DNA from: Asticcacaulis aquaticus
GTDB lineage: Bacteria; Pseudomonadota; Alphaproteobacteria; Caulobacterales; Caulobacteraceae
NCBI RefSeq assembly: GCF_028550415.1
Contig: NZ_JAQQKX010000007.1
Span: 124,001-188,000, forward strand
DNA: 64,000 bases
Reading direction: 5' to 3'
This document shows, in pieces, positions 1 through 64,000 of this stretch. The notes under the pieces are model-generated. The model was not told where the DNA came from. It made no database searches and worked only from the letters and a program-made list of their open reading frames with translations. The translations under genes were made by a program, and so were the position numbers. Position 1 is the first letter of the stretch. Each line of letters begins with the position of its first letter.

Positions 1-547
1 CCGCCCGCTGGAACGATACCGCGCCGTCGTAATTGTCGCCGGCCATGACCTGCATCCGCCCCAGCATCATCCAGAACTGCGGGTCGTTGCCATGCTCGGC
101 CTGGCGACGTTTCAGCACCTCGGCCAGCGGCTTGGCCTCAAGCGTGTCGGGGTTGGTATTGGCCTGAGCGATCCAGCCGTTCAGCCTCTGCGCATAGGGC
201 TGGTCCGGCACGCCCGGCCGTCCGACGACGAGATAGAGCGCCAGAGCCCCGCCCGCGATCAGAAACGCCCCGATCAGGCCAATCAGGCGGGTCACGCGCG
301 GATCGGTCGATGGCGTTTCGCCTTCGCCAGCCCTCAATAGGGCGCGGGCCGCTTCGGTCTTTTCCTCGCGCGCCAGGTCGGCATCGAGGTGCCCCGCCGC
401 GACACGACGATCAAGATCGGCAACGAAGCCCTCATAGACGCCGCGCGCCGTGTCCGTCGTCCCCGCCGAAGCGCGCCGCAGCCACAGAGCCGCCAGCCCC
501 AGAAGGGCGGCGCTCAGCAGAGCCGCGATCAGTGAAAACAGGATCAT
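1..547 (-). CDS. ccmI: Cytochrome c biogenesis protein CcmI/CycH, N-terminal part
   Basis: Partial gene running off the left edge; about 182 codons are visible. CcmI is an inner-membrane chaperone that holds apocytochrome c for the CcmF/H heme lyase in the periplasm. The translation starts with a membrane segment (residues about 1-22, ILFSLIAALLSAALLGLAAL), followed by a charged cytoplasmic loop rich in Arg and Glu, a second membrane segment (about 98-115) and then a GRPGVPDQPYAQR-like stretch typical of CcmI/CycH, leading into a TPR-like region (FWMMLGRMQVMAGDNYDGA). The ATG at 547 is the natural start because it immediately precedes the first helix. The rest of the ccm operon is outside the window. 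Confidence 0.82.
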   Translation of the reverse strand, partial: MILFSLIAALLSAALLGLAALWLRRASAGTTDTARGVYEGFVADLDRRVAAGHLDADLAREEKTEAARALLRAGEGETPSTDPRVTRLIGLIGAFLIAGGALALYLVVGRPGVPDQPYAQRLNGWIAQANTNPDTLEAKPLAEVLKRRQAEHGNDPQFWMMLGRMQVMAGDNYDGAVSFQRA

Positions 548-603
548 ACAGGGACGGGCGCGTGGTTACGTAAACACTACGGCTTAAGCCAGTTTACGCC
601 GCG

Positions 604-1968
604 CTACGCAACATTTTTCGGTACGCGATAGACGTCGGCGGACGCGACACGTCGCCGCGCTATATTGGCCTTGTCCTCGCCGCACAGGGCCTGAATCAGA
701 TCGGTCACGCGCTCGAAACAGGCCATGACGGCGTGGGCGTCAAACGGATCGTCGGCCACGGCAATGCCCAGCACGATCTCGAAATAGCCGTCCATGATCG
801 TTTCGCAGCCCTGAATGGTCCGCGTCAGCAGGCTGGCAAAGCCGCCGTGACTGGCGGTCGCACGGATATGGTTGAGGAAGGCGATGGTTTGCAGCGCGCC
901 CTGAAACACCTCGTCCGACGCCCCTTTGAAATCCGGCACGTCGCGGGTGGCGCGGCCGAAAATGCGTTCGGTCTTCACCGGCAGGGCGGAGTCGATGGTC
1001 TTTTCGACGCCCTTCAGCCGGTCCTCGACCAGGGCGGCGATGGTCTGGTGCACCTTGGCGACACGCTTGCCCCAGGCCCCGTCGCGCGACAGCTCGATCG
1101 ACTGTTCGAAACTGTGCAGGATGGTCAGGCACTGCGTCACCCACGCCCCGGCCTCGGACAGTTGCGCGGTTTCGCGGTTGCGCCGCCGCAGCAGGCCTTC
1201 CAGCACCTTGAGGCGCATTTCGGCGGCGTCGATCAGGCGCTCGCCGAACCCGGCCAGTTCGGATTCACTGAGGAAGCGGTCGTTCGGCCGGTCGGACACC
1301 GTCGCCACGAATTTCATGATCAGGGCGCCGTCGTCCAGATTGGCGAACAGGGCCTCAAGGAACCGAAGCCCGCCATCCTCCGACGTCTTGCCCGCATCCT
1401 TGAACATCAGGCGGATGGCGGTGGCCTTTTCGGTGTCGATGCGGCCCATCCAGTCGGGCAGACGCAGGACCGCCGAACGCAGCAGGCGGTGCAGGTCGAG
1501 GTAACAGGCGAATTCAGCCAGGGTGTCCGCGTCGTCTTCGTCGGCATTGGCTGGCAAAACCTCATCCGGCGTGTCGCGGATGATCGCGGCCCCCGCCGTC
1601 ACCAGCCGATAAAACACAACCGGCGTTTCGTCATTGGCGCGCAGGCCGCGGGCCGCGACGCGGGCCTCGGCGAACAGCTGCGGCTCGGCGCGCTCCAGCG
1701 CCCGCCACAGGCGATTCAGCACCCAGTTCGGAAATTCGACGCCTTCAAGCCCGTCCTCACGCGCCTCGAACAGCGGCATGAAGGGCCGAAAGACCGCTTC
1801 CTTGATGTAATGGGATTCCAGCTCGGCGCTGACCAGACGACGCACGGCAGTCAGGCCCTCGTCCTGCGACAGGCTCAGGCTGTTCTCCAGAGGCCGCAGC
1901 AGCGCCACCGGCAGGGTCCGCACCAGACCCTTGACCTTCTCTATTCGCTGCTCAGGAAGTACGCCCAT
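604..1968 (-). CDS. Conserved helical protein of unknown function
   Basis: 454 residues, no recognised domain. There is no signal peptide and no membrane segment. The sequence is predicted mostly alpha-helical, Leu/Ala/Glu-rich, with a small acidic patch near residue 140 (DEDDADT) and a basic C-terminus (ANIARRRVASADVYRVPKN). It lies downstream of the sensor kinase gene on the same strand with a 90-bp gap, so it may be the last gene of that transcript or have its own promoter in the AT-rich gap 1969-2058. I do not recognise the family, and no function is proposed. Confidence 0.75.
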   Translation of the reverse strand: MGVLPEQRIEKVKGLVRTLPVALLRPLENSLSLSQDEGLTAVRRLVSAELESHYIKEAVFRPFMPLFEAREDGLEGVEFPNWVLNRLWRALERAEPQLFAEARVAARGLRANDETPVVFYRLVTAGAAIIRDTPDEVLPANADEDDADTLAEFACYLDLHRLLRSAVLRLPDWMGRIDTEKATAIRLMFKDAGKTSEDGGLRFLEALFANLDDGALIMKFVATVSDRPNDRFLSESELAGFGERLIDAAEMRLKVLEGLLRRRNRETAQLSEAGAWVTQCLTILHSFEQSIELSRDGAWGKRVAKVHQTIAALVEDRLKGVEKTIDSALPVKTERIFGRATRDVPDFKGASDEVFQGALQTIAFLNHIRATASHGGFASLLTRTIQGCETIMDGYFEIVLGIAVADDPFDAHAVMACFERVTDLIQALCGEDKANIARRRVASADVYRVPKNVA

Positions 1969-2058
1969 AAGACCCGCATATGCCGAAACTCAGATTCGTG
2001 AGTATGGGCCGGGGATAGTTAACATTCAATGACTGCGATTTTTCTGCAATAAATTGAA

Positions 2059-3483
2059 TTAGCTGATGAAATTCGCCGGTAATATGACAACGCACTTCAG
2101 CCCGCCCAATGACGAGCGGTCGAAGCTCAGCTTGCCGCCATAGGCGCGCACCAGCTCGTCGACGATCGACAGGCCAAGGCCCGACCCCGGCGCCGATTCG
2201 TCGAGCCGCGCGCCGCGTTTCAGCACCTCGCCATAGCGTTCCGGTGGCATGCCTGGGCCATTGTCCTCGATCAGCAGCGTCATGCCCTGCGCCTCGTCGC
2301 TCAGGCTGGCGGTGACGCGGATCTTGCCCTTGCACCAGATGCAGGCGTTTTCCAGCAGGTTGCCGGCGATTTCCTGAAAATCCTGTTTTTCCCCCCGGAA
2401 GGCGAGATTTTCCGGCGCGCGCCAGTCGATGGTCACGTCCTTGTCGCGGAACACCTGCTCCAGCGTGACGGCCAGTTCGTCCAGCACCGGCTCGACCGGC
2501 GTGCGCTCGCCCATATTCTGGGCGCGGGCGGCGGCGCGGGCGCGGCGCAGGTGGTGGTCGACCTGCTCCTTCATCAGGGCGCTCTGTTTGCGGATCGTGT
2601 CGGCCAGAGGGTCGGGGTTATCGCCCGCAGTGGCCAGCAACACCGACAGCGGCGTTTTCAGCGCGTGGGCCAGGTTGCCGACGTGGGTCCGCTGCCGCTC
2701 GACCACGTCCTGCCCGTACTCCAGAAGCTTGTTGACCTCTTCGGTAACCGGGGCGATTTCAGCCGGATAGGTGCCGTGCAGGCGCGTTGTTTTCCCTTTG
2801 CGGATATCGTGCAGTTCATCGGTCAGGGCGAACAGCGGGCGCAGGCCGATGCGCACCTGAAGATAGATCGCGACCAGCGAGCCCAGCGCCAGCACGATCA
2901 GCGCCCCACCGGTGATCAGGGCGAACTGCCCCACATTACGGTCGAGCTGCGAGCGGTCTTCCCCGGCGATGAACAGCAGGTTGTGGTTCTGGATACGCAG
3001 ATAGACGGCGGTCTGACGCAGGGGCTGACGGCGCGGGCCGATGCCATTGTAGAACTCGGCCTGACCCGACATCTTGTCGAGCTTCTTCGGCCCGTCCAGC
3101 GACCGCTCGACCAGCGAGCCGGACTTGTGCACCCCGATGACCCGGTCGTCATTGTCCAGTTCGATGATCTGCCAGTAGAGGCCGGAATAGATGTCGTCGG
3201 TGCGGATATTGTACAGTTCGGGGATCCTGATGCGCCCATCGGCGTCGAATTCGGTGTGCGTATAGAGGTTGCGCACGATATCGTTGATGCCGGCCTGAAA
3301 GCGCGTGACGCTGGCATAGTTGAAGAAGGCCGTCAGACCGGCGGAAATCAGGATCAGGGACACGATGAACCAGATCGCCGCCAGCCGGATCAGCCGCCCG
3401 GCCAGCGAGCCGCGGCCGTGACTCAGGGCGGGGAAGAAGCGCTTCAAATTGTGCAGGGCCGACGCCAAATCTGCTTCCTTCAT
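2059..3483 (-). CDS. PhoQ-like sensor histidine kinase
   Basis: 474 residues. Order of parts: a short basic cytoplasmic N-terminus, TM1 at about 31-53, a periplasmic sensor region of about 130 residues, TM2 at about 186-208, a HAMP-like linker, an H-box NLAHALKTPL with the phospho-acceptor His273, an N-box starting NLLENAC (about 375), DNGPG at 407-411 and a G2 box GSGLGLSI at 433-440. The H-box variant HALKTPL and the NLLENAC.WC N-box are typical of the PhoQ subfamily. It is paired with the response regulator just upstream. The start is uncertain: the ATG at 3483 abuts a palindromic repeat whose terminal GGGGAGG lies only 1 base upstream, and an in-frame TTG five codons later has a better-spaced AAGGAA. 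The signal sensed is unknown. Confidence 0.88.
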   Translation of the reverse strand: MKEADLASALHNLKRFFPALSHGRGSLAGRLIRLAAIWFIVSLILISAGLTAFFNYASVTRFQAGINDIVRNLYTHTEFDADGRIRIPELYNIRTDDIYSGLYWQIIELDNDDRVIGVHKSGSLVERSLDGPKKLDKMSGQAEFYNGIGPRRQPLRQTAVYLRIQNHNLLFIAGEDRSQLDRNVGQFALITGGALIVLALGSLVAIYLQVRIGLRPLFALTDELHDIRKGKTTRLHGTYPAEIAPVTEEVNKLLEYGQDVVERQRTHVGNLAHALKTPLSVLLATAGDNPDPLADTIRKQSALMKEQVDHHLRRARAAARAQNMGERTPVEPVLDELAVTLEQVFRDKDVTIDWRAPENLAFRGEKQDFQEIAGNLLENACIWCKGKIRVTASLSDEAQGMTLLIEDNGPGMPPERYGEVLKRGARLDESAPGSGLGLSIVDELVRAYGGKLSFDRSSLGGLKCVVILPANFIS

Positions 3484-3657
3484 ACCTCCCCATCTCTGAT
3501 GGGGAGGGGGACCGCACGACGCCGCGTTTACGCGGCTAGATGCGGTGGTGGGGGTTCTTGCTTTGGGAAGCGCGCGGATGTGGAAGCTTAAGAAAGATAC
3601 CCCACCACCCCTTTGCTACGCAAAGCGGTCCCCCTCCCCAGCAAAGCTAGGGAGGAG
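3483..3657. repeat. Family A palindromic element, copy 1
   Basis: Fills the gap between response regulator and kinase genes. Outer hairpins CCTCCCC...GGGGAGG at one end and CTCCCCAGC...CTAGGGAGG at the other flank an inner inverted pair, GGTGGTGGGG against CCCCACCACC. The central loop varies between copies. Confidence 0.9.
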
Positions 3658-3663
3658 TAGTTA

Positions 3664-4344
3664 TCAGATCTCGCTCACTTCGTCGTGCAGCGGCTTTAAC
3701 CGGTAACCCAGACCGCGCACGGTCTCGATCCGGTCGGTGCCGATCTTCTTGCGCAGGCGGCCCATAAAGACCTCGATGGTGTTGGAATCGCGGTCGAAAT
3801 CCTGATCGTAAAGATGCTCGACCAGTTCCGTGCGCGAAATGACGCGGTTCTGATGCAGCATCATATAGTGCAGCAGGCGGTATTCCAGCGAGGTCAGGCG
3901 CAAAGGCTCGCCATTGACCGACGCCCGGGCGGCACGCGGATCGAGGCGCACCCCGCCGCAGACCAGCAGCGGCTGGGCATGACCGGCGGCGCGGCGGACC
4001 AGCGCCCGCAGGCGCGCCAGAAGTTCTTCGGTATGGAACGGCTTGGTCAGATAATCGTCGGCCCCGGCATCGAAGCCCGACACCTTGTCCGACCATGCGC
4101 CGCGCGCCGTCAGGATCAGGACCGGTGTCGTCTTGCCGTCGCGGCGCCAGCGCTCCAGCACCGACACGCCGTCGATCTTGGGCAGACCGAGGTCGAGGAT
4201 CACGCAGTCATAGGGCTCGGTATCGCCGAGGAAGTGCGCCTCTTCGCCGTCAGGGGCGTGATCGACGACGTAACCGGCGTCCTGAAGCGAGGATTTGAGC
4301 TGACGCGACAGGTCGGGATCGTCTTCGGCAAGCAGAATGCGCAT
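3664..4344 (-). CDS. OmpR/PhoP-type response regulator
   Basis: 226 residues from the ATG at 4344, which follows a GGAAAG ribosome-binding site. The receiver domain has the acidic pair D8/D9, the phospho-accepting Asp51 (VILDLGLP) and Lys101 (LTKPF). The C-terminal winged-helix domain (about 128-218) includes LTSLEYRLLHYMM and the recognition segment SNTIEVFMGRLRKK, which place it in the OmpR/PhoB family, PhoP-like. The cognate kinase lies downstream, separated by a family A repeat of about 175 bp; a small exported protein gene lies upstream. A longer in-frame upstream extension crosses a palindromic repeat and is not family-like, so I rejected it. Confidence 0.92.
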   Translation of the reverse strand: MRILLAEDDPDLSRQLKSSLQDAGYVVDHAPDGEEAHFLGDTEPYDCVILDLGLPKIDGVSVLERWRRDGKTTPVLILTARGAWSDKVSGFDAGADDYLTKPFHTEELLARLRALVRRAAGHAQPLLVCGGVRLDPRAARASVNGEPLRLTSLEYRLLHYMMLHQNRVISRTELVEHLYDQDFDRDSNTIEVFMGRLRKKIGTDRIETVRGLGYRLKPLHDEVSEI

Positions 4345-4363
4345 AGTGGAGTGTCTTTCCAGA

Positions 4364-4408
4364 GCGATATGCCGAAAAGTGTGAAGCGGTTTTCGGCTAC
4401 AATATCGC
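4364..4408. repeat. Family C palindromic unit, copy 1
   Basis: Arms GCGATAT-GCCGAAAA and TTTTCGGC-(4 nt)-ATATCGC enclose the loop gtgtgaagcgg. It lies 20 bp upstream of the response regulator start codon. A second copy with the same plan but different arm bases lies at 20455-20499; the compensating changes imply that the fold is conserved. Confidence 0.8.
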
Positions 4409-4425
4409 GACAAACAAAATTCAGA

Positions 4426-4797
4426 TTACATCCGGCTGACCGAGCACGAGCCCAGGTCGACGCGGTAGGAGACGATATTGGCGTCGATCTTGACCTTGAC
4501 GATCACGGCATTGCCCGAGCGGCTGGCCGAAACATAGGTGCCACGGCTTTGCGAGACGACCATGTCGATAGCCTGATCGACGGAACAGCCTCTCTGCGCC
4601 ATGACCATGGGTGCAGGTTGCTCACGATCCAGACGCAGACGGAACCCTTGACGGTCAGAATTTCTGGCAGGACCAAAACCGGCCTCGTGCGCCTCGGAGC
4701 GGATGTGCGTTTCACCGGCATCAAGCGACACGTTGGCGTTCGCGGCAACGGGCGCGCTCAGCAGGCAGACGGCAAGAAGGGGCAGGAACTGTTTCAT
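4426..4797 (-). CDS. Small exported protein of unknown function
   Basis: 123 residues from the ATG at 4797 (an in-frame GTG two codons upstream is possible). It begins with a clear Sec signal peptide (KQFLPLLAVCLLSAPVAANA, cleavage near residue 22). The mature part is about 100 residues with two Cys (GCSVDQ and LGSCSVSRM) that could form a periplasmic disulfide. It lies immediately upstream of the response regulator on the same strand, with the family C hairpin between. Small periplasmic proteins beside PhoPQ-like pairs are common, so a link to the sensor is plausible but is inference only. No family recognised. Confidence 0.72.
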   Translation of the reverse strand: MKQFLPLLAVCLLSAPVAANANVSLDAGETHIRSEAHEAGFGPARNSDRQGFRLRLDREQPAPMVMAQRGCSVDQAIDMVVSQSRGTYVSASRSGNAVIVKVKIDANIVSYRVDLGSCSVSRM

Positions 4798-4870
4798 AGC
4801 CACGTTTATAGAGTTACAGACCTGAACCTTAGCTGAACGAAACCGACAGACAATCGAAAAGTGCCAACTT

Positions 4871-5053
4871 ATACCTCCCCAACTCGTTGGGGAGCCGGGC
4901 GGCCGGTGCCGGGGACCGCACGAGCGAACGCAGTGAGTGAGATGTGGTGGTGGGGTATCTTACTTACTGCACCGTCTGTTGAAATTAAGTAAGACACCCC
5001 ACCACCGCTCGCTCCGCTCACGGTCCCCCTCCCCGCCAAAGGCAGGGAGGAAT
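4871..5053. repeat. Family A palindromic element, copy 2
   Basis: Same outer CCTCCCC...GGGGAG hairpin and inner GGTGGTGGGG / CCCCACCACC pair as copy 1. It carries an extra GC-rich insert (agccgggcggccggtgccggg) after the first hairpin, also seen in copy 6. Confidence 0.9.
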
Positions 5054-5067
5054 AATATTGTTTTCGG

Positions 5068-6051
5068 CTACTTCCGACGCGTCGCCGGGTGGCTGGGCGT
5101 ATAGGGTTCGTCGCGGCGCCATTCCTCGGCATAGGCGACGAAATCCTCATCGACCTTGTCCGGCAGAGCCAGGACGATCTTGGCGAACAGATCGCCGCGT
5201 GCACTGGTCTTGCTGTCATACCCGCCGCGCCCTTTCAGGCGCAGCACCGCGCCGGAATTGGAGCCCTTGGCAATCGTCACATTGACCGGACCGTCGGGTG
5301 TGGGGGCCTGTACCTTGCCGCCCAGCACCGCGTCGGGGATCGAGACATAAAGATCCATGTGCAGATCGTTGCCTTCAGGCCGGAAAACCGGGTGCGGCCT
5401 GAGGCTCAGCTCGACAAGGGCATCGCCATGCGGCCCGCGCCCCGATGATGAGGCCGCCCCCTGCCCCTTGAGGCGCAGGGTCTGACCGTCCTTGGCACCC
5501 TTGGGGATATTGACGTCGACCGTGCGGCCGTCGGTGAACTGCACCCGGCGGGTATTGCCCGCGATCGTGTCCATCAGGTCAATGTCGAGCTTGATTTTCA
5601 GGTCGTGGCCTTTCGCCGCCTGACCGAAACCGCCGCCGGGATTGGCACCGCCCCCGAAACCGCCAAAACCGCCGCCGAAGCCACCGCCCGGATTGCCCTG
5701 ACGACGACCACCGCTGCCGAAAATATCGAAAATATCGTCCAGATCGACGCCGTCGAAATTACCGCCCGCGCTACGGCCATAGCCGCCGGAAGCGCCGCCA
5801 CCGCCACCGAACCCACGGTGGGTCTCGCGGCCGTCGGCATCCATCTGACCCGCATCGTATTTCTTGCGCTTGTCGGGGTCTTTGAGCAGGTCGAAGGCCC
5901 CCGACACGCGCTTGAAGCGGTCCTCGGCGGCCTTATTGTTGGGGTTGCGGTCGGGGTGCAGTTCCTTGGCCAGCTTGCGGAACGCCTTCTGGATATCGTC
6001 CGCGCTCGCGCTCCGCGGCACGCCCAATTCAGCATAAGGATCGCCAGCCAA
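5068..6051 (-). CDS. DnaJ-class co-chaperone without zinc finger (CbpA-like)
   Basis: 327 residues. The J-domain is at about 4-68, with the Hsp70-stimulating HPD at 32-34. A Gly/Phe-rich linker follows (about 80-150, repeated GGGFGG), then two beta-rich substrate-binding domains (about 150-310) with RVQFTDGRTVDVNIPKGAKDGQ and GVR-like LKGRGG segments. No CxxCxGxG repeats are present, so this is a type II (CbpA-like) DnaJ, recruiting DnaK to substrates in the cytoplasm. The start codon is TTG at 6051: it is the only initiator placing the J-domain correctly, and it is preceded by a strong GGAGG 8 bases upstream. The gene follows the gene transfer agent cluster on the same strand with a 59-bp gap. 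Confidence 0.88.
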   Translation of the reverse strand: MAGDPYAELGVPRSASADDIQKAFRKLAKELHPDRNPNNKAAEDRFKRVSGAFDLLKDPDKRKKYDAGQMDADGRETHRGFGGGGGASGGYGRSAGGNFDGVDLDDIFDIFGSGGRRQGNPGGGFGGGFGGFGGGANPGGGFGQAAKGHDLKIKLDIDLMDTIAGNTRRVQFTDGRTVDVNIPKGAKDGQTLRLKGQGAASSSGRGPHGDALVELSLRPHPVFRPEGNDLHMDLYVSIPDAVLGGKVQAPTPDGPVNVTIAKGSNSGAVLRLKGRGGYDSKTSARGDLFAKIVLALPDKVDEDFVAYAEEWRRDEPYTPSHPATRRK

Positions 6052-6110
6052 GTTCTAAACCTCCACAGAAAAACACGCAGTTGACGGAGGTTTCCGGGCA
6101 AGTCAATGGG

Positions 6111-9100
6111 TTACAACCCATGAAGCCGCACCTCCAGCGGCAGACCATAGGCGGATGTAGTCGATTTCTGAACGATTTCAAGGCGGCTCTCTGCGTCAAA
6201 CCCGCCCGGATAGTCGAGCGCCCGCAGATCGTCGCCATAGACGAACCGGCTCTCGGTCACCTCGATTTCGCGACGCAGAGCCTCGCCCTGATAAAAGCGC
6301 AGACGATAGACCTCCACTGCTTCGTCCACCGGCGGTTCAAGGTCCAGATGATCGCCGCCGTAACGCGCACAGCGTATCCAGCTTAGGCTCACCCCCTCGG
6401 CCTCGCGCCGCACCCGACCATGCACCGGCGCGCGCGGCCTGAGCGCCAGACCGGTCCAGGCGGCCTCCACGTCGATCGCCCCCTCCGCCGCGCCGCCGAA
6501 GCCGCTGCGCCCGGCCCGCCACAGACGCGGCAACCCCAGTTCGTCGTTCGACATCTCGGCGCGAGTAAAATCCGGCGGCAGATGAACGACCGCCGCACCA
6601 TCGGCGACGGGCAAGGCCCGTGTGCCCCACTGCCCGCGCAGCAGTCCGCGCAACCGATAAAGACGCGGCCCCAGCGGCACGACCTCAGCGTATTGAATGA
6701 TCTCCCATTCATCGCCCCTGACGCAGATGAAATTCTCCCCGCCCAGCACATCGGTCTCGGATCGCGATTGCGGGGCCTCGCCTTCGAGATAGATATCGAG
6801 AGACGCCTCGCGCAAACACACGCCCGACTGCCCCGCCGAAAGCGCCATGCGCGTCTCGCCGATGCCCGCCGCCTGACGGATTTGCCCGCGCAGACGCAGG
6901 GCACTCTCGCTGGCCCCGGCATAGATATCGATGCCCATAAACGGTGACGAAGACGCCACTACAATGGGTCGCGTATTGCTCTCATCAGCCCCGAAACACG
7001 GCAACTCCAGCAGGGTAAACCCGGTCAGGATCGGGGTGACGATGCCCTCCCCGCCGCCCGACGGTTCGCCCGACACCACCGCCCGCGACGGCGGCACGGG
7101 CGTCAGTAGCGCCGAAGGCCGTTCCGACAGGTCGATCCCGCTGATACGATAGTTTACGCCTTCGAACGCCACCGCATCGCCGATCTCGAAGCGCAAAATC
7201 TGCGCGGGCGACAGGTCGACACTGATGCTTTCGCGCACGCCTTGCGCCTGAGCCAGGGTATAGCCGGCAAAATCGCGCGCCTGCGCCGCCGTCAAAGCCA
7301 GCGACAGGTCGAGGCTCAGCGTGTCGCCACTCGCCGCATCCGACCTCGCATGAACCGCCTGCACCTGATAGTCGCGGTCGAGGTCGTAGCAGCGCAGGAT
7401 CAGCGCGCCGGGCACTGCCATAAGGTCGCGCCGCGCCAGCACCGGATCGCGGTCTTGGAACGCCAGATCATCGCGCGACAGCTCCACCGCCATACTATCG
7501 GCGATCACCGTCAGCCCGTTCCGGTCGGCAATTTCCAGCCCCAGATAACTGAGCACCGGCTCAAGCGCCTGCGCCGCGCGCATCGGCTGTTCGATGACGT
7601 AGCCATCAATCTGGCCTGACGCCGCCGAGACATCGAGATCGGCCCCGGCCTGCTCAGCAATCGCGCTCAGCAGGTGTTTCGCCGAAGCCCCGCCCACGCG
7701 CCCGTTGAGCCAGTGCCCGGTGTGCCAGTTATCGCCGTCGCCCCACACCTCGGCTTTCTGTGGAAAGGCCGGATAAGGCCGCGCGTCCCAGCACCACACA
7801 TCCATGCCGCTCAGCATCGGCGCGCCGTAAACCGTGCTGACCGGATTGTTGGACGGATCGCCATAGAACTCTGTCAGCGCCGTCAGGTAAGACCGCTGCG
7901 CCCGGTCGTCGCGCTCACCCGTCGAAAAGGGCGGCACGGCGCTTTCCGACGACTTTGGATCGAGAAACAGGTTCGGCGCGTTCGGCCCCTTGTCGATGGC
8001 GCCGCAGCCATATTCGATAAAGCGCACGGGCTTCGATTGCGGCACCCACGCCGTCGAGGTCGCCGAACGAACGCCACTGGGACGGTCGTGATGCGCATTC
8101 GCCCACCAGCTCCGCACGTCCTTGGGCCGGAACAGCCAGTCTTCGCCATGCGCGCTGTCGATAATCGGAGTACGGATTTGCGCCTCGCGATCTTCCGCCG
8201 ACGCATAGTACCAGTCGAACCCCTCGCCGCAGCGTACCCGCGACCTCAGATAGGCCGCATCGTAGATCGAACTCGCTTCCTCCGCATCCAGATGATCGCC
8301 GTCGCGCCAGTCGGTTAGCGGCGCGTACCAGTCGATACCGACAAAATCGATATTGGCATCCGCCCACAGCGGATCGAGGTGGAAATGCACCTCACCAGCC
8401 GCCTGATGGCCGAAATATTCGCTCCAGTCGGCGGCGTAGGAAATCTGTGTGCTCGCCCCGACGATGGTGCGGACCTCGGCCGCCGAGGCCTGCAACTGCG
8501 TGACCGCGGGGTAGCTGCCGCCGAGGCGCGCCGTCGTCACCCCGCGCAGTTCGGAACCGAGCAGCACCGTATCGACGCCCCCGGCCTCGACGCCCAACGC
8601 CGCCAGATGTCTGACAAAGCGGTTGAGCCCCCACTCTCCGGTGAAAAACGTCGTCACATCTTCATCCGACGTGATCCGCCCGCGCCACGGAAAGCCTTCG
8701 CAGTCCATCAGGATAAACGGCACCAAGGTCACCGCATAGCCGCGCGCCTTCAGCGCCCTGATCGCCTCGACCACCGTCTGATCCGACGGCGTACCGCCAT
8801 AGACCGGACGGTCGTCGATCGTGCTGATCAGATGCGCCTCGGTTCGGTTCAGCCCGGCCACGGACCAGTGCAGCGGCTTGGTCCGTTTGTCGTACTGTTC
8901 GACGCCGGGTTTAATCTGACACACCGCCGCGTCGAGGCTGTCGCCGAACCAGCTGACCACCAGATTGACGCGTTTGACGTTCGGCAATTGTGCCTGAAAC
9001 CGATCGAGCGACACGAGAAAATCGGGTCGCCCATCGGCGCTGTTCTGCGTCTCCCAGCGCGCACCGCTGAGACCTTCGAGCACGGCATTGTGCGCGGTGG

Positions 9101-9740
9101 CATAGACGAACTCGCCCGCCCCGGGGATCAGGCATACGCCCTCGATCAGGGTTTCCAGACCGTCACCGGGCGCCCGTCTGAACACCTCGACCGACAGGCT
9201 GGGCGGGCGGTTGCCGAAGGTGGCCAGCGGCAGGTCTTCGAACACCAGATAGGCCAGACCGCGATAGGCCGGGGCCGAACCTTCGACGGCTTCGATCAGA
9301 GCGTCGGGCATCTGGTTGTCACCGCCGGTATAGAGCCGGTAGGCGAGCGCCGATTGATCGAGCAATTGCCCGTCGGCCCAGATGCGCCCGATGCCGTCGA
9401 TGGGGCCTTCGCACAGACCCACCGCGAAGGACAGGCTGTAGGCGTAGGACTCGGTCTTCGGCGACGCTTTCGACGCGCGCGTGGTCGAGCGGTTTTCTTT
9501 CAGCCGCGCTGTCCACAGGATCGTGCCCGCCACGCGTCCGCGGCCATAGACCTGCTTGATCGACGCCCCCTGATCGGCGGCCGCGACGCGCACGCCGTCC
9601 AGCCGCGAGCCCAGCTGCCGGACAGGTGCCAAAGCGTTGACCACGGTGCGGTCGATGGCCTGCCCGATGGTCGAGCCAATAAACCCGCCGACGGGACCGC
9701 CGAGCGCACTGCCGATAGTCGATAAGATAACCTGTGCCAT
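6111..9740 (-). CDS. Gene transfer agent host-specificity protein (gp15-like, tail fibre/megatron)
   Basis: 1209 residues, the last gene of the GTA cluster. The N-terminus has a Gly-rich hydrophobic stretch (ILSTIGSALGGPVGGFIGSTIGQAID). The middle (about 200-560) carries a glycoside hydrolase TIM-barrel-like domain (for example WSEYFGH, VDTVLLGSELRG, FVGIDWYAPL), followed by the phage tail baseplate-like domain and a beta-rich C-terminal region (GQWGTRALP). This order and length match RcGTA gp15, which forms the baseplate tip contacting recipient cells. It is co-directional with gp14 upstream, separated by a family B repeat. Confidence 0.92.
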   Translation of the reverse strand: MAQVILSTIGSALGGPVGGFIGSTIGQAIDRTVVNALAPVRQLGSRLDGVRVAAADQGASIKQVYGRGRVAGTILWTARLKENRSTTRASKASPKTESYAYSLSFAVGLCEGPIDGIGRIWADGQLLDQSALAYRLYTGGDNQMPDALIEAVEGSAPAYRGLAYLVFEDLPLATFGNRPPSLSVEVFRRAPGDGLETLIEGVCLIPGAGEFVYATAHNAVLEGLSGARWETQNSADGRPDFLVSLDRFQAQLPNVKRVNLVVSWFGDSLDAAVCQIKPGVEQYDKRTKPLHWSVAGLNRTEAHLISTIDDRPVYGGTPSDQTVVEAIRALKARGYAVTLVPFILMDCEGFPWRGRITSDEDVTTFFTGEWGLNRFVRHLAALGVEAGGVDTVLLGSELRGVTTARLGGSYPAVTQLQASAAEVRTIVGASTQISYAADWSEYFGHQAAGEVHFHLDPLWADANIDFVGIDWYAPLTDWRDGDHLDAEEASSIYDAAYLRSRVRCGEGFDWYYASAEDREAQIRTPIIDSAHGEDWLFRPKDVRSWWANAHHDRPSGVRSATSTAWVPQSKPVRFIEYGCGAIDKGPNAPNLFLDPKSSESAVPPFSTGERDDRAQRSYLTALTEFYGDPSNNPVSTVYGAPMLSGMDVWCWDARPYPAFPQKAEVWGDGDNWHTGHWLNGRVGGASAKHLLSAIAEQAGADLDVSAASGQIDGYVIEQPMRAAQALEPVLSYLGLEIADRNGLTVIADSMAVELSRDDLAFQDRDPVLARRDLMAVPGALILRCYDLDRDYQVQAVHARSDAASGDTLSLDLSLALTAAQARDFAGYTLAQAQGVRESISVDLSPAQILRFEIGDAVAFEGVNYRISGIDLSERPSALLTPVPPSRAVVSGEPSGGGEGIVTPILTGFTLLELPCFGADESNTRPIVVASSSPFMGIDIYAGASESALRLRGQIRQAAGIGETRMALSAGQSGVCLREASLDIYLEGEAPQSRSETDVLGGENFICVRGDEWEIIQYAEVVPLGPRLYRLRGLLRGQWGTRALPVADGAAVVHLPPDFTRAEMSNDELGLPRLWRAGRSGFGGAAEGAIDVEAAWTGLALRPRAPVHGRVRREAEGVSLSWIRCARYGGDHLDLEPPVDEAVEVYRLRFYQGEALRREIEVTESRFVYGDDLRALDYPGGFDAESRLEIVQKSTTSAYGLPLEVRLHGL

Positions 9741-9750
9741 GAAAATCTTT

Positions 9751-9880
9751 CCTTCCCCCTCTCCCTGAGGGAGAGGGTCGGGGTGAGGGGGAAATGCCAG
9801 CCACGACTAACCAGTTCCCCCTCATCCGGGCTTTGCCCACCTTCTCCCCCTTCAAAAAAACTAAGAATGGGGAGAAGGAA
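9751..9880. repeat. Family B palindromic element, copy 1
   Basis: Hairpin CCCTCTCCC-tga-GGGAGAGGG followed by GGGTGAGGGGGA, a loop, then TTCCCCCTCATCC and a second, diverged hairpin. Its right part (9861-9880) encodes the last residues and stop codon of the gp14 gene. Confidence 0.9.
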
Positions 9881-10307
9881 ACTTGAACGCCGCGACCACA
9901 TGCCGACGCCACCATGTCCCCAGCCACGTCTCGACGACCGCGTGGCCCCAATAGGCATGGATCAGAGCCGCCCGTGGATCGGCCATATCGCCCGCACTCA
10001 GGATCGCGGCGTGCTTGGCCACCGCGCTGGGCCTCAGCCGAAACACCAGCACATCGCCTGCCTGCGCCTCGGTCACCGCGACCGGCGTCAAATAGCGCGC
10101 CAGCCCTTCCAACAAGACCTCACGCCCGCCGATTTCGGCCCAATCGCCGCTATAGGGCGGCAGGTCCCAGGGCTCATCGCCTTGCATCGCCCGCCACACC
10201 CCGCGCACCAGTCCCAGACAGTCGCAGCCGACGCCTTTGAGGCTCATCCGGTGCTGATAGGGTGTGCCGATCCAGCTTCGCGCCTCTTGCAAAACCGCGT
10301 CACACAC
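9861..10307 (-). CDS. Gene transfer agent NlpC/P60 peptidase (gp14-like)
   Basis: 148 residues. NlpC/P60 cysteine peptidase fold: catalytic Cys30 in GCDCLGLV and His99 in VAKHAAIL, plus the AGDVLVFR strand typical of the family. In RcGTA the equivalent protein sits in the baseplate and is thought to cut recipient peptidoglycan during DNA entry. The start overlaps the gp13 stop by 8 bp, indicating translational coupling. The C-terminal FPSPHS and the TAG stop are encoded by the family B repeat, so the natural C-terminus has probably been replaced. Confidence 0.92.
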   Translation of the reverse strand: MCDAVLQEARSWIGTPYQHRMSLKGVGCDCLGLVRGVWRAMQGDEPWDLPPYSGDWAEIGGREVLLEGLARYLTPVAVTEAQAGDVLVFRLRPSAVAKHAAILSAGDMADPRAALIHAYWGHAVVETWLGTWWRRHVVAAFKFPSPHS

Positions 10308-10953
10308 GACCGGACCCCGCGCGCGAGCGCCCGTCCATCACGTCGCCGGAGCGCGGATAAAGCGTAACGAAATCCTCCCCCGGCAGGTCTGGGAAGCCGC
10401 GAAAATTGAGCGCATTGTCATGCACGTCGTGGCACGTTGCATAGCGCTTGTCGCACGGGCCGCTGCCTGACGCGCCACATCGGGCATCGCCGAACACCGC
10501 GTCGCACAGCGGTGTGAACCGCCGCCCGATGACGCGCTGAAGCTTCGCCGCCGCACCTTCGACATGGGCGATGAAACCGCTGCCCCGCGCTTCGATCCGC
10601 GCCAAAGTGCCCGTACCCATCGTCACATAGTCCCCGCCTTGCCAATCGACGACGAAGCTTTCGACCGTCGCGCCGTCATAGAACCCCGCGCGGATATCGG
10701 CGGGATCGAGCGCGTCAGCGGTCAGCACGCCAGACACCGAAGCGTCCGATGCTTCCATGCCGAGATCGACCGACGCCGCCCCTTGCGTCAGACCGGTCGA
10801 AGCCCGGCACACGACGCCGAGCACCGTCAGGTCGCGGTCGTGATCGGTAAAGCCCAGTCGCTCGCCATCGCTGCGCGTAAGGATCCACGCATGGCAGAGT
10901 CGGGCCGCGCCCTGTGTCAGAGCTGTATTTATTGATTCCGGAATATGTCGCAT
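10300..10953 (-). CDS. Gene transfer agent baseplate hub protein (gp13-like, DUF2163)
   Basis: 217 residues from the ATG at 10953 (AAGGGG ribosome-binding site). Phage conserved protein of the DUF2163/BR0599 type. The C-terminal region carries four cysteines, C150, C159, C167 and C174, in FTPLCDAVFGDARCG...PCDKRYATC, then NALNFRGFPDLPGEDF. This Cys pattern is the signature of GTA gp13 hub proteins and is consistent with a bound metal or iron-sulfur cluster. An upstream in-frame extension would be encoded by a family A repeat and is rejected. Confidence 0.92.
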   Translation of the reverse strand: MRHIPESINTALTQGAARLCHAWILTRSDGERLGFTDHDRDLTVLGVVCRASTGLTQGAASVDLGMEASDASVSGVLTADALDPADIRAGFYDGATVESFVVDWQGGDYVTMGTGTLARIEARGSGFIAHVEGAAAKLQRVIGRRFTPLCDAVFGDARCGASGSGPCDKRYATCHDVHDNALNFRGFPDLPGEDFVTLYPRSGDVMDGRSRAGSGRV

Positions 10954-10965
10954 AATCGCCCCTTC

Positions 10966-11140
10966 ATACCTCCCCAGCTTGCTGGGGAGGGGGACCGCAC
11001 GAGCCACGAAGTGGTGAGATGTGGTGGTGGGGGTTCTTACTTACTTTCTTGCGACGGGGATTGTTGAATCTCCGCAAGATACCCCACCACCCCTTTGCTT
11101 CGCAAAGCGGTCCCCCTCCCCGGCATAGCCAGGGAGGTAT
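10966..11140. repeat. Family A palindromic element, copy 3
   Basis: Lies between gp12 and gp13 of the GTA cluster. Outer hairpins CCTCCCCAGCTTGCTGGGGAGG and CCCGGCATAGCCAGGG, inner GGTGGTGGGG / CCCCACCACC. It fills almost the entire 190-bp gap in an otherwise tightly packed operon. Confidence 0.9.
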
Positions 11141-11142
11141 AA

Positions 11143-11751
11143 TTAAACTCGAATTTCCACCAGCGGCACGGCGGCCACGCGGCCCGCATCGAAGCCTTCC
11201 AGCGTCAGGTCCAGCCGGTCGGAATCGAACCGCACCGGCGTATCGAACTCGAACCCGGCGTGGACGGTCACGCCCACCGCCGGGGCGGTCTCAAACGTCA
11301 CCAGACCCGTCGTGTGATCGACGCTGAACGCGGTCGTGACGACGCCGTTCAGCGCCACCTTCACCGTGTCCGCGACCGGCTTGGCGATCGTTCGCGTCAC
11401 CCCGCCATAGGTTTTGGTCAGCTGCAACACCGTTCGCACACCGTCGCCCGTGCCGATCATCTGATCCACCGCCGCCACCGCCGCATTGACCGCACCGCTT
11501 TTGAAATCGGCGAAATCCTTGAAACGGAAGCCGTACAACGGCCCCTCACGCGCCTCGAAAAAGGCCAGCAACTCCGCCGCGTCGTGCAGCGAGCGCACCC
11601 CCGCCCCGATCAGATACCGGCGGCGGCCCTGCGCCCAGGGACTGACCCGTTGCTCAAAACCGGACGCCAGAGTCGTGATCTGCGTCCGGCGTTCGATCCC
11701 CGCCCCTGACCCGAAGGCCAGACGCACGGGAAAATTCACCTCGTGAAACAT
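11143..11751 (-). CDS. Gene transfer agent distal tail protein (gp12-like, DUF2460)
   Basis: 202 residues from the second ATG of the pair at 11754/11751, which is best spaced from GGGGAG. DUF2460 signature: FHEVNFPVRLAFGSGAG near the N-terminus, RRYLIGAGVRSLHDAAELLAFFEAREGPLYGFRFKDFADFKS in the middle (only parts are diagnostic: ARGPLYGFRFKD-like), and GVTVHAGFEFDTPVRFDSDRL near the end. It is the adaptor joining tail tube to baseplate in RcGTA. It ends 3 bp from a family A repeat. The gap to the tape-measure stop upstream is 14 bp. Confidence 0.92.
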   Translation of the reverse strand: MFHEVNFPVRLAFGSGAGIERRTQITTLASGFEQRVSPWAQGRRRYLIGAGVRSLHDAAELLAFFEAREGPLYGFRFKDFADFKSGAVNAAVAAVDQMIGTGDGVRTVLQLTKTYGGVTRTIAKPVADTVKVALNGVVTTAFSVDHTTGLVTFETAPAVGVTVHAGFEFDTPVRFDSDRLDLTLEGFDAGRVAAVPLVEIRV

Positions 11752-11765
11752 CATCGGCTCCCCAA

Positions 11766-12293
11766 TCATCTGAGTGAAAGTCTGGCCGCCCGGTTGAGGG
11801 CCGCCGCGATCTGCGCTTCCGACCGCACGAGGCTGTCCGCTCCGCCCGCGATCGTCAGCGACACATTGACGGTTGGCCCGCTACCGCCACCGATCTCGCC
11901 CGAAGTTGCCGGACGGAACCATTCCGGCCCGCGCTCGCCGACCAGATACGAGCCGCCCGCCGTGACGTAGCCGCCATCGGCCCGCGCCCCGGAAAACGAC
12001 GTCGCGGCGCCGTTCAGCATGTCGCCCAAAACGCTGGCCAGCGAACCACCGCCGGACGTACCGGCGGCTGCATTGACCGCATTGATGATCGCGGCGGCCA
12101 GTTCCGACAGGCTGATCTCGCCGTCCTTCGCCGCCCGGCTTAGCGACCGCGCCAGCGACGATCCGGCTTTCGAGAACGCCTGATCGATGGCGTCGGCGGA
12201 GTCCTGCGCCGGACCTTTGAGGGCCTGCAAGGCGATGGCCGCCTCGTTGATTTGGGCGGTCAGGCTGCCCAGTTCACTGTTCATCTTCGTCAT
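11766..12293 (-). CDS. Gene transfer agent tape-measure protein (gp11-like)
   Basis: 175 residues, short as expected for GTA particles with short-tailed siphovirus architecture. The helical N-terminal half (LTAQINEAAIALQALKGPA) leads to a Gly/Ala-rich middle and the C-terminal segment FSGARADGGYVTAGGSYLVGERGPEWFRPATSG, of which GGYVTAG and VGERGPEWF are the recognisable tape-measure end motifs. It overlaps the upstream chaperone gene by 20 bp. A start three codons later (12284) is also possible. Confidence 0.88.
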   Translation of the reverse strand: MTKMNSELGSLTAQINEAAIALQALKGPAQDSADAIDQAFSKAGSSLARSLSRAAKDGEISLSELAAAIINAVNAAAGTSGGGSLASVLGDMLNGAATSFSGARADGGYVTAGGSYLVGERGPEWFRPATSGEIGGGSGPTVNVSLTIAGGADSLVRSEAQIAAALNRAARLSLR

Positions 12294-12462
12294 CCGGAAA
12301 AAGGGTCATCAGGTCGCTTAAGGCACGCCGATCCAGCGGCAGAGCCTGTTCCGGCGGCGCGCTCAGCCACAACCATTCGCGCCAGCTTAGACGCCAGAAC
12401 GCGTCCGGCGTCAGGCGCAGATCGACTACGCCCAGACGGAACATCGCGGGCCAGTCAGTCAT
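12274..12462 (-). CDS. Gene transfer agent tail assembly chaperone (gp10.1-like)
   Basis: 62 residues. Short tryptophan-rich protein of the phage tail assembly chaperone type found between gp10 and gp11 in GTA clusters (MFRLGVVDLRLTPDAFWRLSWREW, with the conserved L.P..FW.L...E pattern). It ends in an acidic tail (FPDDEDEQ). Overlaps gp10 by 8 bp and the tape-measure gene by 20 bp, so translation is probably coupled and expression ratios fixed. Confidence 0.85.
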   Translation of the reverse strand: MTDWPAMFRLGVVDLRLTPDAFWRLSWREWLWLSAPPEQALPLDRRALSDLMTLFPDDEDEQ

Positions 12463-12754
12463 GCGTGTTCATCGCCCGGAACGCCGCGACGATGGCTTCG
12501 ATGGCCTCACTCAGACTGATGTGCAGAACCGGCAACTCGATCTCATCGAGCACCAGCGCTTTCAGCACCGCCCAGACGTCCTTCGCGCCCATGGTCGCCA
12601 GTTTCGCGGCCAGCGCCTCGAAGCCCGTCACGTCAAAATGGGTCTCAAGTTCAGCCAGGGCTTTCAGCGTGACGCACAGGCGCAGATCCTTGCCGCCGAT
12701 ACAGGCGACGACCTCGCCGCGTGCCTTGTTGATGAGGGGCGTCTCAGAGGGCAT
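12455..12754 (-). CDS. Gene transfer agent gp10-like tail assembly protein
   Basis: 99 residues. GTA gp10/phage tail chaperone family: NKARGEV near the N-terminus, then LCVTLKALAELETHFDVTGFEALAAKL, of which the LTLGALAELE-like core is diagnostic, ending with IEAIVAAFRAM. Overlaps the gp9 stop by 11 bp. It likely assists tail tube polymerisation around the tape measure. Confidence 0.9.
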   Translation of the reverse strand: MPSETPLINKARGEVVACIGGKDLRLCVTLKALAELETHFDVTGFEALAAKLATMGAKDVWAVLKALVLDEIELPVLHISLSEAIEAIVAAFRAMNTHD

Positions 12755-13151
12755 CGAACACCACCTCTCCCGCCGAGGCGAGCGTCAGAGCAAAGGTCGC
12801 CTCGGCGTCGTGATCGCCCGCATAGTCCAGCGAGGCGATCAGAAACGCGCCGGAAAACTGACCGAAATCGGGGACGATGATCTGCCAGTTTCGCGCCGTC
12901 TGGGCGAAGAAGGCTTCGCGCATGATGGCGTCCGACGCGGCGTCTTTGAAGACGCCGGAGCCGGAGACCGAAAGCGCCTTGACGCCCGCTCCGGCCATCA
13001 GCTCGCGCCAGCCGTTCGGACTTTGCGAGTCGGTGACATCGACGGTTTTTGCATTGAGCGACACGGTGCGCGCCCGAAGGCCCGCGACGGTGACGTAAGC
13101 CGTCCCGTCATGAATTTTCAGCAGCATGTCGCGGCCTTTTTGCAGGGCCAT
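12744..13151 (-). CDS. Gene transfer agent major tail tube protein (gp9-like, TP901-1 family)
   Basis: 135 residues from the ATG at 13151. TP901-1 major tail family: MALQKGRDMLLKI start, VAGLRARTVSLNAKTVDVT (typical LR...S.N...VDVT pattern), SPNGWRELMAGAG and the C-terminal ATFALTLASAGEVVFDA. Forms the stacked hexameric tube. Upstream in-frame codons are encoded by a family B repeat and are excluded from the gene. Confidence 0.93.
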   Translation of the reverse strand: MALQKGRDMLLKIHDGTAYVTVAGLRARTVSLNAKTVDVTDSQSPNGWRELMAGAGVKALSVSGSGVFKDAASDAIMREAFFAQTARNWQIIVPDFGQFSGAFLIASLDYAGDHDAEATFALTLASAGEVVFDAL

Positions 13152-13167
13152 GGGAGTCTCCAATAAT

Positions 13168-13327
13168 CCCCTCTCCCTGAGGGAGAGGGTTAGGGTGAGG
13201 GGGAAATGGTGGGCATACGAACGGTCCATGAGCTTGGGGAAACAGCTCCCCCTCACCCGGTGCTACGCACCACCCATCGCTGGCGAAAGCTGTACTTTCG
13301 CTGGCGCTATACCCTCAGGGAGAGGGG
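13168..13327. repeat. Family B palindromic element, copy 2, with nested hairpin module
   Basis: Left half: CCCTCTCCC-tga-GGGAGAGGG then TTAGGGTGAGGGGGA. Right half: CCCCTCACCCGG, then the nested hairpin (CGCTGGCGAAAGC / GCTTTCGC with loop near 13288-13292), then CCCTCAGGGAGAGGGG. The right part encodes the C-terminus of the gp8 gene. Confidence 0.9.
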
Positions 13328-13730
13328 ATTCAGTCACCACGCGCAGACGCAGGAGGCCATAGGTCGACCGCTTATCGGCGCTGCGGAACACGTCGAGATA
13401 GCTGACACGCACCGAAACCAGATGCTGATCGTCGAGATTCAGGGCTGCCTGATCGAGCACCACGCGCAATTCCGACGCGATGGCTCTCGCCTCTTCGGTG
13501 CCGGAAAAGCGCGACACCGCCATGAGGGTGATGACCTGTTCGGTGGCCGTATCCGCACCGCTTACGGCCTGCGCTTCGACGCGCGTCAAAGCCACATACG
13601 GAAAGACCGGATCGGGCGGCACTTCGTCGTAAATCCGCACATTGCTGCCGAGCCAGATTTTCAACGTGTCCTGCGCTTTGAGGTGCGCGATCAACGCCTT
13701 TTGCACGTCGCGTAAAGGATCGAGCGCCAT
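13263..13730 (-). CDS. Gene transfer agent tail terminator (gp8-like, DUF3168) with repeat-encoded tail
   Basis: 155 residues. DUF3168 tail-completion family: PLRDVQKALIAHLKAQDTL at the N-terminus, IYDEVPPDPVFPYVALTRVEA in the middle (only the VP....FPYV core is diagnostic), and a final YGLLRLRVVTE strand. The last 21 residues, starting SPLPEGIAPAKVQ, are a direct translation of the family B repeat with its nested hairpin, which also provides the TAG stop. The ancestral protein presumably ended close to RVVTE. The start overlaps the gp7 stop by 1 base. It caps the tail tube at the head junction. Confidence 0.9.
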   Translation of the reverse strand: MALDPLRDVQKALIAHLKAQDTLKIWLGSNVRIYDEVPPDPVFPYVALTRVEAQAVSGADTATEQVITLMAVSRFSGTEEARAIASELRVVLDQAALNLDDQHLVSVRVSYLDVFRSADKRSTYGLLRLRVVTESPLPEGIAPAKVQLSPAMGGA

Positions 13731-14053
13731 CAGTGCACCCGCCCGAGACGCACGCGCACGGTCCCGTTCTGGTCTTCGTCGACAGACAAGACCGTCCAGT
13801 CTTGCGTGCGGATTTTGAGATAACCGCCGCGTTCGATGCCGGAGGCCGATCGACAGGTAAATTCCGCATACTGACGGATCAGGGTTTCCCCTTTCGATGC
13901 TTGCGATTCCTGCGACACGTCCGTTTGGAAATCGCCCCAGGCCGTGCCTTCATATTGCGGCATCTGGGTCGATCCTCCGTATACGGTTTCGGTGCAGATC
14001 AGACGGTAGATCTTCGCCGGGGTCTTCAGATCGGCGGCTTTCAGAGGATTCAT
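13730..14053 (-). CDS. Gene transfer agent head closure protein (gp7-like)
   Basis: 107 residues from the ATG at 14053, which overlaps the gp6 stop (ATGA). Head-tail adaptor/SPP1 gp16-like fold: an N-terminal AADLKTPAKIYRL, GTAWGDFQTDVS and RYAEFTCR-like strands, closing with YLKIRTQDWTVLSVDE, of which W.V.SVD is family-typical. It seals the packaged head before the tail docks. An in-frame GTG ten codons upstream lies inside gp6 and is less likely. Confidence 0.87.
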   Translation of the reverse strand: MNPLKAADLKTPAKIYRLICTETVYGGSTQMPQYEGTAWGDFQTDVSQESQASKGETLIRQYAEFTCRSASGIERGGYLKIRTQDWTVLSVDEDQNGTVRVRLGRVH

Positions 14054-14319
14054 AGCCGCACCTCGCGATAGGGGGCGATCCACGGCTCAAGGCCTTCAAG
14101 CGACACCTCGCCTTCGCCGCGCACGGCATAGGCCCGCGCGGTGAGATCAAGGACCGCCAGCCGCAACGGCGCGGCGGAATCCGCATCGAGCACGAGGCCC
14201 AGAGCGGTCTCCAGACGGGCCTTGGCGGCGGCCACCAGCGTGGCGATTAACGCGTCTTCGTCGTCGTGCGACACGCGCAGGAAGAGCTTCGCTTCGGTGA
14301 GCGAAACAGGGTCTGACAT
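14050..14319 (-). CDS. Gene transfer agent head-tail connector (gp6-like)
   Basis: 89 residues from the ATG at 14319, chosen for its GGAG nine bases upstream. The helical core has LTEAKLFLRVSHDDEDALI, of which the (S/T)L.EAK.(F/H)LRV.....D.LI pattern is the signature of phage gp6-like connectors, followed by the helix AAAKARLETALGLVL. Forms the ring below the portal. An upstream extension would be translated from a family A repeat and is rejected. Confidence 0.9.
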   Translation of the reverse strand: MSDPVSLTEAKLFLRVSHDDEDALIATLVAAAKARLETALGLVLDADSAAPLRLAVLDLTARAYAVRGEGEVSLEGLEPWIAPYREVRL

Positions 14320-14335
14320 GGGGAAAAGCTCCATC

Positions 14336-14504
14336 ATACCTCCCCAACTTGTTGGGGAGGGGGACCGCGCCCGAAGGGCGGGGTGGTGGGGATTATTGCT
14401 TACGTGCGATAGCGGGTATGGAAACAAAGTAAGATACCCCACCACCACATCTCACTTGCTTCGCAAGCTCGTGCGGTCCCCCTCCCCGACAAGTCAGGGA
14501 GGAG
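14336..14504. repeat. Family A palindromic element, copy 4
   Basis: Between gp6 and the capsid gene of the GTA cluster. Hairpin CCTCCCCAACTTGTTGGGGAGG, inner GGGGTGGTGGGG / CCCCACCACC, terminal CTCCCCGACAAGTCAGGGAGG. Confidence 0.9.
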
Positions 14505-14511
14505 TGAGGTT

Positions 14512-15720
14512 TTAGCTTGCCGCGATCTTGAGCACCTTGATCGCATCGAAGTTCTGCACGCCGCCGCCGACGCGTTTCGTCGTGTAAAACAGCACGTACG
14601 GTTTTGCCGAATACGGGTCGCGCAACACGCTGAGGCCCGCGCGATCGACGATCAGATACCCCTTGGCGAAGTCGCCGAACGCCACCGGCAAATTACCCGC
14701 ACCGACATCGGGCATGGCCTCGATCTCCTGCACCGGATAGCCGAGCAGGTGCGGCAATTGCCCGGCCTGAGTCGACGGCTGCCAGATATACTGACCGTCC
14801 GAGCCCTTGAACTTGCGGATCTTGGCCGCCGTCCGGCGGTTCATGACGAAGTGCGCGTTCGGGCGGTACTTGGCCTCGGTCGCGTAGGTCAGGTCGATCA
14901 GGGCATCGACCGGGCCGGAGGATGCAAAATCCGCCGCCGCACCCGACACGATATGGCCGATCTGCCCCCAGGTCGCCGAGGCATTGGCTGCGGTCGTGTA
15001 GTTGAGGAAGCCTTTCGGTTTGTTGGTGCCGTTGCCGTTGACGAAGGCCTCGGTTTCCTGCGCCGCGAAGCTGTCCTCGATCTCGCTGGCCAGCCACTCA
15101 TCCAGATTGATAAAGCTGTCGTCGAGCAGGGCCTGGGTCGCGGCGGGAGACGCATAAAGCTCCGCCGCCGGGAATTCCAGCAGGGCCAGCGTCGCCGGAT
15201 CGGTTTCCGGACGCGCGGCGGTCTCTGCGACCCAGCCGGCGACGACACCGGCGGTCGAGACCGGCTTTTTGAACGTCGCCGCGCCGACCGTGCGGACGGT
15301 GGCCAGCGAACGCATCGGTGAGACCTGCGCCAGACGGCGTTCGACGAAGCGTTCGGTCTCATAGGGCGCCAGGGCCCCGGACCCCGACGCGGTCGACAAA
15401 CCGGCCTTCAGTTCCAGCGTCACGCGACCCGAGCGCATATAGCCGTCCCAGGCGGATTTCGCCTCAGTCAGGTCCGGTTGCGCGGCGGCGATATCGGGAC
15501 GCGCCTTCTGGCTCAGCAGGCGGTCGAGACGCGCCTGAGCCGCATTGAGGTCGCGGTCGATGCGTTCGACCTTGTCATCGAGCAGCCGATCGCCCTGTTT
15601 CTTTTCCAGCGCGTCGAGGCGCTGATCATTGGCCGATTTGAAGGCCTCGAAAGCCGACAGGACTTCGTGCAGGGCGGTTTTGACCTCGGTTGAGGGGATG
15701 ACGTGTTTCGTTTCGTTCAT
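14512..15720 (-). CDS. Gene transfer agent HK97-fold major capsid protein (gp5-like)
   Basis: 402 residues. Residues 1 to about 100 form a charged, coiled-coil-prone delta/scaffold domain (EAFKSANDQRLDALEKKQGD), removed by the prohead protease in relatives. The mature capsid begins near residue 105 and shows FKKPVSTAGVVAGWVAETA, LYASPAATQALLDDS, DEWLASEIEDSFAAQE, PKGFLNY and VVDRAGLSVLRDPY, a standard HK97-fold pattern. The downstream gene is gp6 and the upstream gene is the protease, as in RcGTA. Repeats of family A and B sit on its 3' and 5' sides. Confidence 0.95.
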   Translation of the reverse strand: MNETKHVIPSTEVKTALHEVLSAFEAFKSANDQRLDALEKKQGDRLLDDKVERIDRDLNAAQARLDRLLSQKARPDIAAAQPDLTEAKSAWDGYMRSGRVTLELKAGLSTASGSGALAPYETERFVERRLAQVSPMRSLATVRTVGAATFKKPVSTAGVVAGWVAETAARPETDPATLALLEFPAAELYASPAATQALLDDSFINLDEWLASEIEDSFAAQETEAFVNGNGTNKPKGFLNYTTAANASATWGQIGHIVSGAAADFASSGPVDALIDLTYATEAKYRPNAHFVMNRRTAAKIRKFKGSDGQYIWQPSTQAGQLPHLLGYPVQEIEAMPDVGAGNLPVAFGDFAKGYLIVDRAGLSVLRDPYSAKPYVLFYTTKRVGGGVQNFDAIKVLKIAAS

Positions 15721-15740
15721 ATGTTTTCTCCAGCTTTAAA

Positions 15741-15873
15741 CCCCCTCTCCCCCATTCTTCACTATTGAAGTGGGAGAGGGCTGGGGTGAGGGGGAAATGT
15801 CAGACACTTAGTGCGGTGTGACAGTTCCCCCTCATCCGGCCCTATCGGGCCACCTTCTCCCTCAGGGAGAAGG
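15741..15873. repeat. Family B palindromic element, copy 3
   Basis: CCCTCTCCC...GGGAGAGGG, then TGGGGTGAGGGGGAAA, loop, GTTCCCCCTCATCCGG, then CTCCCTCAGGGAGAAGG. The TGA stop of the prohead protease gene (15862-15864) lies in the terminal hairpin. Confidence 0.9.
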
Positions 15874-16272
15874 AATGGTAAACCGCGCGCTGTTGAGCAT
15901 CGGGAAAGTCACCAGCGACACCTCCCACAGCGCCACGGCGGTCAGAACGCGCAGCCGCCCGGTCTCGTCGAAACGGCTCTTTTCTGTGCGAAATCCGATG
16001 CTCAGACCGTCGATCACACCCGCCTCGCTCAGCGCCATGACCATGCGGCCTTCGGGGGTGGCGTCGATGATCCGGCCCCGGACGAACAGACCGGTCTCGT
16101 CCTCGACCACCTCGTCCCAGACGCCGATCGGCGCTGTGACCTTGTGCTGATAAAGCATCCGCACGCCTTCCGGCCCGGTGCGCAGCAGGCTGTCGCGAAA
16201 GGCCCCCGGCACCACGACATCGTCGTTCAGATCGCGCTCATAAAATCTGGACGCATAGCCCTCGATGATCAT
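15862..16272 (-). CDS. Gene transfer agent prohead protease (gp4-like, HK97 family U35)
   Basis: 136 residues. HK97 prohead protease: IIEGYASRFYERDLNDDVV and GAFRDSL at the start, MLYQHK with the candidate catalytic His43, GLFVRGRI, GLSIGFR and LWEVSLVTFPM with Ser119. It trims the capsid delta domain during head maturation. The last residues (TIPSP) and the stop codon are supplied by a family B repeat, implying a small C-terminal replacement. Start overlaps the upstream small gene's stop by 4 bp. Confidence 0.92.
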   Translation of the reverse strand: MIIEGYASRFYERDLNDDVVVPGAFRDSLLRTGPEGVRMLYQHKVTAPIGVWDEVVEDETGLFVRGRIIDATPEGRMVMALSEAGVIDGLSIGFRTEKSRFDETGRLRVLTAVALWEVSLVTFPMLNSARFTIPSP

Positions 16273-16493
16273 ATGCGCGCCTCGTCCAGCTTGGTTTCGA
16301 TCCGCGCCAGAGCGGCGCGTGTCGCCAGCGCCTGTTCCTCAAGACGCGCCAGTCGCTCGACCACCCCGGCCTGCTGCTGAAAGCGCGCCTCCAGCGTATC
16401 GAGTCTCGCCCCGGCGCGCCCGAACCACATCAAAGCCGCCGCCGATTGCAGGATGATCGTCATGATCACCCCGCCAGTGAAAATCTCACTCAT
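16269..16493 (-). CDS. Gene transfer agent small membrane/coiled-coil protein (gp3.5-like)
   Basis: 74 residues. An N-terminal hydrophobic helix (ILQSAAALMWFG) is followed by a coiled coil (LDTLEARFQQQAGVVERLARLEEQ). It sits between portal and protease genes, where RcGTA-type clusters carry the small ORF g3.5. The ATG at 16493 overlaps the portal stop, and the gene overlaps the protease start by 4 bp, so the reading frame is well supported by packing. Function unknown. Confidence 0.78.
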   Translation of the reverse strand: MSEIFTGGVIMTIILQSAAALMWFGRAGARLDTLEARFQQQAGVVERLARLEEQALATRAALARIETKLDEARI

Positions 16494-17673
16494 AGGTATC
16501 TCCGTAGGCGGAAAGTTTCTCACTGAGCCCCGCCAGACGCCGCTTTTCGCTGGCGTCCATAAAGGTCGCCGCCTCCAGCCGTGCCCATAGGGCCTCGCGC
16601 TCCGCCGACAGGGCGGGCAGGCCGTCGATATCGGCAACAATCCGCGCGCCGGGGAACTTCGGACTGAGCCAGTTCGACAGCGACCGCGTCGTCTTTTCGA
16701 CCAGCGGCAGGACCGTGTGACGCCAGAAGGCAGCATTGGCCTCGCGGTAATTGGCGTAGGCATTGTCGCCGGGAATCCCCAGCAATTGCGCCGGGATACC
16801 GAAGGCCAGAGCGATGTCGCGCGCGGCGGCGTGCTTGCCTTCGATGAAGTCCATATCGGCGGGCGACAGCGACATCGGCTTCCAGTCGAGTCCGCCCTCT
16901 AACAACAGAGGCCGCCCGGCATTGTCGATCCCGGCGTGGTCTTCGGTCAGTTGGCTTTTCAGCCGCTCGAACTGCTCCGCGCTCAGGCGATCAGACGCCT
17001 TGCCGCCATAGACCAGCGCCCCTGATGGTCGCGCCGCGTTATCGAGCAGGGCCTTGTTCCACGCCCCCGACGCATTGTGGACGTCGATGGCGAAGGCCGC
17101 GGCCTCCAGCGGCGAAAAGCCGTACCAGTCGTCGAGCGGATGCCACAGCTTCAGGTGCAGCACCTTCAGCCAGCCGGTACCGTCGCGGGCGATGCGCGTG
17201 GCGCGGCCATTGACGGTATAGTCATAGGCCTCGGGCCAGCCCTTGGCATTAGGCACGACCTGCACGCGCTCGGACCGGAGGGCCCACAGCTCGAACGGCG
17301 CACCGTCGATCTCGGCGGCTTCGATATAGGCGTTGCCCGCGGTTTGCAGCGACGCATAGAGCGCCTCGCGCAGATCGGCCCCGCCCTGTTCGGCGTTGGG
17401 GCGTTCGAGCAGCGCTGATAAAGGGTGCGCCGTGTCGTGCCGCCCGTCGCAATCGACGCGCAACGGCACCGACGCGGCGGCTTCGGCGATCATCCGCACG
17501 CAGCGATAGGCGACGGCGTTTTTCGCGAAGCCTTCGCGGGCGAGGGCCTCATATTCGCGCGGCGTCCACTGCGCCCGCCCCTGCCCCGTCAGAGCGATCA
17601 GGGCGCGGGTTTGCGAGTCCTTTGTTTCGGGCACAGTCCGTCGCTGCCCGAAAAAGGTGTTGAAAGAGAGCAT
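16486..17673 (-). CDS. Gene transfer agent portal protein (gp3-like)
   Basis: 395 residues, the usual size for GTA portals. HK97 portal family: FAKNAVAYRCVRMIAEAAASVPL, HPLSALLERPN, GNAYIE, VLHLKLWHPLDDWYGFSPLEAAA (core YG.SPL.AA), PSGALVY, the long helix ending EGKHAAARDIALAFGIPAQLLGIPGDNAYANY (LG.PGDN.Y.NY core), and a C-terminal ADIDGLPALSAEREALW. Dodecameric ring through which DNA is packaged. The ATG at 17673 is chosen because upstream in-frame sequence is translated from a family B hairpin. Confidence 0.95.
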   Translation of the reverse strand: MLSFNTFFGQRRTVPETKDSQTRALIALTGQGRAQWTPREYEALAREGFAKNAVAYRCVRMIAEAAASVPLRVDCDGRHDTAHPLSALLERPNAEQGGADLREALYASLQTAGNAYIEAAEIDGAPFELWALRSERVQVVPNAKGWPEAYDYTVNGRATRIARDGTGWLKVLHLKLWHPLDDWYGFSPLEAAAFAIDVHNASGAWNKALLDNAARPSGALVYGGKASDRLSAEQFERLKSQLTEDHAGIDNAGRPLLLEGGLDWKPMSLSPADMDFIEGKHAAARDIALAFGIPAQLLGIPGDNAYANYREANAAFWRHTVLPLVEKTTRSLSNWLSPKFPGARIVADIDGLPALSAEREALWARLEAATFMDASEKRRLAGLSEKLSAYGDTYE

Positions 17674-17690
17674 ATCGATCCTCGTTAAAC

Positions 17691-17713
17691 CCCCTCTCCC
17701 TGAGGGAGAGGGA
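17691..17713. repeat. Family B solitary hairpin, copy 4
   Basis: Only the CCCCTCTCCC-tga-GGGAGAGGG hairpin is present, between the terminase and portal genes. It shows that the hairpin unit can occur on its own. Confidence 0.85.
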
Positions 17714-17717
17714 AAAG

Positions 17718-18905
17718 TCAGAGACGCCGCATCCGGGGCTCGGCTCTTCCCGTGATCATCAGCGCCGTGATCGCCCAGACCAGCGCATCGGCGCGGTCCG
17801 GCGAATGGCGCATCTCTTCGGTCCCCAGCCCCATCATCTCTTCTTCGAGGGCGACAAAGCGGCCCGTATGGACCACCCTGCCCTGTTCGTAGAGTGCGGC
17901 GACCGGCTCGGCGCGGGCGCGCTTGCCGACGCGGGCGTGGACCAACTCGACCGGCGCGTCGCATCCGGCGCTCAGCAACACCTGACGGACCATGTCGCCG
18001 CCCTGATTGGCCTCGGCGACCACGCGATGCGCGTCGTATTGCGCGATCTTCGCCGCCACCACGGCCGCCCAGCCCTGCGGCGTCGCCCCCGACAGGGTGG
18101 CGTCTTCGAGCACATAGGCCCGATTGTCGCGCCGTCCGGCGACCACGATCCCGCAGGCATCGCCCGTGCTGGACACCGGCGGATCGACCGCCACCACCAC
18201 ATCGTCAAAGGCGGGCGGGCGGTTGCCCAGACAGCGGCCGAGGTCTTCGGCCCGCCACAAAGCGCGGCGGTCGTCCTCGACCACCAGCCCCTCCAGTTCC
18301 TGCGCCGCCAGCCGCGTCCCGCCGTAGAGCCCTTTGAGCCCCTGCAGAAACGGATCGGCCAGATTGAAATAGTTGCCGGCGGTATTGGACCGCGTCATCA
18401 CCGTGCCTTTTTCCGCCATCAGCGTCTTCAGCGCCCGTCCCGGCTTCGGCGTCGTCGTGACGCACAGTCGCGGTGCATTACCCAGTCGCAGCCCCATCCG
18501 TAACATCGCCAGAACCTCCGCCGGTTGCCGCCAGGCGCAGAACTCGTCCGCCCAGGCGTAATGAAATTGCGGGCCGCGCAAGCTCTCCGGGTCTTCCGCC
18601 GAATAGGCGTAGGCCACGGCCCCGTTCGGCCACCTCAACCGCTTGCGCGACACTTCGTAGGAGGGTCGGTTACCTTCATCGGCGATGGCCTTGAGGCCCG
18701 ACGGCCCCTCGATCATCACCTCCCGCACATCGTGCAGCGTCGGCCCGACCAGAGCGAAACGCAGGCCCTTTTGGATCAAGGATTTGACCCACTCGGCCCC
18801 GGCGCGCGTCTTGCCCGCGCCGCGCCCGCCGAGAAACAGCCAGGTCAGCCACTCACCCGGCGGCGGCGTCTGGGCCTCGGTCGCGTAAAACGCCCACTCC
18901 GTCAT
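17718..18905 (-). CDS. Gene transfer agent terminase large subunit (gp2-like)
   Basis: 395 residues from the ATG at 18905. Walker A GGRGAGKT at 26-33 after the typical TPPPGEWLTWLFL lead-in, Walker B-like YAWADEFCAW, coupling motif TTTPKPG, and a C-terminal nuclease with AVDPP, VAEANQGGDMV and SPDRADALVWA. It packages host DNA into particles. An earlier in-frame ATG at 19076 would lengthen it by 57 residues and overlap the small terminase gene by 224 bp; the shorter form overlaps by 53 bp and fits family N-termini better. Which one is used is not settled by the sequence. Confidence 0.92.
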   Translation of the reverse strand: MTEWAFYATEAQTPPPGEWLTWLFLGGRGAGKTRAGAEWVKSLIQKGLRFALVGPTLHDVREVMIEGPSGLKAIADEGNRPSYEVSRKRLRWPNGAVAYAYSAEDPESLRGPQFHYAWADEFCAWRQPAEVLAMLRMGLRLGNAPRLCVTTTPKPGRALKTLMAEKGTVMTRSNTAGNYFNLADPFLQGLKGLYGGTRLAAQELEGLVVEDDRRALWRAEDLGRCLGNRPPAFDDVVVAVDPPVSSTGDACGIVVAGRRDNRAYVLEDATLSGATPQGWAAVVAAKIAQYDAHRVVAEANQGGDMVRQVLLSAGCDAPVELVHARVGKRARAEPVAALYEQGRVVHTGRFVALEEEMMGLGTEEMRHSPDRADALVWAITALMITGRAEPRMRRL

Positions 18906-19281
18906 CTTGGGCCGCCAGGTCGCGCTGTTCTGCTGCTTCCGCCAGAAGGAAATTTCTTCGTTGCTCAGCCATGCCAAAGAGCTTGCGTTCAAGCTTGAGT
19001 CCCCAGCTTTCGCGAGCGTCCGGATCGTCTCCAGATCCGTCGGTTTCGTCGGTTTCCATGTCGTTGTCTCCGTCATCGCCCACCATTTTGTGGATTTGCT
19101 CGGCCGCCTTGGCGACGACCAGAACGACCTTGGCCCTTTTTTCCAGCAGATTGAGCGCGTCCAGCGAATGTGCCTGCTCGGCATCTTTAATCAGGCTATC
19201 CGCCAGCGTCATAAGCTGGCTGATCTGCTTGGCGCGGATGGCCTTGAGGTCGGCAGGTTTGAAAGGCGTGTCGTTTTCCAT
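18853..19281 (-). CDS. Gene transfer agent small terminase-like protein (gp1-like)
   Basis: 142 residues, first gene of the GTA cluster. N-terminal helical, Leu/Lys/Ala-rich region (LKAIRAKQISQLMTLADSLI; LEKRAKVVLVVAKAAEQIHKM), an acidic linker (GDDGDNDMETDETDGSGDD) and a C-terminal helix (GLKLERKLFGMAEQRRNFLL). Size, position and helical content fit the small terminase of GTA clusters; sequence recognition alone is weak. The 3' part overlaps the large terminase gene in another frame. Confidence 0.68.
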   Translation of the reverse strand: MENDTPFKPADLKAIRAKQISQLMTLADSLIKDAEQAHSLDALNLLEKRAKVVLVVAKAAEQIHKMVGDDGDNDMETDETDGSGDDPDARESWGLKLERKLFGMAEQRRNFLLAEAAEQRDLAAQDDGVGVLRDRGPDAAAG

Positions 19282-19448
19282 GCCTCAACAATAAACCGGC
19301 ACGGGCAGGCGGGGAGATTTGAGCGTGATAAAAACGCAACCCTCTGATCAGATTTATATAATTCTTATGTAAGGCGGGGACAGGCCCATGTCCCCCTTAT
19401 GCATTGCAGTGCAAAAAACTGTCACAGAATTCGCCTATAACGGCGTCA
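19282..19448. promoter_or_regulatory. Upstream region of the gene transfer agent operon
   Basis: No gene seen. This AT-richer stretch directly precedes the first GTA gene, so the operon promoter (minus strand) is expected here. Visible structures: the palindrome CTGATCAG near 19337-19344, a hairpin GGGAC...GTCCC near 19377-19393, and a TGCATTGCAGTGCA near-palindrome near 19399-19412. None can be assigned to a regulator from sequence alone. Confidence 0.35.
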
Positions 19449-19555
19449 TTGGAACTTTATGGTGCTGGCGTATTAAGCATCGCTACTTAGTTTGCGTCTT
19501 TGCTTTAAGTGTTTCAAAAACAAAACAAGCCGCGGTTCGCCGCGGCTTTTTATTT
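19449..19555 (+). ncRNA. Candidate small RNA with strong terminator
   Basis: On the plus strand a TTGGAA box (19449-19454) and TATTAA box (19471-19476), 16 bp apart, precede about 70 nt that end in a textbook terminator (19527-19555). No plus-strand gene ends here, so the terminator has no obvious client on that strand. It may instead serve only as terminator for the minus-strand gene at 19768-20235. Confidence 0.3.
19527..19555. terminator. Rho-independent terminator, possibly bidirectional
   Basis: A perfect 7-bp stem GCCGCGG/CCGCGGC with a TTCG tetraloop (19529-19546), followed on the plus strand by TTTTTATTT and on the minus strand by TTGTTTTGTTTTTG. It separates the YcgN-type gene from the GTA operon. 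Confidence 0.85.
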
Positions 19556-19565
19556 GGGCCTTTTC

Positions 19566-19760
19566 ATACCTCCCCAACTTGTTTGGGGAGGGGGACCGCA
19601 CGACGCCGCGTTATCGCGGCTAGATGCGGTGGTGGGGGCCGTCTCGGTGGTAACACCACGCTCTTCGGGCCAGCCATTTTTGCGCGAGCTCTACGCGAGC
19701 CCCCCCTCCGTCTTTTTGCGTTCCGCAAAAATCCACCTCCCCCAGTAAACTGGGGGAGTA
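19566..19760. repeat. Family A palindromic element, copy 5 (variant right arm)
   Basis: Left arm is standard (CCTCCCCAACTTGTTTGGGGAGG, then GGTGGTGGGG). The right arm differs: gcgttccgcaaaaa then CCACCTCCCCCAG...CTGGGGGAG. Copy 6 shares this variant arm, defining an A subtype. Confidence 0.88.
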
Positions 19761-19767
19761 GAAACGA

Positions 19768-20235
19768 CTATTCCTCGTTATCCGTCTTGTCTTCCAGCAG
19801 ATCGAACGCGGCGAAATCGAGCGCGTCTTCGGGGTCGTCCAATGCGTCCTCAGAAATCGTCTGACCGCGCACCGACACCCCCGCACGGTGGACGCTTTCG
19901 CGGTCGCCCGTCAGCAGATAGTGCCAGCGCGGCAGGTCTTTCCCCTCGTGCAGGCGGCGATAGGCGCAGGACTGCGGCATCCATTCCAGCGCCTCGATAT
20001 TGTGCGGCGTCAGCTTGATGCAGTCGGGGACATATTTGTGCCGTTGCGGATAGTTGGCGCAGGCGCAGGTCTGGCTGTCGAACAGCTTGCAGTGGACGCG
20101 CGTGGGGATGATCTCGCCGGTGTCCTCGTCCTCCAGCCGGATCAGGCAGCACAGACCGCAACCGTCGCAGAGCGATTCCCACTCAGGCACGGTCATTTCG
20201 GATAGGGTCTTGGTCTGCCAGAAGGGTTGGGTCAT
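19768..20235 (-). CDS. YcgN/UPF0260 family cysteine-cluster protein
   Basis: 155 residues. A CxxCxxCC-type motif (C23, C26, C29, C30 in CDGCGLCC) plus later [20 protein letters not shown] and SCAYR cysteines match the UPF0260/YcgN family, probable Fe- or Zn-binding proteins. [14 protein letters not shown] and [11 protein letters not shown] are further family landmarks. The acidic C-terminus (DDPEDALD...) is less conserved. Molecular function is not established. Monocistronic here, ending before a family A repeat and the terminator at 19527. Confidence 0.88.
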
Positions 20236-20259
20236 GGAAATTGCGGCACTCGTTGAAAT

Positions 20260-20374
20260 AGTTCCCCCTCACCCGGCGCTTCGCACCACCCTCTCCCTCA
20301 AGGGAGAGGGAAAAGAAAGAAACCGCCTGTAATCCCCTCTCTCTTGAGGGAGAGGGTTAGGGTGAGGGGGAAAA
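20260..20374. repeat. Family B palindromic element, copy 5 (outward arrangement)
   Basis: Here the two half-units are joined back to back: TTCCCCCTCACCCGG...CCCTCTCCC-tcaa-GGGAGAGGG, a 23-nt spacer, then CCCCTCTCTC-ttga-GGGAGAGGG and TTAGGGTGAGGGGGAA. This is the reverse of copies 1-3 and indicates modular assembly. Confidence 0.88.
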
Positions 20375-20454
20375 GTCGGCTGCATACGCGAAATTCAAAC
20401 ACTTTGCAAAGAACCCTTAAACCGCTACATGCTCGCAAGATGTTTTTGCTGGTC

Positions 20455-20499
20455 GCATTTCTGTTGCGAAAAACCGGTTCCCACTTTTTCGCGAAATGC
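20455..20499. repeat. Family C palindromic unit, copy 2
   Basis: Arms GCATTTC-(4 nt)-GCGAAAAA and TTTTTCGC-GAAATGC around ccggttcccac, the inverse-complement plan of the unit at 4364-4408. It ends 5 bp before the ABC-F start codon at 20505 and itself contains the ATG at 20496. Confidence 0.8.
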
Positions 20500-20504
20500 T
20501 CCCC

Positions 20505-22337
20505 ATGAACGCACGCGCCCCCCAAAAAGCCCCGCTGATCGCCCTCAAAGACGTCCGTCTGATGGACGGGATGAACCCGCTGTTCGACGGTGTCGACCTG
20601 GCGCTGGACAAGGGCGTGCGCGCCTGCCTTGTCGGCAAGAACGGCGCGGGGAAATCGACCCTGATGCGGCTGATGGCCGGCTTGATCGACGCCGATTCCG
20701 GCGAGCGCGTGGTCATGCAGGGCCTGCGCTACGCCTATGTGCTTCAGGAGCCGGAACCCGTCGGCGAAACCGTGCTCGACTGGCTGGTCTCGGACGGCGC
20801 AGAATCCTACATGGCCGAGGCCGAGCTGTTCGCCTTCGGCCTGTCGCCCGATACGAAATGCGCCTCCTTGTCCGGCGGGGAAAAGCGCCGCGCCGCTCTG
20901 GCCAAGGCGTTTGCCGAAGAACCCGATCTGATCTTTCTCGACGAGCCGACCAACCACCTCGACATCTTCGCCATCGAAACGTTGGAAGATCAACTGCGTC
21001 AGTTCAAGGGCGCCGCCCTGATCGTCAGCCACGACCGGACCTTCCTTGAGCGCGTGACGCAGCGCTGCTACTGGCTCTACGACCGCAAGATCATGCGGCT
21101 GGACTCAGGCTATACGAATTTCGAAGCGTGGTCGGACAAGATCGTCGAGGAGCAGGCCGAATCCCTGCGCCGGTTAGAGAAGGCCATCGAGCGCGAAACC
21201 AAGACCTTCTACAGCTCGATCACCGCCCGCCGCACGCGCAACGAAGGCCGCGCCGCGCGGCTGAATGCCATGCGCGCCGACGCCGCCGAACGGGTGAAAA
21301 ACCTCGGCAAGACGATGGAAATGAGCATCGATTCCGGCGGCACCTCGGGCAAGCTGGTCGCCGAACTGAAGCACGTCTCCAAGGGCTTCGGCGACAAGGT
21401 GCTGCTAAACGATTTTTCGACGCGCATCATCCGCGGCGACCGGCTGGCCATCGTCGGTCCGAACGGCGCGGGGAAGTCGACCCTGGTCAAGCTTCTGATC
21501 GGGCAGATCGAAGCCGACGCGGGCGAGATCAAGCTCGGCACCGCGCTCGAAGTCGCCTATCTCGATCAGGGCCGCGACACGCTGAAAGGCGACGAGACCC
21601 TGTGGGACGCGCTGGCCAATTCCGGCTCGGATCAGATCATGGTCCAGGGCAATCCGCGCCACGTCGCCGCCTACGCCAAGGACTTCCTGTTCCGCGACAA
21701 TCAGTTGCGTCAGCCGGTCAAGTCGCTGTCGGGTGGGGAACGCAACCGTCTGCAACTGGCCCGCTCTCTGGCCAAGGCGACCAACCTGCTGGTGCTGGAT
21801 GAGCCGACCAACGACCTCGACATGGACACGCTCGACCTGCTGGAGGACATGCTGTCGGATTACGACGGCACGCTGATCCTCGTGTCGCACGATCGCGATT
21901 TCGTCGACCGTCTGGCGACGTCGACCTTGGCCCTGAACGGCAAGGGTCGCGCGGTCGAAACCCCCGGCGGCTGGCAGGACTTCCTGCGCCAGAACCCGGA
22001 CTTTTTCGAGGAACTGAGCCACAAGGCTCCGTCGGTAAAGGCGGTGAAATCCGCGCCCCAAAAAGGTGAAAAGCCGGTCGCCGCGCCGGTCAAGGCACCC
22101 GCGAAAAAGCTGAGCTACAAGGACCAGAAGCGCCTCGAAGACCTCAACGCCTTCATGCCGAAATGGCAGGCCGAGATCAAAAATACCGAGGCCGCCCTGA
22201 GCGATCCGAACCTCTACGTACGTGATCCGAAAAAGTTCGACGCCCTGATGAAGGCCTTGGATAAACTCCGCACGGACCTCGAAAACGGCGAGATGGAATG
22301 GCTTGAGCTTGAAGAAAAGCGCGAGGCCCTGAAGTAA
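20505..22337 (+). CDS. uup: ABC-F family ATPase, Uup-like
   Basis: 610 residues with two ATP-binding cassettes and no membrane domain. First cassette: Walker A GKNGAGKS at 44-51, signature LSGGEKRRAALA, Walker B LIFLDEPTNHLD. The inter-domain linker (about 205-275) is charged and helical. Second cassette: GPNGAGKSTL, SLSGGERNRLQLAR, LLVLDEPTNDLD. The C-terminal region (about 535-610) is a Lys-rich hinge plus coiled coil (LEDLNAFMPKWQAEI...LELEEKREALK), as in Uup. ABC-F proteins act on ribosomes or, for Uup, also affect DNA repair. The start at 20505 is preferred because the ATG at 20496 lies inside a palindromic repeat. Confidence 0.9.
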   Translation: MNARAPQKAPLIALKDVRLMDGMNPLFDGVDLALDKGVRACLVGKNGAGKSTLMRLMAGLIDADSGERVVMQGLRYAYVLQEPEPVGETVLDWLVSDGAESYMAEAELFAFGLSPDTKCASLSGGEKRRAALAKAFAEEPDLIFLDEPTNHLDIFAIETLEDQLRQFKGAALIVSHDRTFLERVTQRCYWLYDRKIMRLDSGYTNFEAWSDKIVEEQAESLRRLEKAIERETKTFYSSITARRTRNEGRAARLNAMRADAAERVKNLGKTMEMSIDSGGTSGKLVAELKHVSKGFGDKVLLNDFSTRIIRGDRLAIVGPNGAGKSTLVKLLIGQIEADAGEIKLGTALEVAYLDQGRDTLKGDETLWDALANSGSDQIMVQGNPRHVAAYAKDFLFRDNQLRQPVKSLSGGERNRLQLARSLAKATNLLVLDEPTNDLDMDTLDLLEDMLSDYDGTLILVSHDRDFVDRLATSTLALNGKGRAVETPGGWQDFLRQNPDFFEELSHKAPSVKAVKSAPQKGEKPVAAPVKAPAKKLSYKDQKRLEDLNAFMPKWQAEIKNTEAALSDPNLYVRDPKKFDALMKALDKLRTDLENGEMEWLELEEKREALK

Positions 22338-22345
22338 GTTTAATT

Positions 22346-22557
22346 CATACCTCCCCGGTGTACCGGGGAGCCGGGCGGCCGGTGCCGGGGACCGCACGAG
22401 TTGGCTGTAAGCCAACGAGATGTGGTGGTGGGGGCCTGTGCGATCAGGGTATCACACTGATTGGGCCACAGATTTATTCGCGGTCTCTACGCGAGCCCCC
22501 ACCGTCTTTTTTGCGTTCCGCAAAAAATCCACCTCCCCCGGCACGCCGGGGGAGTAT
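22346..22557. repeat. Family A palindromic element, copy 6 (variant right arm)
   Basis: CCTCCCCGGTGTACCGGGGAG, the GC-rich insert also seen in copy 2, GGTGGTGGGGG, then the variant right arm with gcgttccgcaaaaaa and CCACCTCCCCCGGCACGCCGGGGGAG shared with copy 5. It lies between convergent genes. Confidence 0.88.
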
Positions 22558-22599
22558 GAATAAGCTTTCGGTCTTCGGCCCTGCGACCTGAACCTGACC

Positions 22600-23130
22600 C
22601 TACTTGCGGTCAGTCGCCTTGGCCTTGGTCAGCTTCAGTTTCTTTTCCTGAAACGCCTCTTCCGACGACGGCGTCAGGTTCGGACGCGCCGCCACGACGC
22701 CGACCCCGATCGACTGGATGACGTAGTAGGTTTCACCGGCCTCGACTTCCAGACGCAGCGTATCGCGGGCCTCGAACGAGATATTGTATTCGCGGGTGCC
22801 GGGCTCGGCCACATGGACGAAGTAGGTGCCGTTGGTCAGCTTGCCGATGCCCGTATCGCCTTCGCGAACCGAGAAGCTGACGGCCGCGCCGACAAAGCGC
22901 GACGGACGGAAGAAGACGATCTGCGCCTTGCCCTCGGGCGGAGCGCCGATCTCGTTCAGCTTGGCCGCAGCCTGAACCGACTCCGAAGCGGATGCGGACG
23001 AAGAAGAAGAAGAAGAAGAAGAAGAAGAAGAAGAAGAAGACGAGGCGCTCTCGTTGCTCTGGGCATAGGCCCCGGTCGCACCAAGCGCAAAGGTCAGGGC
23101 CAGAGCGGCGATGGTCTTAAGATGTTTCAT
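22600..23130 (-). CDS. Exported DUF2846-like protein with polyserine tract
   Basis: 176 residues. Signal peptide (KTIAALALTFALGATGAYAQ), then a low-complexity Ser/Ala linker at about 27-50 with a run of about 14 Ser from a TCT-codon microsatellite, then a beta-rich domain (about 65-155) with KAQIVFFRPSRFVGAA, GKLTNGTYFVHVAEPG and LEVEAGETYYV, typical of DUF2846 (R.P...G, G.L.NG.YF, EAG.TYYV). Possibly an outer membrane or periplasmic protein. Its leader TATAGGGGGACTATC is similar to that of three other exported genes nearby. Function unknown. Confidence 0.75.
   Translation of the reverse strand: MKHLKTIAALALTFALGATGAYAQSNESASSSSSSSSSSSSSSSSASASESVQAAAKLNEIGAPPEGKAQIVFFRPSRFVGAAVSFSVREGDTGIGKLTNGTYFVHVAEPGTREYNISFEARDTLRLEVEAGETYYVIQSIGVGVVAARPNLTPSSEEAFQEKKLKLTKAKATDRK
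23000..23040. repeat. GAA/TTC trinucleotide microsatellite
   Basis: Thirteen GAA units plus GA in perfect tandem, coding strand TCT (serine) in the gene at 22600-23130. Unit length of three means that length changes would vary the Ser count, not switch frame. Confidence 0.95.
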
Positions 23131-23168
23131 GATAGTCCCCCTATAAGTTCAGGTCATTGGATAAGGAT

Positions 23169-23795
23169 TTATTGCGAGGCCGCCGGTGTTTCGACGGGCG
23201 TCGTTGGCGTAAAGTCGGCCCCCAGCTTGGCCGTGGCCATCATGCCGACCTGCGCTTCCATATGGCCGCCGGTCACGGCCAGACCGAACACACCGACGAC
23301 AATAGTGGCCGCCATGGCGCCGCTCACATTGTCCTGAGCACCCATTCTCATCTTCAAGGCGCGAATAGGGACCTGACGGCCTTCGAATTCGAGATAACGC
23401 GCCGCCAGAACCAACTTGCCCGGCTTGCCGCCCATACCGGGCTTACCGGTGTCGATGACCTCACCCTTACCCGGCGTACCTTCGGGAATGACGACCGTGC
23501 CGTTCCACAGCAGCGGTTCGGCCAGTTTGAGCGCGAACATGTCGCCGACCTTCGCCGTGCGGGTCGAGACCAGCTCGGTGATAACGACCACGATCGGCGT
23601 GCCGTTGGGGATAGTGATGGACTCGGGCTTTGGGGCCTCAAGCTTGGGCCCCTCAGGCTTCGGATCCGGCGCGGGCGTCTCGGTCGCCACGACGGCCGGA
23701 GTCCCGCCTTCCGGCGGCGCGGACTGCGCCCACAGCGCGGACGGTAACAGACACGCCAAACCTGCCAGAGTGACAGTGGTCAAGATCTTAAGCAT
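23169..23795 (-). CDS. Exported protein of unknown function
   Basis: 208 residues. Signal peptide (ILTTVTLAGLACLLPSALWAQ), a proline-rich linker (about 24-60, repeated PxP, E and K), then a domain with GTPIVVVITELVSTRTAKVGDMFALKLAEPLLWNGTVVIPEGTPG (the GTP...V...VS...KVGD...AEP pattern recurs in proteins that bind or scaffold at the envelope) and a hydrophobic Gly-rich helix near 155-172 (MAATIVVGVFGLAV). It is 38 bp upstream of the DUF2846-like gene on the same strand, so likely co-transcribed. Family not named here. Confidence 0.72.
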   Translation of the reverse strand: MLKILTTVTLAGLACLLPSALWAQSAPPEGGTPAVVATETPAPDPKPEGPKLEAPKPESITIPNGTPIVVVITELVSTRTAKVGDMFALKLAEPLLWNGTVVIPEGTPGKGEVIDTGKPGMGGKPGKLVLAARYLEFEGRQVPIRALKMRMGAQDNVSGAMAATIVVGVFGLAVTGGHMEAQVGMMATAKLGADFTPTTPVETPAASQ

Positions 23796-24025
23796 ATGAA
23801 ATCATTCCCCCAATCGCCGCCCCCGGCGCATTTTCAGGAGTCATAACCGGACTTTGCGACTAAGGCAAACGATTTCGCGCGGCATCAGCCGGTCACCACC
23901 CCGGCGAGGCGAACATGCGCCAAACTCAACCGGGGATAAGAAGGACGTGACTTTCTGAGGTGGTTGTGATACCTCTAAACGGCAAGGCGAGAGGCTTTAG
24001 GGCCCCTCACCCCGCCGCTTAGAGT

Positions 24026-24210
24026 TTGAGTCTCACTTTACTGATAATCAATTTGCACGTGACAATCAGTTTTGTGAGACTCAACCTAGCGGAGACGCTG
24101 AAACGGAGTTTCATAGCGGTCTCCATTAAGCTGCCGGATGACATTACCCGGCAATTAAACATAACCCACGCCGCCATGGCTGCATACGAAATCTTTTCAA
24201 TCAAAGATTG
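24026..24210. other. Stretch of four consecutive hairpins (structured DNA/RNA candidate)
   Basis: Within the 530-bp gap 23796-24325. (1) TTGAGTCTCAC at 24026-24036 pairs with GTGAGACTCAA at 24074-24084; inside it ACTGAT 24040-24045 pairs with ATCAGT 24065-24070. (2) GGAGAC-GCT-GAAAC at 24091-24104 pairs with GTTTC-AGC-GTCTCC ending 24124. (3) TGCCGG 24132-24137 pairs with CCGGCA 24148-24153. (4) AATCTTT 24190-24196 pairs with AAAGATT 24203-24209. A small open frame reads through on each strand, but neither looks like a real protein. The rest of the gap (23796-24025 and 24211-24325) shows no gene to me. Confidence 0.55.
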
Positions 24211-24325
24211 AGTCTGTGCTGCGGCATCCGGTCACCGTCAAAAAATCACTGTTCCATTAGGTCAATATTAAATCGTCTGCCTTAGGCTGGAAGGGTTGCA
24301 ACACCTCCTTCCAGGGCCCAAGCCT

Positions 24326-25549
24326 ATGATGAACCGCCTTCGCATGTCCTGTCTGACCGCCAGTCTGGCGGCGATAAGCCTTGCGCTGAGCGGCGCGGCG
24401 GCGGCCAAAGCCGCGTCCAGTGCGGCGTCCAATTCGGGCCAGTTGACCTGGTCGAACAAGCGCCCGCACCCCGAAAGCCTTGAACCCACCGAAGTTGAGA
24501 CGCCGAAGCTGGATAAGACCCTGCCGAACGCCGCCACCGGCAATGACGGCTTCCAGATTCCCCCCTCGCCCTACGGTCAGGTCGGCAACCCCTATCGTCG
24601 CGAACTGACGTGGTCCAATAAAGGCAAAAGCGCGCCCCCGCAGGTCACGGCCGACCCCAAGGTCGAAGCGCGCGCCGAAGTGAAACCTCTGCCCCAGCCC
24701 GCACCGAAAGCCGAAAAGCCGCCGGTCGAACTGGCCTCGAACTGGACGCCTGCGCCCACGCCGCGCTTCGAGCCCAAGGCCCCGGAGCTGAAGCCCGACA
24801 TTCGCCTGCAGGCCGCGCCCCAACCTAAGCCGGAACCGAAACCGGAACCCAAGGTGATGGCCGTTGCGCCGCCGGAGCCTTTCAAGGACCCGGTGAAGAA
24901 TATCGATGCCCCGCTGCCCTTGCCGACGCCGAAACCGCCGGTCGTCACCGCAGAAAAGATCGATGCGCCCCCACCCAAGATAGAGCCCCAGACAGAACCT
25001 AAGGCGGAACCGAAGCCTCAGCCTAAACTGGCATCGGACGGCGGTTATCAACTGCCCCCCAACAGCAAATATGCCGGCAAGGTCGCCCCGGAGCTGGAAG
25101 GCAAGACCGCGCCCAAACCCGATCCGAAAGCCGTGGTGGCCGCTCAGAAAGAGGTCGCCAAACAGGCCGACGCGCCGAAGAAGGACGCGCCCCCCAAGGA
25201 CGCCCCTAAGGACACCAAGGTCGCTGCCAAAACCGACGGCAAGGACCTGAAACTGGCCGCAACGCCCGAAGCCGCGCCTCTGGCTCAGGCCGTCGAGGAC
25301 GAGGCCTACGTCCCCTTCGTTCCGGGCAGCCGTGCCACCAATGCCTCTCAGGCCCCGCGCTACTATTCCCTGCACCGCGCCTATGGTTACGAGCCCGATC
25401 CCGCCCCGCACGCCGGTGGTGAACTGGCGCTCGACCCGACCGCGGTCCAGACCAAGGACAAACCCAAGATACAGACGAAGGACGAGGCGCAAAAAGCGCC
25501 CGCCCCCGTCCAGGATACCGCTCAAAACACCGGCAAGAAATCCCAGTAA
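24326..25549 (+). CDS. Exported Pro/Lys/Ala-rich protein of unknown function
   Basis: About 407 residues from the ATG at 24326 (or 24329). Signal peptide (CLTASLAAISLALSGAAAAKA). The mature protein is largely disordered, with PKPEPKPEPK and repeated PKA/PKD tracts. The motif LTWSNK occurs twice, near residues 31 and 82. A possibly folded short C-terminal stretch reads APRYYSLHRAYGYEPDPAP. Composition suggests a spanning or linker protein of the envelope. It lies 11 bp upstream of the DUF2336 gene, so the two are probably an operon. Opposite-strand open frames here are compositional shadows. Confidence 0.8.
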   Translation: MMNRLRMSCLTASLAAISLALSGAAAAKAASSAASNSGQLTWSNKRPHPESLEPTEVETPKLDKTLPNAATGNDGFQIPPSPYGQVGNPYRRELTWSNKGKSAPPQVTADPKVEARAEVKPLPQPAPKAEKPPVELASNWTPAPTPRFEPKAPELKPDIRLQAAPQPKPEPKPEPKVMAVAPPEPFKDPVKNIDAPLPLPTPKPPVVTAEKIDAPPPKIEPQTEPKAEPKPQPKLASDGGYQLPPNSKYAGKVAPELEGKTAPKPDPKAVVAAQKEVAKQADAPKKDAPPKDAPKDTKVAAKTDGKDLKLAATPEAAPLAQAVEDEAYVPFVPGSRATNASQAPRYYSLHRAYGYEPDPAPHAGGELALDPTAVQTKDKPKIQTKDEAQKAPAPVQDTAQNTGKKSQ

Positions 25550-25560
25550 GGCGCCACAAA

Positions 25561-26646
25561 ATGTCCGTAACGCTTACCCATCTGATCGAACTGGCTCAGG
25601 AACCGTCGTCGGCCAAACGCCGCGAATTGCTGCGTCAGGTGACCAACGTCTTCATGTCGCACCCCGAAGAAATCGCCGGGCCGGAAATGGCGCTGTACGA
25701 CGAGGTGATGAGCCAGCTGTCGTCCGAGATGGAAATCGTCGTCCGCGCCGAAATCGCCCAGAAACTGTCTCAGGCCAAGGCCGCGCCTCTGGGTCTGCTG
25801 CGCCGCCTCGCCTCGGACGACATTTCGGTGGCCGAGCCGATCCTGACGCGGTCCAAGGCCCTGACCGAAAACGACCTGCTGCACGTCGTGCAGACCCAGG
25901 GCCAGGGCCACCTGCGCGCCGTGTCGCAACGCGAGGAAGTGCCGGAATCGGTATCCGGCGTCATCGTCGAACGCGGCGACGACACCACGGTCAACACGCT
26001 TCTGCGCAACGAAGGTGCGCGGCTGTCGCGGGCGACCAACGAAGCCGTCGTCCAGCGCGCGCAAACCAGCCCCGCCCTGCACGACGCCGTCGTCAACCGC
26101 AAGGACATGCCGGCGGACCTGATGAACGACATGTATTTCGTGGTCGAAGCCCGCCTGCGCGAACGCATCATGCAGGAAAACGCCAAGCTGGACCCGGCGG
26201 TGATCGAACAGGCCCTGTCGAAGAGCCGCAACACGGTCGCCATCGCCAACGGCTCCTTCCCGGCGGACTACGAGAAGATCTGCGCCGAGGTCGAGGCCTT
26301 GTCAGCCAATCAGAAGCTCACTCCGGCATTGCTGGCCAAATATATGCGCGACCCGAACCCGACCTGGTTCCTGTGCGCGCTGGCGACCATGGCCGATATC
26401 GACTTCCTGACGGCGAAGCACGTGGTCGAAAAGCGCGAAATCGACGCTCTGGCCATTGCGTGCAAGGCCGCCGATCTCGACAAGGCCCTGTTCCTGACCT
26501 ACGCCATGATCATGCTGGCGACGCAGGAAAACGCCATGGGCCGCGCCTCCGAATATGGCCGCCTGTACGAGGCCCTGCCGAAGGAAACGGCGATGCGCAC
26601 CATCCGCTTCTGGCGTATGCGCCGGGCGGAAGGCCACGCGGCGTAA
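25561..26646 (+). CDS. DUF2336 domain protein
   Basis: 361 residues, no signal peptide. DUF2336 is an alpha-helical, HEAT-like repeat family found mainly in alphaproteobacteria. Recognisable parts: LIELAQEPSSAKRRELLRQVTNVF at the start, EIAQKLSQAKAAPLGLLRRLA, the recurrent (A)EP(I)L..S..L...DLL pattern near residue 95, RSRAVSQREEVPE-like and VVNRKDMP segments, ending in LPKETAMRTIRFWRMRRA. Cytoplasmic; function not established, though a role as regulatory or scaffold protein has been suggested for relatives. Downstream of the proline-rich exported protein and convergent with the next gene (3-bp gap). Confidence 0.85.
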   Translation: MSVTLTHLIELAQEPSSAKRRELLRQVTNVFMSHPEEIAGPEMALYDEVMSQLSSEMEIVVRAEIAQKLSQAKAAPLGLLRRLASDDISVAEPILTRSKALTENDLLHVVQTQGQGHLRAVSQREEVPESVSGVIVERGDDTTVNTLLRNEGARLSRATNEAVVQRAQTSPALHDAVVNRKDMPADLMNDMYFVVEARLRERIMQENAKLDPAVIEQALSKSRNTVAIANGSFPADYEKICAEVEALSANQKLTPALLAKYMRDPNPTWFLCALATMADIDFLTAKHVVEKREIDALAIACKAADLDKALFLTYAMIMLATQENAMGRASEYGRLYEALPKETAMRTIRFWRMRRAEGHAA

Positions 26647-26648
26647 TC

Positions 26649-27161
26649 TCAGGCCTCCGCTTCCAAAGCCCTTCGGTCCTCGGCTAGTTTAACGAGATCG
26701 GCAAGGATGCTTTTATCGGTTCTCTGGGCCGCCGCATCGCCGTGGGACCGCGACAGGGCCCAATGAAACGCCAGTCGAGCCAGTTGAAGACAGTCTTTTG
26801 ACCGAAAAGTTGTACCAAGTTCCCAGTACGCATTGGCAATCATCTGGTAAACGCCCTGAATTATAAAATCATCCTGAGGGGCCTGCGCCAGACCATACTG
26901 TGTATCGAAACGAAGACCGGCCATGGCCAGTTCAAGGTCGCCGCGTTCGATACCTGTGCGATAATAGTAAGCCCGGTTATTCGGCTTTTCCTCCAGTGCC
27001 AAAACCGCCGCATAAGCCTGATCTGATTTTGTAGGGAGTGGCAGCAAGGGCAGACTTTCCCCCTTGCGCAATTTCCATACCGTCGCTTCCTGGTAAAGGC
27101 GGTCGGCTTCCATTTGGGCTTCTGAAACTACCGGATGGAATATCTGACGATTTATACGCAC
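26649..27161 (-). CDS. TPR-like helical protein, main part of a frameshifted gene
   Basis: 170 residues from the GTG at 27161. Helical repeats: AYYYRTGIERGDLELAMAGL, IIQGVYQMIANAYWELGTTF and CLQLARLAFHWALSRSHGDA suggest a small TPR/SEL1-like fold. The reading frame remains open upstream of this GTG and would encode VILGLLIIRPPKHPNG, a membrane segment, back to a stop at 27212. A well-signalled ATG at 27283 opens the neighbouring frame. Together these suggest that the true gene is 26649-27283 with a single-base deletion near 27210. If so, the native protein is a membrane-anchored TPR-like protein. Confidence 0.6.
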   Translation of the reverse strand: MRINRQIFHPVVSEAQMEADRLYQEATVWKLRKGESLPLLPLPTKSDQAYAAVLALEEKPNNRAYYYRTGIERGDLELAMAGLRFDTQYGLAQAPQDDFIIQGVYQMIANAYWELGTTFRSKDCLQLARLAFHWALSRSHGDAAAQRTDKSILADLVKLAEDRRALEAEA

Positions 27162-27190
27162 GCCATTCGGATGTTTCGGAGGCCGTATAA

Positions 27191-27283
27191 TCAGCAGCCC
27201 CAGAATGACTCAACCAACCAACCGGCATACGGCGTCAGGACGTCTGCACCCGTTTGAATGAACGCTATCGCCACAATAGCCAT
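27191..27283 (-). pseudogene. 5' fragment of the frameshifted gene at 26649
   Basis: ATG at 27283 preceded by GGGGGGAG, encoding MAIVAIAFIQTGADVLTPYA then GWLV, after which it leaves frame and stops at 27191. Inserting one base at about 27210 would join it in frame to VILGLLIIRPPKHP, giving one continuous hydrophobic N-terminus. A (GGTT)3 repeat on the coding strand lies just before the join. A sequencing error would give the same picture. Confidence 0.5.
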
Positions 27284-27358
27284 CTCCCCCCTATCCTTCT
27301 GCAACAATAAAATGGCAATAACGGAATGGCAATGCTGGCTATGGAGTCCACAAACGCC

Positions 27359-28129
27359 CTACTGCGCCGTTGCCATGCAGGCATAGGTGACAATGGTGAT
27401 ATTGGAGGTCGGCTTCGCTGTATAAGGCCCGCGCGTGACCGTCGCCGCCGTCAGGGTCGCTTTCGGCCCGGACTTCGCCAGCTTCGCATCGATAAAGGCC
27501 TGAGCCTCGGCCAGCCCCTGCGGCAGGTCCGACGGCGGCGTATAGTCCTTGATCTTTTCGCCGCACAGCGCAATCGGTGAGCCGGTACGGGCGGAGATTT
27601 CGCCCTCCTTCACCGCGTCCATCATCCGCATATAGTTGGGCAGGATGTTCAGCTTGCCGACATAGACATAACCGCCCGCGGGCACGTCGAACTGCGCCGT
27701 GTCGCGGTCGAAGCGCACCTGCCACAGGGACTGCACCGTCACCGCATAGATGACTGTTTTTCCGGCGGGGACGCTGACCACCCACCATTTGCGGCCCGTC
27801 GCCTCGTCGCGGTAGATGCGCGGAAACCCGTGCGGCAGATATTGCGACGACGCCGCATCCAGACGGCCCGGAACAACGTGGTAATCCGGCGCGTTGAGCT
27901 GCTCCCACTCCTTTTGCGTCTTCTTTTCAAGCAGGGCCGGATCGGCCTGATATTTGGCCGCGTTCTTGTCCTTGAGCAGATAGGCACGCACCGCGTCCTT
28001 AGAGAAGCGGTCCGGCTGCTCGACCTCCATCACCACGATGCCCTCGCCGTCGCGCGGCGTCGGCAGCTTCGGTTGCGCGGCGGCAACGCCCGCCACCAGA
28101 CTCAAGACCATAACAATCAGAAAACGCAT
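27359..28129 (-). CDS. Exported protein of unknown function, paralogue-like to the next gene
   Basis: 256 residues with a signal peptide (FLIVMVLSLVAGVAAAQ). The mature protein has GEGIVVMEVEQPDRF near the start, KWWVVSVPAGKTVIYAV and FDVPAGGYVYVGKLNILPNYMRMMDAVKEGEI in the middle, then LAKSGPKATLTAATVTRG near the end, with two Cys (ALCGEK and YACMA). The V.AG..YVGK core resembles the DUF2846-like pattern of the gene at 22600. It lies 9 bp downstream of the gene at 28139, presumably one operon. Leader GTAGGGGGATAAT. Function unknown. Confidence 0.72.
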   Translation of the reverse strand: MRFLIVMVLSLVAGVAAAQPKLPTPRDGEGIVVMEVEQPDRFSKDAVRAYLLKDKNAAKYQADPALLEKKTQKEWEQLNAPDYHVVPGRLDAASSQYLPHGFPRIYRDEATGRKWWVVSVPAGKTVIYAVTVQSLWQVRFDRDTAQFDVPAGGYVYVGKLNILPNYMRMMDAVKEGEISARTGSPIALCGEKIKDYTPPSDLPQGLAEAQAFIDAKLAKSGPKATLTAATVTRGPYTAKPTSNITIVTYACMATAQ

Positions 28130-28138
28130 ATTATCCCC

Positions 28139-28840
28139 CTACTTACCCGAATAATAACCGCGGCAGAGCTTGTTCACCCCGAACGCATCCCGGCCGGTAA
28201 AGAAGGTCGTCGGCCGCAACTCCGGCACGACGATCTCACGCGTCGGCTGCTTCAGATTGGCGACCAGCGTCGTCGCCTGCCCCAGCCCGTCGGGTGTTTC
28301 GGCAGGCAGGGTAAAATGCTCTAACTTGCGGTCGAACAGATAGATCATCGGCGCCTGACTCATCGCCAGAGCCAGACGGTTTTCCGACATCACGTCGTTG
28401 ATTTCGCGAATATAGGGCTTGGGATCGAAACTACCGATGAAGTAGGTCTTGCCTTCCTCGACCGTAAAGCTGAGCGTACCGCTGTTGAAACAGACCCCCA
28501 GACGGTCGGTCATGAAGTCGTACAGCGCCACCTCACCGGCATTGACCTGCCCCACCAGAAAACGCTGCCGGGTCACGGGATCGTCGATCATGTACCAGGT
28601 CAGCCAGCCGGAAAACGGCGTCAGTTTGTTACCCTGCGTGGCGGAGTCGAAGCTGCCCGCCGTCAGGACGCCAACATTGGCGAAGGGCTTGCCTTCCTCG
28701 GGCCGCGTGATCATCAGGATGACCAGCGCCTTACCTTTTTTGAGATTGAACTGTTTTTCCGCTGGCGTTGCGGCCACCGCCGACAGGCTGGCGCACAACA
28801 TGACAAGACCGGCCACAAAGGCCAACAGACGTTTCAGCAT
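28139..28840 (-). CDS. Exported protein of unknown function
   Basis: 233 residues with a signal peptide (LLAFVAGLVMLCASLSAVAA). KALVILMITRPEEGKPFANVGVL opens the mature domain, LSFTVEEGKTYFIGSFDPKPYIREINDVMSENRLAL is the best-conserved-looking block (EEGKTYFIG parallels AGGYVYVGK of the downstream gene), and VVPELRPTTFFTGRDAFG lies near the end. It is probably a distant relative of the downstream protein. Leader TTTCGGGGGGAGACT. Function unknown. Confidence 0.72.
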   Translation of the reverse strand: MLKRLLAFVAGLVMLCASLSAVAATPAEKQFNLKKGKALVILMITRPEEGKPFANVGVLTAGSFDSATQGNKLTPFSGWLTWYMIDDPVTRQRFLVGQVNAGEVALYDFMTDRLGVCFNSGTLSFTVEEGKTYFIGSFDPKPYIREINDVMSENRLALAMSQAPMIYLFDRKLEHFTLPAETPDGLGQATTLVANLKQPTREIVVPELRPTTFFTGRDAFGVNKLCRGYYSGK

Positions 28841-28946
28841 AGTCTCCCCCCGAAATACGGCGGCAACCTAACAGTCCTGACGTAAAATACAACCTGAAAA
28901 CCCGGCCATAAACGACGTCCCGTACGTCGGAGGGAGGCGCAACACT

Positions 28947-30971
28947 CTACTTCGTCTGCAACGCCGTCTTGAACGCCTCAAGGCTCAAGGGCCGACCGAG
29001 GAAGTTCTGGATCAGCACATTGGCGTCCTGCGACCCGCCGGGTTCCAGCACCAGCTTGCGGTACTTCATGGCCACCGCCGGGTTGCGCATGCCCTGCGCC
29101 TTGAACTGCGTGAACAGGTCCAGTGCGATCGCCTTCGACCACACATAGGTGTAGTAGATCGCCGAATAGCCATCCAGATGCCCGAAGCCTGCATAGTCGT
29201 GCGCCTCACGCATGGCCGGATAGTTGGAATAGCGCTCGATCTGCGTCCAGTACATCTGGCTCAGGTCGAAGTCCGGCTTGCGGTTATAGAAGTTGAGCGA
29301 CACCGCCGCCAGACCGAGCTGACGCTTCCATTTGCCCGGTTCGCCGAAGCGCCGCCCGGCGTTCATCTTGTCGACCAAGGCCTTGGGGATCGGCTCGCCC
29401 TTCGGGTTCGAGGCGAAGGTTTTCAGCGTGTCGTAATCCCACGTCCATTCTTCCAGCAGCTGCGACGGAGCTTCGATGAAGTCCCATTGCAGATTGCCCA
29501 TCGACTGATTGGCGTACTGCGTATGGCCGGAATAGAGGCTGTGGATCAGGTGCCCGAACTCGTGCAGGAAGGTCTCGGCGTCCTCGTGATCCATCGGACC
29601 GGTGGCCGGGAAGTTGCAGATCAGCGCGCCGATCGGCGTTTGCTTGCCCTTGACGCCGGTGCGGATCGGGAACTGTGCCGCGTGGTTATACTTGCCCTCG
29701 CGCGGGTGCATGTCGAGGTAGAAACGGCCAATGAGGGCGCCACCCTTATCATGCAGTTCCCACGCGGTGACGCTCTTATCCCACACCGGGGTCGCCCACG
29801 GCTTGAACTCGGCCCCGAACAGGTCCGAGATCAGGCCGAAGATGCCTTTGCGCGTCTTGTCGTAGGTGAAATACTGCCGCACTTCCTCGGCATCGACGGC
29901 ATATTTCTGGATCCGCAGCTTGTTGGCCATGTAGGAGCCGTCGTAACGCTCCAGCGTCGTGATCGTCGGATCGACGGTCTTCGCAAAAGCCAGAAGTTCG
30001 GCATAGTCGGCATCGGCGGCGGGCTTGGCAGCGACATTGACGTCCTCAAGGAACTGCGCGGCGCGTTGCGGCGAGCCGATCATCTTGTCGGCGGTGATCA
30101 GGGTCGCGTAGTCGGGATAGCCGAGCGTCGTGGCCAGTTCGTACCGCTTCTCCAGCAGGGATTTCAGCACGGCTTCGTTGGCCGGATAGCCGCGGTTGGC
30201 AAAGCCGGTGACGGCCTTTTTCCGCGTGGCGCGCACATCGGCAAAGTCCATCAGCGGGAAGATGTCGGGGTAATCATAGGTGACGTGGATCAGGCCGTCG
30301 GCCCCCGGCTTATGGGCGTCGAGATAGTCCTGCGGCAGGCCTTTGAGGTCTTCGGGCTTGAAGGTCAGATCGCCCTTGTCGTCGCGGATATTGGCGCCGA
30401 ACTTGATGCCGATTTCGGTGATTTCGGTCTGGAGCTTGGTCACCTTGGCCCGTGTCGCGGCGTCTTTGTCGACCCCGGCCAGCTTGTAGTTGGTCAGCAC
30501 CTTTTGCAGCGTAAACAGGGTCTTGGCATCCAGCCCCTTCTGCGGAATGGCCGACAGGCGGTCATAGATCGGCCGCGACAGCGAGATCGAGGTGCCGAGG
30601 TCCGACAGTTTCGGCAGGACGGCTTCGGCGGCGTCGCGCACGGCCTTGTCCGTCGCCGTCTGCGACAGGAGGTACATGTCGTTCAGGCCGTCGCCCAGAA
30701 CCATGACCAGTGTGTCGAAGGCCGCGAAATCCCCGGCGATGGTCGCCGGTCCCTTGCGCGCTTCGAGGGCGACTTTCAGCTTCGTCGACAGGGCCAGCAA
30801 GGCATCGGCGCGCTTGGTGACGCTGGCCGCCGTCTGACCCGTCAGGGGGCGGATGGCGAGGAAGGCCAACACCTCCGCGTCCGGTCCGGCCTTGGTGGCG
30901 GCGAACGACGGCGCGGTGAAGAACGTAGCGGCCATAAGGCCCGCCATAAGCGAACGGCGCGAAGTGTGCAT
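28947..30971 (-). CDS. M3 family metallopeptidase (oligopeptidase/Dcp-like), exported
   Basis: 674 residues from the ATG at 30971 with GGGAG 6 bases upstream. A signal peptide is present (RRSLMAGLMAATFFTAPSFAA, Tat-like RRS start), so this is a periplasmic M3 peptidase. Zinc-binding HEFGH at 470-474 inside ETFLHEFGHLIHSLYSG, with the downstream WDFIEAPSQLLEEW segment providing the third ligand Glu. M3 enzymes degrade short peptides; Dcp relatives remove C-terminal dipeptides. Upstream divergent pectate lyase gene shares the intergenic region 30972-31159. The longer upstream open frame has no family similarity. Confidence 0.92.
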   Translation of the reverse strand: MHTSRRSLMAGLMAATFFTAPSFAATKAGPDAEVLAFLAIRPLTGQTAASVTKRADALLALSTKLKVALEARKGPATIAGDFAAFDTLVMVLGDGLNDMYLLSQTATDKAVRDAAEAVLPKLSDLGTSISLSRPIYDRLSAIPQKGLDAKTLFTLQKVLTNYKLAGVDKDAATRAKVTKLQTEITEIGIKFGANIRDDKGDLTFKPEDLKGLPQDYLDAHKPGADGLIHVTYDYPDIFPLMDFADVRATRKKAVTGFANRGYPANEAVLKSLLEKRYELATTLGYPDYATLITADKMIGSPQRAAQFLEDVNVAAKPAADADYAELLAFAKTVDPTITTLERYDGSYMANKLRIQKYAVDAEEVRQYFTYDKTRKGIFGLISDLFGAEFKPWATPVWDKSVTAWELHDKGGALIGRFYLDMHPREGKYNHAAQFPIRTGVKGKQTPIGALICNFPATGPMDHEDAETFLHEFGHLIHSLYSGHTQYANQSMGNLQWDFIEAPSQLLEEWTWDYDTLKTFASNPKGEPIPKALVDKMNAGRRFGEPGKWKRQLGLAAVSLNFYNRKPDFDLSQMYWTQIERYSNYPAMREAHDYAGFGHLDGYSAIYYTYVWSKAIALDLFTQFKAQGMRNPAVAMKYRKLVLEPGGSQDANVLIQNFLGRPLSLEAFKTALQTK

Positions 30972-31159
30972 GGTAACTCCCAACCCTGAAAAGAATGGCC
31001 TGAAATGAACGAAAGCGAGGCTATGCCGAACTGTTTTCTTTGGCAACCATCCTGTGTGCCGCCTGAAACGTTCATGAATAAAACCGATTTTCACAAACGG
31101 ATTTCATTCTCCGCGGCGTAATGCTACCGATACCACAACCATAAACAGGGATGATTTCG

Positions 31160-32446
31160 ATGAACCGCCGCCACCTGCTCGCCAGCCTTGCGCTGATGCC
31201 CCTCCTGCCCGCCGTGGCGCAGGCGGCCAAAATCGGCACCAATACGCCGTTCCTGCCCCTGAGCGCCGAACGGATCGCCACCCTGCCCGCCGGGGAACGC
31301 GCCGCATGGACCGCCTATCTCAAACGCTCGAAAGACGCCATGGCCGCCGACAAGGCCGCCTTGCGCGCCGAACGCACCGGCCTGACGGAATTCCCCGCCG
31401 ACCCTAAGGACGGCAACGGCAAGCCGACCATGCCGCTGGATAAACCCGACGCGTGGTATGCTTCCGACGAAGCGACAATCGTCACCGCCAATATCCTCAG
31501 CTTCCAGACGCCCGCCGGCGGCTGGGGCAAGAACCAGCCGCGCAACGCCCCACCGCGTCAGCGCGGTCAGGCCTATGTCATCGGCGAAGAACCGGTCAAA
31601 CCGGCAGGCGATTTCGACATCCCCGCCGACCCGAAGTGGCACTATGTCGGCACCACCGACAATGGCGCGACGATCATGGAGACGCGTTTCCTCGCCCGTG
31701 TGGCCACCGCGACGGGCAATGCTGCCGCGAAAACCGCCGCCATCAAAGGTCTCAACTGGTTCCTGGAAGCGCAGTTTCCCAATGGCGGCTGGCCGCAGGT
31801 CTGGCCGCTGGAAGGCGGCTACCACGATGCTTTGACGCTCAACGACAATGCCATGATCTCGGTCGCCTCGATCGTCGGCGACGCCGGACGCGGTCAGGGC
31901 GATTTCGCCTTCCTGCCGAAGGATTTGCAGGCGCGACTGGCCGCTGCCGAGCAAAAAGCGCTGGCCGTCTTCCTGAAAACGCAGGTGGTCATCGACGGCC
32001 AGCCGACCCTGTGGGCCCCGCAATACGACGCCCTGACCCTGACGCCCTGTTCGGCGCGCAATTTCGAGATGCCTGCCCTGTCCTCGACCGACAGCGGCGC
32101 GGTCCTGTTGTACATGATGAAATATCCGGACCCGACGCCGGGCATGAAAACCGCGATCCGTACCGGCGTGGCGACCCTGCAACGCCTCGGCATTCCCGAC
32201 ATGGATTTCACCTATGTCGAGGCCATCGACGCCCGCCGCTTTATCGAAAAGCCCGGCGCCAGGCCGATCTGGGGCCGCTATCTCGACCTGAAGACGCTGA
32301 AACCGATCTTTGGCGACCGCGAAAAGAACATCTACGACTCGGTCGCCGACGTCGAAAAACAGGGCAAGAAGGGCTATGCCTGGTACAGCCGCAACCCGCA
32401 AAAGGCGCTGGATGCCTTTGTCGCCTGGCAGGTCCGATACGGGTAA
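31160..32446 (+). CDS. pelA: Pectate lyase, polysaccharide lyase family 10
   Basis: 428 residues from the ATG at 31160, well spaced from AGGG; an ATG three codons earlier is too close to that site. Signal peptide (RRHLLASLALMPLLPAVAQA). PL10 hallmarks: YASDEATIVTANILSFQTPAGGWGKN near residue 95, TIDNGAT-like TTDNGATIMETRFLA, FPNGGWPQVWPLEGGYHDALTLNDNAM (core F.NGGWPQ.WP....Y...LT.NDNAM) and FTYVEAIDARRFI near the end. Cleaves polygalacturonan by beta-elimination in the periplasm or outside the cell, indicating plant-material use. A stand-alone gene, with a peptidase gene 81 bp downstream. Confidence 0.93.
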   Translation: MNRRHLLASLALMPLLPAVAQAAKIGTNTPFLPLSAERIATLPAGERAAWTAYLKRSKDAMAADKAALRAERTGLTEFPADPKDGNGKPTMPLDKPDAWYASDEATIVTANILSFQTPAGGWGKNQPRNAPPRQRGQAYVIGEEPVKPAGDFDIPADPKWHYVGTTDNGATIMETRFLARVATATGNAAAKTAAIKGLNWFLEAQFPNGGWPQVWPLEGGYHDALTLNDNAMISVASIVGDAGRGQGDFAFLPKDLQARLAAAEQKALAVFLKTQVVIDGQPTLWAPQYDALTLTPCSARNFEMPALSSTDSGAVLLYMMKYPDPTPGMKTAIRTGVATLQRLGIPDMDFTYVEAIDARRFIEKPGARPIWGRYLDLKTLKPIFGDREKNIYDSVADVEKQGKKGYAWYSRNPQKALDAFVAWQVRYG

Positions 32447-32526
32447 CCGGTCCGGCTATTGATACCGCCGCCGCGATATGCTTTCTTCGGCAACTATCGA
32501 TTTGAGCGGATCAGGGAGCGGTTTTC

Positions 32527-35007
32527 ATGCGGATCACAGACGGGCGGCGCGGCGGTATTTTATTACTGGCCTTTTCGGCTCTGGTGGCCTTTGCGCCTCT
32601 TCACGCGGCCGAAAGCGGCTATAAAACGCCGCCCGCCCCGATCGCGCAGATCCTCGACGCCGCCCCCACCCCTTCGGTTCTGGTCAGCCCCGACCGCAAG
32701 GTCATGGCCCAGCTGGGGCGCGAAAACCTGCCGTCGATCGCCGCCGTGTCCGAGCCGATCCTGCGGCTGGCCGGATACCGCCTCAATCCGCGCAATAACG
32801 GCCCGATCGAGGCGCGCGCCCTGTGGCTGAACGCCCTGTCGTTCGAAGACGTCGCGACGGGCAAGGTGCGCGAGGTCGCTCTGCCCAAGGGGACGCGTTT
32901 CCTGACGCCGCGCTGGTCCGCCGACGGATCGAAGCTGGCGTTTCTCGCCGATGCGAATGGCGGCCTTGAGCTGTGGGTCGCCGATGTCAAAACCGCCACG
33001 GCAACGAAACTGACCGGCGGCATCGTCAATGCGGCCTTCAGCGCCTCGTTCGACTGGACGCCCGACGGTCAGGCCCTGCTGATCCCGGCCATCGTCGCCG
33101 GGCGCGGCGCGCCGCCGGTGGAGGACACCACGCCGACCGGCCCCATCGTGCAGGAATCGAAGGGTCGCACCGCCGCCATCCGCACCTATCAGGACCTGCT
33201 GGCCAACGGCCACGACGAAGCCCTGTTCGACTACTATTTCACCTCGCAACTGACGCGTGTCGGGCTCGACGGGACGACTAAGACCATCGGTCAGCCCGCC
33301 ATCTATGCCGGGATCGCCGCGTCGCCCGACGGCAAGTACCTGCTGACGACGAAGCTCAAGCGCCCCTACTCCTATCTGGTGCCCGCCGGGCGCTTCCCGA
33401 CCGAGATCGCCGTGTCGACCATCGACGGTCAGCCGGTGAAGGTGCTGGCCGACCGGCCCCTGACCGACAACCTGCCGCCCGCCTTCGATGCGGTGCCGAC
33501 CGGTGTGCGCTCGGTCTCGTGGCGTTCGGACGTGCCCGCGACTCTGGTCTGGGCCGAGGCGCAGGACGGCGGCAACCCCAAGGCCAAGGTCGCCGTCCAC
33601 GACAGCCTGTTTACACTGAACGCCCCGTTCGACGGCACGCCCGTCAAACTGATCGACCTTGAGCAGCGCTATGCCGGGCTCGACTGGGGCCGCGCCGATG
33701 TGGCGCTGGTCACCAGCCGCTGGTTCGACACGCGCAACGAAAAGCTGTTCCTCATCGATCCGTCGAAGCCCGGCACGGGTAAGCTGATCCGCGACCGCAA
33801 CTATCAGGACCGCTATAACGACCCCGGTTCGGTCGTCAGCCGCCGCACCAAAGACGGCGAAACGGTCCTGCACTTCACGCCGGACGGCACGTCGATCTTC
33901 GTCACCGGCGCCGGGGCCACAGCCGCGGGCGAATTCCCCTTCGTGGGTCAGATGTCGCTGGCCGACGGCAAGGTCACCCGCCTGTGGCAGTCCGCCGCGC
34001 CCTATTACGAAGCCCCGGTCGCCCTGGCCGACGAGGCGGGCAAGACCGTCATCACGCGCCGCGAAAGCCAGACCGACGCGCCGAACTACTTCATCCGTCC
34101 GGTCGCCGCCAATGGCAAGCCACGCGCCCTGACCGCCTTCCCCGATCGCGCCCCGCAATTCGCCGGTGTCAGCAAGCAGACCATCACCTATCAACGCGCC
34201 GATGGTGTGAAACTGTCCGGCACCCTGTATCTGCCCGCCGGGTACAACAAGGCGAAGGACGGCCCGCTGCCGCTGCTCATGTGGGCCTATCCGGAAGAGT
34301 TCACCGACGCGTCGGTCGCCGGTCAGACGGTCGACAGCGGCAACCGCTTCACGCGCCCGGGCGGCATCAGCCACCTGTTCCTGCTGACGCAGGGCTATGC
34401 GGTGCTCGACGGCCCCTCCATGCCGATCATCGGCAAGGACGGCGCCGAACCCAACGACACCTATGTCGAGCAACTGACCGCCAGCGCCAAGGCCGCGGTC
34501 GATGCCGTGGTGGCGATGGGCGTCGCCGACCGCAACCGCATCGCCGTGGGCGGCCACTCCTACGGGGCGTTCATGACGGCGAACCTTCTGGCGCACACCG
34601 ACCTGTTCCGCGCCGGGATCGCGCGCTCGGGGGCCTATAACCGGACCCTGACGCCGTTCGGTTTCCAGTCGGAACAGCGCACCTACTGGGAGGCGACCAA
34701 GACCTATACGGAGATGAGCCCCTTCACCTATGTGCGCAATATCAAGGACCCGATCCTGCTGATCCACGGTGAGGCGGACGACAATTCCGGCACCTTCCCG
34801 ATCCAGAGCGAGCGCTTCTATGCGGCGCTCAAAGGGGCCGGGGCCAATGTCCGTTACGTGGTCCTGCCGAACGAGGCGCACGGCTACCGCGCGCGGGAAT
34901 CAACCCTGCACACCCTGTGGGAAATGACCGACTGGCTGGATAAATACGTCAAGAACGCCCCGCCACGCGAGGTGAAGGCCGACAGCACGAAGAAGGCGGG
35001 GAATTAA
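32527..35007 (+). CDS. S9 (prolyl oligopeptidase) family peptidase, exported
   Basis: 826 residues. N-terminal signal peptide (GGILLLAFSALVAFAPLHAA). A long beta-propeller-like N-terminal domain (about 60-560) precedes the alpha/beta hydrolase domain. Catalytic triad visible: Ser678 in GGHSYGAFMTANL, Asp751 or Asp752 in HGEADDNSG, His785 in NEAHGY. The arrangement is like S9C glutamyl/dipeptidyl endopeptidases. Preceded by AGGGAG. The stop overlaps the stop of the convergent gene at 35004 by 4 bp. Periplasmic peptide degradation is the likely role. Confidence 0.92.
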   Translation: MRITDGRRGGILLLAFSALVAFAPLHAAESGYKTPPAPIAQILDAAPTPSVLVSPDRKVMAQLGRENLPSIAAVSEPILRLAGYRLNPRNNGPIEARALWLNALSFEDVATGKVREVALPKGTRFLTPRWSADGSKLAFLADANGGLELWVADVKTATATKLTGGIVNAAFSASFDWTPDGQALLIPAIVAGRGAPPVEDTTPTGPIVQESKGRTAAIRTYQDLLANGHDEALFDYYFTSQLTRVGLDGTTKTIGQPAIYAGIAASPDGKYLLTTKLKRPYSYLVPAGRFPTEIAVSTIDGQPVKVLADRPLTDNLPPAFDAVPTGVRSVSWRSDVPATLVWAEAQDGGNPKAKVAVHDSLFTLNAPFDGTPVKLIDLEQRYAGLDWGRADVALVTSRWFDTRNEKLFLIDPSKPGTGKLIRDRNYQDRYNDPGSVVSRRTKDGETVLHFTPDGTSIFVTGAGATAAGEFPFVGQMSLADGKVTRLWQSAAPYYEAPVALADEAGKTVITRRESQTDAPNYFIRPVAANGKPRALTAFPDRAPQFAGVSKQTITYQRADGVKLSGTLYLPAGYNKAKDGPLPLLMWAYPEEFTDASVAGQTVDSGNRFTRPGGISHLFLLTQGYAVLDGPSMPIIGKDGAEPNDTYVEQLTASAKAAVDAVVAMGVADRNRIAVGGHSYGAFMTANLLAHTDLFRAGIARSGAYNRTLTPFGFQSEQRTYWEATKTYTEMSPFTYVRNIKDPILLIHGEADDNSGTFPIQSERFYAALKGAGANVRYVVLPNEAHGYRARESTLHTLWEMTDWLDKYVKNAPPREVKADSTKKAGN

Positions 35008-36344
35008 CCCGCTGCGCGGACGCGGCTGAGGTTTTCCTCGGCCGTTGCCGCCAGCGCGATCAGGCCGTGCTCAAGGAAGATATCCTGCGCCGCCTCAAGC
35101 GCATAGGCCGCTTCGGCGCGTTCCATCATGAAGCCGGTGATGTCGCCGCGCGCCACATAGAGCCGCCCCAGATTGGTTTGCAGGATCGCCCAACCGACAG
35201 GGTCTTCGCCCGGCTTGACGACACGCAGTTCGGCCTTGAACGCCGTTTCGGCGGCGTCAAGTGACACGAGATCGCCCTTCAGCTCGGCCCGCCGCGCCAG
35301 ACAGCCGGCGCGGTTATTGACGATCTGAGCGCGCAGGCTCAGTTCCTTCTGCAACGGCTTGTGCAGGGCTAGGTCATAGGCCTTCAGCGCCTGTTCCGAC
35401 AGGCCGTCCTCGGTGATCAGCTCGGCCAGAGACTGCAAGGCCAGCGCGCGCGAATGCGTATTGACGACCCAGTCGAGCGGCGAATGCTCGTAGAACATCA
35501 GCTCCTCCTTCGGCGTCAGGGCGGCGATACCTTCGGAGATCATTTGCGGGGCGCCGTCGATCTGCCCCATCCAGACGTGGGCCATGGCCAGACGCTGCGA
35601 CACGCGGCCGAAGGTCACCGGCTCATAGTCCGGATCGAGACGGGCCTTGACGGCGCTGAGGTCGCGGATCACCGCCCCCATCAGGCGGCTGTCGCCCCGG
35701 TCGAGGCCCACCAGCACCAGCAGGTCGGCGCGTTCGATGCGGGCATCGGCAGCGTGGATCTTGTCGCTGGCGGTCTTGGTCAGCCGCACCTGCGCGTCGA
35801 AGCGCTCGATGGCGCGGTCCAGATGCGCCATGGCCAGCAGCGCCGGTTCCAGCTCCTCGCCGACGCCCGATCGGACGGCCAGACGCGCCGCCAGACGCCC
35901 CTCGGCAAGCGTATAGGCGGCGATCAGGCCCGGCTCGCTATCCAGCGCCGCGCGGCCCGTGGCCAGCAGGGTCTCCGCCGATTTCAGCAATTCAGCCGTT
36001 TCAAACAGGTCGTAGCCCAGCACGCAGATTTCGGCCTGAACCAGCGCGGCGTGCGCGGCTTCATGGACGGTGCGGGCGGCTTTTCCGGCGGCTTCGGCGG
36101 CGGTCGTCGCCTTGCGCACGGCCAGAGTGTCGCCCGTGCGGCGGGCATATTCGCGCCAGATCAGCGCCGATTCGAGGTACGGATCGTAGCGGTTCTTGGT
36201 CGAGACGCGCCCGCCTTCGATATCGAGGCCACGCCCCTGACTGATCAGGAGTTCGAGATTCATCAGTTCATAGAGGCTGATATCGGGCTCGTGACGCCCG
36301 TTCTGACCCAGTATGCGCCTCAGTTCGCGACCGAATTCGAACAT
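35004..36344 (-). CDS. Helical TPR-like protein of unknown function
   Basis: 446 residues from the ATG at 36344. All-helical with repeated AxxA-rich 34-residue-like units (for example AAEAAGKAARTVHEAAHAALVQAEI, LAYTLAEGRLAARLAVR-like, LALQSLAELITEDGLSEQALKAYDLAL, GWAILQTNLGRLYVARGD), suggesting a TPR superhelix for protein binding. No signal peptide. An upstream in-frame extension of 69 codons is derived from a family B repeat and is not part of the gene. Convergent with the S9 peptidase, stop codons overlapping. I do not recognise the family. Confidence 0.78.
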   Translation of the reverse strand: MFEFGRELRRILGQNGRHEPDISLYELMNLELLISQGRGLDIEGGRVSTKNRYDPYLESALIWREYARRTGDTLAVRKATTAAEAAGKAARTVHEAAHAALVQAEICVLGYDLFETAELLKSAETLLATGRAALDSEPGLIAAYTLAEGRLAARLAVRSGVGEELEPALLAMAHLDRAIERFDAQVRLTKTASDKIHAADARIERADLLVLVGLDRGDSRLMGAVIRDLSAVKARLDPDYEPVTFGRVSQRLAMAHVWMGQIDGAPQMISEGIAALTPKEELMFYEHSPLDWVVNTHSRALALQSLAELITEDGLSEQALKAYDLALHKPLQKELSLRAQIVNNRAGCLARRAELKGDLVSLDAAETAFKAELRVVKPGEDPVGWAILQTNLGRLYVARGDITGFMMERAEAAYALEAAQDIFLEHGLIALAATAEENLSRVRAAG

Positions 36345-36462
36345 GCTACATTTCCACCGCGGAAAGTCACGAAACCGTCCCACAACGGAACGTCCGGCTT
36401 TCGTTGAGAGGCTCCGTTGCAACGGCGATGCCGCAACTTTTTCCCTCTCCTTGCGATTTTTT

Positions 36463-36592
36463 CCCTCTCCCTTGAGGGAGAGGGTCGGGATGCGCAGCAG
36501 ACCGGGGTGAGGGGGAAAAGTATCACCGCGCTCGTATTCGGCAATTCCCACTCACCCTGCGCTACGCGCTTCCCTCTCCCTCAGGGAGAGGG
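36463..36592. repeat. Family B palindromic element, copy 6
   Basis: CCCTCTCCC-ttga-GGGAGAGGG, then GGGGTGAGGGGGAAA, loop, CACTCACCCTGCG, then CCCTCTCCC-tca-GGGAGAGGG. The right hairpin encodes the C-terminus of the LysR gene. Confidence 0.9.
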
Positions 36593-37443
36593 ACTTTCAC
36601 ATACCCCTCAAACGCTTTCCCCGCCTCGGTCAGATGCCCCGGCAGACTATAGCGGGGGGTGAACAGCGCAATCGTCCGCCGGTGCATAAACCCTTCCAGC
36701 CCGACCTTCGCCACGCCTTGCGCGGCAAAGCTTTCCGGCATCACCGTCGCCCCAATGCCCGCCGCGACCATGCTCAACGCGCGTTCGTCATTCGCCGTGC
36801 GATAGGCCAGCGGCGGACGCACATTGCGGTCGGTGAAATAGCGGCTGGTTTCCGACAGGACCTCGCAGCGCGAGCGCACGATCATCGGCTGATCCGCCAG
36901 ATATTCCCCGCGCACCGAAGCCTTACCGGCCAGCGGATGCGTGTCGGCCACGGCCAGCACATAGCCTTCGTCATAGAGCGGGACAGACGCCCCATCCTCG
37001 ACTCGGCGGATCGACAGGGCGTAGTCTATCCCGCGCTCATCGAAGCGGTTTTGCAGCTCCTGCTCGGTGCCGTCGAACAGGTCGAACCGGACGTCGGCAC
37101 CCGTCGCGGCAAAGCCTTTCAGCAAGTTGGACACCCATGCCGACGGCAGGGTCTGCAACACCCCCAGCCGCAAAACCCTGGCCTGTGCGGACGCCGCCAC
37201 CTCAGCCATCGCCAGATTGCATTCGTGCAGGATTGTCTTGGCACGTGGCAGGAACCGCGCCCCGGCGGAGGTCAGGAAGACGCGTTTATTGTTGCGCTCG
37301 AACAGGGTGACGCCGAGCTGTTCCTCAAGGCGCTTTATCCCCGCCGACAGCGACGGCTGCGTGATCAGGCACGCCGCGGCGGCCTTGGTAAAGGAGCCGG
37401 TCTCGACGACCGCAAGGAAGTAACGAAGGAGATATGGTTCCAA
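36562..37443 (-). CDS. LysR-type transcriptional regulator
   Basis: 293 residues. Winged HTH at about 1-60 (YFLAVVETGSFTKAAAACLITQPSLSAGIKRLEEQLGVTLFER is the classic LysR start, of which TQPSLSAGIKRLE is the recognition region), then an effector-binding domain (about 88-280) with LRLGVLQTLPSAWV and LADQPMIVRSRCE. It is divergent from the leucine catabolic operon with a 283-bp gap, so it may regulate that operon; this is inference from position. The last ten residues (VPLPEGEGSA) and the TAG stop are encoded by a family B repeat. Confidence 0.9.
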   Translation of the reverse strand: MEPYLLRYFLAVVETGSFTKAAAACLITQPSLSAGIKRLEEQLGVTLFERNNKRVFLTSAGARFLPRAKTILHECNLAMAEVAASAQARVLRLGVLQTLPSAWVSNLLKGFAATGADVRFDLFDGTEQELQNRFDERGIDYALSIRRVEDGASVPLYDEGYVLAVADTHPLAGKASVRGEYLADQPMIVRSRCEVLSETSRYFTDRNVRPPLAYRTANDERALSMVAAGIGATVMPESFAAQGVAKVGLEGFMHRRTIALFTPRYSLPGHLTEAGKAFEGYVKVPLPEGEGSA

Positions 37444-37459
37444 GGCATGCCTCAGTTCT

Positions 37460-37631
37460 TATACCTCCCCAACTTGTTGGGGAGGGGGACCGCACGAGCG
37501 AACGTAGTGAGTGAGATGTGGTGGTGGGGGTTCTTGCTTGCTTACGATAGCTTCCGCTGAACCTCCGCAAGATACCCCACCACCATTCGCTTCGCGAACG
37601 GTCCCCCTCCACGGCATAGCCAGGGAGGTAT
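37460..37631. repeat. Family A palindromic element, copy 7
   Basis: CCTCCCCAACTTGTTGGGGAGG, GGTGGTGGGGG / CCCCACCACC, terminal hairpin ending CCAGGGAGG. It occupies most of the divergent promoter region between the lysR gene and the leucine operon; about 95 bp (37632-37726) remain for the operon promoter. Confidence 0.9.
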
Positions 37632-37726
37632 GGTTTAATCATAGTCAAAATCTATTCACTTCATTTTTATTATCGATTTTACCAATGGTCAAGCAAGGCG
37701 TAGGTTTCCCTTAAAGGAAACACCGG

Positions 37727-39331
37727 ATGCGCCTCAACAGCCAGATCGATACGGAAAGCGCCGAATTCACCGCCAATGCCGAGCACATGCGCGGGCTGGT
37801 CGCCGACCTGCGCACCCTGACCGCAACCATCGCGCTGGGCGGTTCCGAAACCGCGCGGCAAAAGCACGTTTCGCGCGGCAAGCTGCTGCCGCGCGAACGC
37901 ATCGACGCCTTGCTCGATCCGGGCTCTGCATTCCTCGAACTGTCGGCGCTGGCGGCGCATGAGGTCTATGACGACGCCGTGCCTGCCGCCGGGATCGTCA
38001 CCGGTATCGGCCGCATCGAGGGCACCGAATGCGTCGTCGTCTGCAACGACGCGACGGTGAAGGGCGGCACCTACTATCCCCTCACCGTCAAGAAGCACCT
38101 GCGCGCGCAGGAAATCGCCCAGACCAACCACCTGCCCTGCGTCTATCTGGTCGACTCAGGCGGCGCCAACCTGCCCAATCAGGACGAGGTCTTCCCGGAC
38201 AAGGACGACTTCGGCCGCATCTTCTTCAATCAGGCGCAGATGTCGGCCAAGGGCATCCCGCAGATCGCCGTGGTCATGGGCTCCTGCACCGCCGGCGGGG
38301 CCTATGTCCCGGCCATGTCGGACGAAAGCGTCATCGTCCGACATCAAGGCACCATCTTCCTCGCCGGACCACCCCTGGTGAAGGCCGCGACCGGTGAAGT
38401 CGTCTCCGCCGAAGACCTCGGTGGCGGCGATGTCCATGCCAAACTGTCCGGCGTGGTCGATCATTTGGCCGCCAACGACGCCGAAGCGCTGATGACCGCC
38501 CGGCGCATTGTGCGTAACCTCAATCGTCGCAAGCTGAACACGCTGGCCCTGCGCGAGCCGGTCGAACCGCTGTACGACGCCCGCGAGCTGTACGGCCTGA
38601 TCCCGGTCGACAAACGCGTCCCAATCGACGCGAGAGAGATCATCGCCCGCATTGTCGATGGCTCGGACTTCGACGAATTCAAGGCCCTGTATGGCGAGAC
38701 GCTTGTCTGCGGCTTTGCCCACATCCACGGCATGCCGGTCGGGATCGTCGCCAATAACGGCGTGCTGTTTTCCGAGAGCGCCGTCAAAGGCGCGCACTTC
38801 GTCGAACTGTGCTGCCAACGCGGCATCCCGCTCATCTTCCTGCAAAATATCACCGGCTTCATGGTGGGGCAAAAGTACGAAAACGAAGGTATCGCCCGCC
38901 ACGGCGCCAAGATGGTCACGGCGGTCGCCTGCGCCAATGTGCCGAAGCTGACGGTGGTGTTCGGCGGCTCCTACGGGGCGGGCAATTACGGCATGTGCGG
39001 TCGGGCCTTCGATCCGCGTTTCCTGTGGATGTGGCCCAATGCGCGCATCTCGGTCATGGGCGGCGAACAGGCCGCCAATGTGCTGGCCACCGTCAAACGC
39101 GACGGCATCGAGGCCAAGAGCGGCACGTGGTCGGCGGACGACGAAGCCGCGTTCAAGACTCCGATCCGCGACACCTATGAGGCGCAGGGCCATCCCTACT
39201 ACGCCTCGGCGCGGCTGTGGGACGACGGCGTGATCGACCCGGCCGATACGCGGCGCGTGCTGGCGCTGGGGCTTTCTGCGGCCTTGAACGCCCCCATCGA
39301 GCCGACCAAGTTCGGCGTGTTCAGGATGTAA
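37727..39331 (+). CDS. liuB: Methylcrotonoyl-CoA carboxylase beta (carboxyltransferase) subunit
   Basis: 534 residues, the usual MccB length. Carboxyltransferase family: [21 protein letters not shown] near the N-terminus, [42 protein letters not shown] (the GGA(N/F)LP.Q.EVFPD motif is characteristic of MCC), [18 protein letters not shown] and the second half with [10 protein letters not shown] and [11 protein letters not shown]. Transfers CO2 from biotin to 3-methylcrotonyl-CoA, step 4 of leucine degradation. First gene of the operon; AAGGA site precedes the ATG. The next gene follows 2 bp later. Confidence 0.95.
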
Positions 39332-39333
39332 TC

Positions 39334-40110
39334 ATGTCCACACTGACCCTCGACATTTCCGCGCAAGGCATAGCCCGCGTCACGCTCAACCGGCCCGACC
39401 GGCACAACGCCTTTGACGAGGCCATGATCGCCGATCTGAGCCAGACCTTTGCCGTCCTTTGCGACAATCCTGCCGTGCGCGTCGTCGTCCTGTCCGGTGC
39501 CGGTGAAAGCTTCTGCGCCGGGGGCGACCTCAACTGGATGAAGCGCGCTGCCGAGCGTTCGGAGGCCGAAAACCATGCCGATGCGCTGAAACTGGCGCAG
39601 ATGCTTCATACGCTCAACACCTGTCCGAAGCCGCTGATTGGCCTGATCCACGGGACGTGTTTCGGCGGCGGGGTCGGTCTGGCGGCCTGTTGCGATATTG
39701 TGGTCGCCGCCCCCGACGCGCGGTTCGGCCTGACCGAGGTGCGGCTGGGCCTGACGCCCGCCACCATATCCCCGTTCGTGGTGGCCAAAATAGGCGTCTC
39801 GGCCGCCCGGCGCTATATGCTGACCGGTGAACGCTTCGACGCGGATGAGGCTCGCCGCATCGGCCTGATCCACAAGATCAACCCCGCGCTGGACGCCGCC
39901 GCCAAGCCTTTGATCGAGGCGTTTTTGCAAAGCGCACCGGGGGCCGTAGCCGACGCCAAGGCCCTGATCCGCGACGTCAGCGGGCGCGAGGTCGATGCGG
40001 CGGTGCTCGACCTGACGGCCTCGCGCATCGCCGCCCGCCGCGCATCGGACGAAGGCAAGGAAGGGATCGCGTCATTTCTGGAAAAACGGAAATCAGGGTG
40101 GGCGGGATGA
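39334..40110 (+). CDS. liuC: Methylglutaconyl-CoA hydratase (enoyl-CoA hydratase family)
   Basis: 258 residues from the ATG at 39334, 2 bp after the carboxylase stop. Crotonase fold: VTLNRPDRHNAFDEAMI, the oxyanion-hole segment GESFCAGGDLNWMKR, IHGTCFGGGVGLAACCDI and RFGLTEVRLGLTPATISPFV (the E-R-LGL-P block with catalytic Glu). CAGGDL.WM and the operon position between the two carboxylase subunits indicate methylglutaconyl-CoA hydratase, step 5 of leucine catabolism. A family B repeat of about 140 bp separates it from the alpha subunit gene. Confidence 0.92.
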   Translation: MSTLTLDISAQGIARVTLNRPDRHNAFDEAMIADLSQTFAVLCDNPAVRVVVLSGAGESFCAGGDLNWMKRAAERSEAENHADALKLAQMLHTLNTCPKPLIGLIHGTCFGGGVGLAACCDIVVAAPDARFGLTEVRLGLTPATISPFVVAKIGVSAARRYMLTGERFDADEARRIGLIHKINPALDAAAKPLIEAFLQSAPGAVADAKALIRDVSGREVDAAVLDLTASRIAARRASDEGKEGIASFLEKRKSGWAG

Positions 40111-40126
40111 TATATGCTTCAATAAT

Positions 40127-40269
40127 CCCCTCGCCCCTTTGGGGTATAGCGCCAGCGAAAGTACAGCTTTCGCCAGCGATGGGTGGCGCACAGCGCCGGG
40201 TGAGGGGGAGTCCCCCGCGCCGCCTGTTGGCCCCCTCACCCCGACCCTCTCCCCATTGGGGAGAGGGGG
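40127..40269. repeat. Family B palindromic element, copy 7, with nested hairpin module
   Basis: Opens CCCCTCGCCCCTTTGGGG, then the nested hairpin gccagcgaaagtacagctttcgc, CCGGGTGAGGGGGA, loop, GGCCCCCTCACCC, closing CTCTCCCCATTGGGGAGAGGGGG. Nested module almost identical to copies 2 and 10. Confidence 0.9.
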
Positions 40270-40281
40270 AAGTGACATCCC

Positions 40282-42045
40282 ATGTTTCGTAAACTCCTCA
40301 TTGCCAATCGCGGGGAAATCGCCTGCCGCATCATCCGCACCTGTCAGCGTCTCGGCATCCACACCGTCGCGGTCCATAGCGATGCTGACACCAGGGCCCT
40401 CTTCGTGCGCATGGCCGACGAAGCCTACAATATCGGTCCGCCCCCTTCGGCGCAAAGCTATCTGCGCGGCGACACCATCATCGCGGTCGCCCAGAAAACC
40501 GGCGCCGAAGCCATCCACCCCGGCTACGGTTTCCTGTCGGAAAACGCCGAATTCGCGGAAGCTTGCGCCGCCGCCGGGATCGTTTTCGTCGGCCCGACGC
40601 CCGAGGCGATCCGCGCCATGGCGCTCAAAGGCGCGGCGAAATCGCTGATGGAAACCGCCGGTGTACCGGTCACACCCGGCTATCACGGCGCGGCTCAGGA
40701 CGAACAGACACTTCTGTCTCAGGCGCGCGAGATCGGCTACCCAGTCCTCATCAAGGCCGTAGCGGGCGGCGGCGGCAAGGGGATGCGTCGCGTCGATGAC
40801 GATTCTATATTTATGGAATTATTAGCTTCCGCGCAGGCCGAAGGACGCTCGTCTTTTGGTGATGATCGCGTGCTGATCGAGAAATATATCGAAGTGCCGC
40901 GCCATATCGAGATCCAGTTGTTTGCGGACTCGCACGGCAATGTCGTTCACCTGTTCGAGCGCGACTGTTCGCTGCAACGCCGCCACCAGAAGGTCATCGA
41001 GGAAGCCCCGGCTCCCGGCCTGCCCGACGCCATGCGCGCGGCCATGGGTGACGCCGCCGTGCGCGCCGCCAAGGCCATCGGTTATCGGGGGGCGGGGACG
41101 ATTGAGTTCATCGTGGACGTCTCCAAGGGTATCGATTCGGCGAAGTTCTATTTCATGGAAATGAACACGCGGCTTCAGGTCGAACACCCGGTCACCGAGA
41201 TGATCACCGGTCTCGATCTGGTCGAATGGCAGTTGCGCGTGGCGGCGGGCGAACCGCTGCCGAAGACACAAAGCGACCTCACCCTGACCGGTCACGCCAT
41301 CGAGGCGCGCCTCTATGCCGAAGACCCGGAAGCCGACTTTATGCCCGCGACCGGCCCCCTCACCCGCCTGTCGTTCCCGGCCACCGTGCGCGCCGACAGC
41401 GCCGTCGAACAAGGCGATGAGGTCAGCGTCTTTTACGACCCGATGATCAGCAAACTCATCGTCCATGGCCGCGACCGCGACGACGCCTTGACCAAGATGC
41501 GCGACGCCCTCATCCGCACGCGCGTCGAGGGTCTGCGCACCAATCTCGGCTTTCTGCGTCGTATTGTGTCGAACACGGATTTCCGCGCAGGCAACATCGA
41601 TACCGGCTTTATCGGGCGGCATATCGAAAGCCTCACCGCGCCATGGCCAGATTTGGGGCTGGATACCGAAACCAGCGGCCCATCGCCGTGGAACGATCCG
41701 ACCGGCTTCCGGCTCAACCTGCCGTCTGCAGCGCCGGTTGATCTCAGGCGCATGACGGTCACCACCGACGACCACAGCACCTCAGACGTCATCGCGCCCA
41801 TGCCGGGGCTGGTCGTCGCGGTCCACGTCAGGGATGGCGACGTCGTCGAGAAAAACACGCCGCTGATCGTGCTCGAAGCCATGAAGATCCAGATGACGCT
41901 GAAGGCCCCGCGCGCCGGAACGGTGACGGGTCTGATGGTCTCGGTCGGGGATCAGGTAAAGGAAAAAACGGTGCTGGCAACCACCCTTCCCCCCTCACCC
42001 GGTCCTTCGGACCACCCTCTCCCTCAGGGAGAGGGAAATGTGTAG
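40282..42045 (+). CDS. liuD: Methylcrotonoyl-CoA carboxylase alpha (biotin-containing) subunit
   Basis: 587 residues. Biotin carboxylase domain about 1-445 ([57 protein letters not shown] core), and a C-terminal biotinyl domain from about 503 with the attachment site EAMKIQ (Lys535; the usual EAMKM has Ile in place of Met). The stretch between them is only about 60 residues, too short for the full BT domain of about 650-residue relatives. The final 18 residues ([18 protein letters not shown]) are translated from a family B repeat. ATP-dependent carboxylation of biotin for leucine degradation. Confidence 0.93.
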
Positions 42046-42084
42046 CCCCCTCTCCCTGAGGGAGAGGGTTGGGGTGAGGGGGAA
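41987..42084. repeat. Family B palindromic element, copy 8 (outward arrangement)
   Basis: CCCCCTCACCCGG...CCCTCTCCC-tca-GGGAGAGGG, 13-nt spacer, CCCTCTCCC-tga-GGGAGAGGG, TTGGGGTGAGGGGGAA. The left half lies inside the carboxylase alpha coding sequence, which ends within the spacer. Confidence 0.9.
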
Positions 42085-42105
42085 CTGTTTCCAAGGAAGA
42101 CGCCC

Positions 42106-43266
42106 ATGACCGACTTTCCGCATCTGACCTTCGCACACGGCGACGATATCGACGCCCTGCGCGACACGGTCGCCCGTTTCGCCGCCGCCGAAATCGCGCC
42201 GCTCGCGTCTGAGGCCGACCGCACGGATCAGTTCCCCATGTCGCTCTGGCGCGCCATGGGCGATCTCGGCGTGCTGGGCCTGACCGCGCCCGAAGACTAT
42301 GGCGGCGCGGCCATGGGCTACCTTGCCCACACCATCGCCATGGAGGAAATCTCGCGCGCCTCGGCCAGCGTCGGCCTCTCCTACGGCGCGCACTCCAACC
42401 TCTGCGTCAACCAGATCACCCGCAACGGCACCGAGACGCAGAAGGCCAAATACCTGCCGAAACTGATCAGCGGCGAACACGTCGGCGCGCTGGCCATGTC
42501 CGAGCCCGGGGCCGGGTCCGACGTCATGTCGATGCAGCTTCGCGCCGAACGCAAGGGCGACCGCTACGTGCTCAACGGCTCGAAAATGTGGATCACCAAC
42601 GGCCCCGACGCCGACGTGCTGGTCGTCTATGCCCGCACCGGCGAAGGCACGAAAGGCGTCACGGCGTTCCTGATCGAGAAGGGTTTCCCCGGCTTCTCCG
42701 TCGCGCAGAAGCTCGACAAGCTGGGGATGCGCGGCTCGCACACCGGCGAACTGGTTTTTGAGAATTGCGAAGTCCCCGCCGAGAATATCCTCGGTTCCGA
42801 AGGGCGCGGCGCAGGCGTCCTGATGTCGGGTCTCGACTACGAGCGCGTGGTGCTGTCCGGCGGCCCGCTGGGGATTATGCGGGCGTGTCTCGACGTGGTT
42901 ATCCCCTATGTGCATGAGCGCAAGCAGTTCGGCCAGTCCATCGGTACGTTTCAACTGATGCAGGGCAAGCTGGCCGATATGTACGCCACCTGGGGCGCGT
43001 GCCGGGCCTATGTCTATGCGGTGGCGCAGGCCTGCGACCGGGGCGAGACGACGCGCAAGGATGCGGCGGCCTGCATCCTCTACGCGGCGGAAAAGGCGAC
43101 CTGGATGGCGGGCGAAGCGATCCAGTGTCTGGGCGGCAACGGCTATGTCAATGAATATGCGACCGGGCGGCTGTGGCGCGACGCCAAGCTGTACGAGATC
43201 GGTGCAGGGACCAGCGAAATCAGGCGTATGCTGATCGGGCGCGAACTGTTCGAGGAGACGAAGTGA
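42106..43266 (+). CDS. liuA: Isovaleryl-CoA dehydrogenase
   Basis: 386 residues. Acyl-CoA dehydrogenase family: [45 protein letters not shown] is characteristic of isovaleryl-CoA dehydrogenase (in particular [14 protein letters not shown]), with [14 protein letters not shown] for FAD/substrate binding, [17 protein letters not shown] carrying the catalytic Glu (YERVVL), and the C-terminal [15 protein letters not shown]. Oxidises isovaleryl-CoA to 3-methylcrotonyl-CoA, step 3 of leucine breakdown, passing electrons to ETF. Third enzyme gene of the operon by gene order, flanked by family B repeats on both sides. Confidence 0.95.
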
Positions 43267-43278
43267 TGGCTGTTCTAA

Positions 43279-43386
43279 CCCCCTCTCCCCGTGGGGGAGA
43301 GGGCTGGGGTGAGGGGGGCGTGGCCCTGACGGTTTACCCCCTCACCCGGCCTTCGGCCACCCTCTCCCCCATGGGGCGAGGGGGTT
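43279..43386. repeat. Family B palindromic element, copy 9
   Basis: CCCTCTCCCCGTGGGGGAGAGGG, CTGGGGTGAGGGGGG, loop, TACCCCCTCACCCGG, CCCTCTCCCCCATGGGGCGAGGG. Begins 13 bp after the isovaleryl-CoA dehydrogenase stop. Confidence 0.9.
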
Positions 43387-43399
43387 TTGGTTCACGCGC

Positions 43400-44299
43400 A
43401 TGACCCGTCCGTCTCACGTCACCCTCTACGAAGTCGGGCCGCGCGACGGCTTGCAGGCCGAGAAAACCGCCGTCTCGACCACCGACAAGATCGCCCTCAT
43501 TGACCGCCTGTCGCAGACCGGTCTGCGCTTCATCGAAGTCGCCAGCTTCGTCTCGCCGAAATGGGTGCCGCAGATGGCCGATGCCTCGGACGTCTTAGCG
43601 GGCATCGCACGCCAGCCCTACGTCACCTACCCGGTCCTGACGCCGAACGCTCACGGCTATCAGGCCGCTATGGCTGCAAATGCCCAGAGCGTCGCCATCT
43701 TTGCCTCGGCGTCGGAGACCTTCAGCCGGAAGAACATCAACTGTTCGATCACTGAGAGCCTCGACCGGTTCGCGCCGGTGGCTGAAGCCGCGCGAAACGA
43801 CGGCACGGCTTTGCGCGGCTATGTGTCGTGCGTCGCCTTTTGCCCCTATGAGGGCCGCATCGCGCCCGCCGCCGTGGCCGAGGTCGTGGCGCGTCTGGCC
43901 GATATGGGTTGCTATGAAATCAGCCTCGGCGACACCATCGGCCGCGCCACGCCCGCCGATACCGAACGCCTGCTGGAAACCGTCCTGAACCGCGTCGAAG
44001 CGGCGAAACTGGCCGTGCATTTCCACGATACCTACGGTCAGGCCCTGGCCAATATTCTGACGTCGCTCGACTACGGCATCGCGACGGTGGACGCCTCGGT
44101 CGGCGGCTTGGGCGGCTGTCCCTACGCACCGGGGGCCAGCGGCAATGTGGCGACCGAAGACGTGCTCTATATGCTGAACGGGATGGAGATAGAGACCGGC
44201 GTCGATCTCGACCGGATCATCGACGCGGCGTGGTTTATCTCGGACATACTGGGCCGCCAGCCGCGCTCGAAAACCGCTATCGCGCTGGGCAGGCTCTAA
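43400..44299 (+). CDS. liuE: Hydroxymethylglutaryl-CoA lyase
   Basis: 299 residues. HMGL-like TIM barrel: EVGPRDGLQAEKTAVSTTDKIALIDRLSQTGLRFIEVASFVSPKWVPQM, with the metal-binding Asp of RDGLQ and the characteristic FVSPKWVPQM; later SAVSCVAFCPYEG-like, EISLGDTIGRATP and HFHDTYGQALAN (metal His pair), and the catalytic Cys loop GLGGCPYAPGASGN. Splits HMG-CoA to acetyl-CoA and acetoacetate, the last step of leucine degradation. Final gene of the operon, followed by a solitary family A hairpin. Confidence 0.95.
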   Translation: MTRPSHVTLYEVGPRDGLQAEKTAVSTTDKIALIDRLSQTGLRFIEVASFVSPKWVPQMADASDVLAGIARQPYVTYPVLTPNAHGYQAAMAANAQSVAIFASASETFSRKNINCSITESLDRFAPVAEAARNDGTALRGYVSCVAFCPYEGRIAPAAVAEVVARLADMGCYEISLGDTIGRATPADTERLLETVLNRVEAAKLAVHFHDTYGQALANILTSLDYGIATVDASVGGLGGCPYAPGASGNVATEDVLYMLNGMEIETGVDLDRIIDAAWFISDILGRQPRSKTAIALGRL

Positions 44300-44300
44300 T

Positions 44301-44330
44301 CATACCTCCCCGACAAGTCAGGGAGGTATG
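44301..44330. repeat. Family A solitary hairpin, copy 8
   Basis: Only the terminal unit CCTCCCCGACAAGTCAGGGAGG is present, immediately after the HMG-CoA lyase stop codon. Confidence 0.85.
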
Positions 44331-44334
44331 TAAT

Positions 44335-45123
44335 CTATATTCCCGCCACCTTCATGTGGCGACCGAAGACCTGCGTCCAGTAATAGCGATAAGGCTGGGT
44401 TTCGGTGCCGACCGGCTGGTCGTCGGGATCGTAGATATAGCCGATACCGACCTCTTCATAGCCACAGTTGAGGATATTGGCGCGGTGGCCGGGACTGTTC
44501 ATCCAGCCGGTGACGATTTCCGCCGGCGTCGGTTGTCCGGCACCGATATTCTCACCCAGAAGGGTGTAGATATAGCCCGTATCCTTGACGCGGTCCTTCA
44601 GCTTTATGCCGTCATTGCCGTAGTGGTAGAAGTAGTTCTGCTGCGACATCGACAGGCTCTGGCGCTGGGCCGCCTGCATCAGCTTTTCGTTGATCCTCAC
44701 CTCGCCGCAGCCCGCCTTGGCGCGCTCGACATTGATCAAGGCGACCACCGTCACCGCCCGCTGGCGGGCATCGTCGTCGATCAGATAGGTGATGGCGTTG
44801 ATCACCGGTCCCAACGGTTGGGGCGCCGGTTTTGGCGGCAGGGCGTCGGTCGACGAGGCGTCGACCTTCTTCGGCGGCTGGATCGTGGTCTTTCCCGGCG
44901 TCTTGCCGGCGGGCTTCTTGATCGGCGGCTTAACCGGCGCTTTGGGGGGCAGTTTGGGGGGCGCGACGGCTTCGGGGATCAGGTCCGGCAGGGCGGGCTG
45001 CGCCTGCCATTGCAGGGCGTCGACCAGGGCTTCGGCCTCGGTCCGCACGATCATTTCCTGCGCCGGGGCTATCCCCGCACCGGCGGCCCAAAGCACCGCA
45101 GCCATTAACATCAGCCGTTTCAT
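44335..45123 (-). CDS. Exported CAP-domain (SCP/PR1-like) protein A
   Basis: 262 residues. Signal peptide (RLMLMAAVLWAAGAGIAPAQ), a Pro/Lys-rich linker (about 55-110, PPKLPPKAPVKPPIKKPAGK), then a CAP domain at about 130-262 with INVERAKAGCGEVRINEKLMQAAQRQSLSMSQQ, GENIGAGQ, GWMNSPGHRANILNCGYEEVGIGY (the S(P)GHR.NIL core) and YYWTQVFG. CAP proteins are often extracytoplasmic and of diverse function. A second, very similar gene lies upstream, so this is a tandem duplication. Convergent with the leucine operon. Confidence 0.9.
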   Translation of the reverse strand: MKRLMLMAAVLWAAGAGIAPAQEMIVRTEAEALVDALQWQAQPALPDLIPEAVAPPKLPPKAPVKPPIKKPAGKTPGKTTIQPPKKVDASSTDALPPKPAPQPLGPVINAITYLIDDDARQRAVTVVALINVERAKAGCGEVRINEKLMQAAQRQSLSMSQQNYFYHYGNDGIKLKDRVKDTGYIYTLLGENIGAGQPTPAEIVTGWMNSPGHRANILNCGYEEVGIGYIYDPDDQPVGTETQPYRYYWTQVFGRHMKVAGI

Positions 45124-45246
45124 AATGTCGCCCCGAAAGTCCCAAAAGAACCATAGGCGAATTTCACGGAACGCCGCTACCCCAAAATAGCATATGTCGG
45201 CATTTGTAAGACTCGAAAATCATCGCCTCCCCAACAGGAGGTAAGA

Positions 45247-45948
45247 CTATCTGCCTGCGATCTTGATGTGACGCCCAAACACCTGCGTCCAGTAATATTT
45301 GTACGGCAGGGCCTGACCATCGATCGGCGTGTCGTCGGCCTGATAGACGAAGCCTATGCCTATGTCCTCATAGGCGCAGTTGAGGATATTGGCGCGGTGG
45401 CCGGGGCTGTGCATCCAGTTGTCGACGATCTGCGCCGGGGTGGCCTGACCGGCTCCGATATTCTCGCCCAGCAAGGTGTATAGATACCCCGAGTCATCGA
45501 CACGGTTCTTCAGTTTCACCCCGTCGGCGGTATAGTGATAGAAATAGTCCTGCTGCGCCATCGACAGGCTCTGGCGCTGCGCCGCCTGCATCAGGTTCTC
45601 GCTGAGGGCCAGCGCCGGGCACCCGGCCCGACCGCGTTCGGCATTGACCATGTCCAGCACGCTGAGGGCATAGGCGCGGGCCTGATCGTCGATGGTGTAG
45701 GCGGTTTTCGGCGTCCGCAGGAGCGTGTCGCTCAGGGCGGGGCTTTTGACGACCGTATTGACGCGCCTGTATTTCTCTGTCGGGGATTTTTCGACTGGCG
45801 GCGCGGCCGTACCGAACAGAGCGGCCACCGCCGCATCGGCATTGGGGTCCAGCTTCTGAACCGTCTCACCCGCTAAAACCGGTCCCGCGCATATCAAAAG
45901 ACCGGCCAAAAGACTGGCCATAAGCCCGCCCAAACGCTTTACTGTCAT
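45247..45948 (-). CDS. Exported CAP-domain (SCP/PR1-like) protein B
   Basis: 233 residues from the ATG at 45948. Signal peptide (GGLMASLLAGLLICAGPVLA), a short linker, then the same CAP domain as its neighbour: MVNAERGRAGCPALALSENLMQAAQRQSLSMAQQDYFYHY, GENIGAGQ, NWMHSPGHRANILNCAYEDIGIGFVY and YYWTQVFGRHIKIAG. It lacks the long Pro/Lys linker of protein A. Its start is 2 residues after a cluster of upstream codons that are not family-like. The pair is separated by 123 bp and probably transcribed independently or as a unit; function unknown. Confidence 0.9.
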   Translation of the reverse strand: MTVKRLGGLMASLLAGLLICAGPVLAGETVQKLDPNADAAVAALFGTAAPPVEKSPTEKYRRVNTVVKSPALSDTLLRTPKTAYTIDDQARAYALSVLDMVNAERGRAGCPALALSENLMQAAQRQSLSMAQQDYFYHYTADGVKLKNRVDDSGYLYTLLGENIGAGQATPAQIVDNWMHSPGHRANILNCAYEDIGIGFVYQADDTPIDGQALPYKYYWTQVFGRHIKIAGR

Positions 45949-46046
45949 GAGTCTGTCCCGCCCGCGGCGGTGTCCATCTCCGCCGGGTCCGACCATGATT
46001 AGGCCGCAGAGATTAAGCCGTCCCTAAGAAACGTCTTTAAGCCGGC

Positions 46047-46928
46047 TTAACCGTGATCCCTGAGATAGGGCATCATGACCGAGAAATCCCGGGCGGCAAA
46101 ACCGTCCGCGCACAGGGCCTCGTACATGGCCCGCGCCAGCGTCCCCAGCGGCGTATGCGCCCCATTATCCTCCGCGGCTCCGACCGCCAGATTGAGGTCC
46201 TTGAGCATCAGGGCCGCCGTAAACCCCGCCTGATAATCGCGATTGGCGGGCGACGACGGCAACGGACCGGGTACCGGACAATAGTCGGTCAGGGCCCAGT
46301 TGCGCCCGGACGCCTTCGAGGCGATGTCGAAAAAGACCTGAGCCTCCAGACCCAGCTTTTCGGCCAGACCGAAGGCCTCGCAGGTGCCGATCATGCTGAT
46401 CCCCAGCAGCAGGTTGTTGCAGATCTTGGCCGCCTGACCGGCGCCGGAGGCTCCGGCATGGATCACCGCCTTGCCCATCGCCGACAGGAGCGGTTCGCCG
46501 CGCGCAAAGGCTTGCACCGTGCCGCCGCACATGAAGGTCAGGGCCCCCGCCTTCGCCGCCGCCACGCCGCCGGAGACCGGGGCGTCGAGCATGGCCAGAC
46601 CGGCGTCCTGCGCGGCCTGAGCGACTTCACGCGCGGCACCGACATCGATGGTCGAGCAGTCGATCAGCAGGGCAGAGGCCGGTGCGGCGCGGCGGGCGAT
46701 ATCATGCACCTGACGGACGTGCGCGGCGGCGGGCAGCATGGTGATGACGGCCCCCGCCCCTTCGCAGGCCTCGGCGACGGACAGAGTGCGGATCGCCCCG
46801 GCCCCCTGCGCCTCGGCCACGGCGCTTTCATCGAGGTCGAAGGCGCGCACCGTGTGACCGGCCCGGACAAGGTTGACGGCCATGCCCGACCCCATATGGC
46901 CAAGCCCGATAAAGGCGACGGTGGTCAT
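46047..46928 (-). CDS. mmsB: 3-hydroxyisobutyrate dehydrogenase
   Basis: 293 residues. NAD-binding GLGHMGSGMA at 8-17, the substrate-binding DAPVSGGVAAAKAGALTFMCGG motif near 115 and the catalytic Lys in GAGQAAKICNNLLL, a canonical beta-hydroxyacid dehydrogenase. With the two neighbours upstream (hydrolase and acyl-CoA dehydrogenase) it fits valine degradation, oxidising 3-hydroxyisobutyrate to methylmalonate semialdehyde. The next enzyme, MmsA, is not in the window. AAAGGG lies upstream of the ATG; a family A repeat fills the 193-bp gap to the hydrolase gene. Confidence 0.92.
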   Translation of the reverse strand: MTTVAFIGLGHMGSGMAVNLVRAGHTVRAFDLDESAVAEAQGAGAIRTLSVAEACEGAGAVITMLPAAAHVRQVHDIARRAAPASALLIDCSTIDVGAAREVAQAAQDAGLAMLDAPVSGGVAAAKAGALTFMCGGTVQAFARGEPLLSAMGKAVIHAGASGAGQAAKICNNLLLGISMIGTCEAFGLAEKLGLEAQVFFDIASKASGRNWALTDYCPVPGPLPSSPANRDYQAGFTAALMLKDLNLAVGAAEDNGAHTPLGTLARAMYEALCADGFAARDFSVMMPYLRDHG

Positions 46929-46940
46929 GAGCTACCCTTT

Positions 46941-47113
46941 CATACCTCCCCATCTTTGATGGGGAGGGGGACCGCACGAGCCGACGAAGTCGGTGAGATG
47001 TGGTGGTGGGGTCCTTGCTTACGTACAGTGGTAACCATTGAAACACCGTAAGACACCCCACCACCACTCGCTCCGCTCGCGGTCCCCCTCCCCGCCAAAG
47101 GCAGGGAGGTATA
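46941..47113. repeat. Family A palindromic element, copy 9
   Basis: CCTCCCCATCTTTGATGGGGAGG, GGTGGTGGGG / CCCCACCACC, CTCCCCGCCAAAGGCAGGGAGG. Between mmsB and the hydrolase gene, both minus-strand. Confidence 0.9.
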
Positions 47114-47121
47114 GATAAAAA

Positions 47122-48171
47122 TCACGCGTACAATTCCCGCTCCAGCGGCCGGAATACCGCCTCGACGCTGGTCGCCGAGACACAGCCGATGGCGTGCGGA
47201 TTCCATTGCGGCGAATGGTCCTTGTCCTCCAGCACGGCGCGCACCCCTTCGAGGAAATCGTGGCTCTGGCAGACGCGCGAGGCGATGCGGTATTCCATCT
47301 GCATCACGTCCTCGAACGTCTCCATCTGACGTCCTTCGCGCAGTTGCCTGAGCGTCACGCTCATCGAGAACGGCGAACGCGTCGCCATGACCTCGCCCTG
47401 ATGCTGCGCCCAGTCGCTGTCCTCCAGCTTGAGCGCAATGGCGATATCGGCCAGAGTCGCCTTGCCGAAGATACGGTTGATCGCCTCTTCGTGCTCCGCA
47501 TAGGACGGCGCACCGACAGGCCGGTCGTACCGGTGCAGGATATTGTCGATATCACCGCCCTTGAGCAATTCCGCTTTCAGGTCAGGTAGATCAGTGCTGG
47601 AAACATAATGGGTGGCAATGCCCGCCGCCTTGACCTCAGGTCCTTTCAGCCGCGCCCCGGTCAGGGCCAGCCACGTTCCCAGTTCCCCGTCAAGTCTTGG
47701 CAAAAACCAGCCGCCACCGACATCGGGAAACAGACCGATCCCGGTTTCCGGCATGGCGAACAGGGTATTGTCGGTGGCGATGCGGTGCGAACCGTGGACC
47801 GAGATACCAACGCCGCCGCCCATAGTCACCCCGTCCATCAGGGCGACGAAGGGTTTAGGGAAATTTTTGATCAGGGTGTTGAGCCGGTATTCGGTGCGGA
47901 AAAACGCCCGCGCCGCGACCCCGTCGCCACGCCCGGACACCGCCACGGCGCGGATATCACCCCCGGCGCAGAAACCGCGCCCGACGGCATGATCCAGAAC
48001 GACATAGGCCACGCCCTCGTCATCGGCCCAGCGGCTGAGCGCCTCGGCCATGTCGCGGCACATGTCGGTGGTCAGGGCATTGAGCGCCTGGGGCCGGTTG
48101 AGCGTCAGCCGCCCGACGCCATTCTCAACCCGCACCAGAAGCGGTCTTTCCGCGACGATCACGCTGTCCAT
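47122..48171 (-). CDS. 3-hydroxyisobutyryl-CoA hydrolase
   Basis: 349 residues. Crotonase fold of the hydrolase branch: VGRLTLNRPQALNALTTDM, the oxyanion hole GRGFCAGGDIRAVA (GGDIRAV is characteristic of HIBCH), FVALMDGVTMGGGVGISVHGSHRIATDNTLFAMPETGIGLFPDVGG (core AMPET.IG.FPDVG), and the C-terminal CQSHDFLEGVRAVLEDKDHSPQW (RA.L.DKD..P.W). Valine degradation step after isobutyryl-CoA dehydrogenation. Downstream of the acyl-CoA dehydrogenase gene with a 105-bp gap that carries a 13-bp direct repeat. Confidence 0.94.
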   Translation of the reverse strand: MDSVIVAERPLLVRVENGVGRLTLNRPQALNALTTDMCRDMAEALSRWADDEGVAYVVLDHAVGRGFCAGGDIRAVAVSGRGDGVAARAFFRTEYRLNTLIKNFPKPFVALMDGVTMGGGVGISVHGSHRIATDNTLFAMPETGIGLFPDVGGGWFLPRLDGELGTWLALTGARLKGPEVKAAGIATHYVSSTDLPDLKAELLKGGDIDNILHRYDRPVGAPSYAEHEEAINRIFGKATLADIAIALKLEDSDWAQHQGEVMATRSPFSMSVTLRQLREGRQMETFEDVMQMEYRIASRVCQSHDFLEGVRAVLEDKDHSPQWNPHAIGCVSATSVEAVFRPLERELYA

Positions 48172-48206
48172 CCGTTGGTCTCCTGTCGTCCTTTATCGCT
48201 TTTTTA

Positions 48207-48232
48207 TTGCGCAGCATTTTTGTGCAGCATTT
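48207..48232. promoter_or_regulatory. Tandem 13-bp direct repeat upstream of the hydrolase gene
   Basis: TTGYGCAGCATTT occurs twice head to tail (48207-48219 and 48220-48232), differing at one base, in the 105-bp gap before the 3-hydroxyisobutyryl-CoA hydrolase start at 48171. Direct repeats with this spacing suit a regulator binding one face of the helix at slightly more than one turn; the protein is unknown. Confidence 0.4.
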
Positions 48233-48276
48233 TGACAGACAATCACAAAACGCGAGTCTTTGGAATCCCTTTTTAG

Positions 48277-49389
48277 TTAACCTATGAGGCTCCGCGCGAT
48301 GATCACCCGCATGATTTCATTCGTCCCTTCAAGGATTTGATGCACCCTCAGATCGCGCACGATGCGTTCGACGCCATAGTCGTGCAGATAGCCGTAACCG
48401 CCGTGAATCTGCAGCGCGTCATTGGCAACCCTGAAGGCCGTATCGGTGACGAAGCGCTTGGCCATGGCGCACCATTTCGTCGCGTCCGCCGCGCCCTCGT
48501 CCAGCTTCTGAGCTGCCGCATAGAGCAGGGCGCGCGCCGCCTGAAGCTCGGTTTCCATGTCGGCCAGCCGGAACTGCGTCATCTGAAATTCATCCAGCCG
48601 TTTGCCGAATTGCTGACGATCGTGGGCATAACGCAGCGCCCGGTCGAGCGCATCCTGCGCCCCGCCCAGCGCGCAAGCGGCGATGTTCAGCCGCCCGCCG
48701 TCGAGCCCCTTCATGGCGAATTTGAAGCCCTCGCCTTCCGCACCGAGGCGGTTTTCAGCGGGAATACGCACACCGTCGAACATGACCTGCCGCGTCGGCT
48801 GGGCGTTCCAGCCCATCTTGTGCTCATTGGCCCCGAAACTGAGACCCGGCGTCGCTTTTTCGACCAGAAAGGCCGAAATTCCGGCGTCGGCCCGGGCCAT
48901 GACGACGTACAGGTCCGACGCGCCCGCTCCGGAGATAAAGGCCTTGGAGCCGTTCAGGACATAGGCCTCGCCATCGCGCGTAGCCGTGGTTTTCATCGCC
49001 GCCGCGTCCGACCCAGAGCCCGGTTCGGTCAGGCAGTAGCTGGCGATCAGGTCCATGTTCACAAGCCGCGGGATCCACCGTGCTCGCTGATCCTCGCGGC
49101 CGAACGCATCGACCATCCAGGTGCACATATTGTGGATCGACAGAAAGGCCGCCGTGGCGATGCAACCCTGCGCCAGTTGCTCGAAAATCAGCACGCCGTC
49201 GTGCCGCGTCAGGCCGGAGCCGCCGTGGTCCTCACGCGTATAGATGGCCGCGAACCCCAGCGCCGCCGCTTCGCGCAGCGTATCGACGGGGAAATGCTTT
49301 TGCGCATCCCATTCCCCGGCGAAGGGCCTCAGACACTCAGCGGCAAAGGCCTGCGCGGTATCGATGATCAGTTGCTGTTCGTGGGTCAT
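48277..49389 (-). CDS. Acyl-CoA dehydrogenase, probably isobutyryl-CoA dehydrogenase
   Basis: 370 residues from the ATG at 49389. Family motifs: GVLIFEQLAQGCIATAAFLSIHNMCTWMVDAFG, ASYCLTEPGSGSDAAAMKT for substrate/FAD binding, FNGSKAFISGAGASDLYVVMAR-like, GGRLNIAACALGGAQDALDRAL and the C-terminal LEGTNEIMRVIIARSL, where the Glu of LEGTNE is the catalytic base of this subgroup. The SIHNMC...MGW pattern resembles ACAD8-type isobutyryl-CoA dehydrogenases. Head of a valine-degradation gene set. Upstream in-frame codons derive from a family B repeat and are excluded. Confidence 0.9.
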   Translation of the reverse strand: MTHEQQLIIDTAQAFAAECLRPFAGEWDAQKHFPVDTLREAAALGFAAIYTREDHGGSGLTRHDGVLIFEQLAQGCIATAAFLSIHNMCTWMVDAFGREDQRARWIPRLVNMDLIASYCLTEPGSGSDAAAMKTTATRDGEAYVLNGSKAFISGAGASDLYVVMARADAGISAFLVEKATPGLSFGANEHKMGWNAQPTRQVMFDGVRIPAENRLGAEGEGFKFAMKGLDGGRLNIAACALGGAQDALDRALRYAHDRQQFGKRLDEFQMTQFRLADMETELQAARALLYAAAQKLDEGAADATKWCAMAKRFVTDTAFRVANDALQIHGGYGYLHDYGVERIVRDLRVHQILEGTNEIMRVIIARSLIG

Positions 49390-49403
49390 GTATCGCCTGT
49401 ACT

Positions 49404-49566
49404 TTCCCTCGCCCCAATGGGGTATAGCGCCAGCGAAAGTATAGCTTTCGCCAGCGGTGGGTGGCTGAAGCGTAGCGAAAGCCGGGTGAGGGGGAGTCAA
49501 GCGCACCGTCTGCAGCCCCCTCACCCTGCGCTTCGCGCATCCCTCTCCCCATGGGGGCGAGGGAGA
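49404..49566. repeat. Family B palindromic element, copy 10, with nested hairpin module
   Basis: CCCTCGCCCCAATGGGG, nested hairpin gccagcgaaagtatagctttcgc, AAAGCCGGGTGAGGGGGA, loop, CCCCCTCACCCTGCGC, CCCTCTCCCCATGGGGGCGAGGG. Between leucine dehydrogenase and the acyl-CoA dehydrogenase. Confidence 0.9.
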
Positions 49567-50607
49567 TTAAACACGCACCATCTTGGCCCGCGCCAGAGTA
49601 TCGGCCACGTCCTGCGTCAGCCGATGTTCCTTGCGCGCGCGGTCGAAAATATCGTGCAGACGCGGCCCGATGGCCTCGATCTGCGCGTCGATGGCAGCGG
49701 GGTCGTTCTGTTCGTGATACTCCGCCGAAACCGCGATGATACCCCCGGCATTGATGACGTAATCCGGCGCATAAAGCACACCGCGACGCTGCAATACGGC
49801 CCCGGCTTCGGCTGTCGACAGCTGGTTATTGGCGGCCCCGGCGACGATCCCGGCGCGCAGCCCTTCGGCCACCTCCGGCGTGATGATACCGCCCAGAGCG
49901 CACGGCGCGACGACATCGGCTTCGACGGTCAGGATGTCTTTGACATCAACGACTTCGGCACCGTAACGGTCGATCATCTCTTCGGTGCGCACCGCATTGA
50001 TATCGGCGACGATCAGTTTCGCACCGCGCTCATAGAGTTCATCGCACAGATAACCGCCGACGTGACCGAGCCCCTGCACGGCAATGCGCAAACCGTCGAG
50101 GGAGTCACGATTCAGCCGCGCCTTGACCGCCGCCTCGATACCGATGCGCACCCCGCGCGCAGTGAACGGCGACGGATCGCCGCCGACCTGACCCTTGACC
50201 TTCGCCAGACCGGATACGTAACGGGTTTCGCGCGCCACGACCATCATGTCGGCCACGCCGACGCCAACGTCTTCGGCGGTGATATATTGCCCGCCGAGGC
50301 TATCGACCGCGCGACCGAAAGCGGCGAACACGGCCTCGCGGTTATGCGGCTCGACCGGCCCCATGATGACCGCTTTACCACCGCCGAAGGGCAGGTCGGC
50401 CATGGCGTTCTTGTAGCTCATGCCCCGCGACAGACGCAGGGCATCCGTCCGCGCCTCCGACGCCCCGGCATAGGTCCACAGACGGCAGCCACCCGCCGCC
50501 GGGCCGCGCGCGGTCGAATGGATGGCGATGATCGCCTTCAGGCCCGTCTCAGGGTCGTTGACATCGACGACCTTTTCGTGAGCGTCGAAAGCGGGCAGAT
50601 CAAACAT
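49567..50607 (-). CDS. Leucine/branched-chain amino acid dehydrogenase
   Basis: 346 residues from the ATG at 50607. Glu/Leu/Phe/Val dehydrogenase family: IHSTARGPAAGGCR near 35, RLSRGMSYKNAMADLPFGGGKAVI with the catalytic Lys, a Rossmann VQGLGHVGGYL near 185 and YVINAGGII near 300. The lack of hexamer-type glutamate dehydrogenase features and the presence of GPA.GGCR point to leucine dehydrogenase. Deaminates leucine, valine and isoleucine to 2-oxoacids with NAD. The start overlaps the end of the upstream ferredoxin oxidoreductase gene by 8 bp, showing co-translation. Confidence 0.92.
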   Translation of the reverse strand: MFDLPAFDAHEKVVDVNDPETGLKAIIAIHSTARGPAAGGCRLWTYAGASEARTDALRLSRGMSYKNAMADLPFGGGKAVIMGPVEPHNREAVFAAFGRAVDSLGGQYITAEDVGVGVADMMVVARETRYVSGLAKVKGQVGGDPSPFTARGVRIGIEAAVKARLNRDSLDGLRIAVQGLGHVGGYLCDELYERGAKLIVADINAVRTEEMIDRYGAEVVDVKDILTVEADVVAPCALGGIITPEVAEGLRAGIVAGAANNQLSTAEAGAVLQRRGVLYAPDYVINAGGIIAVSAEYHEQNDPAAIDAQIEAIGPRLHDIFDRARKEHRLTQDVADTLARAKMVRV

Positions 50608-53600
50608 GGGTCGTTTCCTTTTTAGATTCAGCGGCATAAAAGGCCGCCAGTAGTTCAGCCCGCGTCGTGTCGTAGGTTTCGACGCTGGCCGCCTTGACGT
50701 GACCGAAGCCGCGTACCGTTTCCGGCAGACGCGCCAGAGCTACGGCAAGGCTGAGATTGTGCGGCGCGACGGTGCGCAGCATTTCGGGGATAAGCGTGAG
50801 ATAGTCGTCACGCAAACGACGCTCCATCCGGCGCTCATCCGTGTAGCCGAACAGGTCGAACGCCGTACCGCGCAGCCCTTTCAGGCCCTTGAGCATGTTG
50901 AATGCGGTGAACATCCACGGGCCGAATTTGGCCTTGCGCGGCAAACCGGTCGACGGGTCTTTTGGCGCAAACAACGGCGGCGCAAGGAAGACCGAAACCT
51001 TGTCCGGATTTTCAAACTGCGCCGCCATCTGCGCCCTGAACGCCGGATCGCTATGCAGCCGCGCGACCTCGTACTCGTCCTTATAGGCCATCAGCTTGAA
51101 GGCATGACGCGCCACGGCCTCGGTCAAGGCATCGTGCCCGGCGGTCTTCACCTGCGTGACCAGCGCCGCATATTGCGCGGCATAAGCGGCGTTCTGATAA
51201 GCGGTCAGGTCGGCCACGCGGCGCGCCACAAAGCCGTCGAGATCAAACGCTTCCGACTTGGGTGCCTCCACCTTGAGCCGTCCCAGATGCAAGGCCCGCC
51301 CCAGCGCAAAGGCTTTGAGATTATTCGCCGATTCCGCGCCGTTCAGCACGATGGCACGCTCGATGGCCGAACGGCTCAGGGGGATGGCCTTCGCCTGCCA
51401 CGCCGCCCCGAGCAGGATCATATGGCCATAGACCGCGTCGCCGAGATATGTCCGCGCCACACCGCCCGCATCCAGCGTCTCGACCGACCTGGCCGCGCGG
51501 CGCAGTTTCGCCGTCAGACCGAAGCGGTCGAACACCTTGTCGCGGTTGAGCGTAAATTCCGCCGTCGAGGTTAGGGCCCCGTTCAAAAACACCTTCGTCC
51601 GCTGCGTATCGAGCAGCGGCAGGGCCGATTTGCCCTGCGCCTGCACCATATCGGCGGCCAGCAGCACATCGGTCTCACCGGCGACAATGCGCGGAGCCAG
51701 ATCACCCGTCCGCGACAACCGCACATGGGCATCGACGCCGCCGCCGCGCTGCGCCAGACCGGTCTGATCGGCGACCGACACGCGCAGCCCGTCCAGATGC
51801 GCCGCCATGCCCATCATGGCGCTCAGAGACGTGACGCCCAGACCACCGATCCCGGTCAGCAGCAGGTTGACCGGGGTCATCCCCACCACCGGCGGCAGGA
51901 TATTCGGCAAGCCGCTGATCAGAGGTTCTATATCGGGGGCCGCGGCTTTTTTCAGTTCCGCGCCCTCGATGGAAACGAACGACGGGCAGAACCCTTTGAC
52001 GCAGGCCGTGTCGATGTTGCAGGCCGACTGATCGATTTCGCGCTTGCGACCCAACTCGGTTTCCAACGGATTGATCGCCACGCAGTTCGACTTGACCTGA
52101 CAATCGCCGCAGCCTTCGCACACCGCCGGATTGATGAAGACACGGGCTTTCGGTTTGAGGTCCAGGTTTCGTTTGCGGCGGCGACGCAGTTCGGTGGCGC
52201 AGGCCTGATCGAACAGCAGGACCGACACGCCTTTGAATTCACGGAGTTCTTTCTGCACGGCATCGATATCGTCGCGATGGTGGAACGACACGCCGCCGGG
52301 CATCTCACCGGCCCAGCGGTCCGGGTCGTTCGACACGACGGCAATGCGTTCGATCCCTTCGGCGCGCACCTGTTCGGCGACCATGACGGGGGTCAGTTGT
52401 CCGTCGACCGACTGCCCGCCGGTCATGGCGACGACGTCGTTATAGAGGATCTTATAGGTGATATTCAGCCGTGCGGCGACGGCCTGACGGATAGCCAGCA
52501 GCCCCGAATGGAAGTAGGTGCCGTCACCCAGATTGGTGAAGATATGCGGCTCATCGGTGAAGGGCGCCTGCCCCATCCAGGTCACGCCTTCGCCGCCCAT
52601 ATGGGTGCAGATTTCCGTCTGGCGCGGCATGAAGGTCACCATATAGTGGCAGCCGATCCCGGCCAGACCGCGCGAGCCTTCGGGGATGACGGTCGACGAA
52701 TTGTGCGGGCATCCGGCGCAAAAAAACGGCGTGCGCACCGTGTCGGGTTTCACCGCGTCCTTCGTCGCCAAACGCGCCCGGAAAGCGTCGGCGCGGGCCT
52801 GACGCTCTGCCGTTTGCGCATATTTCGGCAGCAGGTCGTACAGGGCCAGCGCCACCTGAAGCGTGTCGAGTTCCAGCACGTCGGAGATCAACGACTCGCC
52901 ATGCACATCGCGCTTACCGACGATGTGCGGACGGCGGCCATCGGGCAGGTCATATAGCGCGTTGCGAAGCTGGCTCTCGATGACGTCACGGCGTTCCTCG
53001 ACCACCAGCAGCGTCTCCACTCCCTGCGCAAAGGCTTTCGCGCCCACAGCATCGAGCGGCCAGACCAGCCCCACCTTCCAGATCGACAGGCCGATGTCGC
53101 GGGCGGCGGCTTCATCGACCCCCAGCCCGTCTAGCGCCTCCATCACCTGCAAAAACGCCTTGCCGCTGGTGGCGATGCCGATGCGCTTTTTCGCCGTCGG
53201 CCACACGACCCGGTCGAAGCCGTTGACCCGCGCAAAGGCCTGCGCCGCCGGGACTTTATAATGGCGGTGGCGCGCTTCCTTGGCCGCGGGCGTGTCGCTG
53301 GCGCGGATGTGCAGCCCATCGGCGGGCATATCGAATTCCGGCGTCTGGATGGCGTAGTCCAGCGTCAGATCGACGGTACTTGAGGCATCCATCAGATCGG
53401 AGATCGTCTTCAGCGCCACCCACGATCCGCTGAAGCGTGACATGGCCAGACCTTTGACGCCAAATTCCAAGACTTCCTGAATAGTAGAAGGCATCAGCGT
53501 CGGCATTTCGGCGTCGATAAAGGCCAGTTCCGACTGGTTCGGCAGGGTCGAGGATTTGCAGGCATGGTCGTCGCCGACCACCGCCAGCACCCCACCTTTT

Positions 53601-54019
53601 TCTGAGACCCCGGCCATATTGGCGTGTTTCAACGCATCGCCGGAGCGATCGACGCCCGGCCCCTTACCGTACCAGATGCCGAAGACGCCCTCATACCGCG
53701 CCCCTTCGAACAGCGGCACGTGCTGCGTCCCCCAGACGGCGGTCGCCCCAAGGTCTTCGTTGATGGCCGGTTTAACGACGATGTTCAGCGGATCGAGGAA
53801 GGCTTTGGCCTGCGCCAGCTGCATGTCGTAATTGCCGAGTGGCGAACCGCGATAGCCGGAAATGAACCCCGCCGTATTGAGCCCCTCGCGCCGGTCGCGC
53901 CGCGCAATGACCATCGGCAAACGAACCAGGGCCTGCACCCCGCTCATGAAGGCGCGGCCTTCGTCGAGCGCGTACTTGTCGCTGAGTGAAACCTCCGGCC
54001 GATGGTGCATATCGTGCAT
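50600..54019 (-). CDS. Fused indolepyruvate-type 2-oxoacid:ferredoxin oxidoreductase, probably for branched-chain 2-oxoacids
   Basis: 1139 residues from the ATG at 54019. Order: N-terminal pyrimidine-binding domain (about 20-420; FISGYRGSPLGNYD, GIWYGKGPGVDRSGDALKHAN), thiamine pyrophosphate-binding region (about 455-620; FFCAGCPHNSST, IGCHYMV), an iron-sulfur segment CEGCGDCQVKSNC with Cys634-646, then the gamma domain (about 720 on; GIGGLGVTS, ADQTGLAQRGGGVDAHVR) and a C-terminal helical domain (DUF6537-like). Family name is indolepyruvate ferredoxin oxidoreductase. Its overlap with leucine dehydrogenase and neighbouring valine/leucine genes suggest that it oxidises branched-chain 2-oxoacids to acyl-CoA instead. 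Confidence 0.93.
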   Translation of the reverse strand: MHDMHHRPEVSLSDKYALDEGRAFMSGVQALVRLPMVIARRDRREGLNTAGFISGYRGSPLGNYDMQLAQAKAFLDPLNIVVKPAINEDLGATAVWGTQHVPLFEGARYEGVFGIWYGKGPGVDRSGDALKHANMAGVSEKGGVLAVVGDDHACKSSTLPNQSELAFIDAEMPTLMPSTIQEVLEFGVKGLAMSRFSGSWVALKTISDLMDASSTVDLTLDYAIQTPEFDMPADGLHIRASDTPAAKEARHRHYKVPAAQAFARVNGFDRVVWPTAKKRIGIATSGKAFLQVMEALDGLGVDEAAARDIGLSIWKVGLVWPLDAVGAKAFAQGVETLLVVEERRDVIESQLRNALYDLPDGRRPHIVGKRDVHGESLISDVLELDTLQVALALYDLLPKYAQTAERQARADAFRARLATKDAVKPDTVRTPFFCAGCPHNSSTVIPEGSRGLAGIGCHYMVTFMPRQTEICTHMGGEGVTWMGQAPFTDEPHIFTNLGDGTYFHSGLLAIRQAVAARLNITYKILYNDVVAMTGGQSVDGQLTPVMVAEQVRAEGIERIAVVSNDPDRWAGEMPGGVSFHHRDDIDAVQKELREFKGVSVLLFDQACATELRRRRKRNLDLKPKARVFINPAVCEGCGDCQVKSNCVAINPLETELGRKREIDQSACNIDTACVKGFCPSFVSIEGAELKKAAAPDIEPLISGLPNILPPVVGMTPVNLLLTGIGGLGVTSLSAMMGMAAHLDGLRVSVADQTGLAQRGGGVDAHVRLSRTGDLAPRIVAGETDVLLAADMVQAQGKSALPLLDTQRTKVFLNGALTSTAEFTLNRDKVFDRFGLTAKLRRAARSVETLDAGGVARTYLGDAVYGHMILLGAAWQAKAIPLSRSAIERAIVLNGAESANNLKAFALGRALHLGRLKVEAPKSEAFDLDGFVARRVADLTAYQNAAYAAQYAALVTQVKTAGHDALTEAVARHAFKLMAYKDEYEVARLHSDPAFRAQMAAQFENPDKVSVFLAPPLFAPKDPSTGLPRKAKFGPWMFTAFNMLKGLKGLRGTAFDLFGYTDERRMERRLRDDYLTLIPEMLRTVAPHNLSLAVALARLPETVRGFGHVKAASVETYDTTRAELLAAFYAAESKKETTHV

Positions 54020-54137
54020 AGGCGTTTCTCGATTCCTGCTAATTTTTTCGTTCAAGACGAAATTTTTTTGCAGGATATCGCGAAAGTGACAGAATGAATT
54101 TCCGCATTTCGTGCTATTAGAGGCAAATACAAAATGA

Positions 54138-54167
54138 CATTCCGTCGCGACGAACGGTCGCGGAATG
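54138..54167. promoter_or_regulatory. Inverted repeat in divergent promoter region (candidate Lrp operator)
   Basis: CATTCC-gt-CGCGAC and GTCGCG-GAATG surround the 5-nt centre gaacg, between the oxidoreductase gene (starts 54019) and the Lrp gene (starts 54195). The position suits autoregulation plus control of the catabolic operon. Identity of the site is inference. Confidence 0.45.
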
Positions 54168-54194
54168 GGATGCTGGAAACACAGGAATCTATCT

Positions 54195-54674
54195 ATGCAC
54201 CGCCATTCGGACGGCAAAAGCCTCGACGACACCGACCGTAAGATCCTCAGATTGCTGCGCAGCAATTGCCGTCTGACGACGCAGGAAATCGCCGACAGCG
54301 TCGGTCTGTCCGCCACCCCCTGCTGGTCGCGCATCAAGCGCATGGAGGAGTCGGGGGTCATCACCGGCTACGTCGCCCTGCTCGATCCGGAGCTGGTCGG
54401 TCGCCCCGATACCGTGATCGTCGAGCTCAATATCGAACAGCACGACGACGAGAAAATCGAAGCCTTTTCCAAATATCTGCTGGGCATGCCCGAGGTCACC
54501 GACGCCTATCTGACCACCGGCGAATTCGACTATGTGATCATCGCGGCGGTCGACGGCACCGAAGGCTACGAGCAGTTTTTGCGCAAGAAGCTGCTGAAAT
54601 TCGGCGGCATCCGCCACACGCGTTCGACCTTCTGTCTGCGGCGGTTAAAGCGCGAACCCTCACCGTCGGTATAG
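54195..54674 (+). CDS. Lrp/AsnC-family transcriptional regulator
   Basis: 159 residues from the ATG at 54195, preceded by AGGA. N-terminal HTH (LDDTDRKILRLLRSNCRLTTQEIADSVGLSATPCWSRIKRMEESGVI; the RLTTQEIAD and SATPCWSRIKRME helices are the family signature) and a C-terminal RAM effector domain (about 80-150; VTDAYLTTGEFDYVII). Divergent from the leucine dehydrogenase/oxidoreductase operon, so it probably activates or represses it in response to a branched-chain amino acid, like BkdR. The effector is unknown. Confidence 0.93.
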   Translation: MHRHSDGKSLDDTDRKILRLLRSNCRLTTQEIADSVGLSATPCWSRIKRMEESGVITGYVALLDPELVGRPDTVIVELNIEQHDDEKIEAFSKYLLGMPEVTDAYLTTGEFDYVIIAAVDGTEGYEQFLRKKLLKFGGIRHTRSTFCLRRLKREPSPSV

Positions 54675-54682
54675 GTATAATC

Positions 54683-54796
54683 ATATCCTCCCGCTGGCGG
54701 GGGGAACCCGGCGAAGCCGGAGGGGGGTGGCTGACGCCGCTATCCACCCCACCTTCCGGCCTTCGGCCTCCTTCCTCCCCGCCAGCGGGGAGGTAT
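54683..54796. repeat. Family A-like palindromic element, copy 10 (diverged)
   Basis: Opens TCCTCCCGCTGGCGGGGGGA, then ggcgaagccggaggggggtgg, its complement ccaccccaccttccggccttcggcc, and closes TCCTCCCCGCCAGCGGGGAGG. Same two-fold plan as family A but most bases differ. Confidence 0.75.
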
Positions 54797-54802
54797 AAAG
54801 GC

Positions 54803-55912
54803 TCAGGTTCCGCGCTTGGGCGACGCCTTATCCGCTACCATACGCACCCCGTCGATGACGATGGGGGACGCCACGCCCGGCACGCCACCGACCTCGATCT
54901 TCATCCCGCGATGAACGATCTGAGTATCGTTGAACACGTCCTCAATCGTGTTGGTCGGCCCCGCCGGTACGCCCGCGGCTTCCAGCGCCTCAAGCAGGTC
55001 CGCCCGCGTCCGGTTCGCCAGAAACGGCGTCAGCTCCGCCTCAAGCTGATGGCGCGCGGCCACCCGTCCGGCATTGGTGAGAAAGCCTTCATGCTGCGCA
55101 ATATAATCGGCTTCCAGCACGTCGCATAAGCGCCGGAATTGCTGGTCGTTGCCGACGGCGATGATGACGTGGCCGTCCTTGACCGCAAAGACCTGATAGG
55201 GCGCGATATTGGGATGCGCGTTGCCCATACGTGTCGGCGAGACGCCCGACGCCAGATAGTTCATGGCCTGATTGGCCAGCATCGACGTCGCCACATCGAA
55301 CAGGGCCAGGTCGATATGACACCCCTCACCCGTTGCATCGCGCTGCCGCACCGCCGCCAGAATGGCCGTCGAGGCATAGACACCGGTGAACAGGTCGACC
55401 ACGGCGACGCCGAACTTTTGCGGCGGACCGTCGGGCTCTCCGGTGATGTCCATCAGGCCGGACATCCCCTGAAGGATATAGTCGTACCCGGCCCGCGCCG
55501 CATAGGGACCGTCCTGCCCGAAGCCGGTGATCGACACATAGATCAGGCGCGGATTGACGGCTTTCAGGCGGTCGTAATCGAGACCATAGGCGGCCAGTCC
55601 GCCGACCTTGAAATTTTCGATCAGCACGTCGGATTGCGCGACCAGATCACGCACGGCGGCCTGACCGTCGGGGGTAGTGATGTCGATGGCGACGGAGGTC
55701 TTGCCGCGGTTGGCGGCGTGGAAATAGGCGGCATCCTCACCGATAAAGGGCGGGCCCCAGTGGCGCGTATCGTCACCCGTGCCCGGGCGTTCGACCTTGG
55801 TCACTTCGGCACCGAGATCGGCAAGGATCTGCCCTGCCCATGGTCCGGCCAGTATCCGCGCCAATTCGAGGATTTTCAGGCCGGAAAGGGGCTTGGCGGG
55901 CAGACTCATCAT
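54803..55912 (-). CDS. Class III (CaiB/BaiF) CoA-transferase, probably for glutarate
   Basis: 369 residues. CoA-transferase family III: LKILELARILAGPWAGQILADLGAEVTKVERPG at the start (core LAGP.AGQ.LADLGA.V.KVE.P.GD), FHAANRGKTSVAID, and GYDYILQGMSGLM, where D144 is in the expected catalytic position; GAPFQVF-like NIAPYQVFAVKDGHV near 245. Moves CoA between an acyl-CoA and a carboxylate. Its gene lies just downstream of glutaryl-CoA dehydrogenase on the same strand, a pairing seen for glutarate/succinyl-CoA transferases. Two terminators separate the genes. Confidence 0.85.
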   Translation of the reverse strand: MMSLPAKPLSGLKILELARILAGPWAGQILADLGAEVTKVERPGTGDDTRHWGPPFIGEDAAYFHAANRGKTSVAIDITTPDGQAAVRDLVAQSDVLIENFKVGGLAAYGLDYDRLKAVNPRLIYVSITGFGQDGPYAARAGYDYILQGMSGLMDITGEPDGPPQKFGVAVVDLFTGVYASTAILAAVRQRDATGEGCHIDLALFDVATSMLANQAMNYLASGVSPTRMGNAHPNIAPYQVFAVKDGHVIIAVGNDQQFRRLCDVLEADYIAQHEGFLTNAGRVAARHQLEAELTPFLANRTRADLLEALEAAGVPAGPTNTIEDVFNDTQIVHRGMKIEVGGVPGVASPIVIDGVRMVADKASPKRGT

Positions 55913-55929
55913 TCTTGCCTAACAAAAAA

Positions 55930-55971
55930 AGCCGGACCTAAGCGAAGGGCCGCCCCGAGCTTAGGTCCGAC
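55930..55971 (-). terminator. Rho-independent terminator 2 between gcdH and the CoA-transferase gene
   Basis: CGGACCTAAGC (55933-55943) pairs perfectly with GCTTAGGTCCG (55959-55969). On the minus strand, the direction of both genes, the stem is followed by TTTTTTT and GTTAGG. It is a strong, well-formed intrinsic terminator. Confidence 0.85.
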
Positions 55972-55980
55972 GATATGAAC

Positions 55981-56014
55981 CACAAAAAAGTACCCGAAGG
56001 GCAACTTTTTTGTG
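55981..56014. terminator. Rho-independent terminator 1 directly after gcdH
   Basis: CACAAAAAAGT and ACTTTTTTGTG form an 11-bp perfect stem enclosing CCC-gaa-GGG. It ends 3 bp before the gcdH stop codon at 56018. Runs of A and T on both sides make it bidirectional. Confidence 0.8.
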
Positions 56015-56017
56015 AGG

Positions 56018-57181
<1,164 letters not shown>

Positions 57182-57285
57182 CTTAAACCCTGTCTGTTTA
57201 TCGCATCATGCTGCGCCAAAATCCGGAGCCTGACCAGAGGCGATATAGCCCTCATCCCTTACCATTTTAACCACCTGAAATGGCA

Positions 57286-57297
57286 CTGAATATTCAG
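57286..57297. promoter_or_regulatory. Palindrome in the gcdH/hppD divergent region
   Basis: CTGAATATTCAG is a perfect 12-bp palindrome, about 110 bp from each start codon; a typical operator-like element. The binding protein is unknown. Confidence 0.4.
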
Positions 57298-57325
57298 GAA
57301 AAGTTGCGCGGGATACTTACGACGA

Positions 57326-57341
57326 GTTAATTGGACTTAAC
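57326..57341. promoter_or_regulatory. Inverted repeat upstream of hppD
   Basis: GTTAA-ttggac-TTAAC lies 65 bp before the hppD start (57406) in the divergent region. Possible operator; regulator unknown. Confidence 0.35.
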
Positions 57342-57405
57342 GATAGTTTTGTGACATTTCCCATTTCACACGCTTCTGTGCAAAAAGCGCGTGGTCGAGG
57401 GGAAT

Positions 57406-58470
57406 ATGCCGGTCAGTTGTCAGAATCCATTGGGGTTAGAGGGGTTCGCCTTTGTCGAATTCACCGCGCCCGACCCTGACGCGCAAGGACGGCAACTGGA
57501 GCGGCTGGGCTTTATCGAGACGCACCGCCATCCGGGCCAAAAGGTCAGCCTCTACCGGCAGGGCGACATCCATTTCATCCTCAATGCCGAGCCGTTCAGC
57601 CACGCCTCGGACTTCGCCACGCGGCACGGGCCTTCGGCCTGCGGCATGGGGTTCCGCGTCGCCGATGCCGCCCGCGCGCATCGTCTGGCACTTCAGCACG
57701 GCGCGACACCCGTTGAGGGCGTCTATACCCCGTTCGGCGACGACCTGCTGGCCCTGCAAGGCGTCGGCGGTACGCTGATCTATCTGATCGATGACTCGCA
57801 GTTTTCGGACGACGTCCTGTCCGGTTGGGTGCCATTGACCAACCCGCCGGTACGTCAGGTCCACGGCGCGGGTCTGACGCGCATCGACCACCTGACGCAC
57901 GACCTGCCCGCCGGTCAGATGCAGGTGTGGGCCGATTTCTATACCCGCGTCTTCGGCTTCGAGTCGCAGCGCTATTTCGAGGTTGACGACCGCCTGATGG
58001 GGGTCGACAGCCAGACCCTGATCGCGCCCGACGGCCACATCCGCATCCCGTTGAACGAGAGCCGCAACGCCTTCAACGCGACCGAGGCCTTTCTGAGTGC
58101 TTATGGCGGCGAAGGCATCCAGCACATCGCGCTGGAAACGCGGGATATCTATGCGACCGTCGAAGGTCTCCGCGCGCGCGGCGTGGCGTTTCAGGCCGTG
58201 CCCGATCCCTATTACGAGATGCTCGACCGCCGCGTGCCGCACCACGACGAAGACGTGGCGCGGATGAAGGCCGACGGCATCCTGATCGACGGCAATGCCC
58301 GCCGCGACGGGATCTTGTTGCAGGTCTTCACCGAAAACACCTTCGGTCCGGTCTTTTTCGAGATCGTTCAGCGCAAGGGTGGCCATGCGGGCTTTGGCGG
58401 TAGCAACTCTCAGGCCCTGATGGAGGCGGCGGGGCTGGATCAGATGCGTAAAGGGTTGCTGCGGGTCTAA
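57406..58470 (+). CDS. hppD: 4-hydroxyphenylpyruvate dioxygenase
   Basis: 354 residues from the ATG at 57406 with GAGGGG just upstream; an in-frame GTG at 57391 is less likely. Vicinal oxygen chelate fold in two halves. Iron ligands: H162 in RIDHLTHD, H240 in GIQHIALET and E319 in VFFEIVQRKG, the classic HPPD facial triad. GFG(G)SN near 335 matches the C-terminal family motif. Converts 4-hydroxyphenylpyruvate to homogentisate in tyrosine degradation. Convergent with the methyltransferase gene, the stop codons overlapping by 4 bp. No homogentisate pathway genes are nearby. Confidence 0.95.
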   Translation: MPVSCQNPLGLEGFAFVEFTAPDPDAQGRQLERLGFIETHRHPGQKVSLYRQGDIHFILNAEPFSHASDFATRHGPSACGMGFRVADAARAHRLALQHGATPVEGVYTPFGDDLLALQGVGGTLIYLIDDSQFSDDVLSGWVPLTNPPVRQVHGAGLTRIDHLTHDLPAGQMQVWADFYTRVFGFESQRYFEVDDRLMGVDSQTLIAPDGHIRIPLNESRNAFNATEAFLSAYGGEGIQHIALETRDIYATVEGLRARGVAFQAVPDPYYEMLDRRVPHHDEDVARMKADGILIDGNARRDGILLQVFTENTFGPVFFEIVQRKGGHAGFGGSNSQALMEAAGLDQMRKGLLRV

Positions 58471-59027
58471 CCTTTGCGGACAAAGCTATCATATACATGC
58501 GTCACATCGTCGAAACGGACGCGGGCGGGCTGACCGGCGAAGGGCTGCGGCGTGAAGGCCGCGTCGGTCAGAACGGCGGCGACCGGATCGTCGATCTTGT
58601 CGGTGTTCCAGCCGAGCAGCAACGGCGCGCCGGGTTTCAGGATATGGCTCAGGGCGTCCAGAGCCTTGACCTGCTGCGGTACGGAATCGACGCCGTAGCC
58701 GAGCACGCCGTTACAAATCACCCCATCAAACGCGATATCGGCAAACAGCGCCGCATCGCAGATATCCCCCGTCCGGTGATGGCCCTGACGTCCGAAGCGC
58801 TCGGCGCGCGGATCGATATCGGTGGTCCACACCTTCGCGCCCTTGGCTTCCAGCACGCTGTAATAGTCGCGCGTATAGCCCCGGCAGCCGATAAACAGGA
58901 TCGAGCCGCCGACCTCGGCAAAGGCGGGGAGATAGGCGTCGCGCATCAGTTTGCGGTCGGGGAGCTGATGGATCGCCGCGCGCTTCGGCTGGAAGGTTTT
59001 GCTGATCCACTGCTGTAAGGCGTTCAT
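58467..59027 (-). CDS. Class I SAM-dependent methyltransferase-like protein
   Basis: 186 residues from the ATG at 59027 with AGGGAG upstream. Rossmann-like methyltransferase features: ILFIGCRGYTRDYYSVLEAKGAKVWTTDIDP, with GCRGYT in the SAM-binding loop and the acidic TTDIDP at the end of strand 2, followed by HRTGDICD and DGVICNGVLGYGVDS (motif-IV-like) and HILKPGAPLLLGWNTD. It may be a methyltransferase or a related non-catalytic protein; substrate unknown. Convergent with hppD. Confidence 0.75.
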   Translation of the reverse strand: MNALQQWISKTFQPKRAAIHQLPDRKLMRDAYLPAFAEVGGSILFIGCRGYTRDYYSVLEAKGAKVWTTDIDPRAERFGRQGHHRTGDICDAALFADIAFDGVICNGVLGYGVDSVPQQVKALDALSHILKPGAPLLLGWNTDKIDDPVAAVLTDAAFTPQPFAGQPARVRFDDVTHVYDSFVRKG

Positions 59028-59100
59028 ATCGGCTCCCTGAGTTAGGCAGGAGCGTATAACAAAGGGGGAGTGTGTCAAACTTGTAATGTCCGCTTATCTT

Positions 59101-59244
59101 TCCCTCTCCCTGAGGGAGAGGGAAGTCCGAAGGGCAGGGTGAGGGGGAAATGGTAGAAGCGGACTCGGTATAGCGCTTGGTAACAGTTCCCCCTCACCCG
59201 GCTCACGCTTCGCTCCAGCCACCCTCTCCCTCAAGGGAGAGGGG
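59101..59244. repeat. Family B palindromic element, copy 11
   Basis: CCCTCTCCC-tga-GGGAGAGGG, GGGTGAGGGGGAA, loop, GTTCCCCCTCACCCGGC, CCCTCTCCC-tcaa-GGGAGAGGGG. Its end overlaps the last 14 bases of the potassium channel gene, whose C-terminus PLSPLP and stop it encodes. Confidence 0.9.
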
Positions 59245-60292
59245 ATAAAGGCCGCGTCTGCGCGATCTCGACAATCACGTCCCCAGCCCTGAGCGCCTGC
59301 GCCTCGGGTTCCCAGTACCCGATCTGATGGTCGCCCCGGCAAATCCGCACACCCAACCCCGTGGTAATCGCACTCAGCGGCTTGCCCACCTCGGCTGACG
59401 TTACCACGCGGTCGCGCATGACGACCTTGCCGTCGGCCGAGGCCAGATCGCTAATGTAATCCACCACATGACGACCTTCGGCAGCGCGCGCCAGAAGATG
59501 CCCGCCGAACGAGACCGGATTGATGATGTGATCGGCCCCGGCCTGCCGGATCAGGCTCTCGTTTTCGACCGCCCGCACCGTGGCGCTTATCGAGACGTGC
59601 GGGTTCATCGCCCGCGCCGACAACACCACCAGGGCCGTCGTGTCGTCGCGCCCGGTCGAGACGATTACCGCTTGCGCCGTATCGATATTGGCCGCCGCCT
59701 GAGTCGAATTGTGCGTGGCGTCGCAATCGATCGTCGTCACCCCGCGCTCCAGCGCTGCAGCTATACGGTCGCCGTTATAGTCGACGACGACGATGCGCTC
59801 CGGCAGCATATTCTGACGCAGCAGTTCGTTGACCGCCGCCTCGCCGCTGGCGCCGTAGCCATAGACGATGATGTGTCCCTTGAGGCCCTTGCGGATCATG
59901 TGCGTGCGTATCCTCTCCCAGGTGCTTTTGACGACGAAGCTATAGGCGGTCCCCAAGAAAATCAGCCAGATGAACAGGCGGATCGGCGTCACGACGAAGG
60001 TGTCGAACAACCGCGCCTTGTCGGTCACCGGCACGATATCGCCATAGCCGACGGTCGAAACGGTCACGGCGGTAAAATAGACGACATCGACGAAGGACAC
60101 CTCGCCGTCGGTATTGTCGCGCAGGCCCTCGCGGTCGCTGAGGTGCCCGATCAGGGCGATACCGATCAGCAGGAACACCAGCACCGCGCGCAGGACCAGC
60201 GACTGCCAGATCGGCAGCTTGCCCTTGCGATTCAGCGTGATCGCGGGGAGCACCTCGTCGGGAATGTCGATTTTGCGTGGCCTCAGCGCCAT
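59231..60292 (-). CDS. Potassium channel protein with RCK/TrkA-N domain
   Basis: 353 residues. TM1 at about 33-50, the pore helix and K+ selectivity filter TVGYGD at 80-85, TM2 at about 97-118, then a regulator-of-K-conductance (RCK/TrkA-N) domain from about 138 with a GYGASG nucleotide-binding loop, EVVVVDYN-like and AVIVSTGRDDTTALVVLSAR, and a TrkA-C-like end (AGDVIVEIAQ). It is a 2-TM MthK-type channel, probably ligand gated. The last residues PLSPLP and the TGA stop come from a family B repeat, so the natural C-terminus may have been a few residues different. Transcribed after glpD. Confidence 0.92.
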   Translation of the reverse strand: MALRPRKIDIPDEVLPAITLNRKGKLPIWQSLVLRAVLVFLLIGIALIGHLSDREGLRDNTDGEVSFVDVVYFTAVTVSTVGYGDIVPVTDKARLFDTFVVTPIRLFIWLIFLGTAYSFVVKSTWERIRTHMIRKGLKGHIIVYGYGASGEAAVNELLRQNMLPERIVVVDYNGDRIAAALERGVTTIDCDATHNSTQAAANIDTAQAVIVSTGRDDTTALVVLSARAMNPHVSISATVRAVENESLIRQAGADHIINPVSFGGHLLARAAEGRHVVDYISDLASADGKVVMRDRVVTSAEVGKPLSAITTGLGVRICRGDHQIGYWEPEAQALRAGDVIVEIAQTRPLSPLP

Positions 60293-60375
60293 CCGTGCCT
60301 CGTCGGTTTCAGCCGGAGGCTATGGGGATTTTTATAAAAGCCCAAGGCGGAAGTGGAGTTACGCATCCCAGCTTA

Positions 60376-61849
60376 TCAAACCACATACCCCGCGGCCAGT
60401 TCGCGGTACACCGCCACCTGCGCGGTCTGCCAGTCTGCGTCGCGGCCCAGTTCCCCGGCCATCAGTTCGGCCACGCGCGGGGCGGCGTCGACGCTGGCTT
60501 TCGCATCGAGCAGCAAAGCGCGTAAGCGGCGGCTGAGGACGTCCTCAAGCGTGCGGGCCTGCTCATAGCGCGCGGCGCGGATCACCTCGGCTTCGGTGTA
60601 GGTAAAGGCCGGATGCAGTTGCGTCTCGGCCCCCTCCAGCGCATCGCCGGTGTGCAGCGCCAAGGTCTCGGACACGCTCGCTTGCGGCACAAGGCCCACC
60701 ACAGACGCCGCGCGATCGACCGCGTCCTGACCCATGCGACGATAGGTCGTCCACTTGCCGCCGGTCAGGGTCACAAGCCCGCTATCCGACACGATCAGGG
60801 CGTGTTCGCGCGATAGATCTTTCCCCGTCCCATCGCCCTTGACCAGAGGACGCAACCCCGCAAAGACGCTCAAAATATCCGCCCGCGTCGGCGCAACGGC
60901 GAAATAATCCGCTGCCGTGCGCAGGATGAACTCGACCTCGGTGTCCAGTGCGCGCGGCTCCAGAGCGGCTTCCGGCACCGGCGTGTCGGTGGTTCCAATC
61001 AGGGTCTTGCCATGCCACGGCACGGCAAACAGCACGCGCCCGTCCGAGGTCTTCGGCACCATCAACGCAAACCCGTTCGGCAAAAACCGACCATCAACGA
61101 CGATATGGACGCCTTGACTGGGCGACAGCATCGACGCGGCGCTGACCTCGTCCATCCGCCGCACGCCGTCGGCAAAGACGCCGGTAGCATTGATCACTAC
61201 CCTGCCCCGCGCGGTATAACCCTCTCCGGTTTCCGCATCCGTGAACATCACGCCGGTGACCTTGCCACCGGTCTTGACGAGGCCCGTCACTGGCGCGGCA
61301 TTGAGCGCCACGCCGCCGTGCGTCTCGAACGTCCGCAGCAGGGAGACCGCCAGCCGTGCGTCGTCGAACTGCCCGTCGAAATAGAGGATGCCACCGACCA
61401 GCCCCGCGCGCTTCAGGGTCGGCATGTCGGCCAGCACGTCCTTGCGGCTCAGAAACCGGCTGGGGCGCAGGTTCAACCGCCCGGCAAGCGCATCGTACAA
61501 CTTCAATCCCGCGCCATAGAAGGGCAGCCGCCAGCCCTGATAAGCGGCGATGACGAAGCCGAGATCGTGGACCAGATGCGGTGCGTTACGCTTCAGAATC
61601 CCCCGCTCGTGCAGGGACTCGCGCACCAGCGGGATATTGCCCTGCGCCAGATAGCGCACCCCGCCGTGGATCAGCTTGGTCGAGCGGCTCGACGTGCCCT
61701 TGGCGTAATCGTACGCCTCTAAAAGCAGGGTCTTGTAGCCCCGCGTTTGCGCCTCGACCGCCGTGCCGAGGCCCGACGCGCCACCGCCGATAACGATCAC
61801 GTCCCAGTGCGTGTCGGCGGTCGCGGCGGCAACGATGGCGGGACGCGGA

Positions 61850-61857
<8 letters not shown>
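60376..61857 (-). CDS. glpD: Glycerol-3-phosphate dehydrogenase (aerobic, FAD)
   Basis: 493 residues from the ATG at 61857. FAD-binding GGGASG at 24-29 followed by the acidic [29 protein letters not shown], the signature of Glp[20 protein letters not shown]-like [18 protein letters not shown] and [14 protein letters not shown] near the C-terminus. Membrane-associated oxidation of glycerol 3-phosphate to dihydroxyacetone phosphate, passing electrons to quinone. The start overlaps the glpK stop by 8 bp, so glpK-glpD are one operon. Confidence 0.95.
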
Positions 61858-63334
<1,477 letters not shown>

Positions 63335-63447
63335 CGGCGTTTCCTTTTTTGGGGAAGGCTACAACCGTGCACGGCATCCGGCTACTTTTATTATTGCCCG
63401 CTGATGAGGCACGGCGCATGGTGCGCCCCACAAATATGGAGACTCCC

Positions 63448-63987
63448 ATGCCCAAGATAGCGGTCCTGATCGGCAGTTTGCGCCGCGACTCGATCAATAA
63501 AAAATACGCCCATGCGCTGGAAAAGCTGGCCGGGGACCGGCTCGACTTCCATTATCTCGACGTCGACCTGCCGCTCTATAACGAAGACCTGTGGGAAAAT
63601 CCGCCGGAAAAGGTCGTGCAACTGAAAGCCGATATCGAAGCCGCCGATGGCGTGCTGATCGTGACGCCGGAATATAACCGCTCGGTGCCGCCCTGTACCA
63701 AAAACGCCATCGACTGGGCGTCGCGCCCTTACGGGCATAATTCCTGGAAGGGCAAGCCGGTGGCGATTACCGGTGCCTCACCTGGCCGTCAGGGCACGGC
63801 GGTGTCGCAGTCGCAACTGCGCAGCACGCTGGTCATCTGCGAGACCGTCGTCATGGGCGGTCCGGAAGTCTATATGACCTTCACCCCGGACCTGCTGACC
63901 GACGACGGCACCTTTGCCAGCGAAGGGACGCAAAAATTCCTCAATGGCTTTATCGACGCCTTTGTCCGCTGGGTCGAGCGCCCGTGA
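63448..63987 (+). CDS. NADPH-dependent FMN reductase
   Basis: 179 residues from the ATG at 63448, which is 6 bases after GGAG. Flavodoxin-like NAD(P)H-dependent FMN reductase family: AVLIGSLRRDSINKKYA at the phosphate-binding loop, DVDLPLYNEDL, VTPEYNRSVPPCTKNAIDWASRP (TPEYN.S.P...KNAIDW core) and GRQGTAVSQSQLR. Soluble quinone or chromate/azo-like reductase; substrate unknown. Divergent from glpK by about 110 bp. The gene is complete, ending 14 bases before the window edge. Confidence 0.9.
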   Translation: MPKIAVLIGSLRRDSINKKYAHALEKLAGDRLDFHYLDVDLPLYNEDLWENPPEKVVQLKADIEAADGVLIVTPEYNRSVPPCTKNAIDWASRPYGHNSWKGKPVAITGASPGRQGTAVSQSQLRSTLVICETVVMGGPEVYMTFTPDLLTDDGTFASEGTQKFLNGFIDAFVRWVERP

Positions 63988-64000
63988 CCGCTAGAATTAC

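What the first reader, a model, noticed from the sequence alone, without database searches (positions are those of the whole stretch)
9861..59244. Family B repeats supply the stop codon of six different genes
The 3' ends of gp14 (FPSPHS), gp8 (21 residues), gp4 (TIPSP), the LysR gene (VPLPEGEGSA), carboxylase alpha (about 18 residues from PPSPGP) and the potassium channel (PLSPLP) lie inside copies of the same repeat. All read the repeat on a strand giving Pro/Ser/Glu-rich, disordered ends. Either insertion at or just before stop codons is tolerated in this genome, or these hairpins are targeted to gene ends. It recalls the Rickettsia palindromic elements that insert in frame.
Basis: partly seen in the sequence, partly recalled or inferred. 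Interest (0 to 1): 0.75.

Follow-up and report, generated by a model that had tools for sequence, protein, structure and literature searches.

The report
BoxC-type palindromes packed against stop codons
A short hairpin-forming repeat, related to the BoxC element of E. coli, sits directly behind the stop codons of many genes in an Asticcacaulis bacterium, and in some genes it landed a few codons early and now encodes the protein's last residues and its stop.

Summary
In detail: six genes in the window end inside family B copies (11 copies there). Genome-wide this is a minority outcome, 10 of 89 mapped copies, and the window is unusually rich in it (6 of 11 against 4 of 78). The main pattern is abutment: of 82 copies with a gene 3' end beside them, 55 start 0-15 nt after the stop. 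In tandem gaps with at least 40 nt to spare, 20 of 35 lie within 10 nt of the stop; 5.7 are expected from uniform placement. The repeat is an inverted dimer of the known BoxC/PIT/"TM" intrastrand-triplex motif; one half equals an E. coli copy over 34 nt. The genome has no RAYT (PF01797) gene, so it is not a RAYT-driven REP by that test. Orthologues show that insertions just before the old stop replaced or extended C-termini. Between species the same gene ends are often occupied again, at four junctions by another palindrome family. REPs near stops, and REPs that supply stops, are already in print: a new variant of a known kind. A bolder, untested reading is that the element's 3' arm also supplies the next gene's Shine-Dalgarno sequence.

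The parts
9751..9882 (.). Family B dimer (right half diverged, CCTTCTCCCC type) between gp15 start (9740) and gp14; gp14 (9861-10247, -) ends inside it with FPSPHS*
   Evidence: G012 orthologue ends ..VVAAFRF* before its own element
13167..13335 (.). Family B dimer with a nested 38-nt palindrome; left half 13169-13202 identical to E. coli BoxC/TM copy 17; gp8 (13263-13730, -) ends inside it
   Evidence: orthologues end ..RVVTEANPI* or ..TEAV*
15741..15877 (.). Family B dimer between capsid gene start (15720) and prohead protease (15862-16272, -), which ends inside it with IPSP*
17692..17714 (.). Single family B palindrome, 3 nt after the terminase stop (17718); no overlap
20262..20375 (.). Family B dimer, halves in the opposite (back-to-back) order, in a divergent gap; no stop beside it
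36461..36594 (.). Family B dimer; LysR gene (36562-37443, -) ends inside it with VPLPEGEGSA*
40198..40273 (.). Right part of a family B dimer whose left half (from about 40135) holds the nested 38-nt palindrome; same place occupied in G012 and G015
41985..42087 (.). Family B pair, back-to-back; carboxylase alpha (40282-42045, +) reads one half and stops between the halves
43279..43384 (.). Family B dimer 12 nt after the acyl-CoA dehydrogenase stop (43266); G015 is empty here, G012 carries another family
49484..49563 (.). Family B copy 3 nt after the stop of the gene at 49567 (-)
59100..59245 (.). Family B dimer; TrkA-type potassium channel (59231-60292, -) ends inside it with SPLP*

Best explanation
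Family B is a roughly 100-145 bp inverted dimer of the BoxC/PIT/TM triplex-type palindrome; usually one half has a 3-nt second loop and the other a 12-25 nt loop. It has multiplied in a few Asticcacaulis lineages as a small non-coding repeat that does not depend on a resident RAYT gene. Copies are found mostly where a gene has just ended, commonly within 10-15 nt downstream of the stop. When a copy lies zero to a few codons before the old stop, the gene's last codons are replaced and it terminates in the repeat: one reading frame stops at once (PSP*, PLP*), another is open and gives PLPEGEG-type tails. Such ends persist because they change only a short, probably disordered tail. Shown: positions, anatomy, C-terminal replacement against orthologues, absence of PF01797, turnover at the same junctions. 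Inferred: that the repeat moves at all by insertion; that its position reflects mainly purifying selection plus a mild preference for AT-rich sites, of which the stop codon is one; and that a hairpin this close to a stop affects termination or mRNA decay, as reported for E. coli REPs.
For: Motif identity over 34 nt to an E. coli BoxC/TM copy; 47 of 89 copies resolve as inverted dimers, 36 of 47 pairing a short-loop with a long-loop half; 55 of 82 copies with a stop-side neighbour start 0-15 nt after the stop; uniform placement rejected; divergent gaps avoided, 7 of 89 against 46 of 190 element-free gaps (p 9e-4); orthologous C-termini without the repeat; empty and filled sites at the same junctions; AT-rich outer flanks and fewer TGA stops, 12 of 62 against 114 of 322, p 0.017; no PF01797 in G000, G012, G015, the three richest genomes; very stable RNA folds for two copies.
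Against: The AT peak in element-free gaps is confined to the stop codon and is too modest to explain the clustering alone; enrichment of TAA itself is not significant (p 0.10). No firm target duplication and no candidate transposase, so movement by insertion is inferred. In G015 most residual gaps are short and the wide-gap test is not significant. Gene ends rest on my own gene caller, not on curated annotation. The window's excess of stop overlaps (6 of 11) stays unexplained.
Confidence: 0.7

Rival explanations
1. Junction cassette: the element is kept because it punctuates operons. Its hairpin follows, or supplies, the upstream stop, and its 3' arm GGGAGAGGG, present in either orientation, supplies the downstream gene's Shine-Dalgarno sequence.
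For: In tandem pairs with the next start within 20 nt, the only good anti-SD match lies in or straddles the element in 15 of 34 (G000) and 12 of 27 (G015) cases; within 25 nt the best match is in or straddling the element in 28 of 36, median energy -9.9 against -5.0 in 68 element-free genes.
Against: 14 of 34 and 13 of 27 junctions have their own SD in the flank. The arm is paired in the predicted folds. In wide gaps starts are not closer than chance: 8 of 35 within 20 nt against 6.7, p 0.34. Many element-free genes lack a strong SD anyway. The anti-SD tail used is recalled.
Confidence: 0.15
2. Post-termination regulators: copies within 15 nt of the stop are selected to stall ribosomes and lower expression of the upstream gene, as reported for E. 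coli REPs.
For: 55 of 82 copies lie 0-15 nt after a stop; the effect and the 15-nt limit are described second-hand in PMC12306157 and PMC5082802; stable folds.
Against: No expression data here; copies turn over between close species, which argues against long-term selection at given genes; E. coli PIT/TM elements showed no promoter or terminator activity.
Confidence: 0.15
3. The six overlaps are chance: copies merely lie in intergenic DNA and a few happen to reach a stop.
For: Overlap is infrequent genome-wide (10 of 89) and in G015 (3 of 46 by automatic edges, one of them by a single base).
Against: Uniform placement is rejected for proximity, and orthologues show that older C-termini were replaced.
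Confidence: 0.05

Closest known systems
BoxC / PIT element / TM (intrastrand triplex motif), PMC4666352
   Same: Same motif: window 13169-13202 equals the shown part of E. coli copy 17; inverted pairs that combine two subtypes in both organisms.
   Different: In E. [quoted passage not shown] Here copies abut stops, sometimes encode C-termini, and one half usually carries a long second loop.
REP / BIME elements (GTAG and CGTC families, PMC3733652)
   Same: Palindromes, often inverted dimers, close (<20 bp) to 3' ends of ORFs; GTAG REP termini often provide the stop codon.
   Different: No GTAG/CGTC tag was looked for beyond the flank columns, which show none; no RAYT gene in the genome.
ERIC / RU-1 of enterobacteria (PMC2759123)
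   Same: About 127-bp palindromic repeat that in some genes removes the normal stop and extends the C-terminus.
   Different: Different sequence and anatomy; no sequence comparison was run.
Rickettsia palindromic elements (RPE)
   Same: Can be read in frame: L049 (C-terminal) and L037 (18 residues inside an ORF).
   Different: RPEs are described as intragenic (and recall); here 2 of 89 copies are read right through.

Membership tests
BoxC / PIT / TM | Sequence CCCTC[TG]CCC - loop - GGGGAGAGGG/GGGAGAGGG - loop - GGGTGAGGG | tested here: met
   34-nt identity with E. coli copy 17; 56 halves with a 3-nt second loop
BoxC / PIT / TM | Forms an intrastrand DNA triplex in vitro | not testable with these tools
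   Reported for the E. coli oligonucleotide (section 20)
RAYT-associated REP | A Y1_Tnp (PF01797) gene in the genome or lineage | tested here: not met
   0 in G000; 4 of 25 genus genomes have one, and those four have 0 exact palindromes
BIME (inverted REP pairs) | Palindromic units in alternating orientation at regular spacing | tested here: met
   47 of 89 copies resolve as face-to-face dimers, 3 as back-to-back pairs, 29 as single halves, 10 unresolved
Rickettsia RPE | Mostly inserted inside ORFs and kept in frame | tested here: not met
   2 of 89
Intrinsic terminator | G+C hairpin followed by a run of T | tested here: not met
   TTTTT within 10 nt of the edge in 2 of 178 flanks; in window 36400-44400, which holds four copies, none of the 6 terminator-like sites lies in one
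MITE with target-site duplication | Direct repeat of the target on both sides | tested here: inconclusive
   47 dimers: abutting repeat 1.68 against 1.58 shuffled, p 0.30; longest shared word 2.96 against 2.69, p 0.03

The most novel reading that the evidence does not exclude
Several unrelated palindrome families in Asticcacaulis act as interchangeable gene-junction cassettes. Each brings a stop-proximal hairpin and ends, in either orientation, in a purine arm that matches anti-SD; they are therefore recruited again and again to the same operon junctions, where one copy can supply the upstream stop codon and the downstream ribosome-binding site at once.
Probability: 0.15. Interest if true: 0.75.

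Novelty: new variant of a known kind. Interest (0 to 1): 0.45.

Why it matters
It ties the BoxC/PIT/TM motif, for which no function is established in the paper read, to gene ends, and offers natural cases with empty and filled orthologous sites in which a repeat rewrites a C-terminus and a stop codon. Repeated occupation of the same junctions by different families makes insertion bias and selection separable by comparing strains.

Tried and rejected
RAYT mobilisation: rejected, no PF01797 in the three BoxC-rich genomes. A ~520-bp spacing of two similar halves in L066 suggested a composite unit; no direct repeat of 60 nt or more was found there. AT-rich target as the full explanation: rejected, the AT peak is the stop codon only. 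Terminator: rejected. The L038 stop flagged as inside an element was a fuzzy-edge artefact.

Frame use in the 10 overlaps (by eye): PLPEGEG-type 5 (gp8, LysR, L001, L024, L049); immediate-stop 4 (gp14 in a diverged half, protease, K-channel, L019); entry from the other half 1 (carboxylase); the SLRER-type frame 0. Too few to argue from.

Rows dropped and limits: elements near the ends of fetched stretches and duplicates of overlapping stretches. Of 72 tandem elements 59 entered the placement test; 8 with the stop inside the drawn edges (one of them L038) and 5 with another overlap or 400 nt or more of residual gap were left out; gp14 and gp8 stayed in because the pattern missed their diverged halves. 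One search's listing was cut, so some two-mismatch copies may be missing. Family labels are by pattern; G012 at junctions 34 and 3 was re-read by eye. Junction 40 was labelled differently in the two species, but the copy here looks like half of family A, so I do not count it as a family change.
Full report
What was checked. The window is G000:C7:124001-188000 of a 4.0-Mb genome in 38 contigs. I wrote a codon-usage gene caller and mapped family B copies with fuzzy patterns: 11 in the window.

What the element is. Each half reads CCCTCTCCC - loop - GGGAGAGGG - second loop - GGGTGAGGGGG. Of 89 mapped copies, 47 resolve as two halves facing each other, 36 of these pairing a short-loop with a long-loop half; of 129 halves, 56 have a 3-nt and 73 a 12-25 nt second loop. 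In tandem pairs either half may lie next to the stop (17 against 16 among mixed dimers). This is the BoxC/PIT/TM motif, which in E. coli also pairs two subtypes in five of five close inverted pairs (PMC4666352: abstract, sections 15 and 18, part 1 of section 20, and passages seen). Window 13169-13202 equals the shown part of E. coli copy 17. A stretch like window 13167-13260 is matched, over about half its length in the rows shown, in 4,778 of 5,426 E. coli genomes; another copy matches 12 of 72,556 plasmid records, mostly of rhizobia and sphingomonads.

Where it sits. Four pattern searches gave 88 clusters; the 77 outside the window were fetched. 89 distinct elements were placed against genes: 72 in tandem gaps, 10 convergent, 7 divergent; element-free gaps of 30 nt or more split 124/20/46, so divergent gaps are avoided (p 9e-4). 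Of 82 elements with a stop on a neighbouring side, by automatic edges 55 start 0-15 nt after it, 9 overlap it and 18 lie further off. For 59 tandem elements the medians are 6 nt to the stop and 20 nt to the next start. Where at least 40 nt are free, 20 of 35 lie within 10 nt of the stop, against 5.7 for uniform placement keeping 8 nt before the start; 0 of 10,000 draws reached that. In G015, 46 elements from 43 stretches (40 of 66 listed places plus three stretches) gave medians of 7 and 14 nt in 34 tandem cases; with few wide gaps the same test is 3 of 9 against 1.3, p 0.14. Palindromes of the CCTCCCC/GGGGAGG type (families A and C) in the same loci show the bias too, 6 of 15 against 1.6, p 0.003, with no stop overlap in 20 tandem cases.

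How often it supplies the stop. 10 of 89: the six plus L001, L019, L024 and L049. In L049 an ORF that looks like homogentisate dioxygenase (recalled from its N-terminus) reads the whole 141-bp copy and stops in the ATGA overlap with the next gene. In L037 a 51-bp copy gives 18 residues (PSPVGERDAPQGQGEGEP) in a Pro-rich linker inside a 269-residue ORF. In G015 the count is 3 of 46 by automatic edges, one by a single base. The window holds 6 of the 10 (p 1.3e-4), an excess I cannot explain beyond the after-the-fact choice of the window.

What was there before. Orthologues: gp14 ends ..VVAAFRF* in G012 and ..VVAAFKFPSPHS* here; in four other relatives it runs on into another palindrome. gp8 ends ..RVVTEANPI* or ..TEAV*-like, here ..RVVTESPLPEGIAPAKVQLSPAMGGA*. 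Carboxylase ends ..VLAAIE* in G012, here ..[24 protein letters not shown]. The K-channel has tails of similar length and no repeat in seven relatives; here and in G012 the last residues are repeat-coded. The protease has repeat-coded ends here, in G012 and in G015, a remnant palindrome in the L079/L083/L165/L177 group, and no repeat by eye in L080, L081, L082, L085. LysR has palindrome-coded residues at its end in all three species compared; here and in G015 the stop lies in the palindrome, in G012 a few codons beyond it. So copies zero to a few codons before the old stop replaced the ends of genes.

Turnover. Of 27 junctions alignable with G012 (gap here over 20 nt), 17 are occupied here; G012 carries a palindrome element at 15 of them by label (16 with junction 34 read by eye), and at 2 (3 by eye) of the other 10 (Fisher p 7e-4 by label, 9e-4 by eye). 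Shared descent inflates this, but at junctions 8, 16, 23 and 39 the family differs. Junction 39 is empty in G015 (overlapping GTGA), holds family B here and another family in G012, with RTGA kept on both sides. Junction 36 is empty here and in G012 and filled in G015. The terminase-portal gap is empty in L079 and filled in L083.

How it moves and acts. PF01797 is absent from G000, G012 and G015; four of 25 genus genomes have it, and none of those four holds the exact palindrome. No firm target duplication. Outer flanks are AT-rich for about four bases, and stops with a copy 0-15 nt behind them are less often TGA (12 of 62 against 114 of 322, p 0.017; TAA enrichment p 0.10); in 101 element-free cases the AT peak is the stop itself. 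Copies lack the T-run of terminators (2 of 178 flanks with TTTTT). Two copies fold as very stable RNA hairpins (z -5.9 and -6.3). REPs within 15 nt of a stop are reported to stall ribosomes in E. coli (Liang 2015, not held; described in passages of PMC12306157, and PMC5082802). By analogy many copies here may affect termination of the upstream gene; that is inference. The 3' arm is the only good anti-SD match at 15 of 34 (G000) and 12 of 27 (G015) close junctions, while 14 and 13 have their own SD; the arm is paired in the predicted folds, so its use is open.

Is it new? Stop-proximal REPs, and REP termini that provide the stop, are in print for GTAG REPs (PMC3733652: passages and section 15); loss of the stop by an RU-1 insertion is in print for enterobacteria (PMC2759123: passages). 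For BoxC/PIT/TM I saw no link to stop codons: the words do not occur in the main text of PMC4666352, and the 10 listed of 49 papers held no other relevant title. The string search listed 15 of 504 papers. New here, as far as these searches go: BoxC-type dimers abutting stops, C-terminal capture by them, and family turnover at the same junctions.

Noticed in passing
13283-13302, 40154-40173, 49432-49451; L001, L003, L023, L048, L076, L159 (two), L161: A 38-nt mini-palindrome (about TATAGCGCCAGCGAAAGTAYAGCTTTCGCCAGCGATGG) lies nested in the first hairpin of larger elements, family B and others: repeats inserted into repeats. 3 in the window, 0 expected; exact pattern in 7 of 217 loci.
   Followed up: partly
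L037 about 1965-2774: A 269-residue ORF joins an FtsK-gamma-like N-terminus and a GapR/DUF2312-like C-terminus (names recalled, not searched) through a Pro-rich linker that contains a family B half.
   Followed up: partly
3479-3663, 4863-5060, 10958-11145, 14328-14448, 19558-19760, 37453-37638, 46934-47119: A second palindromic family (A: CATACCTCCCC..GGGGAGG, GGTGGTGGGG) of about 160-190 bp with the same inverted-dimer plan also sits near stops.
   Followed up: partly
44409-44708 and 45321-45620: Two 300-nt copies, 76% identical, 912 bp apart, inside two minus-strand genes that may be paralogues.
   Followed up: no
6111-19281: GTA-like gene cluster whose gaps between genes hold palindromic elements in most of the seven Asticcacaulis relatives compared, often of other families.
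   Followed up: partly
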